64,000 bases of DNA from Undaria pinnatifida (taxonomy: Eukaryota > Sar > Phaeophyceae > Laminariales > Alariaceae). Shown in pieces: positions 1 through 64,000 of this stretch (its first letter is position 1; the number at the start of each line of letters is the position of its first letter). The notes under the pieces were generated by a model. That model was given only the letters and a program-made list of their open reading frames with translations. It ran no database searches and had not been told where the DNA came from. Location: contig JABAKD010000002.1 in NCBI GenBank assembly GCA_012845835.1, positions 7,186,603-7,250,602 on the forward strand. The letters run 5' to 3'. Made by a program: the position numbers and the translations under genes.

Positions 1-248
1 GTATACTGGAACCGAACGAAATTGTCCACTACCCTCGACTCCAGCTACTTTTGTATTGCCGTTACCCGCAACGTATCACATGCACACCTCCCAATACACC
101 GGTAAACGACACACAATCGACCACCCCTTCTATCGCTTAACTGGCTTGTTGGGACCGCTTTCATTTAAGCGTTGCGGTGACATCCGCAGAAACCTTGTAG
201 ATCTACGTCATACCGCTATGTGCGGAAATATAGAGACCTGTGTGAATA

Positions 249-632
249 TTAGTACGAAGAAAGAACGGTACTTAAACTTGTGTCCAGAGCGGTACGTACC
301 AGTACTGCCTTTACTGCCGTCTCCGACTCTGCTCCCATGTCTGAATGTGCAAGAGGCTTGTTTGCTTGTGTTAGCGGGCTTTTAAGACTCACCGGTGCGC
401 TGTGCATGGAGGAAAACCTCGAGTCCGAGACCACGGGAAACGATCGCCCCGTCGACTCGGTGTCATTGCTGCTGCCCCTACCGCCACCACCACCGCCTTT
501 GCCTCTGCTGCTGCTGCCGGTGGATCCTCGCTTTTTGCTGCCCCTCCTGCCCTGCGGTGTATTGCCACCACCACCACCACCACTGCTGTCATTGTTGCCC
601 ACCATCTCGTCCGAGCTTATAGCGGCCTTCAA
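249..632 (-). CDS. Possible Ser/Gly-rich protein, first exon, divergent from ATAD3
   Basis: An open frame of 127 codons starts at an ATG (632) and is rich in Gly, Ser, Arg and Asn, with one Gly run of six and another of six to seven. No family is recognised. It would be transcribed away from ATAD3, with 633-1209 as the shared upstream region. A donor-like CTG/GTACGT lies near 290-300, so the real exon may end before the stop at 249. The opposite strand is also open over the same stretch (Leu/Pro-rich), because the sequence is a biased trinucleotide repeat. The frame may therefore be accidental, and transcript evidence would be decisive. Confidence 0.25.
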   Translation of the reverse strand: MKAAISSDEMVGNNDSSGGGGGGNTPQGRRGSKKRGSTGSSSRGKGGGGGGRGSSNDTESTGRSFPVVSDSRFSSMHSAPVSLKSPLTQANKPLAHSDMGAESETAVKAVLVRTALDTSLSTVLSSY

Positions 633-1209
633 AGGGTGGCCTTGACGTCACTGATGCCAGCTTAGGTGCCGCTTGGAGCACGAGCAATGGGTGCCAGTGG
701 GTGCCTGATGCTACCCAGTACCGCCGCAAACCGCAAACGAAACAAACCCAAAAGTTGACAGTCCCTCCCGATCACGATCTGTGGGTGGTTTGGTGGCAAC
801 GAACGATTGATCCACCCACTTTCTTCCACAATAGGAGAGCCTCGGCGACTGTCTTTCTACCTGCACTCGGTCTATTGTCACACCAGAACCATATCCCGCT
901 GTTGGATCGCCTCTGCCTCGGGGTCTGTGCCCTCTGTCGCTTTCTGGCTGCTGGTGGCGCTCGGCTCGCTCGGGTTCGAACGTACAGTATGGATGACCCC
1001 AACAAAACACGCCTTTAAAACTATAGGAAAACGGTGAATCACACCACAACCGCAAACCCTGCTGAGCCTGCACGCTCTGCTCCTTTCGCTCTGCTTGCCA
1101 CCCCTGCTACCCTCTACTCCGGGAACCCACCACCACTTAACTGTTACACTCTTCCAAAAGCACAGCAGCAGCAACAGAAGCAACGGGAGCGAAATCACTA
1201 GCATCAGAA

Positions 1210-4200
1210 ATGTTCAAGCCAGGCGGCCTGTTCGGACCTAAACCAGGCAAGGCAGCACTTGAGCAGGCAGTCGGCACTGGGTCTGGCAGCGATGACAACA
1301 GGGATGCGAAGAAGGGAGGGGGCGACAGCGGTGGGGACAAGACTTACGGTGGTTCGGGTTTCGACCCCAGGGGCTTGGAGCGAGCTGCCAAGGCTGCCAA
1401 GGTGCGTGGTTCTCTAGAGAGTGCAAACTGCTGTGGTGCAAACGCAGCAGCAATCAGTCAGCACAGGTTCGTGAGCGGCATATACTGGATGTGCCTGGAT
1501 GTGCGGACATGGGCGAGTGCTGTTGCCGTGCCGAGCTTTGCTTGTCTCTCGGTGGCCCGTATGCTGCACTAGGAGTCTAGGGAACCTTGCTTTAGCTGGA
1601 ATGGGCGACAATTTGCAGTGCGTGCTTGCTGTTCGCCTTGCAAGCACTCTGTACCGATGCTCCTGGCGCGGGTGGTTCGTGCGCGTAAGCGTTCTTGCAG
1701 CGTGCATATGTTCTGCTTTGCTGTTCGTACCGCTGTTCTGTTTTGTGATCGGAGACTATCAATACCGCGTATGGATACACGGCTGTTGTACTGCCGACGT
1801 AGCAGTAGACGCACTGTTGTGCATCATGCACAACACACAGCAAGCAGTGCATAGTTGTAGTTGCGCTCCTCTAGCATGCTGCCGGCTGCATGTAGTGAAC
1901 GCAAAGCAGCGAATACCTCAACACCTACGAGGCACCGATACCTGGTATACTCCTGAACATGACAAGGACCCGAGGACAGCATCGCTGTACACCCTAGCTA
2001 GGCAGAGAGGTGCCCAGATCAAGAACCAAGTACGAAAACACCCCCAGTGCTATTTTATGGTGACGTCACCAGGCCTCGGCGTTGGGTACAACAGCATGCG
2101 TGCCTATAAATCGGTAGTAAACCCGCGAGGATACCCCAAGATGCCCACAAGGGCCACATACAGCAGCGTCTTGTAGATGATCTATTTAATAGATGATCTA
2201 GATCATGATCTGTCCGAGGTGTGGAGCCTTTGTACTGGATACTGTAGAACACACCCTCTCCTAAACAAGGAACCAAACCTGGATCAGAATTTCTGTTTCT
2301 TATATCTCGCTTGTACTCCCAGTTGGCGTAGTTAGCAGGCTCATCAGATTGATGAACCACCGAGTGTACAAATGTTGTTTGTAACCATTGGTTCGTCCGC
2401 CCGTCGGTCTGTCTGTCCCTCTATATGCCTGTCTGTCATCCCGTCCGTCGGTATGCCCGTCTGCGTCCGTCCATCCGTCGGTACGGGTACGTGTCCACCT
2501 GACAGGTCCTGAACGAGTCGCCGAATGCCGCGATGGCTTTGGAGCTGATCAAGCAGCAGGAGATGACCAAGGCAGCTGAGCACCAAAAGCAACAGGCCGA
2601 GTATTCAGCTTACGTCAAACAGATGGAGGTGACAGCAGTAGGAGTGTTCCCTCTATGATACCGGTATAGCGCCGGTCAAGTAGTGCCGGTGGCCCGCTAT
2701 AAGGCCTTGTGAAATCGCTTGGCACATATCACAAAATTTGTGGGTGGCAGCATGTGGACTATCGCCGGATGCCGCTATGCTGCCGGTGTTTTCGGCCGGC
2801 ACGTACGGGGACTATAGCGAGACCACTACTGCTGTATGTGCGACCAGCGACCACCAAGCGAGGACGACATGATTTTCTCGATCGCTATGCACTAAACTAA
2901 TTTTAATCACTTTTGTTCGTTTCTTTATTTTTGATTTTAGGTTTGTGCTCTGTCTACTGTTAGCCAATAGACTCCCTCCGAGTTCGATCTACGACGATTG
3001 GATCGAGTTTATTTAGTATTGTTTGGGTTAGCACGTATGATAGACATCCGATTTTTTTTTTTATGGTTTCCCACTCCACCCCACCCCAACCCACCCCAAC
3101 CCACCCCACCCCAACCCAACCCAACCCAACCCAACCCAACCCAACCCAACCCAACCCAACCCAACCTCAACCCAACCCAACCCAACCCAACCCAACCCAA
3201 CCCAACCCAACCCAACCCAACCCAACCCAACCCAACCCAACCCAACCCAACCCAACCCAACCCAACCCAACCCAACCCAACCCAACCCAACCCAACCCAA
3301 CCCAACCCAACCCAACCCAACCCAACCCAACCCAACCCAACCCAACCCAACCCAACCCAACCCCACCCCACCCCACCCAACCCAACCCCACCCAACCCAC
3401 CCAACCCCACCCCACCCCACACACGGTGATGGCAGTAATATGTGTTCTGCTGCACGAGTCCCTAACGACAGCACCAACTGCGTTGTTATATATTTGACCC
3501 CACCCCACCCCTATTACAGTATACTAGTATACCCCGTAGCACACGTTTAATTAACTCCACCTCACCCCTACTATATGGCATATTCATGACCGCACCCCAC
3601 CTGTTTTTTCTAGCGTGTGTTTGACTTCACCCTGCTCCACCCCACCGATGTTGTCGTATGAGCAGCTTCAACGTGTGGAGCAAGAGGCCGAGGAAGCCCG
3701 CAAGACTCTGGGGCTGCAGACGGAGGAGGACAAGAAGAGGGCTCAGTTCGCCGACGAGCTCGAGAGGAAACGGCACGTAGACCAGGTACAAAGTATGCAG
3801 CATGCAGTGCGTGGGCTTAGCTGTTTTGTCCTGGGAGGGTTTCGCTCGTATCATGCATGGCCGTGGTCTTTAGGCGCAAGAGGTTGGGTTGACTTGAGTT
3901 GGGTTTGGTTGGGCTGGGCTGGGGTTGCGTGGCATAAGAGGGTGAGGTTGGGGGAGGTTTTAGGAGGACAAACAGAGGGCACAGATCGCCCACGAGCTAG
4001 AGAGGAAACGGCACGTCGATCAGGTGTGATACGCGGCATGCAGTGCATGGGTTGGGCTGGCGGGTGGGGGGGCTGGGGGCGGGGCGGAGGCGGGAGGGGG
4101 GCGGAGGGGTTTGTTTGAATTGTCTTGGCTTGCCTAGGCGTGGGGTGGAGTGGTGTGGGATGGAATAGGATGGGGTTGAGTAGGGTGGGGTGGGGTTTCG

Positions 4201-7200
4201 CCGAGGTGGTGTGGTGTGGTTTGGGGTGGGTGGGGGAGGGTTGCACGAGAGCGTGCGGGGGGGGTTAAGAGGGGTGGGGGGAAGGCGAGCTGGGGAGAGA
4301 CGAAAACGAAAATAGACTACTCGTAAATTAGTAGTATATATGGAAATGAAAGCAAAAATGAGGATGAAAACGAATACGAAAACGAAAACGAGAACCCATA
4401 CGAAAACCAAAAACCAAACCTTTTTTTTTATTCATCAGGTACAAGCGGACCGGTACCTGCGCGACGAGGAGATGCGCAAGCAGGAGGAGCTCACCCGCAA
4501 GCAGGAGGCTGTCCGGCGAAAGACGCTCGAGTACGAGGCGGAGCTGCGGCAGCAGACGGAGCTGGCGCGCGTGAAGGCGGAGACGGAGGGAAAGATCAGG
4601 CAGGAAAGGCAAAACCACGACTTGAGGATGGAGGAGGCCAGGGAGGGGGCCAAGGAGTACCGCGATACCGTACTCGAGGGTAAGTACCATCAGAGGGTAT
4701 GTTGTATGGTTAAAAGAGGAAAGGGTTAAGTGTTCATGGTTGAAAAATTAACGAAAAAAAGAACCGTACCGCCGTGCTGGAGGTTATTGTATGCTTCCTA
4801 TTTGGCAGATAAAAGGTGGTTCATTGTTGGTTGAAAATTAACTATAACCTATCAGGTACATACGGAATATTTATCAATTGCTATTTTGCTGCATGTATGT
4901 TGGAGTGGTGCGTTTCGTTTATCCCGTTTTTTTGGGGGGGGGTGTAAGTCACTTTGTATCGCGATACCACGACGCAAGGGTGGAATAGAGGGGGGGACGG
5001 GGCCAAGGAGTACCCGGACATGGCCGTGCTAGAGGGTAAGAAAGCATACCATGGTTGAGCATGCAGCATCCTCCTTGCGCGTATTTGCCAAAAAAAAACG
5101 CGCAATTGTGTCGTTAACTTGGTCTGTGATGTCGACGCGCCGTCATGTGTAGGGATTAAGCTGGCGGGGGAGACGCTCGGCACGGGGCTGCAGGAGTTCC
5201 TGGGCGATAAGGATAAGATGGTGGCGGCGACGGCCACTCTGACGGCGATGGCCCTGGGGATTTACACCGCAAGGACCGGCACAGGCGAGTAGTTGGTATT
5301 GGATGTTCCGACACGTACTACGGCGGTAGAGGTGCACTGGGTCTTTTGGGCCTTCTGAGGGTGGTGACTTAACGCCGTTTCAACTGGAAACCCTTTTTGG
5401 GGAAATTTTTACTTGAAGTTTGTATAGGAAGGGATGTCTTAACGCCTTCACAACCGGAAACCCTTGTTGGGGACAAATTTACTTGAAGTTAGTTTAGGGA
5501 GGGATGTCTTAGCGCCTTCACACCCAGACGCCCTTTTTTTGGGACAAATTTACTTGAAGTTGGTACAGGGAGGGATTTGGGGGCTCTAAAGGGGTTAAGG
5601 GGCTCCATACCTCACCCCATAACTGATTTTGAGCGAAATTGAAAATGCATTCCGATGAAGAAACGCTTGGCCCAGGTATACAAAACACGTTATTTTGCAA
5701 ACCGAGAATGCAATTCCGACGAGTTTGGGTTAATAACCCCCTGCAGAGCCCCAAAACCCCTCCCGGTACTGATTCCAAGTATTTGTTCCCGAAAAAAAAC
5801 GGGTTTCCAGTAGTAGAGGCGTTTCGAAACCTCGTCATTTCGGAAAGTATTTTGACGTAAATTCGCTACCTCTGTCGTAGCATGCAACTTTTTTTTTTTG
5901 TACAGATGAAACGGCAGTCTTGTTTTTCCTCATGTTCGTTTACATTTTTTTTTTTGCATCTTTCCTTTTTTTTTCAGTTCTTTTTTTTTCTCCTTATCCC
6001 AAACGCATACACCAAATGTTTAACTCCTACTAAATAGGCTAAAACGCAAACCTACCCCAAACAATCAGTATCTAAACAGCCCAAACCAATACCAAACCCC
6101 AACCACCCCAAACCATACCCCACCTCGAGCCCCAAAAACCCACACCCGAACCCCGGATAACAAGCCTATAATAGATACCCCAACAACCCAACCCCTCATC
6201 CCAACGCCAACTCCGATTACGAGGCCCAAAGCTAAATACCACCAACCAAAGCCTACAACCTATTCCCCAACCCAGACCCACCCCGCTCCCCAAAAACAAC
6301 AACCAAACCCAACAACGCAACACCCTGACCCCAAACCCAGACCCCCAGTCTCAACCCCCAACGCAACCCCAAACCCTAACAACCCAAACCCCGAACCCAA
6401 ATCTCAATTCCCAAACCCAAACCGAAACCCAATTAATGCTCCCAAAAACCAACAGGCGTGGCCGGGCGTGCCCACTTCCAAACCCAACCGCAACCCCCAA
6501 GACAAACGCAAACCCCAAACCCAACCACCGTGACCCCGACCCGAATCCTCAACCCCAATCCCCAACCCCAACCATCGCCACCCCAAGCCACAAAAGCCTA
6601 CCCCAATAACCAAACCTAAACAACCCAAACCAAAAACCAACCCCAACAACCCAACCTCATCCACTAACCCCAGCTCTCCCCCCCCCCCCCCCCCCCCTAG
6701 GGGTGGCCGGGGGGGGGGCCGGACGTTTCACGCAAACCCAACCACCCCAACTCGAATCCGAAATCCGACTCCCAAACTCCAACCATCGCCACCCCAAGCC
6801 CCAACCCAAGCCCCAACCCAAGCCCCAACCCAACCCCAAAAACCAAGCCCAAACATCCCAAACCAAAACCCAACCCGAGCAAGTCAAACCCCAACCGCCC
6901 TAACCCCAGCCGTCACCCTCCCCCAACCCCAACCGCCCAACGCCAACCTCAAAACCGCAACAGGGGTGGCCGGGCGTTTCATCGAGGCGCGACTGGGGAA
7001 GCCTTCCCTGGTTAGGGAAACTTCTCGGCGCACCTTCTTCCAGACGGTTCGCAACCCCATCCCTTCCCTCAAGCGTGCTTTCGGCATGACCAAGGTGGAG
7101 GAAGCTTTGAGCGGGGTGGTGCTGGAGAAGGGGCTCGAGACGCGCTTGTCAAGGGTTGCGCAGTCTACGTTTAACACCAAGCGGAATAATGCTCCCTTCC

Positions 7201-9296
7201 GACATCTCCTGCTTTATGGTGAGCGCGGGGGCGGGGCGTATGCTTTTTTGCTGTTGATTTTTTGGTTTCTTATTTTTGCAGGGTAGTCCTCGGTACCGTT
7301 TTTTTTCACGGTACCAGATCGGACGGTATTGCGAAATGACGGTACTTTTCAAACGGTTGACGGTATTTCGATTTCTCACGGTACCACTTTTGGCGGTACA
7401 CGGTATCGCCGAATTTGACGGTACTTTTTCGGCGGTATCGAAAAGTGACGGTATTTTCTAGACGGTAGACGGTTTTTCGATATTTGACGGTACTTTTTTG
7501 GCGGTACTGCAAAACGACGGTACCGGTCCCGGTACTGCCAAATTTGACGGTACTTTTTTGAGGGTACTGAAATATGACGGTTCCGCCACTGAGAAATACA
7601 GAATTACGAATGACGAAATACTTGACAGTACCTGCCGGGCGGCGATCAAGCATGCCGGCACCACCCCGCTGATGCTCCTGCATACCTATATAGAACGGAC
7701 GAATAGAGGCTAGACTAATCGTCGAACCGTCAAGCTGACAAACTCACCAGCCTCACGCGAAACAACATTTAGACATTTAGCACCAAAATAAGACAATAAA
7801 ACAATACTACTACTGTAAACAATAAAACAATAAAACCTAAAACATGAAAACATTCAATGAAAACCATCACCCTACAATCTTTGACGGTTCTGAATATGAC
7901 GGTTTTTCTAAACGGGAAACGGTACTTCGCTTATTTGACGGTACTTTTATGGCGGTGCTGGAAAATGACGGTACTTTTCAAACGGTTGACGGTTTTTCGA
8001 TTTTTGACGGTACCGCCTTCGGCGGTACACGGTTTGCCCAAATATGACGGTATTCCGCCGAGTACCGGGACCGACGTGCAGCACGGGAAAATTACCTCGG
8101 GAATTTTCCCGAGGACTACCCTGTATTTTTCGTGTCGTCCCCCCCCCCCCCCCCCCCCCGTATTTTTTAGTTTTCACCTGACGTGGGTGCGGGAGAGAGG
8201 GCTCGAGACGCGCCTACGTAGGGTTGCGTAGTGTACGGTTATTACCAAGCGGAAGAATGTTCTCTTGCGGCATCTCCTGCTTTGTGGTGAGCGGGGGCCG
8301 GGGACATATATGTTTCTCGTTTTTTTTGTTTTTTTGTATTTTTCGTGTCGTTTTTCTTTTTTCGTATTTTTATGTTGTCGCCCGACGTGAGTGCTGGAGA
8401 GCGGGCTCGAGATGCGCGTTGTCTTGGGCTACGTAGTCCACGTTTTCTAGCACGGGGAATAGTGCTTATTCTCGGCATCTCCTGCTTTATAGAGGGGAGG
8501 GGTGGGGGGAACACTCAGTTTGTGCGTGGCCGTAGTCGTATGACCATTGACCCTCGCATCCCTACTATTCCGGGAAGGAGCACGTCGGGTTTTCACCAGC
8601 CAGGGGGGGGGGGGGGGGGGGGGTACATTTCTCGCGTTTGTTTTTCTTGTTTCGCAATGCGTTTGTTCGAGGTTTCTTTTTTCCTTGCTTGTGTAATACG
8701 TTCTTCTTCACGCAGCGGGTGCTGGAGAGGAAGCTCGAGACGCGCCTGTCCAGAGTTGGGCAGTCCACTTGTAACACCAAGCGGAATAATGGTTCCTTTC
8801 GGGGCATCTGCTGCTCTATGATGAGGGAGCGGGGGTTGGGGGGGGGGGGAGGGAGGGGTGTTTCTTGCTGTGGGCTCTGGTTTCTGTTTTGTTTTTTTAG
8901 CAGTGCCTCGTGCTTCGACGTATGTACGTTTTTACAACCAAACGCTTCCAAGCGGAATAATATTGCCCTCCGGCATCTGGTACTTTATAGTGAGGGTCTG
9001 GTTTGAGGGGATTGGGGGGTTGGAGGTAGAGTGGGGAATGGGTAGGGAGGGGGGGGAGGGAAAGGGTTGGGAAGGGGAACTGAGGGCGGGGGGGGGGGGG
9101 GGGGGGAGGCGAACAACCCAAACCGACCAAACTGAACCAAACCAAAACAAAGAAAATTAATTTAACCCAGACAAATCAAACCGAAACACACGACCAGATC
9201 AAACCAAACCAAAACTCAACTCAACTCAACTCAACTCAACTAAACTAAGCTATACACAAGCCGAAGAACCGCACCAAAACCAAACCAAGTCAAGAC

Positions 9297-9327
<31 letters not shown>

Positions 9328-12300
9328 CAAAACAAGCCATACCAAATATTCCAAGGTTATGTTCTGTAGGGTTTGTGGATTCCGGGCAAGGGTATGGGAG
9401 TCTTACAGAACTTCCAGCAGTTCCGGGTACGGGTAGGAAAGTGTTGCAGAACTTCCAGAAGTTCCGTGTATTGCGGCACGGGCGTACAGAACTCACAGAA
9501 GTTCCGGGCGGGTACAAAAGGTTCGGTACCCGTACCCCGGGTATTGTGGCACGGGGTGCACAGAACTCACAGAAGTTCCGGGTACGGGTATGGATGTCCT
9601 GCAGAACTAACAGAAGTTCGGGTACGGGTATGAAAGTCTTACAGAACTTCCAGAAGTTCCGGGTATTGTGGCACGGGCGTACAGAACTTACATATTTTCC
9701 AGGTACGGGTATGAATGTCCTACAGAACTTACAGAAGTTCCGGGTACGGGTGATTCCCGGGTAAATGCACACCCACCCCCTCGGGGGGGAATTCGATTTG
9801 AAGTGGAGGATTTACCGTATTCTACACAAGATAACACACCCCCGGTGATACATTTGAGCGCTTGAAAATATTATCACCGGGTGTGGTATCCTGTGGGGGG
9901 TGTGGTATCTTGTGTCGCCATATTACTTGGTATTAGACTAAGGCGCTATATTTCGAGCCCCAAAAAATATCACCGGGGTGTCGTATTCTGTGGGGGGTGT
10001 GGTATCTTATGTGGGTGTGTTATCTTGTGTAGAATACGGTAATCCAACTTGCATGGATGGCATGTTCTCACTGGGTAAATGTCCCCGGGGTAATCTGTTG
10101 TACTACGGCTAGCTTTAAGGGAATTATGAATTATCGACAAAACCATCACCGAGAGAGGTGATAAATCGTGAACCTCGATGAGTGGCGACCGGGGCAACAG
10201 CTGCGCTCACTGCAATATTGCGCTGTAACAGATGATACCATAGCGTACCCCGGCTGTGGCGCTTCAAATGAAATAATGGCGGTCGCAAGCCCATATTTTT
10301 CCACCAGCTCGATAAAAGCTAAGTGCCGCGACAAAGAAGCAAAGCTACCGAAAACACAGAGGATAGTTCAAGAGGTCGATGGTAGCTGCTTCGCCATCAC
10401 GGCAGATCCATGTATTATTCTGATCGGAAAAAAAACACTGACAATACGCATCACGTAGTTTCCCGATAGGAGCCACCAAATCGAATCGAATCCAATTCGA
10501 CTGATGAAAAATAAATATTTTCGATTCAAAAGTGTCCTTGGTTAATATAATACGTGCCCACGGGTTAGAAACGAAAGAAACATCAACAGGACCTACAGTA
10601 GTAGTAGGTGCTATCATAATATACGATACGTACTGCTAATACTGGTGTACTTTCGGCGTTCGGTTGGTGTTATTGACAAGATACGACATCATAATATAAT
10701 GCATAATACACTGTTTGGGTTATTAAACCTGAATTAATGCATGTGGGCTCCCCGGGTATTGCAACAAAGGTATACCCGTACCCCGGGTATTGTTTGTGCC
10801 ACAGTCGTACAGAAGTCACAGAAGTTCCGGGTTAGGGTATGGGGATCTTGCAGAACTTATAGAAGTTCAGGGTACGGTACGGAAGTGTTACAGAACTCAC
10901 AGAAGTTCCGGGTATTGTGGCACGGGCGTACATGACTCACATAAGTTATAAAAATGATATGCCCGTACCCCGGGTATTTGTGGCACTGGCGTACAGAACT
11001 TCCACAAGTTCTGAGTACTGGTATGACTGTCGTACAGAACTTCCAGAAGTTCCGGGTACGGGTATGAATGTCCTACAAAACTTACAGAAGTTCTTTGTAC
11101 GGGGTAAATACCCCGGGTATGGTTTGCGCGTACCCTACAGAACCCGACCTTGAAATCATATTTTTTTGTGTGCATCAACGCGACAGGACCCCCTGGTACG
11201 GGCAAGACTTTGTTCGCGAAGGGCCTCGCGAGACACTCGGGGTTGGAATACGCCATTCTCACTGGCGGAGACATTGCGCCGCTTGGGAGGGATGCCGTTA
11301 CAGAAATGCACAAGGTTTTCGACTGGGCGCAGGTGAGAAGGATGCTCATTGGTCAACGCCAGTCAGCTAGAGCGCTCATTGGTTGGTGCCCTTGAAGACG
11401 GTCATTATTTTGGGGTCTCCGATGAGGTAGTAACTGAACCTCGTCCCTGCTAAAGTCAATGTTGCTGTTTCGAGTCTCCCCGGGTCCATATTCGTGCTCG
11501 TGGAGGCTTTGTCTTGCGTGAAAAAATGGCGATCATTGGCGGAAAGCGCGAGAGCGTTGGTCAGCGAAGTTCGATGAAAACTGTTGAGCGTGAAAAAGCT
11601 GATGAAGCAGTGGGAATGCTGAATGAATGAACCCTATGCGCGATAAAAATGAAGGCGAGTACCGGGGGGGGGGGGGAGAAAGACACCTGTGACCACGGCT
11701 TTTCCCAGAAGGTCGTTGAGAGTAAAAGACCTCTTACGAGTTGAGCTGGAAGGTAAAAGTGATAGTGATTACAAAAAAAAAATCGGAAAGGTCAATGACA
11801 CCTTTACTTGAATTCTTCCTTCCCTGATTTTGTTTATATCTATCATTTTTCGCAACTTTGTTCCCAGTTTCCGCACGTATTTATTTAGTGTAATACCTAG
11901 TCGTGCCCCCCCCCCCACTGGACCCACCTGTAGGCGAATCGCAAGGGTCTGCTGCTGTTGTTGATTTCCAACAGCCAGGTGTTAACAGTGTGGGTTGTAC
12001 TGCTGTAAACCCTGTGTGTTTTTGGTTTTGTCCCCCCCAACCAACTCCACTCTATGATTCTACCCCGGTCTTTGTCCAGCCAACGCCCAAACCCCAACAC
12101 CCCCATTCCTAACCACACCACCCCCACCTTCAATCCCTCCACCGTCAACCCCCCCCCCCCCCCAACCTCCATTGGCGAGCCGCAAAGGTCCGTTCTGTTT
12201 GTTGACGAGGCGGATGCATTCCTCACACCCACTCCCAACCCCCCCTCCAACCCCTAATCCCCCCACCCCCCCCCCTCTAGGCGAGCCGCAAGGGTCTGCT

Positions 12301-15300
12301 GCTGTTTGTTGACGAGGCGGATGCATTTCTCCGACGGCGCAACACGGAAACGATCAGCGAGGACCTCCGTAATGCCCTTAACGCCTTCCTCTACCGCACG
12401 GGAGAATCCACGGTGAGTACATTCCGATAGGTTTTCGACAGCTACGGAGGCATGTACGAAGTTCTTTATTGTTTGGGTATAGTTTGGGCAGTGGTGACGA
12501 CAGGGAGGGGGGGGAGGGATGTGTTTCTCCGACAGCACAACGCGGAAACGATCAGCGAGGACTTCGTAATGCTATCTACGGTTTCCTGCACCGTACCGCG
12601 GGTAATCTACGGTGGGTATATGGTAAACGGTTTTTGATTACCACAGAGGCATGTTGCTCTTTATACGTTGGACGGGGGGCGGGGGGGCGGGGGGCGGGGC
12701 GAGATGACAATCGTATCATGCATGGGGGTAGTCGGTAGGACCAGTGATCGGAAGAGGGGAGGGGACTACTAATAGCCTCTGAGCGCCTTCCTTTACTGCG
12801 CTAGATATTTCACGGTGAGTACATGTGTTTTTGACAGCCATAGAAGTCCGGGGGGGAGGGGGGGCGGTTAGGACAGCGAGAGGGAGGGCGGAGGGGGGAG
12901 GGGGGGCGGTTAGGACAGCGAGAGGGAGGGCGGAGTAGGGGCGGAGGTGGTGTGTCGAACCGTGTAGTGGGTATATTTCATATCGGGCGGATGAAAACAG
13001 CCCCAACAACAACGCGGACGTCATCCCCGCCGCCAACAACAGCAACAACAACGTCCGTATCAACACCACAAACGTCAGCAACAAATGAGTTCAATCACTA
13101 AGCCATGGTGTTCTACCGCCTTCATGTGCAATGTACATCGCGACCTCAACGCTATCTGTTTCAGGATAAGTTCATGCTGGTGTACGCGTCCAACCAGCCG
13201 GAGCAGTTCGACTGGGCTATCAACGACCGCATCGATGAAATGGTGCCTTTCGACCTCCCCGGGAAGGACGAACGCCTCCGCATGGTGAACCTCTACATGA
13301 AGAACTACCTCCTAGATCCTCCGGGGAACGCGAAGGTTATCACTGTGAACGGGATCGAGGTGCGTCTTTTTTTGGATTTTGTTGGGTGTTTTCAGGCCTT
13401 TTTTTTCTCGTTCCGGACAAAAAAACTGTCTTGTCCTGTGATTTTGTTTTGAGTGTCTTTTTCATGTGCTTTTTTCTTTTTTTTTGTAATATATTTTTTT
13501 CGCGTACCTGTTTTTTTTCAGGATTTTTTTCTACAGCAGTAGTGGTTGGTGTTGATGAACGCCTCCGCATGGTGAACGTCCACATGAAACCCTCCTCTGG
13601 GAATTACCAAGGTCATCGCGGTGGATGGCATCTAGGTCATTTTGTTTTAATGAGCTTTGTTGCTCATGCTGTTTTTTTCGGTGTTTTTTTTTCGTGTGTG
13701 TGTCTGTTGTGCTTGTTGTGTTTTGCATTTTTGGTGTTTTTTTCGTGTGTTGTTTTTGTGTTGTTTGCCTATTGTATTGCTTTTTGTGTATTTTTTAATT
13801 AACTCCCCCTGCATGGTGAACCTCTACATGGATATTTAGCTCCTAGACCCTCCGGGGAATGCCAAGGTTATCACGGTTGATGGGATCGAGGTGCGTCTGG
13901 GCTATTTTGTCCAGCCCTGTGCATTGTAAATTTCTCATTACGAAAAACTATTTTTACGAGTAGTTTTAGATTTCTGTCCTCATCGTCTAGCTTGAATTCG
14001 ACCGCGACCTCGAGCTTCACCTTGACCTCGACCTGGACAGCGACTTTTCCGTTTGGTTGTGTCATTCACCTTGAATTTGACCGTGAGCTAGACCTTGACT
14101 TTGTCTTTGTCCTTCACCTTGAAGTCGGCCTTAACCTAGATTAACACGTTGTCCTTACCTTGTCCTCGACGTTAACCTTTACAGCGACCTTGACCGTGGC
14201 CTTGTCCACGTCCTTGACCTTGAACACAGGTTCGACCTTGTGGCAGTTACCTTGAAATTGGCCGTGTCCTTCACCTTGCATCTTGACCTTGATGTTGACC
14301 GCGACCTTGACCGCGACCGCGACGTTGCGGCCTTGACCTCGACCGCGACCTTGACCTTAAGCTTAGCCTGAACCATATTATAAAATTTACCCTCAACGTT
14401 AACCTTATCCTTAAGCTTGGCCTTAATCGTAACCATAAGTTTAACCTCAATATTAACCTCATCCTTATCCCCTTTGCACTTGGAAACCCATTTTAAATAT
14501 CGGGAGGGTTTTGGCGCTCTAAAGGGGTTAAGCTTAATTAGCCTTAACTTAATTAGCCTTAGCCCTATCCTTAAGCTTCGCCTTAATCCCGACCGCCTTG
14601 ACCTTGACCATAAGTTTAACCTTGAGCCTTGATCTTAACCCCTTTGCAACGGGAAGCCCTTTTCGGGGGGATAATTTCCTTGGAGTTTGTATCGGGAGGG
14701 GGGAGGTTGAAGCTCATAAGCTTGAAGGTTGAAGCTCATAAGCTTGAAGGTTGAAGCTCATAAGCTTGATTGGCCTTAACCGTAAGCATAAATTCAACCT
14801 CGTCCTTAGACTTGTCCTTAAACTTCGCGTTAATCCCGACCGCCTTGGACTTAACCATAATATTAGCCTTCGCCGTGATCTTAACCCCTTCGCAACGGGA
14901 AACTCTTTTGGGGGGAGACAGTTTACTTGGAATTTGTATCAGGGGGGGGTTGAGGCTCATAAGCTTGATTGGCCTTAACCGTAAGCATAAATTCAACCTC
15001 GTCCTTAGACTTGTCCTTAAGCTTCGCCTTAATCCCGACCTTTTCTTTGCCTTAGCGTACACCGTAACCTTTTCCTTTTGTCCCGTTTTTTTTTCACGTT
15101 GTGTGTGTTGTGTGCTTGTGCTGGCAGGACTCCCACCTCCAGCGGGTGGCTGACGTGACGGAGGGGTTCTCGGGTCGAGAGATCGCCAAGCTGGCGATCG
15201 CCTGGCAGGCAGCGGCGTACGGGACGCCCGACTCGTCGTTCAACGCGGAGCTGATGGACGAAGTGTTGGAGGTGACAGCAGTTACATAGCGGAAATAATA

Positions 15301-17881
15301 TGTGTTCTTGCGTTGTTTTTTTTTTGTTTGGGTGGTGCGTGATGCGGGGGGTATGTGTGATGTGTGTGTGTTTTTTGTTTTTACGTTCTGAACATGTTTG
15401 CGTTTTTGTTGCTTTATGTGATGTGGGGATGTTGATGTTTTTTTTTTTTTTTATGGGTTGTGTTTTTTCGTTGTTGTTTTTTTTTGTCTTTTGGGTACTA
15501 AGTGTAGTTTTTCGGTATTGTGTTGTAATTGTTTTCGGTGGTGTTTGTATTACTGCTTTAATATATATGTATATATATATGGTTGTTATTGTTGTGTGTT
15601 TGCGCTTTTTTGTGTTGTGTATTTGAGGATGGACGAAGTCTTGGAGGTGGAAGTTGATGGCGGGAGGTGTTGCTGTGGGTGTAATACGGGCGTGGATTAC
15701 GTTTTGCGTCGTACGATGTATGCCTCGTATCATAGTACGCTTTGTTTTGTGCAGGGAAACCAGAGCGGCCAAGGGAGAGGAGTGTGGAAACAACAGCCCC
15801 ATCAGCAAGACAACCAACCGCAATTGACGGAGAATTGTGGTGCAGATAGATACTGTAGAATAAAGGAGGGGTGGGAGCACGGCCGCGGGAGGTGCTTCCA
15901 CCATTCTTATCCCACACTATGTAAGAAGAACTGGCCCAAGAATACGAGCGTATTGTCCGGGAACGAGCTGGGGAACGTTCTAGCAAGGTCCCCCAAACCG
16001 GTGGCAGAAGCACACGGTAGAGGTATACCTTGTCCGGGAATGAGATGGAAAACGTTCTAGCAAGGTCCCCCAAACCGGTGGCACAAGCACACGGTAGAGG
16101 TATACCTTTTTTTGGTGGTTTTTTTTTTCTGAATGACGGGGCCCCCTAACCCAAAATCGTGGGGAATACGCTCCATTTATTTTTGCCTGGTGATTCTCGC
16201 CGTGTATCTAGGCCATGTGATTTTTTTTCGCATCCGGTACCAGTTTTATTTCTCTCCAAATCAGTTTTTGGGAGAGGTATGTCTTAAGCTCTCAAATTGA
16301 GGGGTAGTATTAAGAAATAAAGTGGTGCACCTCTATCGTATCACGCGTTCAGGGTCTACAGGTAAGGCCTCATTTTGGGACAGCTTGAGAGGCCCCACGT
16401 GCTGATGGTGTTCGTGGCGCGAAAATACAATTAAGACTGCGAGCGAATGTTAGTTTTCCTGCTTTTTGGCGCTTTAAGGCCATTTCTTATGCAGTCGGAT
16501 TCCGCCAGTCGAAAACGGCCCTTTTCGACTGGACTTTTTTTCGACTGGATTCTTCTGGTCCTTCTTCTTATCGTCAGTCGAGTCGATTTTATAGTTTTCG
16601 TGCTCTTCCTAGAGGCGGTTGGTGTGAGGGAGTACTGCTGTACAGCAGTCGAAATCGGTTGGCAGCTCTGTGCTTCGCGCTTTCTCCGCGAGCAACAACT
16701 CGGCGAACCCTCATCCCAGCGAGTCGGTGGCTTTGGGCTTAGCCGAAGCCACCAGCAGCCGCAGCCGCAGCCGTTGTTGGCAGCATGGGATCGAGACCGC
16801 GCGCTGCTGCTGTCGTGTGATACACGCTGCTGGCGAGCAAGACTAGGAATGCGCCACGCTGACTTGCTGCGAGAAGCAACAGCTGGGATAGCCAAGCCAG
16901 CGTCAGCGCCTTGTATGGTACTGCAGTGTGGTACTTGGTATGGGTGTGTGGCCGTGTGGCCGTGTGGGTGTGTGTTTGGTGGTGGGATGAGCGATGCGAT
17001 CGGTTCAAAAAACACGCGTCAAACTTTTTCGACTGAGTTTTTCGACTGGATCCGCCAGTCGAAATTCTCGGTCGAAAAAAGTTGAGTTCGAAAAAGCCCT
17101 TTTTCGACTGCGTAAGAAAGCCCGATTTGGGCTTCAGTCGAAAAAGGCCGCTTTCGACTGACAAATCCGACTGCATAAGAAATGGCCTAATGCGTCGTAC
17201 CAGGTATGTTTTGTTCTTGTTTTTGTGTATTTAGAACTATTCACTTGTATGCGCAGTGCCTGGTAGTATTTACTCGTCTTAAGACCCGTTATTACGAGAA
17301 ACGTAAGTAACCGTATTTCGAACATATACACGTTTTTGCGTTGTAATTTATTTTTGCATCTGATCGTGTTGGTTGTGCACTGGTTGCTCTATTGAAAGGG
17401 TTAATCATCCATCACCCCCCCCCCCCCCCCTCCGGCCTTCAATCCACCACCACTCCTGCCACCACCCCCACCGCTCCCCCTCGCCTCCTATTTGCCGCAC
17501 TCTTCTTCCTACCCTCTCCCATTTTCACTCTCCACTGCCTACCCCCCATCGCTACCGCCGCCGCTACAACTCTCCCCCCCCCCCCCCCCCCAACCCTTTC
17601 CCTCCCCCCCATCCTGGGTATGTATCATCTTATTTTTCTAGGCCCACTTGCAGCAGAAACGGCAAAAGCAAGCGTGGCTGGAGGGGGCACAGACCGTGGG
17701 AGGCTTGGTGCACCCCACCGCCCCCGCGGCAGCCGCAGCCTCAGACGCCTCGGGATCGGCCTCTTTTGTGGAAACCCCGGAAGCTATTCCTCCCCGGCTT
17801 GTGCGAAAGCTTACCGAGGACGTCAAGGTAAAAGGAGAAGGGTCTGCGTCTGGAGGGGGAACCGGGCGAAAGTCGAGTTAG
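1210..17881 (+). CDS. ATAD3: ATPase family AAA domain-containing protein 3 (ATAD3), 11 exons
   Basis: Exons: 1210-1401, 2506-2628, 3666-3785, 4439-4679, 5153-5284, 6964-7218, 11187-11332, 12281-12412, 13165-13359, 15128-15271, 17642-17881 (1920 bp, 639 aa, phases consistent). ATAD3 is a mitochondrial inner-membrane AAA+ ATPase that spans to the outer membrane and organises nucleoids and cristae. The N-terminus carries the family motif [14 protein letters not shown] (residues 51-64). A Lys/Glu/Gln coiled coil follows (about 65-225), then a hydrophobic segment (about 247-264), then [19 protein letters not shown]. The AAA domain has Walker A GPPGTGKT (355-362), Walker [12 protein letters not shown], sensor 1 [11 protein letters not shown], the putative arginine finger in INDR (R469) and sensor 2 GFSGREI (R529). 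Start: the ATG at 1210 opens the family N-terminus. All introns are GT-AG except intron 5 (GC-AG). A donor-like AAG/GTAAAA at 17827 leaves an alternative C-terminus possible. Identification is secure; the last exon's end is less so. Confidence 0.95.
1402..2505 (+). other. ATAD3 intron 1, no gene seen
   Basis: This is the intron between ATAD3 exons 1 and 2. It contains the longest open frame over non-exonic DNA here (1499-2176, 225 codons, Cys-rich). That frame matches no family and sits wholly inside the intron, so I treat it as chance. Near 2180-2225 are palindromic GATCTAGATC-type words also seen near 23000, 42800 and 45900, probably fragments of a dispersed repeat. Confidence 0.5.
3070..3420. 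repeat. (CCCAA)n pentanucleotide microsatellite in ATAD3 intron 2
   Basis: About 65 nearly perfect tandem CCCAA units with one CCTCAA interruption near 3164 and CCCCA-rich edges. Every frame is open on both strands (Pro-Asn-Pro-Thr-Gln, or Gly-Trp-Val on the reverse), which explains the long spurious ORFs here. It lies between exons 2 and 3. Confidence 0.95.
3964..4023 (+). pseudogene. Ghost copy of ATAD3 exon 3 (3' half)
   Basis: Sixty bases repeat the 3' half of exon 3 and encode [20 protein letters not shown], against [20 protein letters not shown] in the parent. The frame is intact. An acceptor-like TTTTAG precedes it and a GTGTGA donor follows, so it could be an alternative exon: skipping is silent and inclusion adds 20 residues of coiled coil. 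No transcript evidence is available. Confidence 0.8.
4767..5035 (+). pseudogene. Two ghost copies of the 3' end of ATAD3 exon 4
   Basis: Positions 4996-5035 repeat the end of exon 4 and encode [14 protein letters not shown] (parent [13 protein letters not shown]), followed by a GTAAGA donor as in the parent. A shorter copy at 4767-4783 repeats TACCGCCGTGCTGGAGG but has lost the GT. Both lie in the intron directly after exon 4 (4439-4679). Neither has a clear acceptor, so they read as decayed partial duplications. Confidence 0.7.
5355..5885. repeat. Three tandem ~70 bp units plus dispersed-repeat sequence in ATAD3 intron 5
   Basis: A unit with the words GGAAACCCTT, TTTACTTGAAGTT and GGGAGGGAT occurs about three times in a row from 5355 to 5590. 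The same words recur singly or in small groups at 14470-14530, 14640-14710, 14885-14950 and 25150-25250, so this is a dispersed family. The tail to 5885 ends in CTACCTCTGTCGTAGCATGC, resembling the end of the TIR family that fills 18986-21900. Confidence 0.7.
6030..6960. repeat. Degenerate CCCAAACC-rich low-complexity block in ATAD3 intron 5
   Basis: About 930 bases are almost entirely C and A with degenerate CCCCAAACC/CCCAACC words, plus a C tract near 6678-6701 and a nearby G tract. Long open frames on the reverse strand (Gly/Leu/Trp-rich) are by-products of composition. It runs right up to the exon 6 acceptor at 6963. Confidence 0.85.
7285..8055. repeat. GACGGTA minisatellite in two blocks, ATAD3 intron 6
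   Basis: Units of about 22-30 bp built from TGACGGTACTTTT and GGCGGTA repeat at 7285-7610 and again at 7870-8055. The 250 bp between them is unrelated and AT-richer. The blocks are in the same orientation, suggesting one array interrupted by an insertion. Confidence 0.75.
8184..8990 (+). pseudogene. Array of four ghost copies of ATAD3 exon 6 (3' half)
   Basis: Copies of the last ~100 bases of exon 6 lie at about 8184-8286, 8388-8491, 8717-8820 and 8903-8990. The shared words are GGGCTCGAGACGCGC, CCAAGCGGAATAAT and GGCATCTCCTGCTTTATG. The first keeps a GTGAGC donor but has a stop (TAG) in the parental frame. The third is the best preserved ([24 protein letters not shown]) and is preceded by an acceptor-like TTCACGCAG. 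The fourth is very decayed. All are in intron 6, in parental orientation. Confidence 0.85.
8512..8607 (-). repeat. Fragment of dispersed repeat family D inside ATAD3 intron 6
   Basis: This stretch carries the words CTCAGTTTGTGCGTGGCCGT, CCTCGCATCCCTACTAT and CGTCGGGTTTTCACCA, the reverse complement of the family D end found at 32560-32660, 62960-63040 and (in this orientation) 48940-49015. It lies between the second and third ghost copies of exon 6 and is cut by a G tract. Confidence 0.75.
9385..9770. repeat. Minisatellite block 1 (AGAAGTTCCGGGTACGGGTA type)
   Basis: Irregular tandem units of about 35-70 bp are built from ACAGAACTTACAGAAGTTCC, GGGTACGGGTATG and GGGTATTGTGGCACGGGCGT. A second block of the same family begins at 10741. 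Together they flank a ~970 bp segment containing a TIR element. Confidence 0.85.
9808..10045. mobile_element. Short TIR element (MITE-like), 238 bp, ATAD3 intron 6
   Basis: The ends are inverted repeats of about 33 bp differing by one base: GGATTTACCGTATTCTACAC... at the left and the reverse complement of GTAGAATACGGTAATCC at the right. Inside, the words TATCACCGGGTGTGGTATC and GGGGGGTGTGGTATCTTGTG occur twice. There is no coding potential. A target duplication is not obvious, so the superfamily is unassigned. Confidence 0.75.
10046..10740. other. AT-richer intron segment, no gene recognised
   Basis: Open frames exist on both strands (10168-10458 + and 10345-10617 -), but neither has recognisable domains nor splice sites that would join ATAD3. 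The segment is bounded by minisatellite blocks on both sides and is compositionally different from its surroundings, as expected for an insertion. Nothing more can be said from sequence alone. Confidence 0.4.
10741..11130. repeat. Minisatellite block 2, same family as 9385-9770
   Basis: Tandem units again use CAGAACTTCCAGAAGTTCC, GGGTACGGGTATGAATGTCC and CCCGGGTATTGTGGCAC, in the same orientation as block 1. It ends about 55 bases before the exon carrying Walker A. Confidence 0.85.
11934..12224 (+). pseudogene. Two ghost copies of the 5' part of ATAD3 exon 8, upstream of it
   Basis: Positions 11934-11968 repeat GCGAATCGCAAGGGTCTGCT behind an acceptor-like CTGTAG. Positions 12175-12224 repeat GCGAGCCGCAAAGGTCC...GTTTGTTGACGAGGCGG, which encodes the Walker B region (FVDEADAF in the parent). 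Both stop matching before the exon's 3' half and lack the donor. The true exon 8 is 12281-12412. Confidence 0.75.
12519..12814 (+). pseudogene. Two ghost copies of the 3' part of ATAD3 exon 8, downstream of it
   Basis: Positions 12519-12612 repeat exon 8 from TGTTTCTCCGAC through CGGAAACGATCAGCGAGGAC to the end, with a lost base after GAGGAC that shifts the frame. Positions 12777-12814 repeat only GAGCGCCTTCCTTTACTGCG and end in a perfect GTGAGT donor. A G-rich direct repeat (12848-12935) follows. 5' fragments lie upstream of the exon and 3' fragments downstream. Confidence 0.75.
13521..13890 (+). pseudogene. Two ghost copies of ATAD3 exon 9 (3' part)
   Basis: About 13551-13635 repeats the GATGAACGCCTCCGCATGG segment with indels, behind an acceptor-like TTTTTTTTCAG at 13520. 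Positions 13803-13890 repeat it again, better preserved at the 3' end ([17 protein letters not shown]), and end at the same GTGCGT donor as the parent. A TAG interrupts the second copy after ATGGATATT. Confidence 0.8.
13980..15060. repeat. Degenerate TTGACC repeat and AAGCTTGA-rich block, ATAD3 intron 9
   Basis: From 13980 to about 14460 the sequence is a degenerate ACCTTGACC/CGACCTTGAC tandem repeat. From 14470 to 15010 it alternates with three copies of the family also seen at 5355 (GGGAAACCCTTTT words). A triplet GTTGAAGCTCATAAGCTTGA lies at 14704-14768, and a ~120 bp direct repeat (GGCCTTAACCGTAAGCATAA) at about 14772 and 14971. No coding evidence. Confidence 0.7.
15628..15646 (+). pseudogene. 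Ghost copy of the 3' end of ATAD3 exon 10
   Basis: GATGGACGAAGTCTTGGAG followed by GT repeats the last 19 bases of exon 10 (one mismatch) together with its donor, 375 bases downstream. Too short to be an exon, but consistent with the other ghosts. Confidence 0.6.
16100..16350. mobile_element. Copy of TIR family R1 in ATAD3 intron 10
   Basis: Contains the R1 words GAATGACGGGGC, TTCTCGCCGTGTATCTAGG, CAAATTGAGGGGTAGTATTA and the end GTGCACCTCTATCGTATCACGCG. It is the same layout as the copies at 18986-19262 and in the cluster to 21900. Confidence 0.75.
16478..17187. mobile_element. PIF/Harbinger-like non-autonomous TIR element, 710 bp
   Basis: The termini are inverted: GGCCATTTCTTATGCAGTCG at the left and CGACTGCATAAGAAATGGCC at the right. 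The similarity continues for about 43 bp with a few mismatches. The element is flanked by direct TAA on both sides (16475-16477 and 17188-17190), the TWA target duplication typical of PIF/Harbinger. Subterminal TTCGACTG words are repeated on both sides. The GC-rich core (16640-16980) has long open frames on both strands but no transposase motif. The element lies in ATAD3 intron 10. Confidence 0.85.
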
Positions 17882-18985
17882 TGAGACGAGCTCTTGGGGT
17901 GGGGGTAGAGGGGAGAGGGGGGGGAGGGGGGAGGGAGGAGGCGAAGGAGAGGGGGGAGAGTCGAGTTAGCTTAGATACAAGAAGAAGCCTCGGGAATGAT
18001 GAGCCGGGGGGGGGGGGGGAAGCGTTTTGTCGCCCAGCCATTGACGGATCTAGTTAGGGAGGCGCGGGGGCGGGGGGCGGTTGGAGGGAGGGGGGAGAGG
18101 GGTGGACGCTAGGGGGGACAAGGGGGGCATGGCGGCGGGGAGTGGTTAGGCTTGGCTTGGGTTTTGTTTCGTGGGCGGTTGTGCCTGCCGAACGGGCGAG
18201 TGAGCGCTCGTGTGCGATCAACCTGATTTTGTTTCAAGAATTTTTGTTCTTTGTTTTGTACCACCATGGGTTTTTTCCCGGCTGGAAGAATTGAGAACAT
18301 CGGCATTTTTGGAGTTGCTGGAGAGATGGTGTTGAGCCACTTTGCATAGCGCGATGTGAGAGCCGTGTGTACGACCTGGCGCAGCTGCAAAAATGGTCAC
18401 AATTTACTTTCACTCTCCCCAACATACCCTTAGCCCTAACCCCGATCGCCTGCAAATTTATCTGAAAATTTATCGGGATATTTATTGGGAAACTCCAACT
18501 GCAATGAGTGCTATGCGTCCACTACTGCCTCGTACGCTGCTAGTACGTACGGCAGTTCTGCGATACAGCGACGATTTGTAGCGAGCCAATAATACCTCGC
18601 GCGATGAACCAATCAAGGAAGAAGCAGCGCGAGCCAAAATTTCAGCGCAAGGCATCTGCTCCACGCTAAGAAAACGAGCAGTAAGAAAGTCAGGGTGGTA
18701 CTACATTCACCAGGGCTTTTCATGGGTCATGATCTGACCTCTGCGGGGCGGATCCGGACGTTTCCCACAACTAACTGTCGGATCGAGTCCGGCCGGGTCA
18801 GGAGGTGTTTGGAATGTCACGGGCCGGAGTCATCCCACTGGCTAAAGGGGTGCAGCATGTTCTAGGAATTTTCTGGGCTCCTAAAGCGAGGAGCTAGCTC
18901 GATATCAACGCCACCCGAAACGTGGCTTCGAAGGCATTCGTTTGCGCGACCCGCGACCAACATTTCTGTGCGCCCCTATATAAGG
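17882..18985. other. ATAD3 3' flank, no gene seen
   Basis: G-rich sequence after the ATAD3 stop (17882-18130) gives way to ordinary sequence with only short open frames. No coding feature can be supported, and a clear polyadenylation signal was not identified. Confidence 0.4.
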
Positions 18986-21900
18986 CACGTGCTACGATAG
19001 GGTAATAAGGTATACCGTTTTTTGGCGATTTTTTTTTTGAATGACGGGGCTCCTTAACCCAAAACCGTCGGATTTTGGTCATTTTTTTTTTTGCATGATT
19101 CTCGTTGTGTATCTAGGACATGGGATTTTTTTTTCCATCCGGTACGTACTTGTAGCAGTTTTGTTTTTCTCCAAATCAGTTCTTGGGGGAGGTCTTGAGC
19201 TCCCCAAATTGAGGGGTAGTATTAGAAAAAAAGGGGTGCACCTCTATCGTAGCGCGCACGTGACCCAAGGCTGCTACCGTATTGTAGCATCATAGCCCCC
19301 TTTTTGGACACGGGTTTTGGAGCCACTCGCACGAATGCCCCCATAACTCGCGAGAAACATAGTTAAGACGACCTTGTTTGTCGCAGCGTGTATAGCTTAC
19401 CATTCCATTGCAGATTGATGTCGCAAAAAGTAAAACAGCACGAGCGCTTGACACCGCGAAGAAACAGGGGGAGGCACTCGCGCGAGTGACCCCGCCCCCC
19501 ACTGCGAAAAAAAAAAAACTCTTGAAAAGGGACCAACCCCCCTACCGTGTTTTGGGACGCGTCTGTAGTCTTAACACTGTTAGTAGGCGCGTGCTACGAT
19601 AGCGAGATATCCAAGCACCACTTGTTTTCTGGGATTCCTATATTTTGGGAGCTTGATACCTCTTCCAACAACGAATTTGGAGAACAAAAAAAAAAGCTAC
19701 TCCGGAGTATGTCGGATGAAAAATCCCACGGCCTAGGTGTACCACGAGAATCATACAAAAATGACCTTTGGGTTAAGGAGCCCCGTCAATCAGAAAAAAA
19801 TAGCCAAAAAAAGGTATACCTTCATCGGTAAAAAAGCCATAAAAAAGTTACCAGGTATACCTCTATCAGTAGCATACGTCACTAGCATACGTGCATGAAA
19901 CTGTCATGCTAACCGATAGAGCCACACTTGAGGAGCTCAACCGCTCATAAAAGTTTAGACTTAACAACTGCAACCCCTGCCGTGGGATGGCACGTCGGGT
20001 CAGGAAGCTTGGACTCTCACGGGTCGGATTGAGTCACCCTTCCTATAACTAGACCCGGCCCGCGAGAGGTGACCCGTCCCGTCAAAAGCCCTCTGGTATT
20101 TACGGGGATATATATATATACATATAGACCTGCGTATATTTCGCGAGCCGTTGCATGTATTGGATTTATTGTGGAATGCACCTCTTGAGACAGGCGAGAA
20201 ATCCAACGTTGGGCGCACTCACGCATCTTCCCGAAGTGTTAGGTGTCCCCGTACTTGTGCTACGGTTGTACTAGTGCTTGTGATATCAGGTTTGATGAAG
20301 GTTTGAAAATAAGCACCTTTTTCGTATTAACATATGGTCTAGTGTGATGATGGTGTTCTCTCATGGATGGGCTGTTTTCCCTCAAATCTAGCCCGTGATC
20401 ACAAAAAAGGCTACTATGAACCGATCTAGATAGTGTTCTCGCCGGACCTAGATGGCCTGGAACAGTCCTTTAGAATGGTCCGGATACCGAAAACGGCATG
20501 GCGTGAAAACGTGATTACCTTGAAGACAGCAGTGTGGTTGGGATTGAGTTGTGGTCACTATCTCGCTTTCCAGTTTGTTTGCCCCCCAAGCAAAGTAATG
20601 GATACACCGAAACGCGGAGTAGTGCGAAATGACCTATGTATTGCTGTGTAGTACAATGCGCCGATCAGGATCCTCATGTGGTGTTCTCCGAACCTGGCCT
20701 GGAACGGTCTTTGAAATGGTCTTTGGAACGGTCTGCGTATGGAATAACATGAACTCGTTCCCACCTTCAAGGGGGAGTGTTTGTAGTGGTTGCGGTTGTA
20801 GTTGACTCGTGCTACGATAGAGGTGCACCACTTTCTTTCTAATACTACCCCTCAATTTGGGAGCTTAAGACCTTTCCCAAGACCTGATACCTGGTACACG
20901 GACAAAAATAAAACTGCTTCTACCGGAGGAAAAATCCCATGGCCTAGGTACACAATGACAAATCATGCAAAAAAAAAAAGTTCTGTTTTAATCCGAAGAC
21001 TTGGGGGGTTAAGGAGATGCCCGTCAGACGCGTGCTACGATGGAGGGTGCACCACTTATTTTCTGAGGTTCCTTTATTTTGGGAGCTTACGACCTCTCCC
21101 CCCAAAAACTGATTTTTTCGAAAAAAAAAAAACTGCTCCGTACACCGGATGAAAAAATCTCATGGCGCTTAGGTACACGACTAGAGTCATTGAAAAAAAA
21201 ATGGCTCAATTCCGACGATTTTGGGTTAAGGAGTGTCTTAAGTCATTCAGAAAAAAATAGCCAAAAAAAGGTATACCTCTATTGTAGCACGCGTCTGAAA
21301 AAAAATGGTTTCTGCATAACGGGGCTCCTTAAGCCAAACTCGTCAGAAATGGGTCATTTTTTTTTTGTGCATGATGATTCTCGTCGTTTTTTCCCCAAAA
21401 CTGATTTGGAGCGAGTAGAACTGTTGCTGGATGAAAAATCCAATGTGGCTTTCAGGTACACAGCGGGAATCACGCAAAAGTGTGAACCTATTTGATCGAC
21501 GATTCTGGGTTACGAAAATAAATTTTCAGTCGAAAAAGTTTTACTTCTATCATCGTAGCACGCGTCTAAAAATTGTGTTCTGAATAACGGGGCTCCTTAA
21601 TCCCAAAATGGTCAGAAATTGGTCATGTTTTTGTTTTGTTTTGCATGATGATTCTCGTCGTTTTTTCCCCCAAAAAACTGATTTAGAGCGAATAAATGCA
21701 ATTGGATGAGCAAAAAAAACTGATTTAGAGCGAATAGATGCTGTTGGATGAAAAATCCAATGTGGCCCTAGGTACACAACGAGAATCACGCAAAAAAAGC
21801 GTAAACCTATTTGATCGACGATTTTGGGTTAAGGAGCCCCGTCATTCAGAAAAGAAAGTTTCAGACGAAAAAGCGATACCTCTATCGTAGCACGCGTCTG
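18986..21900. mobile_element. Cluster of TIR elements (family R1) between ATAD3 and the proton channel
   Basis: At least six copies lie end to end or nested: about 18986-19262, 19585-19880, 20806-21020, 21029-21293, 21290-21560 and 21560-21900. Their ends carry GCGTGCTACGATAGAGGTGC or its inverse GGTATACCTCTATCGTAGCA. Internal words include GGGCTCCTTAACCCAAAA, TCTCGTTGTGTATCTAGG and CCTCAATTTGGGAGCTTA. Neighbouring copies share a boundary ACGCGTC. No transposase is visible. The interval 19880-20800 between copies holds no recognisable gene. Confidence 0.8.
19422..19604 (+). other. Exon-like patch downstream of ATAD3
   Basis: After an acceptor-like CCATTCCATTGCAG the + frame reads IDVAKSKTARALDTAKKQG, then a Lys-rich stretch, then a stop. 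Its phase (0) would match a splice from the donor-like AAG/GTAAAA at 17827 within the last ATAD3 exon, giving an alternative C-terminus. There is no independent support, and it sits between repeat copies. Confidence 0.15.
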
Positions 21901-22773
21901 TGGCGCAAGCAATGTCCTACTTGTACTACGAAAATGATGTGCGCTATGCGCGGCCGTGCTGATGTATGTGCAGTTGCATTCTTTTCTATTGCGATATGGT
22001 CGTTTCTCCCGGGGCGACTCGAGTTCTCCTGACCGAACCATACCGTTTTTTTGGCGTTTTTTCAACGTTTATTCACGCCAGGCGATGCCAGCTCACACCA
22101 GGATTCTAAATTATTATTTTTTTTTCCAGTAAAACAGGTGAACAACACCAAGTACTCGATTCGGGATGTTTTCAAGAACTGACGCCAAGTCATGTTCCCC
22201 CATGTTTCGTGGCTTGACCGATTTAACAGAGAACGCTTAATTTACTCGAGAAACGAGAACGCTTAATCGCATTGTAAGTATAGTAACGAGATCTCTTTTC
22301 CCACTTGAGTACTGGAATGATACCGGTTTCTGGAAATTGGCGGCAGAGACCCTAGCCTACACTCTATAGGGAACCCGGGGTCAGTTTGGATCGCTGAGGT
22401 CCGGGTAGGATGAGGTCCGCTGGGTGGGATCACGGTGCCACGCGGGAGTACGGTGCGAATACATGTGTGTGTTGGTTTACCAATGACACATCTCAAACCT
22501 TTGCTCAAACCGTAACTCTTTTATGGAAAAATTGTTTAAAGTACGTCGGTATGTTTGACCAATAAACAAAGGGGGGAATCTTCGAAAGAACGAAACGCTT
22601 TGTACAACAACAACAAAAACTAATTCGGACGATTTGGGGTTAAGGTGCCCCGCCCTCTTCAGAAATCGTTTCAGACTAAAAGTGCTTTGTACTTCTATCG
22701 TAGCGCGCGTCCCCCTTCTTTTTGGAACTCCCAAAAGGTAAAATGAACAGCCGACAAGGATGAACACATAATC

Positions 22774-22870
22774 GGCCACATTGCTCTGTTGGTAGAGTGA
22801 TAAATTCGGTGTCCGCCGGACTGGAACGCAAGCCAGGCAGTCAGTCGCGTATTCGACTCGGGATTCTTTT
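22774..22870 (+). repeat. tRNA-like Pol III promoter remnant (SINE-like)
   Basis: TTGCTCTGTTGGTAGAGT matches a tRNA A box / D arm, and TATTCGACTCGGG about 60 bases later matches a B box. The acceptor arms do not pair and no anticodon arm is clear, so it is not a functional tRNA. It may be a SINE head or a decayed tRNA. Confidence 0.3.
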
Positions 22871-24148
22871 GGGATCTGCAGGCCGAAGAAGCGACCTAAA
22901 AACCTGAGAGTTGCGATCAACGCAGAAGAATTCACACATGTCAGGCTCATCAGATCCCGAGTTCATGGTCTAGACTTTTTAGGGTATAGATAGATCCCTT
23001 CTCTACGTGATCTGCAAGGTCTAGATCATGTTGCTGGGTGGGAACCGTAGTATCTACAGGATTACCTAGCACGTGTTTCACGGGTTGGATCCGTACGATA
23101 CAGATCCCGCACAATTGGATCTGTACGATACAGATCCCGCGCAAAACGGTTCTGGACCGAAATCGCCCTTGCTTGGTAAAATTATCCAATTCACTCCCTG
23201 ACGAAATCCAGAGGAGTCATATATCTTCAAAATCTAATGCATCGTCTGTGAAACACGCTCAACCGGAATATCACGCAGCTTGCAAAAATGTGTATTGACC
23301 CTAAATTTGATCGAACTCACACAGCTCACGTCAGTATATGAAGTAATTTTATAAATTATCGGGAGCGGCAGACTCAGGATGGCGATCTTAAATAGACGAT
23401 CTGCTGTAGATCACGATCTGTCCTACCTTTAGAAGTTTCAGCTACCAAGTTAAGGGAGCATTACCTGTCTTCGCTAAGCGTCATCGGGGGGAAAGGCACC
23501 ACATTATAGTCCATGGGATTTTTGCATCGGATTGCATTTTCACATTTTCTCAACAAATCAGGTTATGAGCCTCGGAAAATTAGGTGCGCCTCTACCGTTG
23601 CGTGCGTCTGGAAGGCACGACTCGAAAGCAGAAAAGACGTACTTAGACAGCACACAATAGAGACTTCGCGTTATTTAGCCTCGCTAGCTCGAGGTTTTTG
23701 TTTTGCTCGGTTCGGACCACACGAAACTTGTCCACCATTCATTTTGCTCTTCGCGTCATTGTGTACGGCTGTGTAAGTCCACCGTTTCGCTGCGGGGGGT
23801 CTCCCTCCCTCAGGTTGTTAAGTTTTTCCTGACTCGACCTTGTTGTTGTTTTCGTCCTTGTTGTTGTCCCACACCAGAAGCATTGCAGTCTCGTTTGTGG
23901 CCACGGCCCGAGTTATGGCTATGAGTTAAGGTGAAAAATACAAAAACAACAATCAAACAACTGTTTCCTCGGGCTGTTAAGTTTTTCCTGAGTTGACGTT
24001 GTTGTTGTCCTTCTCCTTCTATAACGTGACTATTGAAGCCCGTCTTGTGATGAAGGCTACGAGAATATGGCGACGAGGTCATTGAGAGAACAATAATCAT
24101 CAGCAACAAACAATAACGACCTGCTGCACGTGTGTGCTACAGCACGGC

Positions 24149-24225
24149 GCCCTTTTCACTGAGCTCGAAGCGTCCCATGCAGCAGCGCCTAGATGTACCC
24201 GCCGCGGCAGCTCAAAGGGAGGGAC
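24149..24225 (-). pseudogene. Ghost copy of the last proton-channel exon (3' end)
   Basis: On the reverse strand this matches the C-terminal coding end at about 24366-24440: ARCTGCCGCGGCGGGTACAT-type sequence, then GGGACGCTTCGAGCTC, against the parent's GGGACGTTTCAGACCC. It is degenerate and lies just downstream of the true stop. Confidence 0.65.
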
Positions 24226-24365
24226 GCGTCCCTGCCCCCCTCCCGCCTCTCCGAGACATTTTATCCCCTCGAGACTGCCATCGCCACCCCCACCGACCCT
24301 CACAGCAACACCACGACCACCACCACGCCACCACCACCAACACCACGACCACCACCACCCCTTTT

Positions 24366-27300
24366 TCATTGGGTCTGAAACGTCCCATCCTGTAGCACAT
24401 AGATGCGCCCACTGGGGCGACGGCTCGTCGAAGGGGGAGCTTTTCCTTGATCATCCCCGCTTCGAAATCCGCCTCCCTCAAGACTCCTCTTCTCGCCGGC
24501 GGTCGAAGACGAGCGGTCGCTGGCAGTTTCTGTAGCGGTCGGAGATAAGCCAGGTTTTCGTTTTTTTTCGTCAGATGCGGTCGATTTAAAAAATTCAGCT
24601 TTTTTTGTTTTAACGCCATCTTCGCCGGTGTTTCTGTCGATGGCGTCGTCGTCTGCTACTCCACCCACCAGATCGGGTGGTATGCGAGTCTCGGCGATGT
24701 CCATGGCGGCGATCTTAAGGGCTTCATTCAGGGTTTCCACCTGCTTGTTTTTATTGTAGAAAAAATGGAGTATGCACAATTCACGAGCTGTGAGATCGAA
24801 GGATTATATTTGCAAGATGCGTGCCGGCAACCTACTCCGGTCTGCTACTACTTAAAAAACAATATTTACAGTCTCATACTTGTCTTGAAAAATTGGGCTG
24901 CGTTGTAAAAGAGGGTAAGGGCCTCGTTCGGTGTTTCCACCTGATGGTTTTACGGCAGTCGTTTAAAAGAACATAAGGGAGAGCGTGCTCCAAGGCGACG
25001 GTGTCCTCCAGTAGAATATTAGCGATAATGGAGAGCGTGAACCAATTGGGGGGGGGGGGGGGAGGTTTGAGGAGGCGGCGGGAGGGCCAGTGTTTTGAGC
25101 AGGGGCGCGAAAGGACGCGAGCTACGCTAGGGTAGCCGTTGTTTGGTTACAAAAAGCTCTCTGCACCTGGAAACCCTTTTTTGTGGGAACATTTCACTTG
25201 CAATCATTAGTGTAGGGAGGGCTTTTGGGGTATTAAGAATAAGGTTAAGGACCTCCTTAATTGTGGAGCTTACCTCATATTTGTTTTACGATCCGACATC
25301 TTTTTTAATTGGGTACCATAGTATTCTTCAGTTCGGGCGGGTGGAGGCTTCTGGTCAGATGGTTGAAATTTCGACACGTACCGCGATAGAGGTGAGCCTT
25401 TTTTCTTTTTTTTTCTAGATTGACTTTCGAGGAGCTCCACACCCCGTCCGAAACACGGTTCTTGAGCAAAACTGAAAAGCTCAATCCGATAATCAAACCC
25501 GTGGTCGTCCATGGTATACGAAAAAATATTTTTGTCAAATCAAAGAAGGGATATTTTTTCTTTCAATGAGTTCGGGCTAGGGAGCGTCCTGGTCAGTCAG
25601 CTTTGTTTTAGACCGACATAGTGCTATCATACCTCTCTAGTAGCACCCGCATCTCATCTCTTGGCCCGTCCCCTGTTTTTCCCTCAAGAACAACGCCATC
25701 CAAGGAACACGCCACCACCTTTTTTTCCCGTGCTGCATTCCTAGATCTGACATAATCCTAGATCCTCGGTTTTAACTGGGTTCCCAAAAAACATACCGTA
25801 CACGGAGCTAGGAGCGTAGGTGTACCTCGTCCTTGTAGCCTTGCAGCATTTTGTCGACCCTTTTTCTCGCATTGATCTCCCGTCTAATCGTTTCTTGCAA
25901 TCGCCTCTTCTCTATGTCCAAATCCTGCGTTCGCTGTTGGTGACGAAGCCGAAGGTGGGTGGGGTGGGGTGGTTGGGCGGGGTGTGGTTAAATAGCACAA
26001 CAAACGGGAGAAGGGAGGGGATTGGAGACGTTACTGTTACATGCTTTTCGTCGTGCTGCAGGTAATGCGCCAAGCACCTCTCACAGATGCATCGACGAGA
26101 GAAACGCGACCGTTCAGCCGAAAGACCCTCGAACGTCTTTGCGGCATGGCAGAAGCGTCGGAAGCGATCCAATTTTCTGGAACCGATGTGAAGGAGGTGA
26201 GAGCCGTGTCAATACCGTTCGCTGGCGACTTTTCTTTAGGTAGGCATATTTTCTACCGGCTGTACACACTCTCTCGAAACGGGGTGGGGGGGTAGGAGCC
26301 CGGACCGCTCTTGCATGTTGATGGCGGTAGTTTCTAAGACACCGCATTTTTCTAGCAGCTGGTGATCTGTCGATCCAATTCTCTGGAATCGAGCAGGTGC
26401 TGAGAGCCAGATCGCTACTCTTCGCTGGCGACTTTTCTTCACGTACCCACCTTTCTTTTAACAATCGCGGGTAAGCTGTGGAAATGGGGAGAGGGTAAGA
26501 AAAAAGCCCGGTCGACTCATTTCACGCTTGTTGCGACTTCTTACACATAGCGCACCGTTTCCAGCAGTTGACGACTTCTAGATGCAGTTCAATGGAATCG
26601 AGCCGAGGATAAGAGCTAGGTCGCCACTGTTTACTAGCACATTTACAGGTACACACCTTCTCTAACAGCTGGACCTTGTCTAGGGTGGCACCGTGGACCG
26701 CGTCCGCCGCTAGCAAGGCCGTGTTCATCACCCTCGCCACTCGCCAGACCCGCAGAGCTCCAAGTAGTCGCAACCCTGTTGGCGCGTTTTTGAGGCGGGG
26801 AGCGGGGGACGGGATATCTTAGGAAGATTAGTATTTTTAGGTGGCGTAATTGAGGTGGGAGGGGGGGACGGAGACACGAACTTGAGATAAAAGTTTAGCA
26901 AGGATAAAAGGTTGGCGTGCTCAGCAAGGCCATATTCACTAGCCCGCCACCTACAACACCTGCAAAGCACGGAGCAACCGAACCCCTGCTGGAGTGATTG
27001 GGCGGGGGAATGGGAGCGAGAGAATACTATTGTTTTTCTTGATATATAAATTTGGCCATTGACTACTCATCCTTTTAGAGACGGAGCACCGGGGAGAGGG
27101 TTGGTCGCATCCGTGTTGGCGTGGTTGGGGCGGGGCACGGGGGAGATGATGTGGATAGAAGAGGAGTGTCCATGCGCAAGGCATCGTACGTAAAACCTAT
27201 TGTTTTACCGTACGCGTGTTAAACGTGTTTCTGGCAAGTCATATGTGCCACCCCTACCCGTCCCGTAGTTTTCTTGGAAGGGGCAAACAGAAACTACAGC

Positions 27301-29917
27301 GAGGTTTAGCACGAGCAGCAGGTTTATCGTCAACCATGGCCTCCTCTACGCGCAAGGCATATAATAGAAACCCATTGCTGTACCGTGCCATTGAGAGGGT
27401 TCTGCTCCACTTCTCCCACAACATTGACAACGGAATCTTATCTCCGGGGGAAAACGGCATCTTCGACACTACTCGTGGCAAACATCACCTTTGCCCATCC
27501 CAGCCATTTCTTGATAGAGGCACACGGAAACCACGGCGAGGTCTAGGACGTATCCCAGGTGTCTGAAGAAGTTTCCTCGGAACGCGGCCAGGAGAAGAAC
27601 CACCTCGATCGCGAACAGGATGATCGTGAATCCTGTGAAAGACTGCCGAACACGAGAGGGCGTGTGCGGGTAGCGGCAAGGGGATTGGTTTGGCGTGTAG
27701 CTGTACAAGATGGGGTGCAATATATTGCCAAGCGAATAACAAGCATGTGGATCAGAACGAAGACCAAATGTTTTGGGGGGACGCTGAAGAGTCTGGATGA
27801 GATGCATTTAGCACCGCACTCACGACATGCGGACAAAACACTTGGAATTAAACTAGGATAATGTTAGGAGTTGGAAATGGGTTAAGCAATCGTGCTCAGC
27901 GGCGATCGCTACGCTAAACCCCATGTAGTGGCCTGTACAAGACTGCCGGCGAGCGCATCCGTGCGCGGGCGAGGGGAATGATTGGTGTGTAGACACGCAC
28001 GAGTTCAGCTGCCGGTACGGTAAGCACGTTGCCGTAAACAGGAGTGCAGGCACCTCACGGGATCAGATACTTCAAGTTTGCCGGACCAGGGAAGCAGTTT
28101 CACGGGTTTCTAACTATTTAGGCGGACCTCTGGTTATCGTCCACCCGGCTGCCTGCCTAGGATGCGTGAGAGGATCAGATCCTGAGTCGGTACCAGAAAA
28201 ACAGCGACATCTCTTTTCTTGCCACCACCCTTTATTTTCTATAGAAACGCACCTACCGTTTTTGTTGGACACATTGTCTGGAGCTATTACAGAGGACGAT
28301 AGTAAATAGGACCAAATATTGTTAGTAAAATAGATTAATATATATGTTTTTGTGTTCACCGTAGGTCCTATTTACTAGGGTCCCCCGTAATAGTATGCGA
28401 TAATTGTTCCCAGTGATGTAACCGGGTAAAGATCACCGCCCTGGATGCCTGCGTATCGTATCTTCGTCACGCTGGTGCCTCGGCATTGAACACACCGAAA
28501 ACAAGGCCCGGTTGTAGCCTTCCAGGCATGGAAACCTGCGTCGCCTACGTAGCGTTTCGTGCATCCCACCCCCCTTGGTACGGTGCGTCCGTCATACACC
28601 GTTCACACCCCCAAGAGGATCCAAACGCGGTGAGGTGCCTCCCTTTTTACGACTGTAAAAATCGTGTCATGCTACTTCCAAGAACATTTTACCCAAACCC
28701 GGGGTGCACTTTTCACGCGCCAAGCGATGAAAATGAGGCGGAAAACTGTCCTGACATAACTACAACGATCATCCCACATTTCTGCCCAATACTGAAACCC
28801 CTAAAACTGTCGGATACTAGGCTTTAACATATTCACTATATGCGTTGAAGCTCGTTAGTTTATGTTGCGCTTCGTCGTCTCAGGTTGCGCCGCATTTCTT
28901 TGTGTAACGTATCTACCGAGATATGCTCGAGCGGAGAGTCCTTGGTTGGATACGTAGCTGAGTTCTTCGTCGGAGTTCCATGCGATTGGTACGCGTTTCG
29001 TCTCTTTTCTTGGTATCAAGCTCTACGAATTCTGCTGTAATGATGCAAGACGAGCGTCGTCGCTGGTATGACCAGGTTGATTTTGCATGAAGTGAAGCGG
29101 AGAGAAGAATCAAGACACCGTCCTTTAACGGGCATTTGGCCCTCCTCTGTAGAACCGCAGCTGTGGTATGCATCACTCACACGTACGCAGACACCTTTTC
29201 TACCAACACTTTTTTCCGTTCCTGCAGGCAGCTACACACGAGTACCATACATACCGGATTGTATACACAGGTTATGAGAGAAAATTTACATCCAATGCCT
29301 TCATCATGCGTGGCAGGGTCAACATGGAAATATGCTCTTCCGAAACCCCAGGCAAAGCACTTGTCTTCAATAGGTAGTCGCCTACCGTGCATCCAACCTG
29401 CTGTACTTGAGGCCTAAGGAGGTACAGAAAATCAGGGCGCGCTTGCGTCAACAGGGGTTAAATCGTGGCTACGCTGTATGTGACCACAAAATCGCCGGAT
29501 TTGGCTTCAACGTCGGTGGAATAGTGAATACAGTGCTGCTTCGAAACTCCATCAACCTGCAGAAACATTGTCGTAATCTTGTGAAGCATCGCTGTATTCA
29601 CGATCAGACTGTTGCGTGATATCGGTCGTAATGTTGTGAAACAGCTCTATTTTCTTTACATTCACGATTATACTGCTTTGTGATATCGAGCGAACGATTC
29701 AACTGACCGTCGTACCTGGAGAAGTCGCACGACGAGACGGATCACCCATGCACCGGTCGAACCCTCTCTATCCCCCCCTTCCCCCTTCTCGTCGGCCTCC
29801 CCCGCTCGCAGGAACAGCGGCAGGAGCTGCACGGTGCTAGCCACCAAATCCAGAAAAATTATCGTAACCACGGCCACCTGATAAAGCATTGTTACGGGGG
29901 AACCTATTTGGAATCAT

Positions 29918-30005
<88 letters not shown>

Positions 30006-33000
30006 ATTGTTGTTGTTGTCGTTGTTGTTGTTACTGTTGTTGCTGTTGTTGCTGTTGTTGTTGCTGTTGTTGTTGCTGTTGTTGTTGTTGTTGCTGTTGT
30101 TGTTGTTGTTGTCTCACATTAACTATTGTCGACCATCTAGAGTCCGTGGTCACACAAAGGTGCTGGAGCCCTAGGAAGATCCGAAAAAACCAAATGAAAT
30201 CAAAGTTCGTCCGGGAAAATACTACGCTTTCCCGCCTAGAAACGCACGATACGAAGAAGAAGGCGCACAAGTGAAATGATCCAATGTGCAAACTGAACTC
30301 ACATGGCCGCGGGTATCCACTCAACTACGGCATAGGGCTCCCCCAATAGTAATCAGGACCAAAAAAGGCTAGTAAAAAACATTGGAATATATAGTTTTTG
30401 TGTACATGTCGGGTCTTGATTACTACGGTCCTCCGTAGTAGAGGGAACTAGTCCATCGGACTGCTCTTAAAAGCTAACTACACTCCGTCTAACGCCAAGT
30501 GGCACTCTCCCCCCTTGAAACGCCGTGATGCAGTTCGGCGGTGTATCTAAGGGCGGACGCTTGACGCAAAGCCAACGAGCACTGGGAAGGTGGAACTCTC
30601 TACGCGAATGAAAAACGAAGAAGCACGCATACCGGGGGGGAGAAGGGACGACATCAATCCGCATGACCACCTCTTGTTCAGAAGATGACGAATAAAAGTG
30701 AGACATGAAAATAGAAAACGAGTGGACGTGTCAAATCCACACGGTTCCAGTTTCTAGACTGGTAGTAAAAGTTTAACCAACCGCCTAGACAAGCTAAGCC
30801 CTACGTATAACACACCTGCACCTCGAACAGCTCGACGAATCGGCCCAAGCTCGCCGCACTCAACCGCCCAAAGCCAATAGCTGACTTCTCTTGCTGCCGC
30901 CCCTGCCCACGCAAGCGGTCGGTGCGTTTTTCGGTGGCGAAGATAGCTGCGGTGGCGGTGGTTTCTGTTGATGTAAAGCGCCGGTGACGCACAGTGGCCC
31001 GTCCTGGCGTGCTTAAGGAGACCTGGAGGGAACGCGCGCCGATTGGGGGGGGCGTATTCATTGTCATGCATGGCCGTAATCTTGACCCCTTTGAGACTTC
31101 AGGCGAAAAAAAATGACGATTACGGCATCATCGGTCACATGAGGCAATCCGAGCTGTTGGTGTAGGAGACGGGTTTGAACTGCAACACAGGAAGCTAGCT
31201 GTGAGGCAAGCAAGCATGAGGCATGGCGATGCTCGGATTGCCTCAAAGTTTTGCTAGACGCTTGGTTAGATCGTGCTCGTCGCGCCTAGGTTTGTACACC
31301 ATAATCTAGTCCCAATAAGGTCAAGACCATGGATGGGGGAGTAACCAGCAATGGTTGGGCTTCCTATTATGTATCCCGGGGCGGGTGCTATACCCGTATC
31401 ATGTGTAGCCGTAGTCCTTAAGACCACATGGAGCGTCGTAACCCTACAGTGTCGGGGCGAAGCATGGCGGGTTTTAACCGACCAGGCAGGCGTTGCTTGC
31501 TCCATGCCCGAAGCGCCGCGAGGAGTTCGGCGATTCGCGTGAAGGGTGGGCTGCATCCTACTAAGAACCGCTTGCGAGGCGGACTTCGGGGGGGGAGGGG
31601 TGTAGTCATTATCAGGCATAGGCGTCATTTCAGGCAGCGCAACCCTTCAATGCCAGGCCAAAGACCAGCGCATTCCTTCTAGGCCGGGATTGGGCACGTC
31701 GGGTTTTCAAAGGCAGGGGCGGGGGCAACCAGGCGGGGGGCGGGGCGGGGGGGGGTCATAGCTGTTGGGTTACTATTTTTGCATCCAGGGCGAGGGGGGG
31801 AGAGGGGAGAATTCATAATACTTGGATGGACTGTTTTGCTTCCGGGAGTGAATGCGACCTTTTTTTCAGCCCGAGTACAGCCTGGTGGGCGTGTTTGTCA
31901 TGAACGCTACGCGCTCTACCGGTCTCCAATGAAATTTTCTCTCCTTATCTAATCTGAAAAATACGGTTAGGAGAATTTTGATTTGAATGTCAAGCGGAAG
32001 TTGAAGTTGACATTGAAGTTGATTTTGAATTGAACAGATGTTGAAGTTGAAACATATCGCTTTCAAGCTCACCAACCCCCCGCCACCAACTTGGTCGGGC
32101 GAGCTCTCACCCGGCCAAGAATTAGCAAACATGCACCGTTTTTTTTATTGCAGACGTTTGTGTTTGATTGTGACCGTTTGCGGTGATACTGTTGTAGACC
32201 AATGAGGCACCGCAGTGCGATGCGTCCCGGTACCGCTGCAACGTATTACAGCAGCACAGTTCTTAGATTTGGTACTACTGTACCACGAGTAGCTGTTGCA
32301 ACGTAATTGATCCACCCCCAACATAGTAATGCCCATTGCTGTCTCTGGAATGGCCACACCAGAAAACAAAGCAACTCATTGACGCTGTCATCCATACGCA
32401 AGAAGGGAGGCACAAGGTGCCAAAGTCCGTCCTACGAGCGGCTCTTGGAAGGATGCAGTTTACCCTTCATGCGACTCGCCGAACACCTCACGGCGCTTCG
32501 CGCTTGGTGCAAGCGATGTTTTCCTGGTTGGTGAAAACCCGACGTACTCCGTCCCGGTATAGTTAGGGGTGAAAACCCGACGTACTCCGTCTCGGTATAG
32601 TAGGGGTGCGAGGGGCTATGGTCATACGACTACGGCCATGCACAAACTGAGTACACCCCAGCCCCCGTCAGCCCAGCAGCACCAGGTTGCTACAGATACG
32701 TATGAGGGATACTTACTGCAGTACGGGAATACGGCACATCGTACTCTTTTTTTTCATCTCCTTCGCCTGATAGAAGCCGCACTTCCGCCATGTATGACCA
32801 GCAAGGACGGCAGATACGGTGAGCATAACAGCAGCGAATCCTCCGATCAATGCGCAACACCTTACCGCACCTACGAAGCAGAACTCCTATGCACCAGGTA
32901 AGCAATGTTGGTCGAACTCACGGCTGACCTTTTTTTTTTTAATGTTGAAAGTCTCACCGACCCAGAAGCCGGCGCCGCCCTGCCATCAGCTTTGCCCTCC

Positions 33001-33266
33001 TCCTCCTCGTGAGACTCAGCAGAATGGGAACCAGATTCGGAGGGAGATACTACGCCTCTTGCTGTTGTTGCTATGGACCTTGGTTTGACGGCCTTGTTCG
33101 TCGATTCTTCGGCAGCCGTGTGATTAGCAGCGCCGGCCGAGGTACTCGGCGAATTTTTGGTAGCAGTTTCTGTTGCTGATGCTGCGTCTGCTGCTGCGTC
33201 TGCGTTCGCGCTAGCGCGTTGTCGGTTCCGGATGGCATGGAACTCGTCGAAGGTGATCGACACCAT
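24366..33266 (-). CDS. HVCN1: Voltage-gated proton channel (Hv1/HVCN1 type), 7 exons
   Basis: Exons in coding order: 33266-32958, 31022-30822, 29877-29716, 27642-27489, 26775-26657, 25924-25826, 24740-24366 (1419 bp, 472 aa, phases consistent, all GT-AG). The product conducts H+ through a four-helix voltage-sensor domain. Residues 1-103 are a Ser/Ala/Glu-rich cytosolic N-terminus, then a basic segment to FVELFE (170). S1 is VAVVTIIFLDLVAS, with the selectivity Asp at D180 (human D112). S2 has F-A-I-E (F234, E237) and S3 has D258, the charge-transfer trio with the correct 21-residue spacing. S4 reads LRVWRVARVMN, with R284, R287, R290 and N293. Residues about 304-360 form a coiled coil (EKRRLQETIRREINARKRV), then a 100-residue polar tail. 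The ATG at 33266 has A at -3 and G at +4. The His residues that bind Zn in animal Hv1 loops are not apparent. It is divergent to GPX. Exons 1 and 7 are inferred from phase and sequence character. Confidence 0.88.
24908..24948 (-). pseudogene. Ghost copy of the start of proton-channel exon 7
   Basis: Reverse strand reads CAGGTGGAAACACCGAACGA, matching the exon start CAGGTGGAAACCCTGAATGA at about 24743-24724, including the acceptor. It lies about 200 bases upstream of the true exon. Confidence 0.6.
26060..26600 (-). pseudogene. Duplicated intron/exon fragments after the S4 exon
   Basis: Three related segments (about 26140-26240, 26340-26450 and 26550-26640) share GCTCTCA..., GATTCCAGAGAATTGGATCG and the end of the S4 exon (CAGCTGCTAGAAAAATG or CAACTGCTGGAAACGG, parent CAGCTGTTAGAGAAGG). 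The copy at 26060-26195 has open frames on both strands and could be an unrecognised exon. The channel splices in phase without it, so it is treated as duplicated intronic material. Confidence 0.5.
26923..27125 (-). pseudogene. Ghost copies of the S4 exon
   Basis: About 26923-26992 matches the S4 exon in reverse orientation (GCAAGGCCATATTCACTAGC against GCAAGGCCGTGTTCATCACC) but with the arginine codons disrupted. A shorter and more decayed copy lies near 27077-27125. Both lie upstream of the true S4 exon (26657-26775) in coding direction. Confidence 0.65.
27237..27330 (-). pseudogene. Ghost copy of the 3' part of the S2-S3 exon
   Basis: CGTCCCGTAGTTTTCTTGGA...GAAACTACAGCGAGGT parallels the exon's CATCCCAGCCATTTCTTGAT...GAAACCACGGCGAGGT at about 27495-27545 (both written on the + strand). 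It is degenerate, without an open frame. Confidence 0.65.
27806..28030. repeat. Ghost of the S2-S3 exon acceptor region beside a dispersed repeat
   Basis: About 27895-28030 resembles 27597-27740 (GATCGC..., CTGTACAAGACTGCCG, TGGTTTGGCGTGTAG words), an upstream copy of the exon start and its intron. It is preceded (27806-27885) by a sequence also found at 54105-54180 (GACAAAACACTTGGA, GTTGGAAATGGGTTAA), which is a dispersed repeat rather than exon. Confidence 0.5.
28284..28393. repeat. 110 bp hairpin element, copy 1
   Basis: TAGTAAATAGGACC at 28300-28313 is perfectly inverted at 28364-28377, and similarity continues outward (CTATTAC...GGAC / GTCC...GTAATAG), giving arms of about 30 bp. The loop carries ATATATATGTTTTTGTGT. 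It lies in a proton-channel intron. Confidence 0.75.
29920..30115. repeat. (TTG)n trinucleotide microsatellite
   Basis: About 65 near-perfect TTG units with occasional C/A substitutions. Frames read poly-Val or poly-Leu on + and poly-Gln on -. It is 40 bases upstream (in coding direction) of the acceptor of the S1 exon, inside an intron, so it is not a coding polyglutamine tract. Confidence 0.95.
30324..30441. repeat. Hairpin element, copy 2
   Basis: TAGTAATCAGGACC at 30347-30360 is inverted at 30412-30425 with one mismatch. The loop shares GGCTAGTAAAA, ATATATAG and TTTTTGTGT with the 28284 copy. The two lie in adjacent introns of the proton channel. Confidence 0.75.
31055..31720 (-). repeat. 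Family D repeat copies in proton-channel intron 1
   Basis: On the reverse strand about 31640-31380 carries the family D body (GGATGCAGCCCACCCTTCAC, CGGCGCTTCGGGCATGGAGC). A fragment at 31055-31080 carries the GGCCATGCATGACAATGA end, about 30 bases before the acceptor of exon 2. The frame conserved in other copies (RMQPTLHANRRTPRGAS) is open here too. Confidence 0.7.
32320..32665 (+). repeat. Family D repeat, fullest copy
   Basis: Runs from about TGCTGTCTCTGGAATGGCCA through GGATGCAGTTTACCCTTCAT and CGGCGCTTCGCGCTTGGTGC to GGCCATGCACAAACTGAGTA. An internal segment (AAAACCCGACGTACTCCGTC) is duplicated in tandem. The inverted copy at 48905-49215 matches over the whole length. Confidence 0.8.
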
Positions 33267-34439
33267 TATTGACTGCAGCCGCAGTTGCCTACGCGAGGCA
33301 GAAATCCGCCTATGACCAACCAAAAAGTGTACCCGACCAGAAGATACTCTGATATCTTGATCTACGATGACAGCGGTTTTTGTGGTGTCGCAAAACCCCC
33401 TCCTTCGGTTGGCTCAGGAGCAGGGCGGTTGTGAGGATACCAAGATGGCCTTTGAACGCGGACTTGAAAGAAGGTGCGCCGTGTCACGAGTGACGAGGTG
33501 TTCTGGTGTTTCCCGACATCAGTAGCGGGGTAGGACAGGCAGCCTGTCCTGGTTGTCCGTGCCCCCCTGTCCCAACTCCATGCTGCAACACTCGATCCGG
33601 ATTGTACAGCAGTACTCGTAGATTTTGTGTTCGTAGATCACCTTGCCTAGGATCCGGTATCCGTTGTACCTGGCATTTTGTTTCGTAGATTGATAACGCC
33701 GGATCGAGAATAAGGGGGGTGATAAACATACAGCCCCTCCCTATGTGTCATGTTTGGTGTTTTCGTGTCGTCTGGCGTTCATTCCATACCAGACTTCCCG
33801 CGGAGCAGTATGATACACCTTTGGAAGTGTCTTCCGCTCCTGTTACTGTCAATGCTCGCAGGTGAGAGGGCTCGAGATCGCAATACAGCGGTAGGCAGAG
33901 GGATCGAAGAGATGGAGAGGTGGTTGAGAGCCGATGATGTTGATGTTGGTGATTTTTATCTCTTGCTGTGTGTTCATCATGCATGGTGATTTCATGTGAT
34001 CGTCACCGAAGGCTCCAGACTTTGGTAGAATGGGATACGTAGCTCATAGGCCAGAACAGCAGCTGTGACCCTCCTGGAACGCATGTCCACTGCTACTGCT
34101 GTGTGTAAATCCCGCGCATCCACCATCTCGTAGCAGCGATACACACAACGGCCCAGCAGTCACACCAACCAACACCCAACCAACCGACCGAGACCGAAAA
34201 TCAGAAGTTTGGGCGATCCCCTCCTTCCCCCAACACGAACGCCATCCTCATCACGACATACCCCTTTTTCTATCAGTATCGCGTAACCGCGTCCCGCGTC
34301 ATCTGGCCATCTGATTATATTTGCAGCTACACGCGCATTCGTGCCGGTAAGCCTCGCTTCCGGACGGTCCGCTCTGGGCGCTAGACAGGCACCGGTGGTG
34401 ATTGTCACCCCTACTGCAGTCCGCGCACGCTCGAGCCTG
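33267..34439. promoter_or_regulatory. Head-to-head intergenic region of the proton channel and GPX
   Basis: The initiator ATGs of the divergent genes are 1.17 kb apart, so promoters and 5' UTRs of both must lie here unless non-coding first exons extend elsewhere. No TATA box or known motif is assigned with confidence. Short open frames occur on both strands (for example 33750-33989) without recognisable content. Confidence 0.5.
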
Positions 34440-37400
34440 ATGTGCAGCCTCGGCAAGCTCTTTGGTGGTGGTGGTGGGTGAGTCATAAACAACAGCATGC
34501 TGTCTCCATGAGTACAATCAAACTTCAAGTTCGTACTTAATGCCCTGTAAACTAGACTGTAAACCGCCCTACCCTGGTTACACGCAAAGTCGTTGCCTTT
34601 TCGGCTCTGCCTCGTCAAAGTGGACGACTGACTGCTGACGAGTAGTGCTATCCTTTTTGCTATTGCACTTGTAAATGGAAGACTACTACTCGTAAGCTGT
34701 TGTACTCGCGCTTTCAGCTTAGTCTAGTTGCCTGGTATACGAAGTATACAAGTATACCACCTCTGGTCGCTCTGCCGCGCTTTCCAGGTCAGCGCGGGGG
34801 TCATGCCTGGTAACGTTAGAACCGTGGGCGGGTGCCTCCTCCAGATCGCTTACAAGTATAAATACATACTTTATGCATTCGCCACGACTTGGGCGTGCTG
34901 ATGTATGCACCAGGGTACAAGACTATACGACAGCAGCATTAGACTACACAATTAAAAACGTGGCATATTATCCGATAACGTAAGCATTCACACATTTCTG
35001 CGTCACTGCGTCATGCTGTCCCAGCGCACGCGGTAATAGCTTATAACTCTCTTTTGAACAAAAATTCAGCCCCAGGGGCCGACAAACAGTAGCCCTGATG
35101 TTTTCCCGTAAACCTTGCCAATTCCTTCAGCCTATCGTCATGTTATTTGCAGCACTACTGCTGCAATTTCTACCAGTACCCCTCGTGTTCTTGTCCCTCT
35201 CATTTGCCGTATCAAGTGTGTCAAGTGTCGCCTAAGCAAACACGCCCCCTCTAGACTATATTTCAAGATCTAAATACAGCTCCACAAACCCCTTAAAGTC
35301 GATATTTTTTTACCTTTCCTGTTCGTGTGCTCGTTTTCGTTTTTTCCGTTCAGGTGTGCCGTGTTTGCTTAATCGTGCGCAAACAATCCCGCGGAATCCA
35401 GTGATGAATGAATCCCGTCCGGTGCTGTCCCGTGTGTTGAATCACGGCCCAACTGTTCCGTGCAACCCGTGAATATTTAATCCCGCCCGAAACAACCCGA
35501 ACGAAGAAGTTAGTACCGAGGACTGCCCTGTTTTGTTGTGTTTCCAATTATTTGCGCAGGCCGGCCCCCACCTCCATCTTCGACTTCAAGGTGACCGACG
35601 CGGTGGGCGGAGAAGTGGACCTGGCTGACTACAAGGGACAGAAGAAAGCCTTCCTCATCGTGAATGTTGCGAGCAAATGAGGTGGGTGGGTGGGTGGGTG
35701 GGTCTGGAAAATGGTAAGTAACACAACAGACGTCTGTATTTTAAATGACGCGTACGGTCTAAAACCAAGCTAGTACATTTATTTTTCGTTGTAAAGCTCC
35801 GCGTGGGTCGGGGTTGAAGTTCGACTTATCGTCTAGGTTTAGAGTAAGGGTTATATTTGAGGCATTAAAAAAAAACATCTCGTTACGTGTACTTGGGTTT
35901 AGACTGCATTTTCAATTTCACAGGCGTTTTTGTAAGTATCATCTAGGTGGGTGCGTTAGCAGGCTTGCGTTAGCAGTCGGTCTCCTGCTGACCCTTCCGC
36001 TCGGTCGGTTCGCGTTGGCGGCTGGCCGTCGCTCCCGCAACGTAAGAAAGTTGGTTATGCTTTCTTACTTGATACAGATATGATAATATGGGAGATAGGA
36101 GTTCCAATGATATATTAGCGTTGTCGTATCGGGATACCGGCATGTCGGAGATCTGTCCCGTGTAATTCCCCTCTTTTCCTTTCTCCGGGACGCCCGCCTT
36201 CCCCTTGATTCTTGAGAGGAGCTAAATTATGTATAAGAGGTACTCGGGGAGGAGCTGATTAGTGTATATCTACACGTTCTATTTGCCTACCGGCTGGCTT
36301 CTTCGCCACCCTAGCCATTGCACAGTGACGCTGCCCTGCGACGCTCCTAGGAGCCAGGAAACAAAGTATTATACAGTACTGTGTGGCAAGTAAAGCATTA
36401 CAGTACCCAATATATACTTCCTGCTGCCTTTCCCTTCTTTTCCCTCCCGTTTTTTCCTTCGTTTTCTGAATCCCCACTTCTCTCTTGTGCCGTTCAGGTA
36501 TATTATCTTCGCGTTATTTTCGTCGCATTTTTTTTTCGCATTTTCCCGCATGTTGCTCACCTCGTCTCTCTTGGTAACCTTTTCCTAACCTTGTAGCCTA
36601 CTCCCTCAGTTTCCTAGAATTTCCCCCTCTAGAAAAAATGCCTCCTTCTTCACGTTTTTCACGTTTTGTTTTGTTTTTTTTTTCGTTTTTTTTTTTCATG
36701 TCAAATGGTTTTCTGGTTATTTTCCCCCCTCCTACGTCCTCCTCTTTTCCCTCGCCCTTTTCTCGCGTTTTGCTCAACATTTTCCCGCTCATTTTTCTTC
36801 CCCCTTTCCTGCCCCGTCGTCCCCAACTTTCCCTCGCTTCTTTTTTGCGTTTCTGCGTTTGTTTTTGTTTTTTGTTTTTTGTCCGTTTTGTTTCTTAAGG
36901 GTTAACCCCCCAGAACTACGCCGAGTTGGCTGCTCTCTACGGAAAGTACGCCAACAACGGCCTAGAGATTCTGGGCTTTCCTTCGAACCAATTTGGCTCG
37001 CAGGTTTGTTTCTTGCGTGTTTTGGTTGGTAGTTTTGTGTGATACCTGTGGTAGTTTTTGTTTTATGATGGCATTCTTGAGTATTTTGTTGTTGTGCTCT
37101 TTAATAACGCTTCTCACATGTTGGGATGGCGTTTTTTTTGTTTCCTTTTGAGTATGGTTGTTTGGGCCCTAGATTTTAAGATCGTTTTCATTTTCTTCTT
37201 CTTAGTGTACTTGATACAGGATACGACGTGCTCGGTTTTTCGGATACAAAAATGTAGTTTTTTTGTTTGTTTTCGATGTTCGGACTATTAATAACTTGGA
37301 TAGCAGCCGATTTTTCGTTTGTTACGTTTGGCCTTGTGTCTGCTATATCTTTGCCCGGAAACGAACGGACTGAATAGTCACGTTAATTCTCATACGACAT

Positions 37401-40400
37401 GGTATTTACAGTTCTGGATTGGCGTGATACCCGGGAATTCCGGTGCTGGTGATCTGGGAACGGGTGTGGACGTGCAGTACACGGCGACCGCAGCAAAAAC
37501 AAATGGTTTACTGAATATATTCCGAATGGCATTGTTATTATCGTTTTCCGGGTCTTGGGAAACAGAGAGATTCCCCCCTTGGCCAGATACACCCATCGCA
37601 GCCTCCTGCAATCCCAATGCCGGCCACTACATCTACGGAGACCATTACTTCGTCTACCGGCATATCTGCTCTTTTTTCTTGTCTCGTACAGTGTTCCTAG
37701 TTGTTTTATGATATCTCTACATGAGATATCGCCTTCACTCATGCAAAACGGATACTGAGATACGGCGGGAGGGGGAGGGGGGGGGGGGGGGGGTTCCCAA
37801 TAGTGCCGGTTGAATGGTTTCTCTGCTCTCTATAATACCGGTAACATCGCTTGGCGCGACTGGAACTCTCTACACGAATTAATAACCCTATTCCTGAATA
37901 GTGCCGGTTGTTTTTGTTGTTGTTGTTCTCACATCAACTCACATAATCAAGTCCGTGGTCACAGTACAGGCTCCAGTCACTCTGGAGCTGAGGAATACCC
38001 CAGGGAAAAACACAAACGAACCGAAGGTGGTACACGCATATATCACAGCTGACGCAATTCGTGCCTCCACCAGAAACATATTAAAGTGAAATCGGGAGTC
38101 TGTCTACGATGTGCCAGGTCCATGCCGGTGCATACGTCTCACTACTCGCGCCTGGAAAAACCGATTACACCGCTTGCCACCCAAGAAAGACTACCACGTA
38201 TATATTGCACGTAGTACCTATCACTACGCATACGCACGACAGGCGCAAGTCAATTGGAAAAAAAGTAACAAAGAAAAAAAAGAAGATAGAGCAAAGGAAA
38301 GAGGAGACAAGAAAGCGAAAAAACGAAAAAGGAAAGGAAAGAAAAGGAAGGACAAGAAAAATAAGAAAATACAAGACAAGAAGAGGAAGCAAGGAAAGGA
38401 AAAGAGATGAAACTGTCATACTAGCAGACCCTAGGAACTGACTAAAGACGGCATTGGGCTTATAGAGGGTTCCAAGTGCATCATCAATTGCACTGGGGAG
38501 AGAACGCAACATGGCGAAGAAGTCAGGGGGGTCTTACGCGATCTTGTTACGGCCATTGGAAGGCTCACAAATTTCAAGACGATCATGGCCAGACCCAGAC
38601 TTCAGTCTCTTGGGCATGACGCCCCCCCTTTCCCTCCCCCCCCCTTCCCCCCTCCCCCCCTCCCCCCCCTCCTCCCTCCCCCCGGCCGCTTGGAGATGCC
38701 GACGGTGGATGGCGCTGCCGCAGCCTTTGCACGTCGCTCTGCAGCTTTGCGTCTCTCCGTTCCGTGCCAATTCCGCACATAGAAGTCGGCTCCCTCCTCT
38801 ACTCGTCGAAACCATCTGCCGGCCTTCTGAACAGCCTTTCGCCACCCTCCGAATTTCATTCCATAGACCGACATATCCTCCTTCAGATGAGCCATCCATT
38901 CCTTCTCTTGCCCGCCTGAGTAGCCCTTACCCCCAACAAGCTCCCCAAACATCACCCTCTGTAGCAGACGCTTCTCCCCCATACGTGCTACGAATCCCGC
39001 AAACTATATCCTCCGTTTGCGCACTATCGCCTTTATGCTCTCGGAAGCTGTCTTGGCAAGCGCGTCGCTGGTATATTTGGCTGGCCCACATAGTATTGAG
39101 AGTCCCCCACTGAAAGGGGAGAGAGCTGTGAGGAACGGAGAGGTTGGGCTCGCTGAGTGTACTGAGTCGGTGTGTCCCAGTGGTTAAGGAGGTGGATTTG
39201 AAACCCATTGTATTTGTTTTATGGCGTCTCGACGTGAGGTGTTGCTTTCACTAATGGAAAACGGATACTGAGATACAGTGGGGGGGGGGTCCCAATCGTG
39301 CCGGTTGAATAGTTCCTCTGCTTTCTATATATAGTACCGGCTGAATCGCTTGGCGCGACTGGAACTCTCTGTACGAAGTAACAACCTTGTTCCCAGTAGT
39401 GCCTGTACCCTCAATGGTGCCGGTATATTTGGCTTGGTACACATATACTAGGACCTGCACTGACGCGTAGCACTTTTTGGTTGAAATATTTTCTGAATGA
39501 TTGGCGCTCCTTAATCCAAAATCGTCAGAATGTCGTTCATATATACTTCGTATATATGTATATATGTACATGTTATGTATACCTAGGGCCATGGGTTTGT
39601 TCGTCGGTTTTGCATTCTCAGTTTACTCAAAATCAGTGTTTGCCTGAGAAGGCAATAATAACGTCTCCTCAATAGGTTATTTTTTTTTTCACGTAGATCC
39701 ATCGTCAGGAGGATGAAGCATGAAACAAAAAAAGGGGGCAAAAAAGCGTCCGCCCGTGTTCAGTGGCGCTTGCTCACATTTATTTTTGTTGGCTGGTCTT
39801 ACCAGGTGTACAAGAGCTTCAACCGAACCGAACACAGTATTAATAGTACAGTAGGTGGCCCTGTATAGTGGCATATAGTGGCAGGACAGAATTGTGCCAC
39901 TATTCAGGGCAGTGCCACTATTCGATATAGTGGCACTATTGCCACTATTAGACAGTCTATAGTGGCAATATTGCCACTATATCGAATAAAGAGCTTCGAT
40001 GTTCACGCTGTACACTGATTATACGCTGTTGTGTACAGGTAAAGCCGTGCATACTGTTCCACTACTCGTGGTTGATTTGTGTGCAGCAGTATCCGCATGA
40101 AACACACGAAATGACCGTTGATTATCCAACGGTTACCGAGCCTTCTGTGGTCAAGACCTGTTTCTTCTGCGCAGGCAGACCACAGGAACCACGTCCAAAC
40201 GCATTGTATCATAGGTGGCACATCAATACTTTTTGTCCGGCGGGCAGTGTAACATGGGGTTCAACATTCAACACTACGTGTAGAACGCATGAAAACAGCA
40301 ACGTAGAGACGCGAAACTAACTGAAACAGCCAGTAAAGAAAATTCAAACACCCCCACCCCGGCGCATCAACCCAACCACCACGAAGCTCTGCAACTGCTG

Positions 40401-43400
40401 TATGTAGGCTTTACTCGTGCCCGTCTTTCTCTCCCAGTGGTTTGTTTGGGAGTTTACACAGTTCTAGGTCCGCGCAGGCTGGCATGATACGTGTGGCGCC
40501 CACCGCTGAGAGTGTGTGTGGGCAGGTGTGGTACAGCAGTAGTGGGGGCCCACTACTTGGAACTGCCACTATTGGGTGTGTGTGATGCCCAAAATGCCAC
40601 TATTGAGGGCCCCGTCCTCAATAGTGGTAAAGTGCCACTATATCGGGTTTAGATTTTGCCAGGAGATTTTCATGCCACTATATAGGGCACTTTACTATTC
40701 AGGTTGCCACTATATACAGGGCCACCTACTGTAGTCGTACGAGTAGCGTAGGGCAGTTCGCCCGGGAGATGGAGATGGTTTCCTTTCTCGTGTGTGATTC
40801 AATCCTGTTAACAACGGATCTCCGCAATAGGAGGCTAAGAAAAATAATGGTTGATGCGCCTTTATCGCCGTAGTATGTTGTCACTGTTGAGAGTTCCCAA
40901 CGGTAAGGGGAGTGAGCTGTGAGGAACGGAGAGGTTGGGCTCCCTGAAATGTTTCGAGTCGGTGTGTCCGAGTGGTTAAGGAGATGGATTTGAAACCCAT
41001 TGTAATCTCACGCGCGGGTTCAAATCCCGTCGCCGACTTTTCTTTTTTGTTTTTATTTTTGCTTGTGCTGCCGTTGCCACGGTGGTACTATGTTATAAAA
41101 ATTAAAATACGCTCCAGCTGTGAGATCGAAGATTATGTCGTTTTATATATAGCACCGTTAGTTCGGGAGCCTAGTTCGATTGAAACACAGTGCATATGCC
41201 CGTGTGGTAAAAAGCTTAACGTCATTTTTGCCCGTCCACCGGAGGATTATACATAGGAGGCAAACTGACTTTTTTCAGGCGTTTATTGATATCCTTGACG
41301 GCACCCGCGCCTGTTGGTATGGTAAAACCATCTCATGACTGTCCATGCAGGTTTTAATTTTTTCGGTTTCTCCCCCCCTCTCTCCCTCCCTCCCTCTCAT
41401 TTCCGGCTGTTGCCATTATTACTGTCGCTGTCGTTCCGCGATCCGTTTTTTTTTTTTTTTCCTTCTCGTCGGTGACATGACGGTTTCATCTGAACAGGAA
41501 CCTGGCACCAATGCCGAAATACAGGTGCGCGGCGGACTTGTGTTGTTTTGTGCGTTGTGTCTCTTTTGCCTCCAACATACCTGGTGCACCAGTGTTTGCG
41601 TGTGCGTGTGCGCGCGTGTGTTTTAAAACGAAAATCCAATCTGCTGTGTGGTACGTATGGCACGCGTACTTATGTGTGCCGTACCTTCGTTTGCTTTTTT
41701 TGTTTTCAAGTACAGTGCACCACACGCACGGCAGGGAAGGCTGGGTTTGTTTTGCAAGGTTGGTGTTGTTCCTGTCAATTTCCGTGTTTGTTTGCACTGC
41801 ACCGTTCACAGCAGCGACACGAAAAGCGCACCCACGGTTTCAAACTACTTGGAACTAGTCTGGCTTGATTTTCGCAGTCGAAACATTTTATTAATGTTAC
41901 CAAAACAAAGAGAGCGCGGCGTTCTGCATTGACGTCCTCTCTCTCTCTCTGTTTCCCCCCCCCCCTCCCTCTGTCGTCGCACCTCACGCCCTGTACAATT
42001 TTTGCCCCCGTCGTGCGCTGCGGTGGTGTGCAAAACTGGAAACCTTCAAACCGGTTGGCTTTTTTATTTATAATGCGATTTGCGACAATGCCGGCCGACG
42101 CCGCGACAAATGCTGCAACAACCCGATGCTGGAACAAAAAAACACCGGAACGACATCCCGCAACGAAACGCTGGAACACATCATCGAAAAATATGCAATA
42201 CCGTGTTCGAAAACGCTGGACGCCAACTCTGAAAATGCTGGAACGGGACTTGGAAAATTCTGGAACAAACCTCTGGATTGAATTGTCCAGGAGTTTGCGA
42301 AAGCAAGGGGAGCAACCTACCCCATCTTCGCCAAGGTCGATGTGAGTGGGAATTTATATGTGACGATGGTTGGGTGGGTTGTATTGTGACCTTCCAATGT
42401 GGAAATTGCAGTAGTGGTCCCGCTATAGTGCCGGTCTCTCTATATTGCCGATTGCCATCTATCTATAGTGCCGATTGCCCAGATATAGTGCCGGTGAAAT
42501 CGATTGGCACAGGTGAGAGCAACAAGTAGTGGTAGTATGCGGAGTAATGCCGGTTGAGAACAAAGAGGCCAGGAGACGGCACTTTCACCTACTCTTGACT
42601 GACGGCAATTTCCAGTAATTTGTCTTGACTGACGCCAAACTACTAGGTTTTAGTGTGGAACGGTCAGGTTGGCGCCCTTGACCGCAGGACGTTTTCCCTT
42701 GACTGACCGTCTCCTGACATCTTAGGGTTGAGAAGGTATTGATCCTGTATTTGTCGTCATTGAATGCTTTGCAGGATCTGTGTATTGAATAGATAGCACG
42801 TGCCATGGGTTATGAGCTAGATCATCCGGCTGCCGCGCGGCAACCGCCCGGCAACATGATGTAGGCCGTGCAGACCCTAATGACCGTGAGAAAGGCCTGT
42901 CCTGGAAGGTGAACATGAGCATGAATAGGGATACGATCTGTCCGGTGTGTGAAACCATTCGCTAGCACGGCAGCTAACGACTATTGTTGCTGCGACGCCT
43001 TTCGTGATTACCCGAGATAGATGCCGTCACGAAAGCTTTCGCAGAACATGGCACCCAACGGCCAACGCTCCAGCGACGCTATTCGTAAGGCCAAGAGATT
43101 TTATGACGTCATGAAAGCGTTCGTGAAACATGATAGCCAACGGCTAATGTGATTGGCGGATTCGGTGCCATTCCGATGTACAAGTTTTTTTAAAGACGAT
43201 CAGGCCGGCGGCTTTGGGTCAACGATATGAAGCATCGAATATTCAACATCGAACATCAAATACCGAACATCAAGCATCGAACATCTATTATCGAACGTTT
43301 AATATCGAACATCAAATATGAACATCGTATATGGTATACAAAGCGCATGGAATGGTGAATATCGATGACATATTCACGACCCGATATCAAGTATCAACAA

Positions 43401-44477
43401 TCGAACATCGAATGTCGAATATTCAACATGGGACACTGAATCTCAACATGAATTGTGGAAGATCGAATGTCGAACGTCAAATGCCGAACGTTAAAAATGG
43501 AGTCAAATGTGGTACCCCGCGCATGGAACGACTCATATCTAACATGGAACATCGATTATCGAACAGGTTAACGATGAGATATCGAATGTCAAATATCGTA
43601 TATACGTGGCGCATGGAACATGTAACATCGACAATCGAATGTCAAACATCACATATCGAACATTAGTCTATATATCGAACATCTTTTGTCCAACATCTAT
43701 TATCGATCATATAATATCGGTAATCCGACAGGTTAACGGCTTCGGTGCCATCCCGCTGTACAAGTTCCTAAAGGACAAGCAGGGCGGCGGGTTGGGCATC
43801 AGCGCCATCAAGTGGAACTTCACCAAGTGCGTTCGCTTGTGATCTAGACGACATTTGAGCACCGACATTTTTGTTTCTGCGTGCTTTGGCTGTTGTGATG
43901 TGGCCTTTCTTTCGTGACCTTTTGCGTTCGTTGGCTGCTGAGTTTCTTTGTTACTGGCTGCTGAGTTTCCCTGTTATTTCTGCGTTCGTTGGCTATTGTA
44001 GAGTGCGGCATTTTCATTTTGCGTCCATTGACTACAGATGCGGTGATTTTTTTCTTTCGATTTGCGTTCACGTTTCTCTTTGGTTCTGTTTTATTTTCTT
44101 CCCAAGTGTGTTTGTACGATGGCATGGACGAAGGGAGAAGGGGGTTGTCAGTGCCTGTTTGTTTTGTTCTCCATCAAGCGGAGATTCACCAAGTGCGTTC
44201 ATTCATCGGCTACGACCGACACTTAGTTTTTTATTGCGTTCATCGGCCGCTTGTGGTTTTACGACTACGGCCGTGCATGAAATGAGTACCCCCTCCGCAT
44301 CCCACGTCTCTATGGCGAACGTTTGAGGTTTTACAACGGGTATGTCAACAGCTTTCCCGATCAACGGCTCTCTCTTGCAGGTTCCTCTGCGATGCGGCGG
44401 GTGTACCGATCAAGCGCTTCGGCCCTACGGAAAGCCCCTTTTCCTTTGAGGAGGACATCAAGGCTCTCCTCAAATAA
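34440..44477 (+). CDS. GPX4: Selenocysteine-containing glutathione peroxidase (PHGPx/GPX4-like), 7 exons
   Basis: Exons: 34440-34477, 35560-35681, 36900-37003, 41498-41524, 42291-42341, 43732-43826, 44381-44477 (534 bp, 177 aa including Sec, phases consistent). The enzyme reduces lipid and hydrogen peroxides with thiols. The active-site motif is NVASK-U-GLT, where residue 53 is an in-frame TGA (35678-35680). Reading continues across the splice into GLTPQNY, as in all GPX proteins. The catalytic tetrad is complete: U53, Q88 (NQFGSQ), W142 and N143 (KWNFTK). [15 protein letters not shown] and KRFGPTESP are family signatures. The usual Cys in FPCNQFG is Ser here (S82). The short N-terminus [13 protein letters not shown] shows no strong targeting peptide. 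Lack of the animal oligomerisation loop fits a monomeric PHGPx/plant-type enzyme. A conventional gene finder would break the gene at the TGA. The symbol is by similarity. Confidence 0.93.
35678..35680 (+). other. In-frame TGA selenocysteine codon (U53)
   Basis: TGA replaces the catalytic Cys/Sec codon within GCG AGC AAA TGA, one base before the GTGGGT donor. Flanking residues NVASK and GLT on both sides of the intron are those of the GPX active site, so this is recoding and not a pseudogene stop. Confidence 0.9.
38690..39110 (-). pseudogene. 3' fragment of a non-LTR retrotransposon (LINE) ORF
   Basis: The reverse strand reads the typical C-terminus of LINE reverse-transcriptase polyproteins: [24 protein letters not shown], then [15 protein letters not shown], then [10 protein letters not shown], then [20 protein letters not shown]. 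One in-frame TAG (39004-39006) interrupts it, and the rest of the ORF is absent, so it is a dead 5'-truncated copy. It lies antisense in GPX intron 3 and ends next to a truncated tRNA-Ser copy. Confidence 0.75.
39164..39213 (+). pseudogene. Truncated tRNA-Ser(UGA) copy
   Basis: GTCGGTGTGTCCCAGTGGTT onward matches the first ~45 bases of the tRNA at 40958-41037 and then diverges inside the variable region. About 45 bases of 5' flank (GCTGTGAGGAACGGAGAGGT) are also shared, so this is a genomic duplication and not a processed copy. No T arm or 3' acceptor strand. Confidence 0.85.
39849..40731. mobile_element. TA-flanked TIR element (Tc1/mariner-like ends), 883 bp
   Basis: Left end CAGTAGGTGGCCCTGTATAG and right end TATACAGGGCCACCTACTG are inverted, and TA stands directly outside both ends (39847-39848 and 40732-40733). 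TGCCACTAT words are repeated many times in both subterminal regions. Internal frames (40072-40320 +, 40003-40221 -) show no recognisable transposase, so it is non-autonomous or decayed. It lies in GPX intron 3. Confidence 0.8.
40958..41037 (+). tRNA. tRNA-Ser, anticodon TGA (reads UCA)
   Basis: Acceptor GTCGGTG pairs with CGCCGAC (7 bp, one G-T). The D arm is TCCGAGTGGTTAAGGAG. The anticodon loop TTTGAAA gives TGA, and the T arm is GCGGG-TTCAAAT-CCCGT. A T-run terminator follows. Odd points: A-C mismatch at the base of the anticodon stem (31-39), a short weakly paired variable arm (13 nt), and T at the discriminator position instead of the usual G. It sits in sense inside GPX intron 3. This is not tRNA-Sec, whose anticodon would be TCA. 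It may be a functional gene or a recent pseudogene. Confidence 0.8.
43139..43220 (+). pseudogene. Ghost copy of GPX exon 6
   Basis: GGATTCGGTGCCATTCCGAT...TACAAGTTTTTTTAAAGACG parallels the exon's GGCTTCGGTGCCATCCCGCT...TACAAGTTCCTAAAGGAC. The frame is broken by a stop and an extra base. It lies about 590 bases upstream of the true exon, separated from it by a minisatellite. Confidence 0.85.
43215..43730. repeat. ATCGAACATC minisatellite in GPX intron 5
   Basis: Degenerate tandem 9-12 bp units (ATCGAACATCAA, AATATCGAAC, GTCGAATATC) fill about 500 bases and end at the acceptor of exon 6. The reading frames through it are compositional. Confidence 0.85.
44168..44200 (+). pseudogene. Ghost copy of the 3' end of GPX exon 6
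   Basis: CCATCAAGCGGAGATTCACC followed by AAGTGCGTTC repeats the end of exon 6 and its donor (CCATCAAGTGGAACTTCACC, AAGTGCGTTC). It lies about 350 bases downstream. With the copy at 43139, exon 6 has partial ghosts on both sides. Confidence 0.75.
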
Positions 44478-44479
44478 GC

Positions 44480-44563
44480 AATATAGGCCCTAATGACTGG
44501 ACTCTCTTGAGGTTTTTCGAGGGTGTTTTTTTTAGGGGGAGGAGTTCGTCGGTGACCGATATT
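44480..44563 (+). promoter_or_regulatory. Candidate SECIS element in the GPX 3' UTR
   Basis: The stem starts two bases after the stop codon. AATATAGG (44480-44487) pairs with CCGATATT (44556-44563) with one mismatch. The core has ATGA (44493-44496) opposite TGA (44553-44555). The next helix pairs CTGGACTCT (44497-44505) with 44541-44552 (bulged). This is the SECIS layout, and it is the only ATGA in the likely 3' UTR. The canonical unpaired AA of the apical loop is not seen, and the spacing after the stop is very short, so the call is tentative. Confidence 0.35.
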
Positions 44564-44680
44564 TTGGCGATATTTTTGTTTCGCATGGGTTGGTCCTGAA
44601 CCAAGCAAGCCCCTACCTACAAATAACATTCATCGAAGAAAAGTGGCGAGAAAACGGCGAAAAGAGCAGCGAAGCGAGAC

Positions 44681-44686
44681 AATAAA
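44681..44686 (+). terminator. Candidate polyadenylation signal of GPX
   Basis: AATAAA about 200 bases after the GPX stop codon, downstream of the candidate SECIS. Position is suitable, but no transcript end is known. Confidence 0.4.
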
Positions 44687-45054
44687 ACGGAGCCAAAAAG
44701 TGGTGTAGAAGTGACGATTGGCGTCCCAATAGGAGTTGACGGCTGTATCTAATGGTTTGGTTCCTTTTTTGCTGAGGTTAGGCCCCAGTTAGAGTAGAAG
44801 GTAGCACGTCGCGAGAGCTGCTATGATGGGCGTAGGATTTCTTAGCGTGCGCTAGGAGGGAGGGGGATGCCCTTTTGACATGTGGAGAGGCATGACGATG
44901 TGGGTGGGGGAGGTGAACGGGCTAAGTACAGCACTAGGCGACTTTACGATCTGCCCCACCAGTAAATGGTGGTTGGGGGGAGAGTTGCGCGGTATTTTTC
45001 ACCATACCGCGTGTTCGTTTGGCGCACAGCCTTGTATGTTTTGAGGTGCTTGGC

Positions 45055-45790
45055 ATCCGACGTTTGGTTGAGAGTTTTGTTTTCGCCGATATGGACCTAG
45101 TGAATGACGGAAGTTTGCGAAAAATTGCCCGAAAATGGCGATCGCTCTTGCTGACAACTTGACAGCGGCTCACATGACTTCCAATCGGCGGCGGTGTGTC
45201 AATTGCCAATACAAAAACATGAAGGCAAGGGGGGGGGGGTGCGGGTTGCGGGAAGTAGGTTTTATTATTTGTACCTAGAATCCCGCTTTCGTTTATTAAT
45301 AGTGTTTATTTGTTATTTTAGAAGTGTGCGGCGCCACGTTTGTTGAGGGTTTTGTTTTCGCCGGTATGTAACGAGTGAATGACGGAAGTTTGCGAAAAAT
45401 CGCCCGAAAATGGCGATCGCTCTTCTTGAACAATTCGGCAGCGGCGTTCCCATGACTCTTGGCCGGCACTGGTTAGTCAATCACCTAAAAAATACAACAC
45501 AAACGAAATCAGGGGTCAGGGAGGGGTGGGGAGAGAGAGAATTTACGGTAGTAGTATGTATAGTACTACGAGTACCCCGCTGTGTTTTGGCCTATCTTGG
45601 TTATTAATAGTAGTGTGGCGCACAGCGTTTGTTGATAGTTTCGTTTTCGCCGCTTTACCGAGTGAATGACGGAAGTTTGCGAACAATCACCAAAAAGGTG
45701 ATCGCTTTTCTTGAACAACTTGGTTGCGACGTTTCTGCTACGATCGGCGGCGGTGTGCCAATTGCCACAGCAACACAAACTAAGAAACGC
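45055..45790. repeat. Three tandem copies of a ~280 bp unit
   Basis: Shared words in order: GTTTTGTTTTCGCCG, TGAATGACGGAAGTTTGCGA, AATGGCGATCGCTCTTCTTG and CGGCGGTGTGYCAATTGCCA. The word TGAATGACGG starts at 45101, 45376 and 45663, giving spacings of 275 and 287. Copies differ by several percent. A short frame (MAIALLEQFGSGV) is open in the middle copy but not conserved as protein. Confidence 0.8.
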
Positions 45791-46430
45791 ACATTTGTTT
45801 TACACTTTTTGGACTGACCAGATCCCATTATTATCAGGGTCTACCGTAGATAGTTCAGGGAAGTTGTATCCTTGATCTGCATGATCTGAATGGTTTACAT
45901 CGTGCTGCCGGGTGGGAGTCCTATGAGCGGCATGATGTAGCTCATATTTCCTTGGTTGGGCCTGTACGATACAGGTTTTTCACAGCATCTCTTCACGACA
46001 GATATGAGACCTAGACGAACGCTAGATATCTAGATATGCTCTATATCGCTATCTGTTGGATGTGTGATAACAATCGTTAAACGCGGTGCGATTATCGTGG
46101 GGTATAATTGATACCTCTGCTGTTTCCGCCGCTACCCCGACACCACCCCACCGCCACCCTGGTGCATGCCGTCATCGATTCCATCTTATCTTGTGGGTGT
46201 TGCCTAGCCTCTGCCTAGTCCTTACCAGGTGTGTAGCTCCTCTGCTGCTTCTGCTGTAGCCATACTCTTTCCCCTTACCATGATCGTGTCTGTTGTGTTT
46301 TTCGCTTGACCCTCGCACTATGATTAGCGTTGCACAAACTACCCAGCTCCTTTTTTTTACCAGTAGCTTGTTTCTTGACATAAATCTATATATCTTACTT
46401 AGTTCGCTTATCACATATGCACATCCTTAC

Positions 46431-46601
46431 GTCTGCGGATATCTCCCGCCTCTGACCGCCTTTCCGCGCGGTTTCTTCGCTGAGGCGTGCCCCCGCCTCG
46501 CCTGCAACCACCGGCTCAGCTGATCCGCCCGCTCGGCGCCGTAGCGCGCGCGCGAGGCCTCGACGTCGAGATCTACGACGAGATCTCCGAAAAATCGTGC
46601 C
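46431..46601 (-). CDS. Possible isolated exon, unknown protein
   Basis: On the reverse strand an acceptor (CGTCTCACAG) and donor (GTAAGG) bracket 171 GC-rich bases with one natural frame, including ARFFGDLVVDLDVEASRARY and a basic Lys/Arg-rich end. The + strand is also open here, and no partner exon with matching phase was found. No family is recognised. Confidence 0.25.
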
Positions 46602-46889
46602 CTGTGAGACGTTTGGTGCGTAGTCTGCACACAGGGCTAATGTCTTCGCGTTATTTCTTCGGTACGTGTTCTCTGACCTCCGACACACGGGGGGGGGTCG
46701 ATTACCTGGCCGGCGTCGCCATTGTAAAGGCCACTAAGCGAGGTTTGTGCTAGGATCTGGGGAAGAAAAGTTCGTAATCCCCGAGAACACATGCCACCCA
46801 GGCGTAGTGGAGAACTGCGAACTCTCAATATTTTTGAACCCCCGGTAGTCTACAGCAGCACGTATACATGTACATGATGTACAGCATTA

Positions 46890-47235
46890 GCTGAAGCTAT
46901 GATGAGCCTGCAGCATCACGAAGCTACAAATGGTATATGCACAGCAGCATCACGAAGCTACAAATGGTATATGCACAGCAGAATCACGAAGCTACAAATG
47001 GTATATGCACAGCAGCAGCTAGGCGTCGTGGAGAACTGCGAACTCTCAATATTTTTGAACCCCCGCAAGTCTACAGCAGCATGTACATGTACATGATGTA
47101 CAGCAGTAGCTGAAGCTATGATGAGCCTGCAGCATGACGAAGCTACAAATGGTATATGCACAGCAGCATCACGAAGCTACAAATGGTATATGCACAGCAG
47201 CATCACGAAGCTACAAATGGTATATGCACAGCAGC
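46890..47235. repeat. 33 bp tandem repeat plus duplicated 220 bp block
   Basis: Units GCATCACGAAGCTACAAATG + GTATATGCACAGCA repeat three times at about 46910-47012 and three times at about 47130-47235. The preceding block (GTGGAGAACTGCGAACTCTC, ATACATGTACATGATGTACAG) is also duplicated (46808 and 47028). No coding evidence. Confidence 0.85.
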
Positions 47236-47277
47236 AGCTGTGGCCGCGCCTTTCTGCGTAGCAACGCAGAGCGTCAC

Positions 47278-47379
47278 CCAGCTGGGGTGAACCGCCATGC
47301 TCTCCCATAATTTCCAGGCTGCCTTCTCGCATTGTTCCGCCGCACACGGGAAATCGGGAAAAAATTGTCGGCATTTTCC
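47278..47379 (-). CDS. Possible isolated exon, unknown protein
   Basis: The reverse strand frame (34 codons) reads GKCRQFFPDFPCAAEQC then EKAAWKLWESMAVHPSW, ending at a GTGACG donor-like site. Four cysteines and a natural composition suggest coding origin, possibly a transposon or gene fragment. The + strand ORF 47332-47922 overlaps and is equally unrecognised. Confidence 0.2.
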
Positions 47380-47929
47380 CTTTCCAGTATCTCCCATATA
47401 CGAATTAACAAACTTCGTCTAACTCTTGGCATTACTTCTTACCCTCTTAATATTTACTATCCTGCGCTGCGACCGGCGGCCGTCCAGGCCGCCGGCGTAG
47501 CCCCTTGTATTAATAGTTATATCCCTGAAAAGGGTATCCCGACGGGTAAAAGCTCTGAAACAGGTCTCTTCCCAGGCCGGCTGTCCAGAAATGTGTTTTC
47601 GTTCGTGTCCGCTTTGGTTCGCTCGTACGGGAATACTCTCGATTCTCTTTGTTGCTGGATTCTCGGTCCAGGCCAACCTGCGGCGCAAACGCCCACTCAA
47701 TTGGCCATCTTCCATCACCTTATTGACCCTCACGAAGTTTCAGCTCCTTTGGCACTGCCTGAATCAACATCGGTTGTGTGGTTGAGCGAATGGAGGTGTC
47801 AAAACGCGCTTTCTGTCTGTTGTAGCGCGGGAGAGCCGAGGAAGAACGGAGTATCGGTTGGATGGGCGGCGCTCAATGCTACCGGGCCGTGGCCGGGATG
47901 TTTTTTGTCTCACCGACGATAAAGTAGTG

Positions 47930-48900
47930 CGTTGGGCTGAAGGGGGGATGTTGCCGCCACGTCCACCACGTGTATTGCGATGATGCGTGATGACTGGGAA
48001 CCATAACCTAGACCAATACCACGGGGAGGGTTTGTTGCTTAGGCAGTTATCGCGCTGTCGAAAGGCCTCCTGATGTATTACAGGGGGTATAGGAAGGAGT
48101 GTCCCCGACTGTGGAGTCCTTCAGTTAAGGGCGGAAATCCATGTGCGAAGAAGTATATATGCCTCCAGCTGTATCCAAGGACACCACCCCAGAGAATATC
48201 ATAGTCAAACCACCATACACATTGCCAATCGATACCGGTATGTCCTAACAGCCATGTACCCGCCTGCCGTGTACGCATATCGCCACGCAACGTGCCTGAT
48301 GCCTCGTTAATAATTCACAATGCCGGCAACAACAATGCGGTAATTGGCAAACTTTGGTGGTCTGAGGCGTAATAACCTAGAAGTGCTCGGCTCTCTCTCG
48401 AACGAACTCTAGATACCGAGGTGAGCCGGTCACGATTGTTCTCTACGTTTATCTAGGGTGTCTTGTCAGATAAACCTCCGAGCTGCCTGTCCGTCTGACT
48501 ATTCGACTTCGAGTCTAGAACCATTTAACGGTATATCGGTGTCTTCTACGCCAGTTTACGGCATATACGGAAAGTAATAATAGCTCAAGGCTATTCAACC
48601 AGCAACATTTTACGGTACACCGGCTCCAATATTCACGTTATACCGTTTAGTCGCAGCACGAGCGTCTTCCCCCCACCGGCTCAAACCCTCCACTTACGCT
48701 CGGCACACATAGTGCCGAGATCGTCCACAACACCAGCTAGTGACTGTTGGATGCCCACACAGCACACCCCAACTCAGATCGACCAAGCTTTATCGTCCAC
48801 GTGAACCCCTAGAATCACCGCCACAACGGTCGATCCTGCATATCGACCATCGGTTGCACCCTTCCCTGGGAGCTTGACACCTGTCATAGGCTTCGGTTCG
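47930..48900. other. Intergenic sequence, nothing recognised
   Basis: About 1 kb with only short open frames and no clear repeats apart from ACGGTATA-type words near 48540-48650. Confidence 0.4.
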
Positions 48901-48904
48901 ATGA

Positions 48905-49515
48905 CCCCCCGCCCCCGCGCGCATGTACTGAGTTTGTGCATGGCCATAGTCGCATGACCATATACACTCGCATCCCTACTATGCCGGGACGGAGCACGTC
49001 GGGTTTTCACCAACCAGGCAGACATTGCTTGCACCAATCGCGAAGCGCCGTGAGGTGTTCGGTTAGTCGCATGAAGGGCGAACTGCATCCTTCCAAGAAC
49101 CGCTCGTAAGACGTACTTCGGCATCTTGTGCCTACTTTCTTGCTTAGTCTATGGATGACAGCTCCGATGAGTTACTTTGTTTTCTGGTGTGGTCACTCCA
49201 GAGACAGCAGTAGGTATTGCTCCTCCTCCTCTTCTTCCGCCCCTTCCCCTTTCTCCTTTTCGTTCGGTGCTACCCCTCCCCCCTCTCCCCGTCGGAGGTA
49301 AAAGCCGGTCCACTCTTTCATGCCTGCACCACTGTGCGCCGCCTTGTAATCTGACCGCGGCGCACAACCTCGGTCCGGCAGTTTTACATGATGGTAGTGT
49401 TATACACACATTGCTATCTATGGAGGTGGCCACCCAACACCTTGCGGCGCTCCGCGCTTGGTATACGTCATGTCTGCCTGGAAATAGCTGGCGAGATCCG
49501 TTCCCGCATAGTAGG
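48905..49515. repeat. Family D repeat: inverted copy and partial direct copy
   Basis: Positions 48905-49215 are the inverse of the fullest copy (32320-32665), including GTGGTCACTCCAGAGACAGC at one end. About 49425-49515 is a partial copy in the other orientation (CACCTTGCGGCGCTCCGCGC, GTCTGCCTGG). In the - frame the inverted copy reads VLRAVLGRMQFALHA, parallel to VLRAALGRMQFTLHA in the + copy at 32.4 kb. Confidence 0.75.
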
Positions 49516-49519
49516 CACT

Positions 49520-51446
49520 CGGGCGGATCTATGACCTAACAGACTATGGCCACGCAGGACAAGGAACACCCTCCTTTCCACCTCTCCTGTGTCATCCCCC
49601 CCTTGTTTACGGAGTATACCCCACCCTCTTTCGCCGCCGCCTTCTCCTTTTTCGCCTGTTCTCGCCATTCGAATCTGTTCCATGCAAAACATTTTTACCT
49701 GAATCGAAAATTTCAGTTCCCTCGGTTTCAACTCCTTCTACGTACATTGTTTCAACTGTAACCCCTTCAAATATGCCAGAGGTGCACTATAACCACTGCA
49801 TTACCACACTGCGGTAACACGGTCATCCTGTTGTTAATTTGTTGTTGGGCACGTTTTAACAAAAGGACCATCGATAAAGTAGGTAATCGACTTCCTATTT
49901 CTGAACAAATTCAACTCCGGTAACTTCGAGGGCTGTATAGAAGAAAAAGCGGGGGGGGAGCAAGCGAGCCGTCCCCGGGATGGCGACTTCCACGCTACCC
50001 CCTCGCCGAGGTGGGGCACCGACGGCCGTTCTTTCGCCGGCACGTCGTAGTGCTGCTGGGCTGATGGGACGTGGCGGCACCGCGAGGCCGCCGAAGGCCG
50101 AGTGGAGCTCGGGAGTTGCAGCTTTCTGGGGGGGTGTTATAATCAAGATATTTTCAAAGATCCGAAAAACACCACGGCCACATTATCGTACTTTATAGTA
50201 AGGATACTTGTATATCGCCCAGTAAGGAGAGTTGACGCCCGAGAAAACGTGTAGTTTTACCTGTCAGCCCGCGGGGAGACAGACCCAGCACTTCAGACCC
50301 GAGGCTGACTAACGACAAAAAAAACTGACCCGCAGCCGCGGGGAGGCCCTTGGCCGCGGACCGATCTACAACCGACCGACTTACTGCTGTGCTCGATGAC
50401 ATATGTGGTCTCAGAGCAAGCAGCGGTAGATTCCGTTTTACTATCAAGGTGCATATATATATCATATATATAATGGGAAACCCGGGGATTTATCCCGGAT
50501 GTCCCCTGTGACGACCATTCAGTGTAATAGTAGTGGCAGTATGCGACATGTGGAGTGTCGACGGTTTCCGCCATGTAGTGTCTCGGTACTTTCGGCTGGC
50601 TCACACCGGTGCTGTAGAAGGACCAGAGATACTACTACTACTGCTGTTGTTGCAACATACACGGTGCCGTACCGGTAAGTATCAAACCTACCAGGTAGTA
50701 CCTGGTATTGCAATAATAGTAGTAGTATATTTTTTATAGGTACTACTGGTACCTGCTGTGTGCCAGGTAGGTGCTGCTGTACGTAGTACGTGGCTGTACG
50801 GCAAAAACCGTACAAGTACAACAACCTGAAGCTGCAAAATACCTATTTGTGTAACTACTTTGGTTTAATATTAATACATTACGACGTACGTGAAATTATG
50901 CACTTGAAATATGTACGAAACATGTGCGTTGTTTGTCCGCGTGTCATACCCGTCATACAAAAACGTTTTCATTCGTTACATCACTGCAGTAACAAAAACA
51001 TGAATGGTTGAACGTCAACATCAAAGATCAAATGCTACGTACAACATAAATATTTTTTACTGAAGATGAGTGTCGGCCACTCAATCTATTAAACTCTCAA
51101 ATGACGTATTTGAAGTATTTTTCTTACAGAATCAGTTTTTTTTCGTGTTTCTGACGAGGGAGGGAGAGGGGGAAGACACAGAGAGCAGACACAGCATCAA
51201 GGACGCAGCAGGCCAGGGCACGCTACTTCTGCTGGTGCTATAGACAGCACTTGGGCAGAGGATTGCAACACCGGCTCTCGCTCACGAGTATCGAGTCTCG
51301 TTCTTGACTCTTTATCCTCGAGTGCTGGGCCCCGTTCCTTGCCCTTCACTTCTTGCGAGAGGAACGTCTGTCCGATGTCCCCGGGCATCGAGCAGCGTAC
51401 TTGCAACTGGCATTGATTGGGAGGTTGGAGTAAGCAGCACGCAAAC
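49520..51446. other. Intergenic region upstream of a possible gene start
   Basis: Mixed sequence with short open frames on both strands and no recognised domains. A minus-strand frame of 156 codons (51667-51197) overlaps the putative start exon at 51447 and is probably a shadow. No clear repeat or RNA gene. Confidence 0.35.
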
Positions 51447-51477
51447 ATGGCCGAGTTCAGCAACGGCTGGGACCGAG
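51447..51477 (+). CDS. Possible first coding exon, unknown protein
   Basis: AAACATGGCC is a good initiation context. Ten codons (MAEFSNGWDR) plus one base end at a consensus GTAAGC donor. It was chosen as a start because context and donor are both strong. A partner could be 52280-52345, but the phases (1 to 0) need an intervening exon. A strong donor (GTAAGTAT) at 52080 suggests one near 52030-52079. Function unknown. Confidence 0.35.
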
Positions 51478-52279
51478 GTAAGCGAGAGAAATAGAGAGAA
51501 ACGTTTGGGTGTATCCCAATGAGGAGAGGACCTTGCGAGCACCCAACGCAAGGCCTCTTTATAGCGCTGTGTAGTGAGGCCTTTGGCCCTTTCGTGCTTG
51601 GCGACCAATCACCGCAACGAAAACAAATCGACGCACAAAAAATGCAATCTCGTGGAACAAACACCACTGCAGCAGCGATATTTCGAATCGCGCTGACTCT
51701 AGAAATGAGAGAAGCCCGGTGTTGCCATTCATTGCATGGGCACAGGGCGCCGCAAGAGGGCCAAACAGCCCCTCAACGTAGCGTGGCTGCTTCAGTGACT
51801 GCATAGCAGGGGATGCAAGGCTAAGCCGGTCGAAACGCTAAGTCGAAAGAAGGGTTCTTGCCATGCATTGGTATAAATCTGCGCGACATACGGGGTTGTG
51901 ACGCTCGTTTGGCGGGTGGAATGGTCGCACGCACCCGTTCTTATGTTGATTTTAACGCAAACGACGATTGTTCGTCGTTTTTTTGTGCAACATATTCGGA
52001 TTGTTCGAACAAACTTGCTGGTACGAGGGCACCGGCATACGCTGCAGGTCTTGTCTTGCCTCTGGCAGCAGCAGCCGAGTAAGTATATCCTTTCGCCGGT
52101 TACTGTTGTTGGTGTCTTCTGCGCTCTTCCGCAGCAGCCAACAATGCAAGGCTGCGATATAACGCCATCATCTTTACGATCCATGCAATGCATGCGAAAT
52201 ACGTACCACGACCGACGGAAATATAGATAACGTACATGAATCAAAATAATGATTAAACAGACCTTAAATTTTCATCCAG

Positions 52280-52345
52280 AGCGGTATACATGAGGACTAC
52301 CAGTTCGACCCCGAAATGCCCCCCAAAAAAGATCCAAACGGGTTC
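52280..52345 (+). CDS. Possible internal exon, unknown protein
   Basis: After an acceptor (TTTTCATCCAG) the frame reads SGIHEDYQFDPEMPPKKDPN, ending near a GTAACT donor-like site. The acidic and lysine-rich composition looks like real coding sequence. It could follow the start exon at 51447 through one missing exon. No family recognised. Confidence 0.35.
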
Positions 52346-52908
52346 GTAACTTAAAAACACCTGCTGCTGCCGCTGCTGCTGCTGTTTTTACCGTGCCATC
52401 TTATATTTCCAGTGCCATTGTGGTCGACATACCACGCCCACGTCTCACGTCAACCCTCTGCGATACGTCCGAGCTGCGCGCCACATATTCAACACACATT
52501 ACGCACATGAATCGTACACGCTGGGTAATGGGCGTTGGATACCGCTGCCGCTGTCCTGTGTCGAGCGCAACAACGCGGCTTTTTTTACTAAAATAATATT
52601 AAAATACATTCCAGCTGTGATGTCGAACATTTCGTCGAAACTCATCTTCGCAAGCTGTGTGTGATACTCCGATCGCGCGTATTACTGGGTGCGTGTCCTC
52701 ATTAAGGATATAGGTCGGCGACTCCCCTTAGCACTGCAGTGTAGCTTGTACCATGGTCAACAGGGTGGTGTCAATCAGTCTGTACCCGGAAATTACAAAA
52801 CCCTTCTTTGAGAGGGACAAAATGTGAAGGTTGTGGAATGCATCAGCTTAATAAATTATCATGTAAATCCTCCATTAATACCTGGTAAGTCGTATAACTG
52901 ATGAGGGG

Positions 52909-53217
52909 TGATGGATGAACCCAGGGCACAGGCTGGCTCGCGGAGACGGGAGTCACGAAATCCGGAGTGCCATCGGGCTGGGAATAGATAGAGAAGTAGA
53001 AAATATGTATTAAATGCGGAAAAGAAGGAAGGAAAGTGCAGTGCCACTCAGGGGCTTTTCCCACTCCCTCACGTGGTGACCCTAATCATGTATTAGGGAC
53101 CACTTATTTATTGTATGATATCCGTTCGGGAAACCATAGGTTCCCCCGCATCTCCGAACGTGCTGCACCAAAATACGACATACTATTAGTAAATCAGATT
53201 TGTGCACAGGCATAAAC
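52909..53217. repeat. Left member of a ~310 bp direct repeat pair (LTR-like)
   Basis: Begins TGATGGATGAACCC and ends ...GCACAGGCATAAAC. It is about 88% identical by eye to 57395-57710, same orientation. TG at one end and CA near the other fit LTR termini in either orientation, but no target-site duplication is visible outside the pair. Confidence 0.65.
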
Positions 53218-56200
53218 CAACATCCCCCCCTGCCTGTGTGCACATCATGATAACGATCAACTCGAACATATCGAAGATTGGGACCGCCAATCATATCAGT
53301 GGTTCTACTCTACCATCTCCGTAGTTTCTATGCTGTCATACACATCATACATCAGCGTTGTGCACAGGCATAAACCAACACAAAAAACCAACATCCCCCC
53401 TGCCTGTGTGCACGTCATGATATCGTTCATGCAAAGCTCACCATCCGAACGTTGCCAATGAAAACAAGGTACATGCCTTCAATATCCAATGCCAATTTCA
53501 AAACAATACTACTGCCTCTGCTCTAAAAACCCGAATATTGATACCCAACGCTGTAGCTAGCGGAATTGAACCGCATTAATCGTAACGGAAATCGCTGATA
53601 AGAATATATATGGGCGATCAAGAGTGCCGTAGTAGGATTAATCCGTGTAAAACCAGAAAGAAAACTCTCGATTGTGGTACAATAAATCAAGCCTAAAATG
53701 ACCCTGAAACCACCAATATTTCACCTCAGATTATCATACTCCCAAGCCTTCGATCAAGCAAATTTAATTCTGAAATCAAGATCAAAATACCAGGTATCAA
53801 ATTTCGTCGTCCACCACTCGAAAAAACCAATCAATAGTGCTGTTCCCCCCAATTAGTATACTTGCAAATCCTTGATCGAGCAAAATTCTGGTGGTATTAT
53901 AGATACTCTCGTTTTCAACATGCTCCAGCCAAAATTATAAAAAATAGTGTAACTATTATTAATAGCATAGGATCAACGCAGACCCGAGTTCGATTTACGG
54001 ACATTGATACGAGCACATAGTGAACCCTACAGAGTACATACATGGTGAATCCTGCGTCTCTCCCGCTCGTGACAACTGTCATGATAATGCTCATTCCATC
54101 CTTTTAGCACCGCACTCCCGACATGGGGACAAAACACTTGGAGTTAGAATAGGAAAACATTTGGGGTTGGAAATGGGTTAACGCAAACTCAAACGTAGAA
54201 TCAATCCTCGAATTCAAACAAAGTGTAAGGGCATCGCTTTCAACTATTATTTCGAGATCCAACGAAAAAAATCAGCTAAGATACAACCCCTCTACTCCGG
54301 AGTCAAGCCACATTTTGTCCCACCAGTTTCGCTCTGGTTTAGTCCATATCACGCTCTCAATACGCGTTAGTATTGCAGGACACTTTGATTAGAACATGTG
54401 CTTCTTCAACTAACTCTGGAAGCCATCATTCATGATGCATACTGGTACCTACCTAGTCTACCTGTTCAAAACAAAAACAAATATGTCTTTTCTCGAATTC
54501 AATTTTTCATCAAGCATCCTACCAGCAATGTACGTCAATCAATAAATATCAACTTCATATACCAGGTAATGCATTCTTGCAGGCATAGTCTAACATCAGG
54601 GTGAAAACTCAGTTTTTCGGGAAGGACACAAAAATCTTTCTACCCTCGTACCGCCAACCCCATCAAAGGCCATAATAGAACACCAAAATACCAGGTAACA
54701 GGGTATGAGGTGTTGTAGTCTCGTATATCAATACGTGCAAACAAGAATAATTTGCATAAATCTGTGACCTGGTGGCAGATATCATCACTAGCTATGGTCT
54801 AGCTGGTTAAATTCTCCCACAAGGTGACCCCCACTTTATCTCGCTGAATTTTGAGAGTTGAAACGCGAAAAAAAGTGGACAAGGACCGCAAGGTCGAGAA
54901 GCATCGAAATCCGGTGTCAAAAAAAAAAATCGGTGAAAATGGCCGTTTTTGGGCGAAAATTACCCCGAAATTACCCCGAACCGACACTTATTGCTCCGAA
55001 ACGGCTCGTTATTACCCCGAAACTTTGCCCCGCAACGCCTCCCAACGCGTAGCAGATCGTATGTGAGTGAGAGCGTTGTCACTTGAAAGTAGTAATATAT
55101 ATGTCCATTATCAGAGTTCGTTTTCCTCTCCCTGTCAGCACCCTCGCCCCCCAAAACCAGCTCGACAACGCCACGAACAACAACATTTTCTCCAAAATCA
55201 CCTCCGACCTCCCCGGCTCGCTCTCGTCTCGTTATCAAATCTAAACGATGCAAATATATTCTCATCACCTAGTCTAAGGATTATGTACATACATACACTA
55301 TCGCCCGCGCCGAGGCATGTTCAAGAATAGGCCTGGGTGGGCCCTCGGTTGGTCTATGGGACTGTGGTGTGGTGTGCTGTATGGTGTGTCGTGTGATGTG
55401 TGTGGTGTGTGAGTACCCCAAACTTTGACCGGCCATATCTCCTTCAAAAAAAATTTTTTCGAAAAAAAAAAAAAACGGTCCTGGGTGCAGGTCCAATTCG
55501 CCCGAATTCGTGGAGTTTTTCGACATCTATCGGTGCGTTTCTCCCCAAAAAACCTAACTCTGAGGCCACCTGAAATGAGGTTTTTTGCCCGTTTCTCCGT
55601 GATATCTCAGCGAAAAAAAAGTTGAGATGGGTCGCCGCGTACCCCTCGACGTGATACGCTCAAAACCGGTCTTAAAAAAAAAATTGGACCTCACACTCGA
55701 GCAAATAAAACCTAACAAATTCTGGCAAAATCTCGACGGAATCGCGATTTTCTCGCCAACAAAAAAAAAAAAAAAAAAAATCTGCTCCGATTAAACGATC
55801 CGCCTGAAACAGAGCTTTCTTACGATATAAGGTATGTTACTAGGGGGTACGTCAGTCACTCAGAATAAATTCCGGATTGATTTCAGGAAATCGTGGGAAA
55901 ATTTAATCGGCTAGATTATACCAGTTTATTCATGCTCCAAAACTTCCGTTCCCAGGTACAAAATTCATGCTTTCATCCCAACTTCGAATATACGTCCAAA
56001 CGCCATCATAGTAAAGTACCCGATTTAAGAGCACACCAATTACTCTGTTTTCCGGCTGCAAGGCAAGTCCAACCATTATACCCCCCGTGTTTTGTAATCC
56101 AAACAGCAGTATCATGCTTACTAGCTACTGGCGGTGAACATGCAGCAAGGGCAAGAGAGCGTCGGGGACAGATACAGTGGGGAAAGGAACACATGGAACT

Positions 56201-56699
56201 ACGGCTGGCCGTGAACTACGTTGCATTGATATCTATTCTAGACGCACGTTGCCTCATAATACCAACAATGAAGACAAAAAATTAATGAAAGCAATAATAC
56301 GTGCCTTTTTGAGCACGTGCTCTTGCGGTCCACCACCAAGCCTCCTAGTCTCCCAATCCTTCTCCTGACTCTCATGTTCTCCCCGCCCCTGCGCATCCAC
56401 CGTCTCAAATATCCGCCCACGTTGCGCATCGCCGACCTGACGGTGCATACCGTCAATGACGGCCCGGCACGAGAGCGTCACATGCTTTACCCGATAAACG
56501 TCCCCTCGGCGCGGACGATATCGGCTTTTCTCCACCGGTACCATCGTCTTCGTCAGGCCAGACCGGCGGCGGTGATTCCTGCTGCTGCTTTTCCACTACC
56601 CCTAGCTCAGTTACCACCATGTTGTTTCACCATTGCTTGTCGCCTCCCAGCTCGTCCCAAAAACAAACTCGCTCTTCCTCCTCCTCTTCCCCCGAAAAA
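53218..56699. other. AT-rich interior between the repeat pair, no intact gene
   Basis: About 3.5 kb, mostly AT-rich, with short open frames only. No protease, reverse transcriptase or integrase motif is seen. About 54105-54180 matches a repeat in a proton-channel intron (27806). From 55400 to 55800 there are several A tracts and the phrase TTTGACCGGCCATATCTCC. A decayed or non-autonomous retroelement body is the simplest reading. Confidence 0.4.
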
Positions 56700-57344
56700 T
56701 TAACTCGCCCTTCTCGCTCTGCGTTCAGAAGTCCATGTCAACGGGCACGAATACGTTCTCTGCTGTTCAGGCTGGTGCTCCAACGACCTTGCGGTGTTCT
56801 CGCTCGATGACTGCTGCATCAAATGGGTCTCGCTAGACGGTGGGGCATGGCTCTCTTTGGCCTGTGCTCCCTTCCGTTCTGCTCGTGCCTCTATTTGTGC
56901 TCGGCTTGCCTCGACGGCGTCTCGCTGGTCTTGCAACTCACATACTATTTCATATGCTCGCCGAGGCATTTCGACTCCGTATTGTTGGGTCGCTTCCGTT
57001 TCTTCAGCAGAGCAGGCCAGCTGGGTTTGATAGTCCCAGGTTGAGAAATCCCACTTCGGGGGCATGTCAGCTATGGCCTGCCGCAGAGCACCCGAGTAAT
57101 CCATGAAGCCCTCCGACAATCGGCTTGTGGCCCATTGATGCTGCTGTCCTTGTGCTGGATCATGCGTGGGATGCTCGGGTGACTGAACGGGTCTCCCCCT
57201 GGGCTGGTCTCTCTGGTTTCGCGGTCGTTATTTTTCTCTCCGGGCAGCTTCCTCGCGTCTGACCGCCGATACAGCAGCATCGAAGTTCTCATGAGGCCGA
57301 CGGCGCTCTTGTCCTGGCAGGTTGGCTCCGTTACTGGGGTCCAT
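56700..57344 (-). pseudogene. Broken 215-codon ORF, possibly Gag-like
   Basis: From an ATG at 57344 the frame runs to a TAA at 56700-56702 with a single internal TAA at codon 39 (after ...AARREK). The rest is hydrophilic, Gln/Glu/Arg-rich and partly coiled coil, with PPKWDFSTWDYQTQLACSAE. It begins about 50 bases from the right repeat (57395-57710), where a gag gene would start if the pair are LTRs and the element is read on the - strand. No zinc knuckle is seen, so the Gag reading is an inference from position. Confidence 0.4.
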
Positions 57345-57394
57345 TTTGCCCTAGCCCCTAGCACCGGTTATCTAGTCGTACGATCTTGCTAGCA

Positions 57395-57710
57395 TGATGG
57401 ATGAACCCAGGTGTTAAGGGCACAGGCTGCCTCGCGGAGATGGGAGTCACGAAATCCGGAGTGCCATCGGGCTGGGAAGAGAGAAGAAGTAGAAAATATG
57501 TATTAAAAAACTGAAAAGAAGGAAGGAAAGTGCAGTGCCACTCAGGGGCTTTTCCCACTCCCTTACGTGGTGACTCTAATCATGGGATTGGGGGCCACTT
57601 ATTTGTTTTATTATACGTATCCGTTCGGGAAACCATGGGTTCCCTCGCATCTCCGAAGATGCTACACCAAAATACCACATACTAAATCAGATTTGTACAC
57701 AGGCATAAAC
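57395..57710. repeat. Right member of the ~310 bp direct repeat pair (LTR-like)
   Basis: Shares GAGTCACGAAATCCGGAGTG, GGAAAGTGCAGTGCCACTCA and CCGTTCGGGAAACCAT with the left member. If this is the 5' LTR of a minus-strand element, the broken ORF follows directly. No clear primer binding site was identified. Confidence 0.65.
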
Positions 57711-58149
57711 GAACAAGGGGAGGGCGGCATTTTTAAGGAGCGGGGGGTTAGAGAAGGGGGGGGCGGGGGGGGGGGTTCCAAAATTTTAGGTCGCATGATT
57801 GTATAGGAGGTTTCTGTAGGCGTGGTGCTATCATAGGTCTAGGCGATGGTGGGGGTGGCGGAGAAGGATGGGACGGGGGGGTAGGTTAATTTTGAACTTG
57901 AAGATCATATACCTTTATGTCTTGTCTTCATACGAAGCCGTGCATCCAAGCGAATTACTCTGTACTTCTGTTGCTTGGTGCGGGGTATGTCCGTGGTACG
58001 TATCATATCATATATATCATGTTATTCGTTCAACCATTCTCTTGTGTCATACATTCTCAACGGTTATAAGCATGATACCACGCCGGACGGCATGGTTGAT
58101 CTTGTTTGAACACTATATCTCATCTGAACGCTTGTTGTTGTTGCTTTTG

Positions 58150-58260
58150 TGTGACTGGAAAACCAGAAGAACGTACAGAAAAGGAGCAACGTGCCGCCAT
58201 GTATCCGAGGCTGGCGGAGTATTCATACACTCCAATCCCCTGTCTTCGCCAGAGCAATTA
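58150..58260 (+). other. Coding-like patch
   Basis: One frame reads TGKPEERTEKEQRAAMYPRL then AEYSYTPIPCLRQSNY before a stop, with an acceptor-like CAG nearby. The composition looks coding, but no donor or partner exon could be fixed. It might belong to the putative + strand gene(s) on either side. Confidence 0.15.
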
Positions 58261-58579
58261 TTAATGCGGTGCCTTGCCAGAGGACAAAAAACGCACCAAA
58301 GCGGAAACCCCGAACTATCTCGAGATAGCATGGTACAGTAATACCCTGTAGGACGAGGTCGTGACGAGGGGTTTTCACAGCACTAAACGGAGCCCCGTAC
58401 TAAAGGCTACCGCACCACGACTGTAGCTCATTTTTTTTTGGTATTGTAATTCTCCGTCGTCACTACAACCCTCAAAACTAATACACGGGTAACAACACCA
58501 ACATCATATCTCTTCTCTTCGACTACAATGAGTGGCAGCGTTTGACGAGGAAAATACGTGGCAATAGGAAAATTTGGGC

Positions 58580-59129
58580 GTCTACTGGAAACTTGACGCG
58601 GTGGTCAACCATAAGTCAGAGGGACGCTTATTATATAGAAGGCACTTGATGGCAGAGAAAAACGGAGTCCGGCCGGGAGAGGCATTTATCTCCCTGCCCC
58701 TTCTCTCCTCCGCCTTACTTGCAACTCCAGCCCCCCCCCCCCCCCGTCCGCCGCAGCAGGTATCACTCTATCCCCACCCCCTCCGCGGTGCTTACACCTC
58801 TCCCCCTTGCCGCCCCCGCCCCCCCGGACCTCCTCTTTGTACTGCTTGCAGCTACCCCCCCCCCCCCCCTCCTCGCCGCCTTGCTTGCACCACTTCCTCC
58901 CCTCCCCCTCCAATCCGCCATCCTTACCCCACCCCCCTCCGTCTCGAAAGAGATGCGTGGTCAATGGTCAAATTACTGAGGCACGCAACAAAAATGAGTA
59001 CGCCCCCCCCCCCCCCATGTCCGCCTCGCTTACAACTGCAGCCTTAATGAGTACGCCCCCTCCCTCGCGCGTTTTCCTCGCGTCCAGCTCCATCTCGGCC
59101 AGTAGTGTTTGGTCATCTATTTTCCGTAG
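58580..59129. other. C-rich low-complexity sequence upstream of the polyQ exon
   Basis: Poly-C and CT-rich tracts (58725-59075) give Pro-rich open frames on + and Gly-rich frames on -, none convincing. It includes ACAAAAATGAGTACGCCC, an end fragment of repeat family D. Confidence 0.5.
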
Positions 59130-59399
59130 CCGAAGAGGCGCTCAACACTGCTGATGTTTGGGGTGGTGACGGTGGTGGTAATCAACAGCAGCAGCAGCAG
59201 CAGCAACATCAGCAACTGGAGCAACAGCAGCAACAGCAGCAGGAGCATCAGCACCACCAGCACCGCCAGCAGGAGCAGGAGCAGCAGCAGCAGGAGAAGC
59301 AGCAGCTGGGGCAGCAGGAGCAGGAGCAGCAGCTGGGGCAGCAGAAGCAACAGCAGCAGCAGCAGGAGCAGCAGCTTGAACAACACCAGCAGCAGGAGG

Positions 59400-59430
<31 letters not shown>

Positions 59431-59650
59431 GCTGCAGCTGCAGCTGCAGAAGCTGCAGCAGCAGCAGGAGCAGGAGCAGCAACAGCTGCAACAGCAAGAG
59501 CAGGAGCGGCAAAAGTGCTACCTTGATCGTGACACGTGGCCAGAGTACATCCCGACGTTGTGGCCTCCGGCTGAATTGACGGAGCCGGTGGACTCACCAG
59601 ATGGCGGGCGGGACGCGGCTGGGAATGACGTTTCTGCCCTCGCATCCAAG
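59130..59650 (+). CDS. Polyglutamine-rich exon of an unidentified protein
   Basis: An acceptor (TTTTCCGTAG) and a consensus donor (AAG/GTAAGT) bracket 521 bases, phase 1 in and 0 out. The frame starts EEALNTADVWGGDGGG, then about 105 residues of Gln with Glu, His and Leu (CAG/CAA/GAG units from 59187 to 59515), then a unique tail QKCYLDRDTWPEYIPTLWPP and ELTEPVDSPDGG. The unique flanks and splice sites argue for a real exon over a bare repeat. The tail is not recognised. The donor is tandemly duplicated 25 bases downstream. A possible next exon is 63562-63615, in matching phase. Confidence 0.6.
59187..59515. repeat. CAG/GAG trinucleotide repeat within the polyQ exon
   Basis: Imperfect CAG tract with GAG, CAA, CAT and CTG interruptions. 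Frames also give poly-Ser/Ala/Leu on other strands, which accounts for the other long ORFs here. Confidence 0.95.
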
Positions 59651-59744
59651 GTAAGTTTCTGCCCTCGCATCCAAGGTAAGCGGGAAACACCCTGCACGAG
59701 AACCAACGTACAGCACTGGACACCTAACGAGAAAAAGGGCACAT

Positions 59745-60190
59745 AAATAAGGAACAGGGAAAAGCAGTAAGAAACAGGGTGCAGTACTGAGAAACAGGGT
59801 ACAGTAATAAGGAGTGCCTGGTAAGGTATGTTAACAAGAAACAGGGTACAGCAACAAGAAACGAGGTACAGTAATAAAACGGAAGGTACAGTATTAAGAA
59901 GCAGGGTACAGCACTAGGAAATAGGGAAAAACAGTGAGAAATGAGGTACAGCAACAAGAGACAGGAGGCCCAGTTACAAGAAACAGGGTACCGAAAAAAA
60001 CAAGGGGGACAATAATATGAAGGAGGGTACCGCAATAAGAAGCAATATGCGGTACAGTAATACGAAACAGGTTACAGCAATACGAAACAGGTCACAGCAA
60101 CAAGAAATAGGGTACATTCATAAGAAAGTCAGGTTGAAATTTACGGCAAAACAAGAAACAGGGCACAGTAGTAGGAAGAAAGGCAGGCTG
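59745..60190. repeat. GAAACAGGGTACAGTAATAA minisatellite
   Basis: About 20 imperfect units of 18-22 bp with the core AAACAGGGTACAG. It starts about 90 bases after the polyQ exon donor. Confidence 0.9.
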
Positions 60191-60599
60191 ATGACTACAG
60201 CAATATCTTGTATCGTTTAGCCGTCATTGTGAAGTTGGTGTAGAACCCACCCTCTCCCAAATGAGTAACTCAGCCTGGGTCGGAATTTCTGTTTCGTATT
60301 ACCAGATAACAAGTATTACATGATACTGCTGTATTTGAGCCGCTTTACTGTTTACGAAGAGTCTTGCATCCTTAATTTCAAGCGCTTTGTCGCCAAAAAG
60401 CATGGGTGCTGTGTAAGAAGTCAACATATTTCAACCCTACTATTAGGGCGTTTGCGATGTCCAAGTTATTTTGGGCTGGAAGAAAACGCCTGAAAACATC
60501 TTGAAGCCAATGAACGTCATGTATAAACCCGCCCACGAGAAAAATAGGTCGGACAGTACAAAAAGAAAATGACTGCTCCGATAGAGGTAGCAAGCATAT

Positions 60600-60830
60600 T
60601 ATGGCAAAAATTATTTCTGAGTACGTATCGGGACTGAGTTCCTTAACCCAATGTCGCTGGACTGCCATTGTGTTTGGCATTTTTTCTTCTCCATTTTACA
60701 CCTACTAATAGGTCAAAATGAGATTGATAATCGGGATGCATTTTCAATCAAGAAGGGTATGGAGCTCCGCTAGTGAGGACGAGCACTAGAAAAAAAAATG
60801 GTGCGCCTATACATACCGCAGCATGTATGT
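60600..60830. mobile_element. Decayed R1-family TIR element
   Basis: Contains the R1 words CTCCGATAGAGGTAGCA, TTGGGTTAAGGAACT (inverse sense), GGAGCTCCGC and GGTGCGCCTATACATACCGC near the expected ends. The minus-strand frame 60680-60378 runs from this repeat into unique sequence and is not credible as a gene. Confidence 0.45.
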
Positions 60831-60857
60831 GTCAGGAAAACGTAATTTCTCACCGTT

Positions 60858-61260
60858 TTTTTTTTCATTTTTTTGGTTGATTTTTCGTGGGCTGGGTTGG
60901 CCTTGGATAATGCCGTTCGACGGTTTCAGTTCTATTTATTGTTTATTGTGTTTATTAATTCCTTCCGACAACATAGCGTAGATGCATGTCGTTCCGATGT
61001 AAATCGAGTATCCTTCCGCAAAGCAGTAGTCTCTCCTATGACCGTCTGCCAATTTCTCACCGAGTTTTTCGTTGATTTTTCATGGGTTAGGTTGGCGTTG
61101 GATGATGCCGCTCGACGGTTTCAATACTGTTAATACATTGTTTTTATTGTTGCCCTCCGACAATATAGTGTACATATCGTTCCGACATGAACAGAATATC
61201 GTCCATGAAGCAAAAGCATCTCTCCTGTGACCCTCTGTCAAACACTTATCAATTTCCTTT
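60858..61260. repeat. Two tandem copies of a ~190 bp unit
   Basis: Shared words: TTGATTTTTCRTGGG, TTGGATRATGCCG, TCGACGGTTTCA, CCTCCGACAAYATAG and TCTCTCCTRTGACC. The copies start near 60870 and 61065. No coding evidence. Confidence 0.75.
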
Positions 61261-61272
61261 CCCCACACATTT

Positions 61273-61581
61273 TCATTTTAACCATTGTGTGTTTTCCGAC
61301 CCAAGTCCTACCAAATTCATTGGTAAATCGAAAACAAGCTGATGTCCGAAAAACGTGCGGTGCAGGCGGTTTCTGAAAGGGGGTAAGTTAATCCTGTGGC
61401 ATTTTACTATATGCTGCAATGTTAATAATTCCGCATCAATTTCAAGTAGTTTGTCCCTCAAAACACAGGAGGGGGGTCGAAGCTGGTTGGTCAGAAACTG
61501 CCCTCCATTCCATGCAGACGACGTGTAGATCGAACGAAAAAAACAACGACCATCGCCTTTTATCATAGTAGACCATACCAC
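61273..61581 (-). pseudogene. ORF fragment with an OTU-like GDGRCFFRSI motif
   Basis: The frame reads MIKGDGRCFFRSIYTSS and continues about 90 codons. D-G-x-C-x-F is the catalytic-Cys signature of OTU deubiquitinase-like proteases, which are often carried by transposons and large DNA viruses of protists. The catalytic His region is not seen and no neighbouring exon is evident, so it is at most a fragment. Confidence 0.3.
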
Positions 61582-61639
61582 TTACTGGTATTGGCGAACG
61601 CGGTGCACTAGACGGGGATGGCTAGCCACAGACATTGCT

Positions 61640-61890
61640 TGATTGAGTTCGGGCTGGGGTTGGGGCTGGGGTTGGGGCTGGGGTCGGGGTCGGGGTTGGA
61701 GTTGGCGTTGGGGTTGGGATCGGGGTCGGGGTCGGGGTTGGGTTAGGGCGGGGTTGGGGTTGGGGTTGGGGTTGGGTTAAGGTTGGGGTTGGGGTTGGGG
61801 TTGGGGTCGGGGTTGAGTTTAGGTTGGGATTGGGTTGGGGTGTGGGTTGGGTTTGGGTTGGGTTAGGGTTTGGGTTAGTTGTATTCGTAT
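61640..61890. repeat. GGGGTT / GGGTTAGGG-like repeat
   Basis: Degenerate GGGGTTGGGGTCGGG units with some GGGTTAGGG. A short inverse CCCTAACCCAAACC lies at 62009-62022. It is G-quadruplex prone and resembles interstitial telomere-like sequence, but is too degenerate to be a telomere. Confidence 0.85.
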
Positions 61891-62944
61891 CCAACACAGT
61901 GATTTTCTACCGTAATGTCGAACAATTGATGTAAGGTGAGGGTATCTTACCCTCGTATCTCACCGCTCTCTCGAAAAAACGGTTGTAATTCACTTCGAAT
62001 TATATCTAACCCTAACCCAAACCGAGGGATGACACCCTTCATCTCGTACAAAGTGTGCCCCAGCCAGGCTATCGAGCAGGAAGCAAGGGGCCCTCTTCTG
62101 CCAACGGCCTCGAGCTTCGTTTTGCCGTGCCTCCTCCCGCCTCTGGTCCCCTCGATCTTCACGTCGCCCTTTCTCGCTCGTTCACCTACCATCTGGTTGA
62201 CTTTTCCAACGCCGAATATATGGTGTTGTGCCACCCCCCCCCCCCGCCCCCCCCGCCCGCCCGATAGTCGCTCGCCACCTCTTTGCTTTTGCAAGCGTAA
62301 TGTTTATATATGACGAGCTGGTGCATTCCACAGCCGTCAGATTTCTGAGGGAGTCGCCGACGTATATCCTTGATGAGGATACACACCCAGTAGTACCCGC
62401 GATCGGAGTATCACACACAGCTTGCAACATATGAGCTTCGATGAAATCTTCCATCTCGCAGCTGGAGTGTATTTGTTTGTTTTATAATATCCTTTTGAGC
62501 TGCCCGACCCACCCTCTTACTCGCTGGTCATATTTTTGCCATTGTCCAACGTCGTATGCTGCTGTGCCCCCCCTCCCCCCCCCCCCCCCCCCCCGTGCGA
62601 TGGCTTATGGTCGTACGATGCTCTTACGGTTACGACCATATATGGCAATAGGTACACTCCCCGCCTTCGCCACCCGTTTCGAAAGGGACGTGTGGTCAAA
62701 CAAAAAAAAAATGACTAAAGCATGCAACCTCTCCCGCCGCTTGCCATCTGGTTGCATTTTTCCACGTTGTATGCTGCTATACTGCCCCACCACCATCTGC
62801 TCTATCAGCAGTCGCTTGCCATGTGGTTGGCATGACATTTTCCCAGGTCGACTATAGGTTGCTATGCTTACCGCCCCCCCGCGTAGTCATTTGAAATATC
62901 GTTGACCTTTTCCCATATCGCATGCTGTTATTCTCTCTTATTCC

Positions 62945-63060
62945 CCCCCAATGTTTGGTTGGTGAAAACCCGACGTGTTCCGTCCCGGCATAGTACGGAT
63001 GCGAGGGTCTATGGTCATGCGACTACGGCCATGCACAAACTGAGCCCCCCCCCCCCCCCC
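62945..63060 (+). repeat. Family D repeat, 3' end copy
   Basis: GTTGGTGAAAACCCGACGTG, CATAGTACGGATGCGAGG and GGCCATGCACAAACTGAG in order, same orientation as 32320-32665. It is followed by a C tract. Confidence 0.8.
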
Positions 63061-63561
63061 CCCCAACAATGTTTTGTCTCGAAAGGGGTGCGTGGTCAAT
63101 GGTAAGAAATCAGTAGGGCAACCTACAAACTACTACACCCCCCACTACTGTTAACAGGATGAAATTGCACAAGAAAACGGAAGCATCGCCACTTCATAGG
63201 CGAGCTCTCCTGCGCTACAACTGTGTTCGATCGAGGCTTTGTATACTTGGCAAGACCAGCCAACGAAATAAACTGTAGCCAAGCGCTTTTACACAAAGCC
63301 GGGTGCTTTTTTGCCCCCCCCTTTGTTGTTTGATAATTCATCCTGCTAGCAATGGATCTCCGTAAATAATAGTTGCTGGCGATCTCGTCACTTTTTCCAC
63401 CGCGTAGATATGCAGTTTTGCTGCCTCTGCCTACGACCAAAGCTACGGCAGGGGGGTCCCTTTCGAAGTTTTTTTTTTTTGTAGTAACTCGCGGTCACTC
63501 GCGCGTGTGACGCCCTTGTGTCTTTGCGTTGCCAACATTTCTTGCTGTTTTGGTTTTGCAG

Positions 63562-63615
63562 TATAAAACCGCTAAGGAATGGTTTGACCCGCTGCGCCAA
63601 ACGAATCGCTTCAAG
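63562..63615 (+). CDS. Short internal exon, unknown protein
   Basis: A strong acceptor (TTTTGGTTTTGCAG) and a GTTTGT donor bracket 18 codons: YKTAKEWFDPLRQTNRFK, phase 0 in and out. This would follow the polyQ exon (59130-59650) in phase. Composition is clearly protein-like. No family recognised; the gene would continue beyond the window. Confidence 0.45.
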
Positions 63616-64000
63616 GTTTGTTTCAGTGAGGTACAGAGTCACTCGTGCGAGTGGCTCAGACCAGGTAGTGGAAAACGGGGGGGTACCCCCTAGGGTAGCC
63701 TTGCTCCTACAAATATATAGTTTCTTGCCATCCGGTTGGCCTTTTCCCGCATCGCATGCTGTTCTTCCCCCGCCCCCTACTAGCAGTCGCTTTCCGTGAG
63801 GTTGGTATGTTCTTTCGTCATACGAGGTATGCCGTTGTCCCCCCCCCCGTTCCCCCCCTTCGAAGAGTTTGACAGTTTTCCACATCGTATGCTGTTGTCA
63901 TCTCCCCCCCCCCCCGATCAGTTGCCCTGTGGTTGTTGTCTTCCAACGTCGTATGCTGATTCGCTCTCCCCCCCCCCCGCTATTACTGGTCGATTGCCAT

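Follow-up and report, generated by a model that had tools for sequence, protein, structure and literature searches.

The window analysed here, a 64,000-nucleotide stretch of Undaria pinnatifida DNA with a GC content of 49.7%, carries three genes with 21 predicted exons whose positions rest on translation and splice sites. The ATAD3 gene (1210-15840, + strand) was modelled from Pfam ATAD3_N and AAA matches, reading frames and splice sites, and 11 of its exons (A1-A11) were recognised; the protein stretch between A6 and A7 was not located with reading frames and splice sites. The GPX gene is assigned by its match to GSHPx (E 9.5e-33), and a search with Rfam found no SECIS element near its end. 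The H+-channel gene matches Ion_trans at 22.2 bits, under the 25-bit cut-off, and PDB entry 5oqk, 'voltage-gated hydrogen channel 1', at E 1.4e-5.

Partial exon copies beside their parents

The original prediction described degenerate partial copies of exons beside their parents in all three genes and proposed that exons be aligned to their flanks with controls. Each of the 21 exons was compared with the 3 kb on either side of it after masking of homopolymers, short-period tandem repeats and every exon; with a score of 34 or more counted as a direct match, an excess of direct matches was present and the controls stayed below threshold. Ten of the 21 exons reached the threshold (A3, A4, A6, A8, A9, A10, G6, H_S2S3, H_S4 and H_Ct), which is the set that had been predicted, and 11 had no match in their own +/-3 kb (A1, A2, A5, A7, A11, G2-G5, G7 and H_CC). 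The search yielded 20 matches, of which 19 were retained as copies; the one dropped (H_Ct q157-197 to 21610, score 34) is internal to the exon and lies 2.7 kb off. As predicted, the copies keep the parental orientation and lie close by: all 19 are direct and within 2 kb of the parent, and reverse-complement or reversed controls reached 34 in 0/21 exons (best scores 33, for H_S2S3, and 28, respectively). With masked queries, direct matches were found for 9/21 exons and for 0/21 in either control. In a swap control that paired each exon with flanks of other exons over 7 kb away, 4 of 324 pairs reached 34, with a maximum of 36; on this basis, the copies of A10 (34), H_Ct at 24916 (34) and 24171 (36) and G6 at 44171 (32) are near chance by score alone. 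Identity between copy and parent is about 67-95%, many copies have gaps, and no direct excess was seen in the 30-35 kb part of the window.

In the ATAD3 gene, all parents and copies lie on the + strand. Exon A3 (3648-3785) has a copy of its 3' end with GT at 3962-4023 (54/62 identical; outward extension 0/100 nulls), and the two units lie side by side (3724-3950 and 3962-4178, 68% alignment). The 3' end of A4 (parent 4439-4679) recurs with GTAAGA at 4961-5035 (50/75; outward extension 6/100 nulls). Exon A6 (6964-7218) is followed by four copies of its 3' end: the first, with GTGAGC, at 8186-8286 (82/101), whose likeness goes 89 nt into the intron; two without donor at 8387-8490 (80/104) and 8718-8820 (85/103); and a short one with GTGAGG at 8948-8988 (33/41). 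Exon A8 (12281-12412) has copies on either side. Upstream lie two pieces of its 5' end, at 11934-11964 with the acceptor AG retained (29/32) and at 12175-12224 without acceptor (46/51); downstream lie two of its 3' end, at 12517-12611 with GT retained (75/96) and at 12749-12814 with GTGAGT retained (48/70). Exon A9 (13165-13359) forms a three-unit array with unit starts near 13267, 13554 and 13801, giving 3'-end copies at 13554-13635 (67/93) and, with GTGCGT, at 13801-13890 (75/90), the latter recovered by the whole-genome DNA search. For A10 (parent 15128-15271), a short 3'-end copy with GT occupies 15628-15646 (18/19; its score of 34 is close to the limit of chance).

The H+-channel exons and their copies lie on the - strand. 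The S2-S3 exon (H_S2S3, 27489-27632) has a copy of its 3' end, with GT retained, downstream in sense at 27257-27313 (42/57), whose extension into the intron is not significant. Upstream in sense of the S4 exon (H_S4, 26657-26775), a copy of its 5' end lies at 26919-26984 (47/68) with an acceptor-like AG off by one base, and beside the same exon there is an intronic tandem pair at 26165-26659 (26165-26453 against 26371-26659, 66%). The C-terminal exon (H_Ct, 24381-24740; the right limit is the acceptor, the left limit approximate) is matched upstream in sense by its 5' end with AG at 24916-24940 (21/25, score 34; extension 3/100 nulls) and downstream in sense by its 3' end at 24171-24208 (28/38, score 36), which extends inward too. 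On the + strand, GPX exon 6 (G6, 43732-43826) is preceded by a copy of its 5' part at 43157-43224 (53/69), with no significant extension into the intron, and followed by a short copy of its 3' end with GTGCGT at 44171-44192 (19/22, score 32) that continues 71 nt into the intron (0/100 nulls). Non-coding DNA of the same region offers two comparisons on the + strand: a three-unit tandem duplication downstream of GPX (45032-45787; pairs of 71% and 78%) and a young tandem duplication at 46795-47239 (offset 221 bp, 95%).

Geometry, decay and occurrence outside exons

The placement of the copies follows a side rule: pieces of the 3' part of an exon lie downstream of it and pieces of the 5' part upstream, in 19/19 copies. 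Counted once per exon side, the rule holds in 13/13 (two-sided p = 2.4e-4), and in 17/17 when four AAA loci from other contigs are included (p = 1.5e-5). When the extension of each copy was judged against 100 nulls, 13/19 copies continued beyond chance outward into intron DNA and 1/19 inward, deeper into the exon (H_Ct 24171); outward extension was below significance in 6/19. The duplicated segments thus ignore gene boundaries, as exon-into-intron continuity in 13/19 copies and occurrence in non-coding DNA both attest, and the copies behave like tandem duplications whose two breakpoints fall in an exon and in an intron, respectively. This geometry supports a narrowing of the mechanism to tandem duplication. 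Processed (retro) copies are ruled out by the 13/19 that run on into the neighbouring intron.

None of the 19 copies spans an entire exon. Taking unit length as equal to offset, whole-exon copies should make up 48% of full-or-partial events and are observed in 0/13 exon sides (P = 2.2e-4), a deficit that is weaker if units are shorter. Among 34 independent pairs, the units abut in 8; in the 26 others the spacer is also duplicated in 14 and unduplicated in 12. One pair (L023; 95%, offset 483) passed the spacer test by way of a T-rich tract, but visual inspection shows about 180 bp of the spacer to be unshared. Insertion away from the source may account for some copies.

The prediction that many copies would keep one splice site, usually the donor, and some an open frame was borne out. 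Fourteen copies represent the parent's 3' end (13 of them at a donor) and five its 5' end. The GT is retained in 10/12 donor-side copies of the + strand genes and in the S2-S3 copy; of the 5 acceptor-side copies, 2 have the AG in place and another has it shifted by one base. Six of the 19 are without stop or gap, all of them 62 nt or shorter, and the remaining 13/19 show a gap or an in-register stop. Mismatches at parental codon positions 1, 2 and 3 amount to 59/390 (0.151), 58/394 (0.147) and 107/396 (0.270), a pattern consistent with neutral decay of the copy and constraint on the adjacent parent. The copies appear non-functional.

The phenomenon is not confined to exons. In non-coding tiles of the three gene spans, direct matches were found for 74/236 and reverse-complement matches for 15/236, and the exon rate of 9/21 does not differ significantly from the direct tile rate (Fisher p = 0.33). 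The similar rate in non-coding tiles rules out exon-targeted copying; constraint on the parent probably keeps exon pieces recognisable for longer. Among exon loci from other members of the AAA family, situated on other contigs, 4/22 had copies (reverse-complement 0, reversed 1). One further locus (L028; direct 46, reversed control 36) was set aside because its match sits upstream in the same open frame. Copies were absent from two exons of the C38 paralog (L003 and L006), and the two places in the C38 paralog (L026) to which exon 5 matches were read as two split exons and not as a duplication. Sampling one contig at 19 evenly spaced 10-kb stretches gave 59 direct and 6 inverted pairs within 1 kb (direct in 12/19 samples, inverted in 3/19); at offsets of 1-3 kb, direct pairs (11) were not in excess of inverted ones (16). 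Offsets are mostly below 300 bp; their density falls from 30 to 180 bp and rises at 180-300 bp, where 25 loci were counted and interpolation gives 9. TRF also found many short-period arrays, and these duplications are therefore the long-unit end of a spectrum.

Origin of the copies

The copies are most probably what remains of tandem duplications that arise locally in genomic DNA, are widespread in this genome and leave one-ended exon pieces. The units would be about 0.1-0.6 kb long, often around 0.2 kb, with the new unit adjoining its source in the same orientation. A duplicated unit with one end in an exon and the other in an intron would leave the intact exon in the gene, and the extra piece, one exon end with its adjoining intron, would come to lie in the intron on that end's side. 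Because such a piece has a single splice site, the spliceosome can ignore it and neutral decay would follow. Whole-exon copies were presumably purged, since a second spliceable exon would be removed by selection. The molecular route may be replication slippage, backward template switching or unequal exchange. It is conceivable, although doubtful, that the preferred step of about 200 bp, near a nucleosome repeat or an Okazaki fragment, reflects displaced nucleosome-sized lagging-strand fragments that are retained, lengthening introns genome-wide and leaving one-ended exon fossils.

An unlikely alternative route is repair-mediated capture, in which synthesis templated by neighbouring DNA (SDSA) would fill a double-strand break in an intron and insert a local copy there. 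Proximal duplicons within 5 kb, with a median of 147 bp, are known in vertebrates according to the available text of PMC2671141, the copies here lie within the <=5 kb expected of the donor, and some pairs are spaced rather than abutting. Random nearby breaks, however, should not link the copied exon end to the side on which the copy lies, and 19/19 are so linked; the same-strand preference within 1 kb is 59:6, whereas the available text of PMC2671141 includes an inverted exon copy. Most copies are too old for their junctions to be read for filler, deletion or microhomology. Far less probable is functional tandem exon duplication, with the copies serving as alternative or mutually exclusive exons. 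Such duplicated exons are known in animals (PMC9013439, in its available part), and some copies, such as that of A3, combine a splice site with an open frame, but an entire exon with both splice sites is found in 0/19, in-register stops or gaps occur in 13/19, and parental codon positions 1 and 2 mismatch at 0.15, over half the rate of position 3. The codon-position mismatches, stops and gaps argue strongly against working alternative exons.

Collapsed or misjoined haplotypes are an equally remote explanation: the identity of about 67-95% with many gaps, the recurrence of the pattern in 12/19 sampled stretches and the excess at third codon positions, which demands long evolution in place, all argue against an assembly artefact. 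Capture of exons by transposable elements is the least probable. The window does contain dispersed repeats, one of them (8494-8615) beside the exon 6 copies, but parental orientation and side-specific placement speak against it. An exon 6 segment searched against the 511-Mb genome matched the parent and three of its copies, all inside 1.7 kb, and nothing else; the search missed the short fourth copy, so weak copies may exist elsewhere. Overall, the two ATAD3 pieces searched, this one included, matched the genome only at their own locus and at one paralogous exon, a lack of dispersal across 511 Mb that makes transposon capture improbable.

Local tandem duplication thus accords with the original prediction of a recurrent local process rather than gene-specific exon duplication, since the direct excess also appears in non-coding tiles, at AAA-family loci and across the 19 samples. 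The accompanying suggestion that intron growth comes partly from this process holds as a lower bound only: about 8% of sampled bases lie in detectable local direct pairs, and therefore roughly half of that 8% is added DNA. The decaying copies are a fossil record of intron growth in a large, intron-rich genome. If the pattern is genome-wide, each exon piece would be a neutral fossil beside a constrained parent, providing a local clock and a rate of small tandem duplication, together with a direct estimate of the intron length owed to it; the missing whole-exon copies would give a measure of selection against extra exons. Annotation pipelines based on protein similarity may make false exon calls at such copies in genomes of this kind.

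Relation to known duplications

The kind of event is already known, and its density and preferred offset of about 200 bp are the points of interest here. Among the titles and abstract openings found in the brown-algal literature, none reported the same observation. The 'doublets' that Thomas et al. described in 2004 are said to be local, same-strand short duplications in several eukaryotes, reportedly exact pairs of 25-100 bp that are near-tandem or about 1 kb apart. The offsets here, by contrast, are mostly below 300 bp, and the copies are decayed.

In the available text of Exonize (PMC12343006), exon pieces that match introns or straddle an exon-intron boundary are taken as exons that may be degenerate or unannotated, and genes with partial, inter-boundary or intronic events outnumber those with full-exon ones. 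These degenerate and inter-boundary duplications resemble the present copies in that exon pieces are matched in introns; Exonize catalogues annotated genes, whereas here the side rule, neutral decay and non-coding controls point to general tandem duplication. Tandem exon duplications and mutually exclusive exons, as the available parts of PMC9013439 and PMC6071210 present them, likewise involve a duplicated exon with adjoining intron, but those exons are spliced or possibly so, whereas whole-exon copies here number 0/19. The proximal duplications in the consulted portion of PMC2671141 are also local, measure about 150 bp and in some cases include exons and splice sites, and two tested exon copies were without selective constraint. 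Pairs within 50 bp were discarded there as tandem, whereas here 8/34 pairs abut, and almost all pairs within 1 kb are direct. Finally, intron gain by tandem genomic duplication, in which a duplicated AGGT within an exon creates a new intron (PMC3443670, in the part seen), is the same kind of event as here; in the present case the other breakpoint falls within an intron already there, so that this intron lengthens and no new one arises.

Exon copies in three genes

The window (C26:7186603-7250602, in a genome of 511,146,479 bases and 68 contigs) contains an ATAD3 gene (+ strand), a voltage-gated H+-channel-like gene (- strand; model incomplete) and a glutathione peroxidase (GPX) gene (+ strand). 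Reading frame and splice sites were used to place 21 exons across the three genes; this placement did not recover, within the window, the ATAD3 portion lying between exons 6 and 7. The donor of ATAD3 exon 5 is apparently of the GC type (GCGAGT, 5285-5290), and an ATAD3 intron holds a long array of CCCAA units (3070-3420). A second ATAD3 gene, on contig C38 (L026 5482-9160), has a different exon layout in which the exon 5 region is two exons. GPX is probably a selenoprotein, because a TGA (35678-35680) stands in frame where the active-site residue is expected, with N-V-A-S-K-U-G read across the exon junction; Rfam found no SECIS element for GPX. A CAG-type repeat at 59153-59572 gives glutamine when read in open frame.

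Exons were aligned locally to their flanks within 3 kb after masking of tandem repeats and of every exon, using a score threshold of 34. Direct alignments scoring at least 34 were obtained for 10 of the 21 exons, recovering the exons that the original prediction had listed as having nearby copies, whereas the top control scores over the same exons were 33 (reverse-complement) and 28 (reversed). With the queries masked too, 9 of 21 exons matched directly versus none in either control. A swap control reached 34 in 4 of 324 pairs, with a maximum of 36; therefore, the copies scoring 32-36 (A10 of ATAD3, G6 44171 of GPX and both H_Ct copies of the channel gene, labeled by exon and start) are supported by position and extension, not by score. 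Twenty matches were found and 19 retained, one internal match at the chance limit being dropped; for these 19, the distance between copy and parent ranges from about 0.1 to 1.8 kb. Against the whole genome, the only matches of a 148-base piece of ATAD3 exon 6 and intron were its parent and three copies lying within 1.7 kb (missing the short fourth copy), and exon 9 matched itself, the copy at 13801 and one C38 site near the second ATAD3 gene (missing the copy at 13554). Because these counts are lower bounds, they indicate that close copies are absent elsewhere but do not extend to decayed ones.

Geometry and decay of the copies

All 19 copies include just one of the parent exon's two ends (to within 5 nt) and sit on that end's side; tallied once per exon side, the rule holds in 13 of 13 cases (two-sided p = 2.4e-4). 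A tandem duplication with one end exonic and the other intronic would necessarily yield this side rule, whereas under random local insertion it need not arise. The side rule agrees with an anchored extension test using 100 null anchors per copy, taken away from the locus. Outward extension, past the splice site and into the intron, outscored 97 or more of the 100 null anchors in 13 of 19 copies, with example scores of 60 for exon 3, 52 for exon 6, 48 for exon 8 and 78 for exon 9; it was not significant for A4, A6 8387, A6 8948 and A10 (6-13 of 100 null anchors) or for G6 43157 and H_S2S3 (19 and 21 of 100). Inward extension, further into the exon, was significant in only one of 19 (H_Ct 24171). 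In the window's self-comparison, the exon 3 units lie side by side (3724-3950 and 3962-4178) and the exon 9 units overlap in an array (13267-13637 and 13554-13892). A truncated direct copy also lies 1.8 kb upstream of a tRNA-Ser (TGA anticodon, 40957-41039); it comprises flank and the 5' part of the tRNA (39096-39212 versus 40887-41039, 89% identity) and follows the side rule of the exon copies.

Pooled over the 19 copies, mismatches at parental codon positions 1, 2 and 3 number 59/390, 58/394 and 107/396, a rough ratio because the copies are non-independent (four come from exon 6). This pattern would fit a copy that changes at a uniform 0.15 or so per site beside a parent contributing mainly third-position changes. 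Working exons would instead show few changes at positions 1 and 2, and assembly errors would not give the third-position excess. A stop or gap is present in 13 of the 19 copies and neither in 6. Of the 12 donor-side copies in the + strand genes, 10 retain GT, which is compatible with neutral decay at 0.15 per site (0.85 squared = 0.72). When units of the observed offsets were placed at random over the genes, taking unit length as equal to offset, 48% of those covering one exon wholly or partly contained the whole exon; whole-exon units were found on 0 of 13 exon sides (P = 2.2e-4, or 1.6e-5 with four AAA-family loci included). From this absence, we infer selection against an additional spliceable exon.

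Direct repeats beyond the exons

Non-coding tiles of exon size that start within the three gene spans gave 74 direct matches in 236 and 15 reverse-complement matches; under tile scoring, 9 of 21 exons matched directly (exons versus tiles, Fisher p = 0.33). The picture is uneven along the window, since inverted matches about equal direct ones at 16-24 kb and no direct excess is seen at 30-35 kb. Related repeats cluster in both orientations at 16098-21900 and 39467-39548, and a dispersed repeat, probably a mobile element, occurs in both orientations, its copies being 68-93% identical to one another (8494-8615, 31408-31589, 32325-32666, 48927-49221 and 62943-63064).

Across 19 stretches of 10 kb, evenly spaced rather than random on contig C26, pairs with an offset of up to 1 kb were 59 direct (12 samples) versus 6 inverted (3 samples), compared with 11 versus 16 at 1-3 kb and 31 versus 19 at 3-10 kb. 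Direct pairs up to 1.5 kb apart hold about 8.1% of the bases and inverted pairs 1.3%. On other contigs, 22 exon loci of the AAA family were compared (1.5 kb of flank on each side, protein match as proxy for the exon); 5 scored at least 34 directly, none in reverse-complement and one reversed (L028). L028 was set aside and L031, L035, L036 and L043 retained; in all four, the copied part extends to within 4 nt of the protein-match end on the copy's side, and stops read by eye interrupt the parent's frame in three, L036 being open. Neither of two exons from the C38 ATAD3 gene (L003, L006) has a copy in its 1.5-kb flanks.

Of 34 independent pairs with at least 70% identity and offsets up to 1 kb (24 from the samples, 10 from the window), the units abut in 8; the spacer is also duplicated in 14 of the 26 non-abutting pairs (p ≤ 0.03 in either of two tests, uncorrected) and is without duplication in 12. 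Two pairs in sample L008 (95-97% identity) abut within 2 bases, and a 95% pair in sample L023 has about 180 bases of spacer that, by eye, are unshared. Thus, the main process is probably tandem duplication, with spaced insertion or subsequent loss perhaps explaining a minority of pairs. A young tandem duplication at 46795-47239 (offset 221 bp, 95% identity) contains a 34-base sub-repeat. An ungapped scan of 342 kb (twenty 10-kb stretches, the 22 AAA loci, and the window cut into slightly overlapping pieces) gave 154 direct events in 81 loci versus 6 in a between-sequence control. Per-locus offsets become scarcer across 30-180 bp and then more frequent at 180-300 bp, where 25 loci compare with 9 interpolated (Poisson 9e-6; 7e-4 against the shorter neighbor's density alone), a peak that counts as a lead rather than a result because the bins were picked after viewing the histogram.

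Relation to known duplications

The density of copies looks high here (10 of 21 exons). In human, about 2% of exonic bases are reported to have homologs of at least 80% identity within their own gene (PMC9013439), which is a different measure. The kind of event is already known from neighboring cases: exon pieces within introns, for which a dedicated tool exists (PMC12343006), tandem exon duplicates (PMC9013439; PMC6071210), proximal repair duplications (PMC2671141) and intron gain through tandem duplication (PMC3443670).
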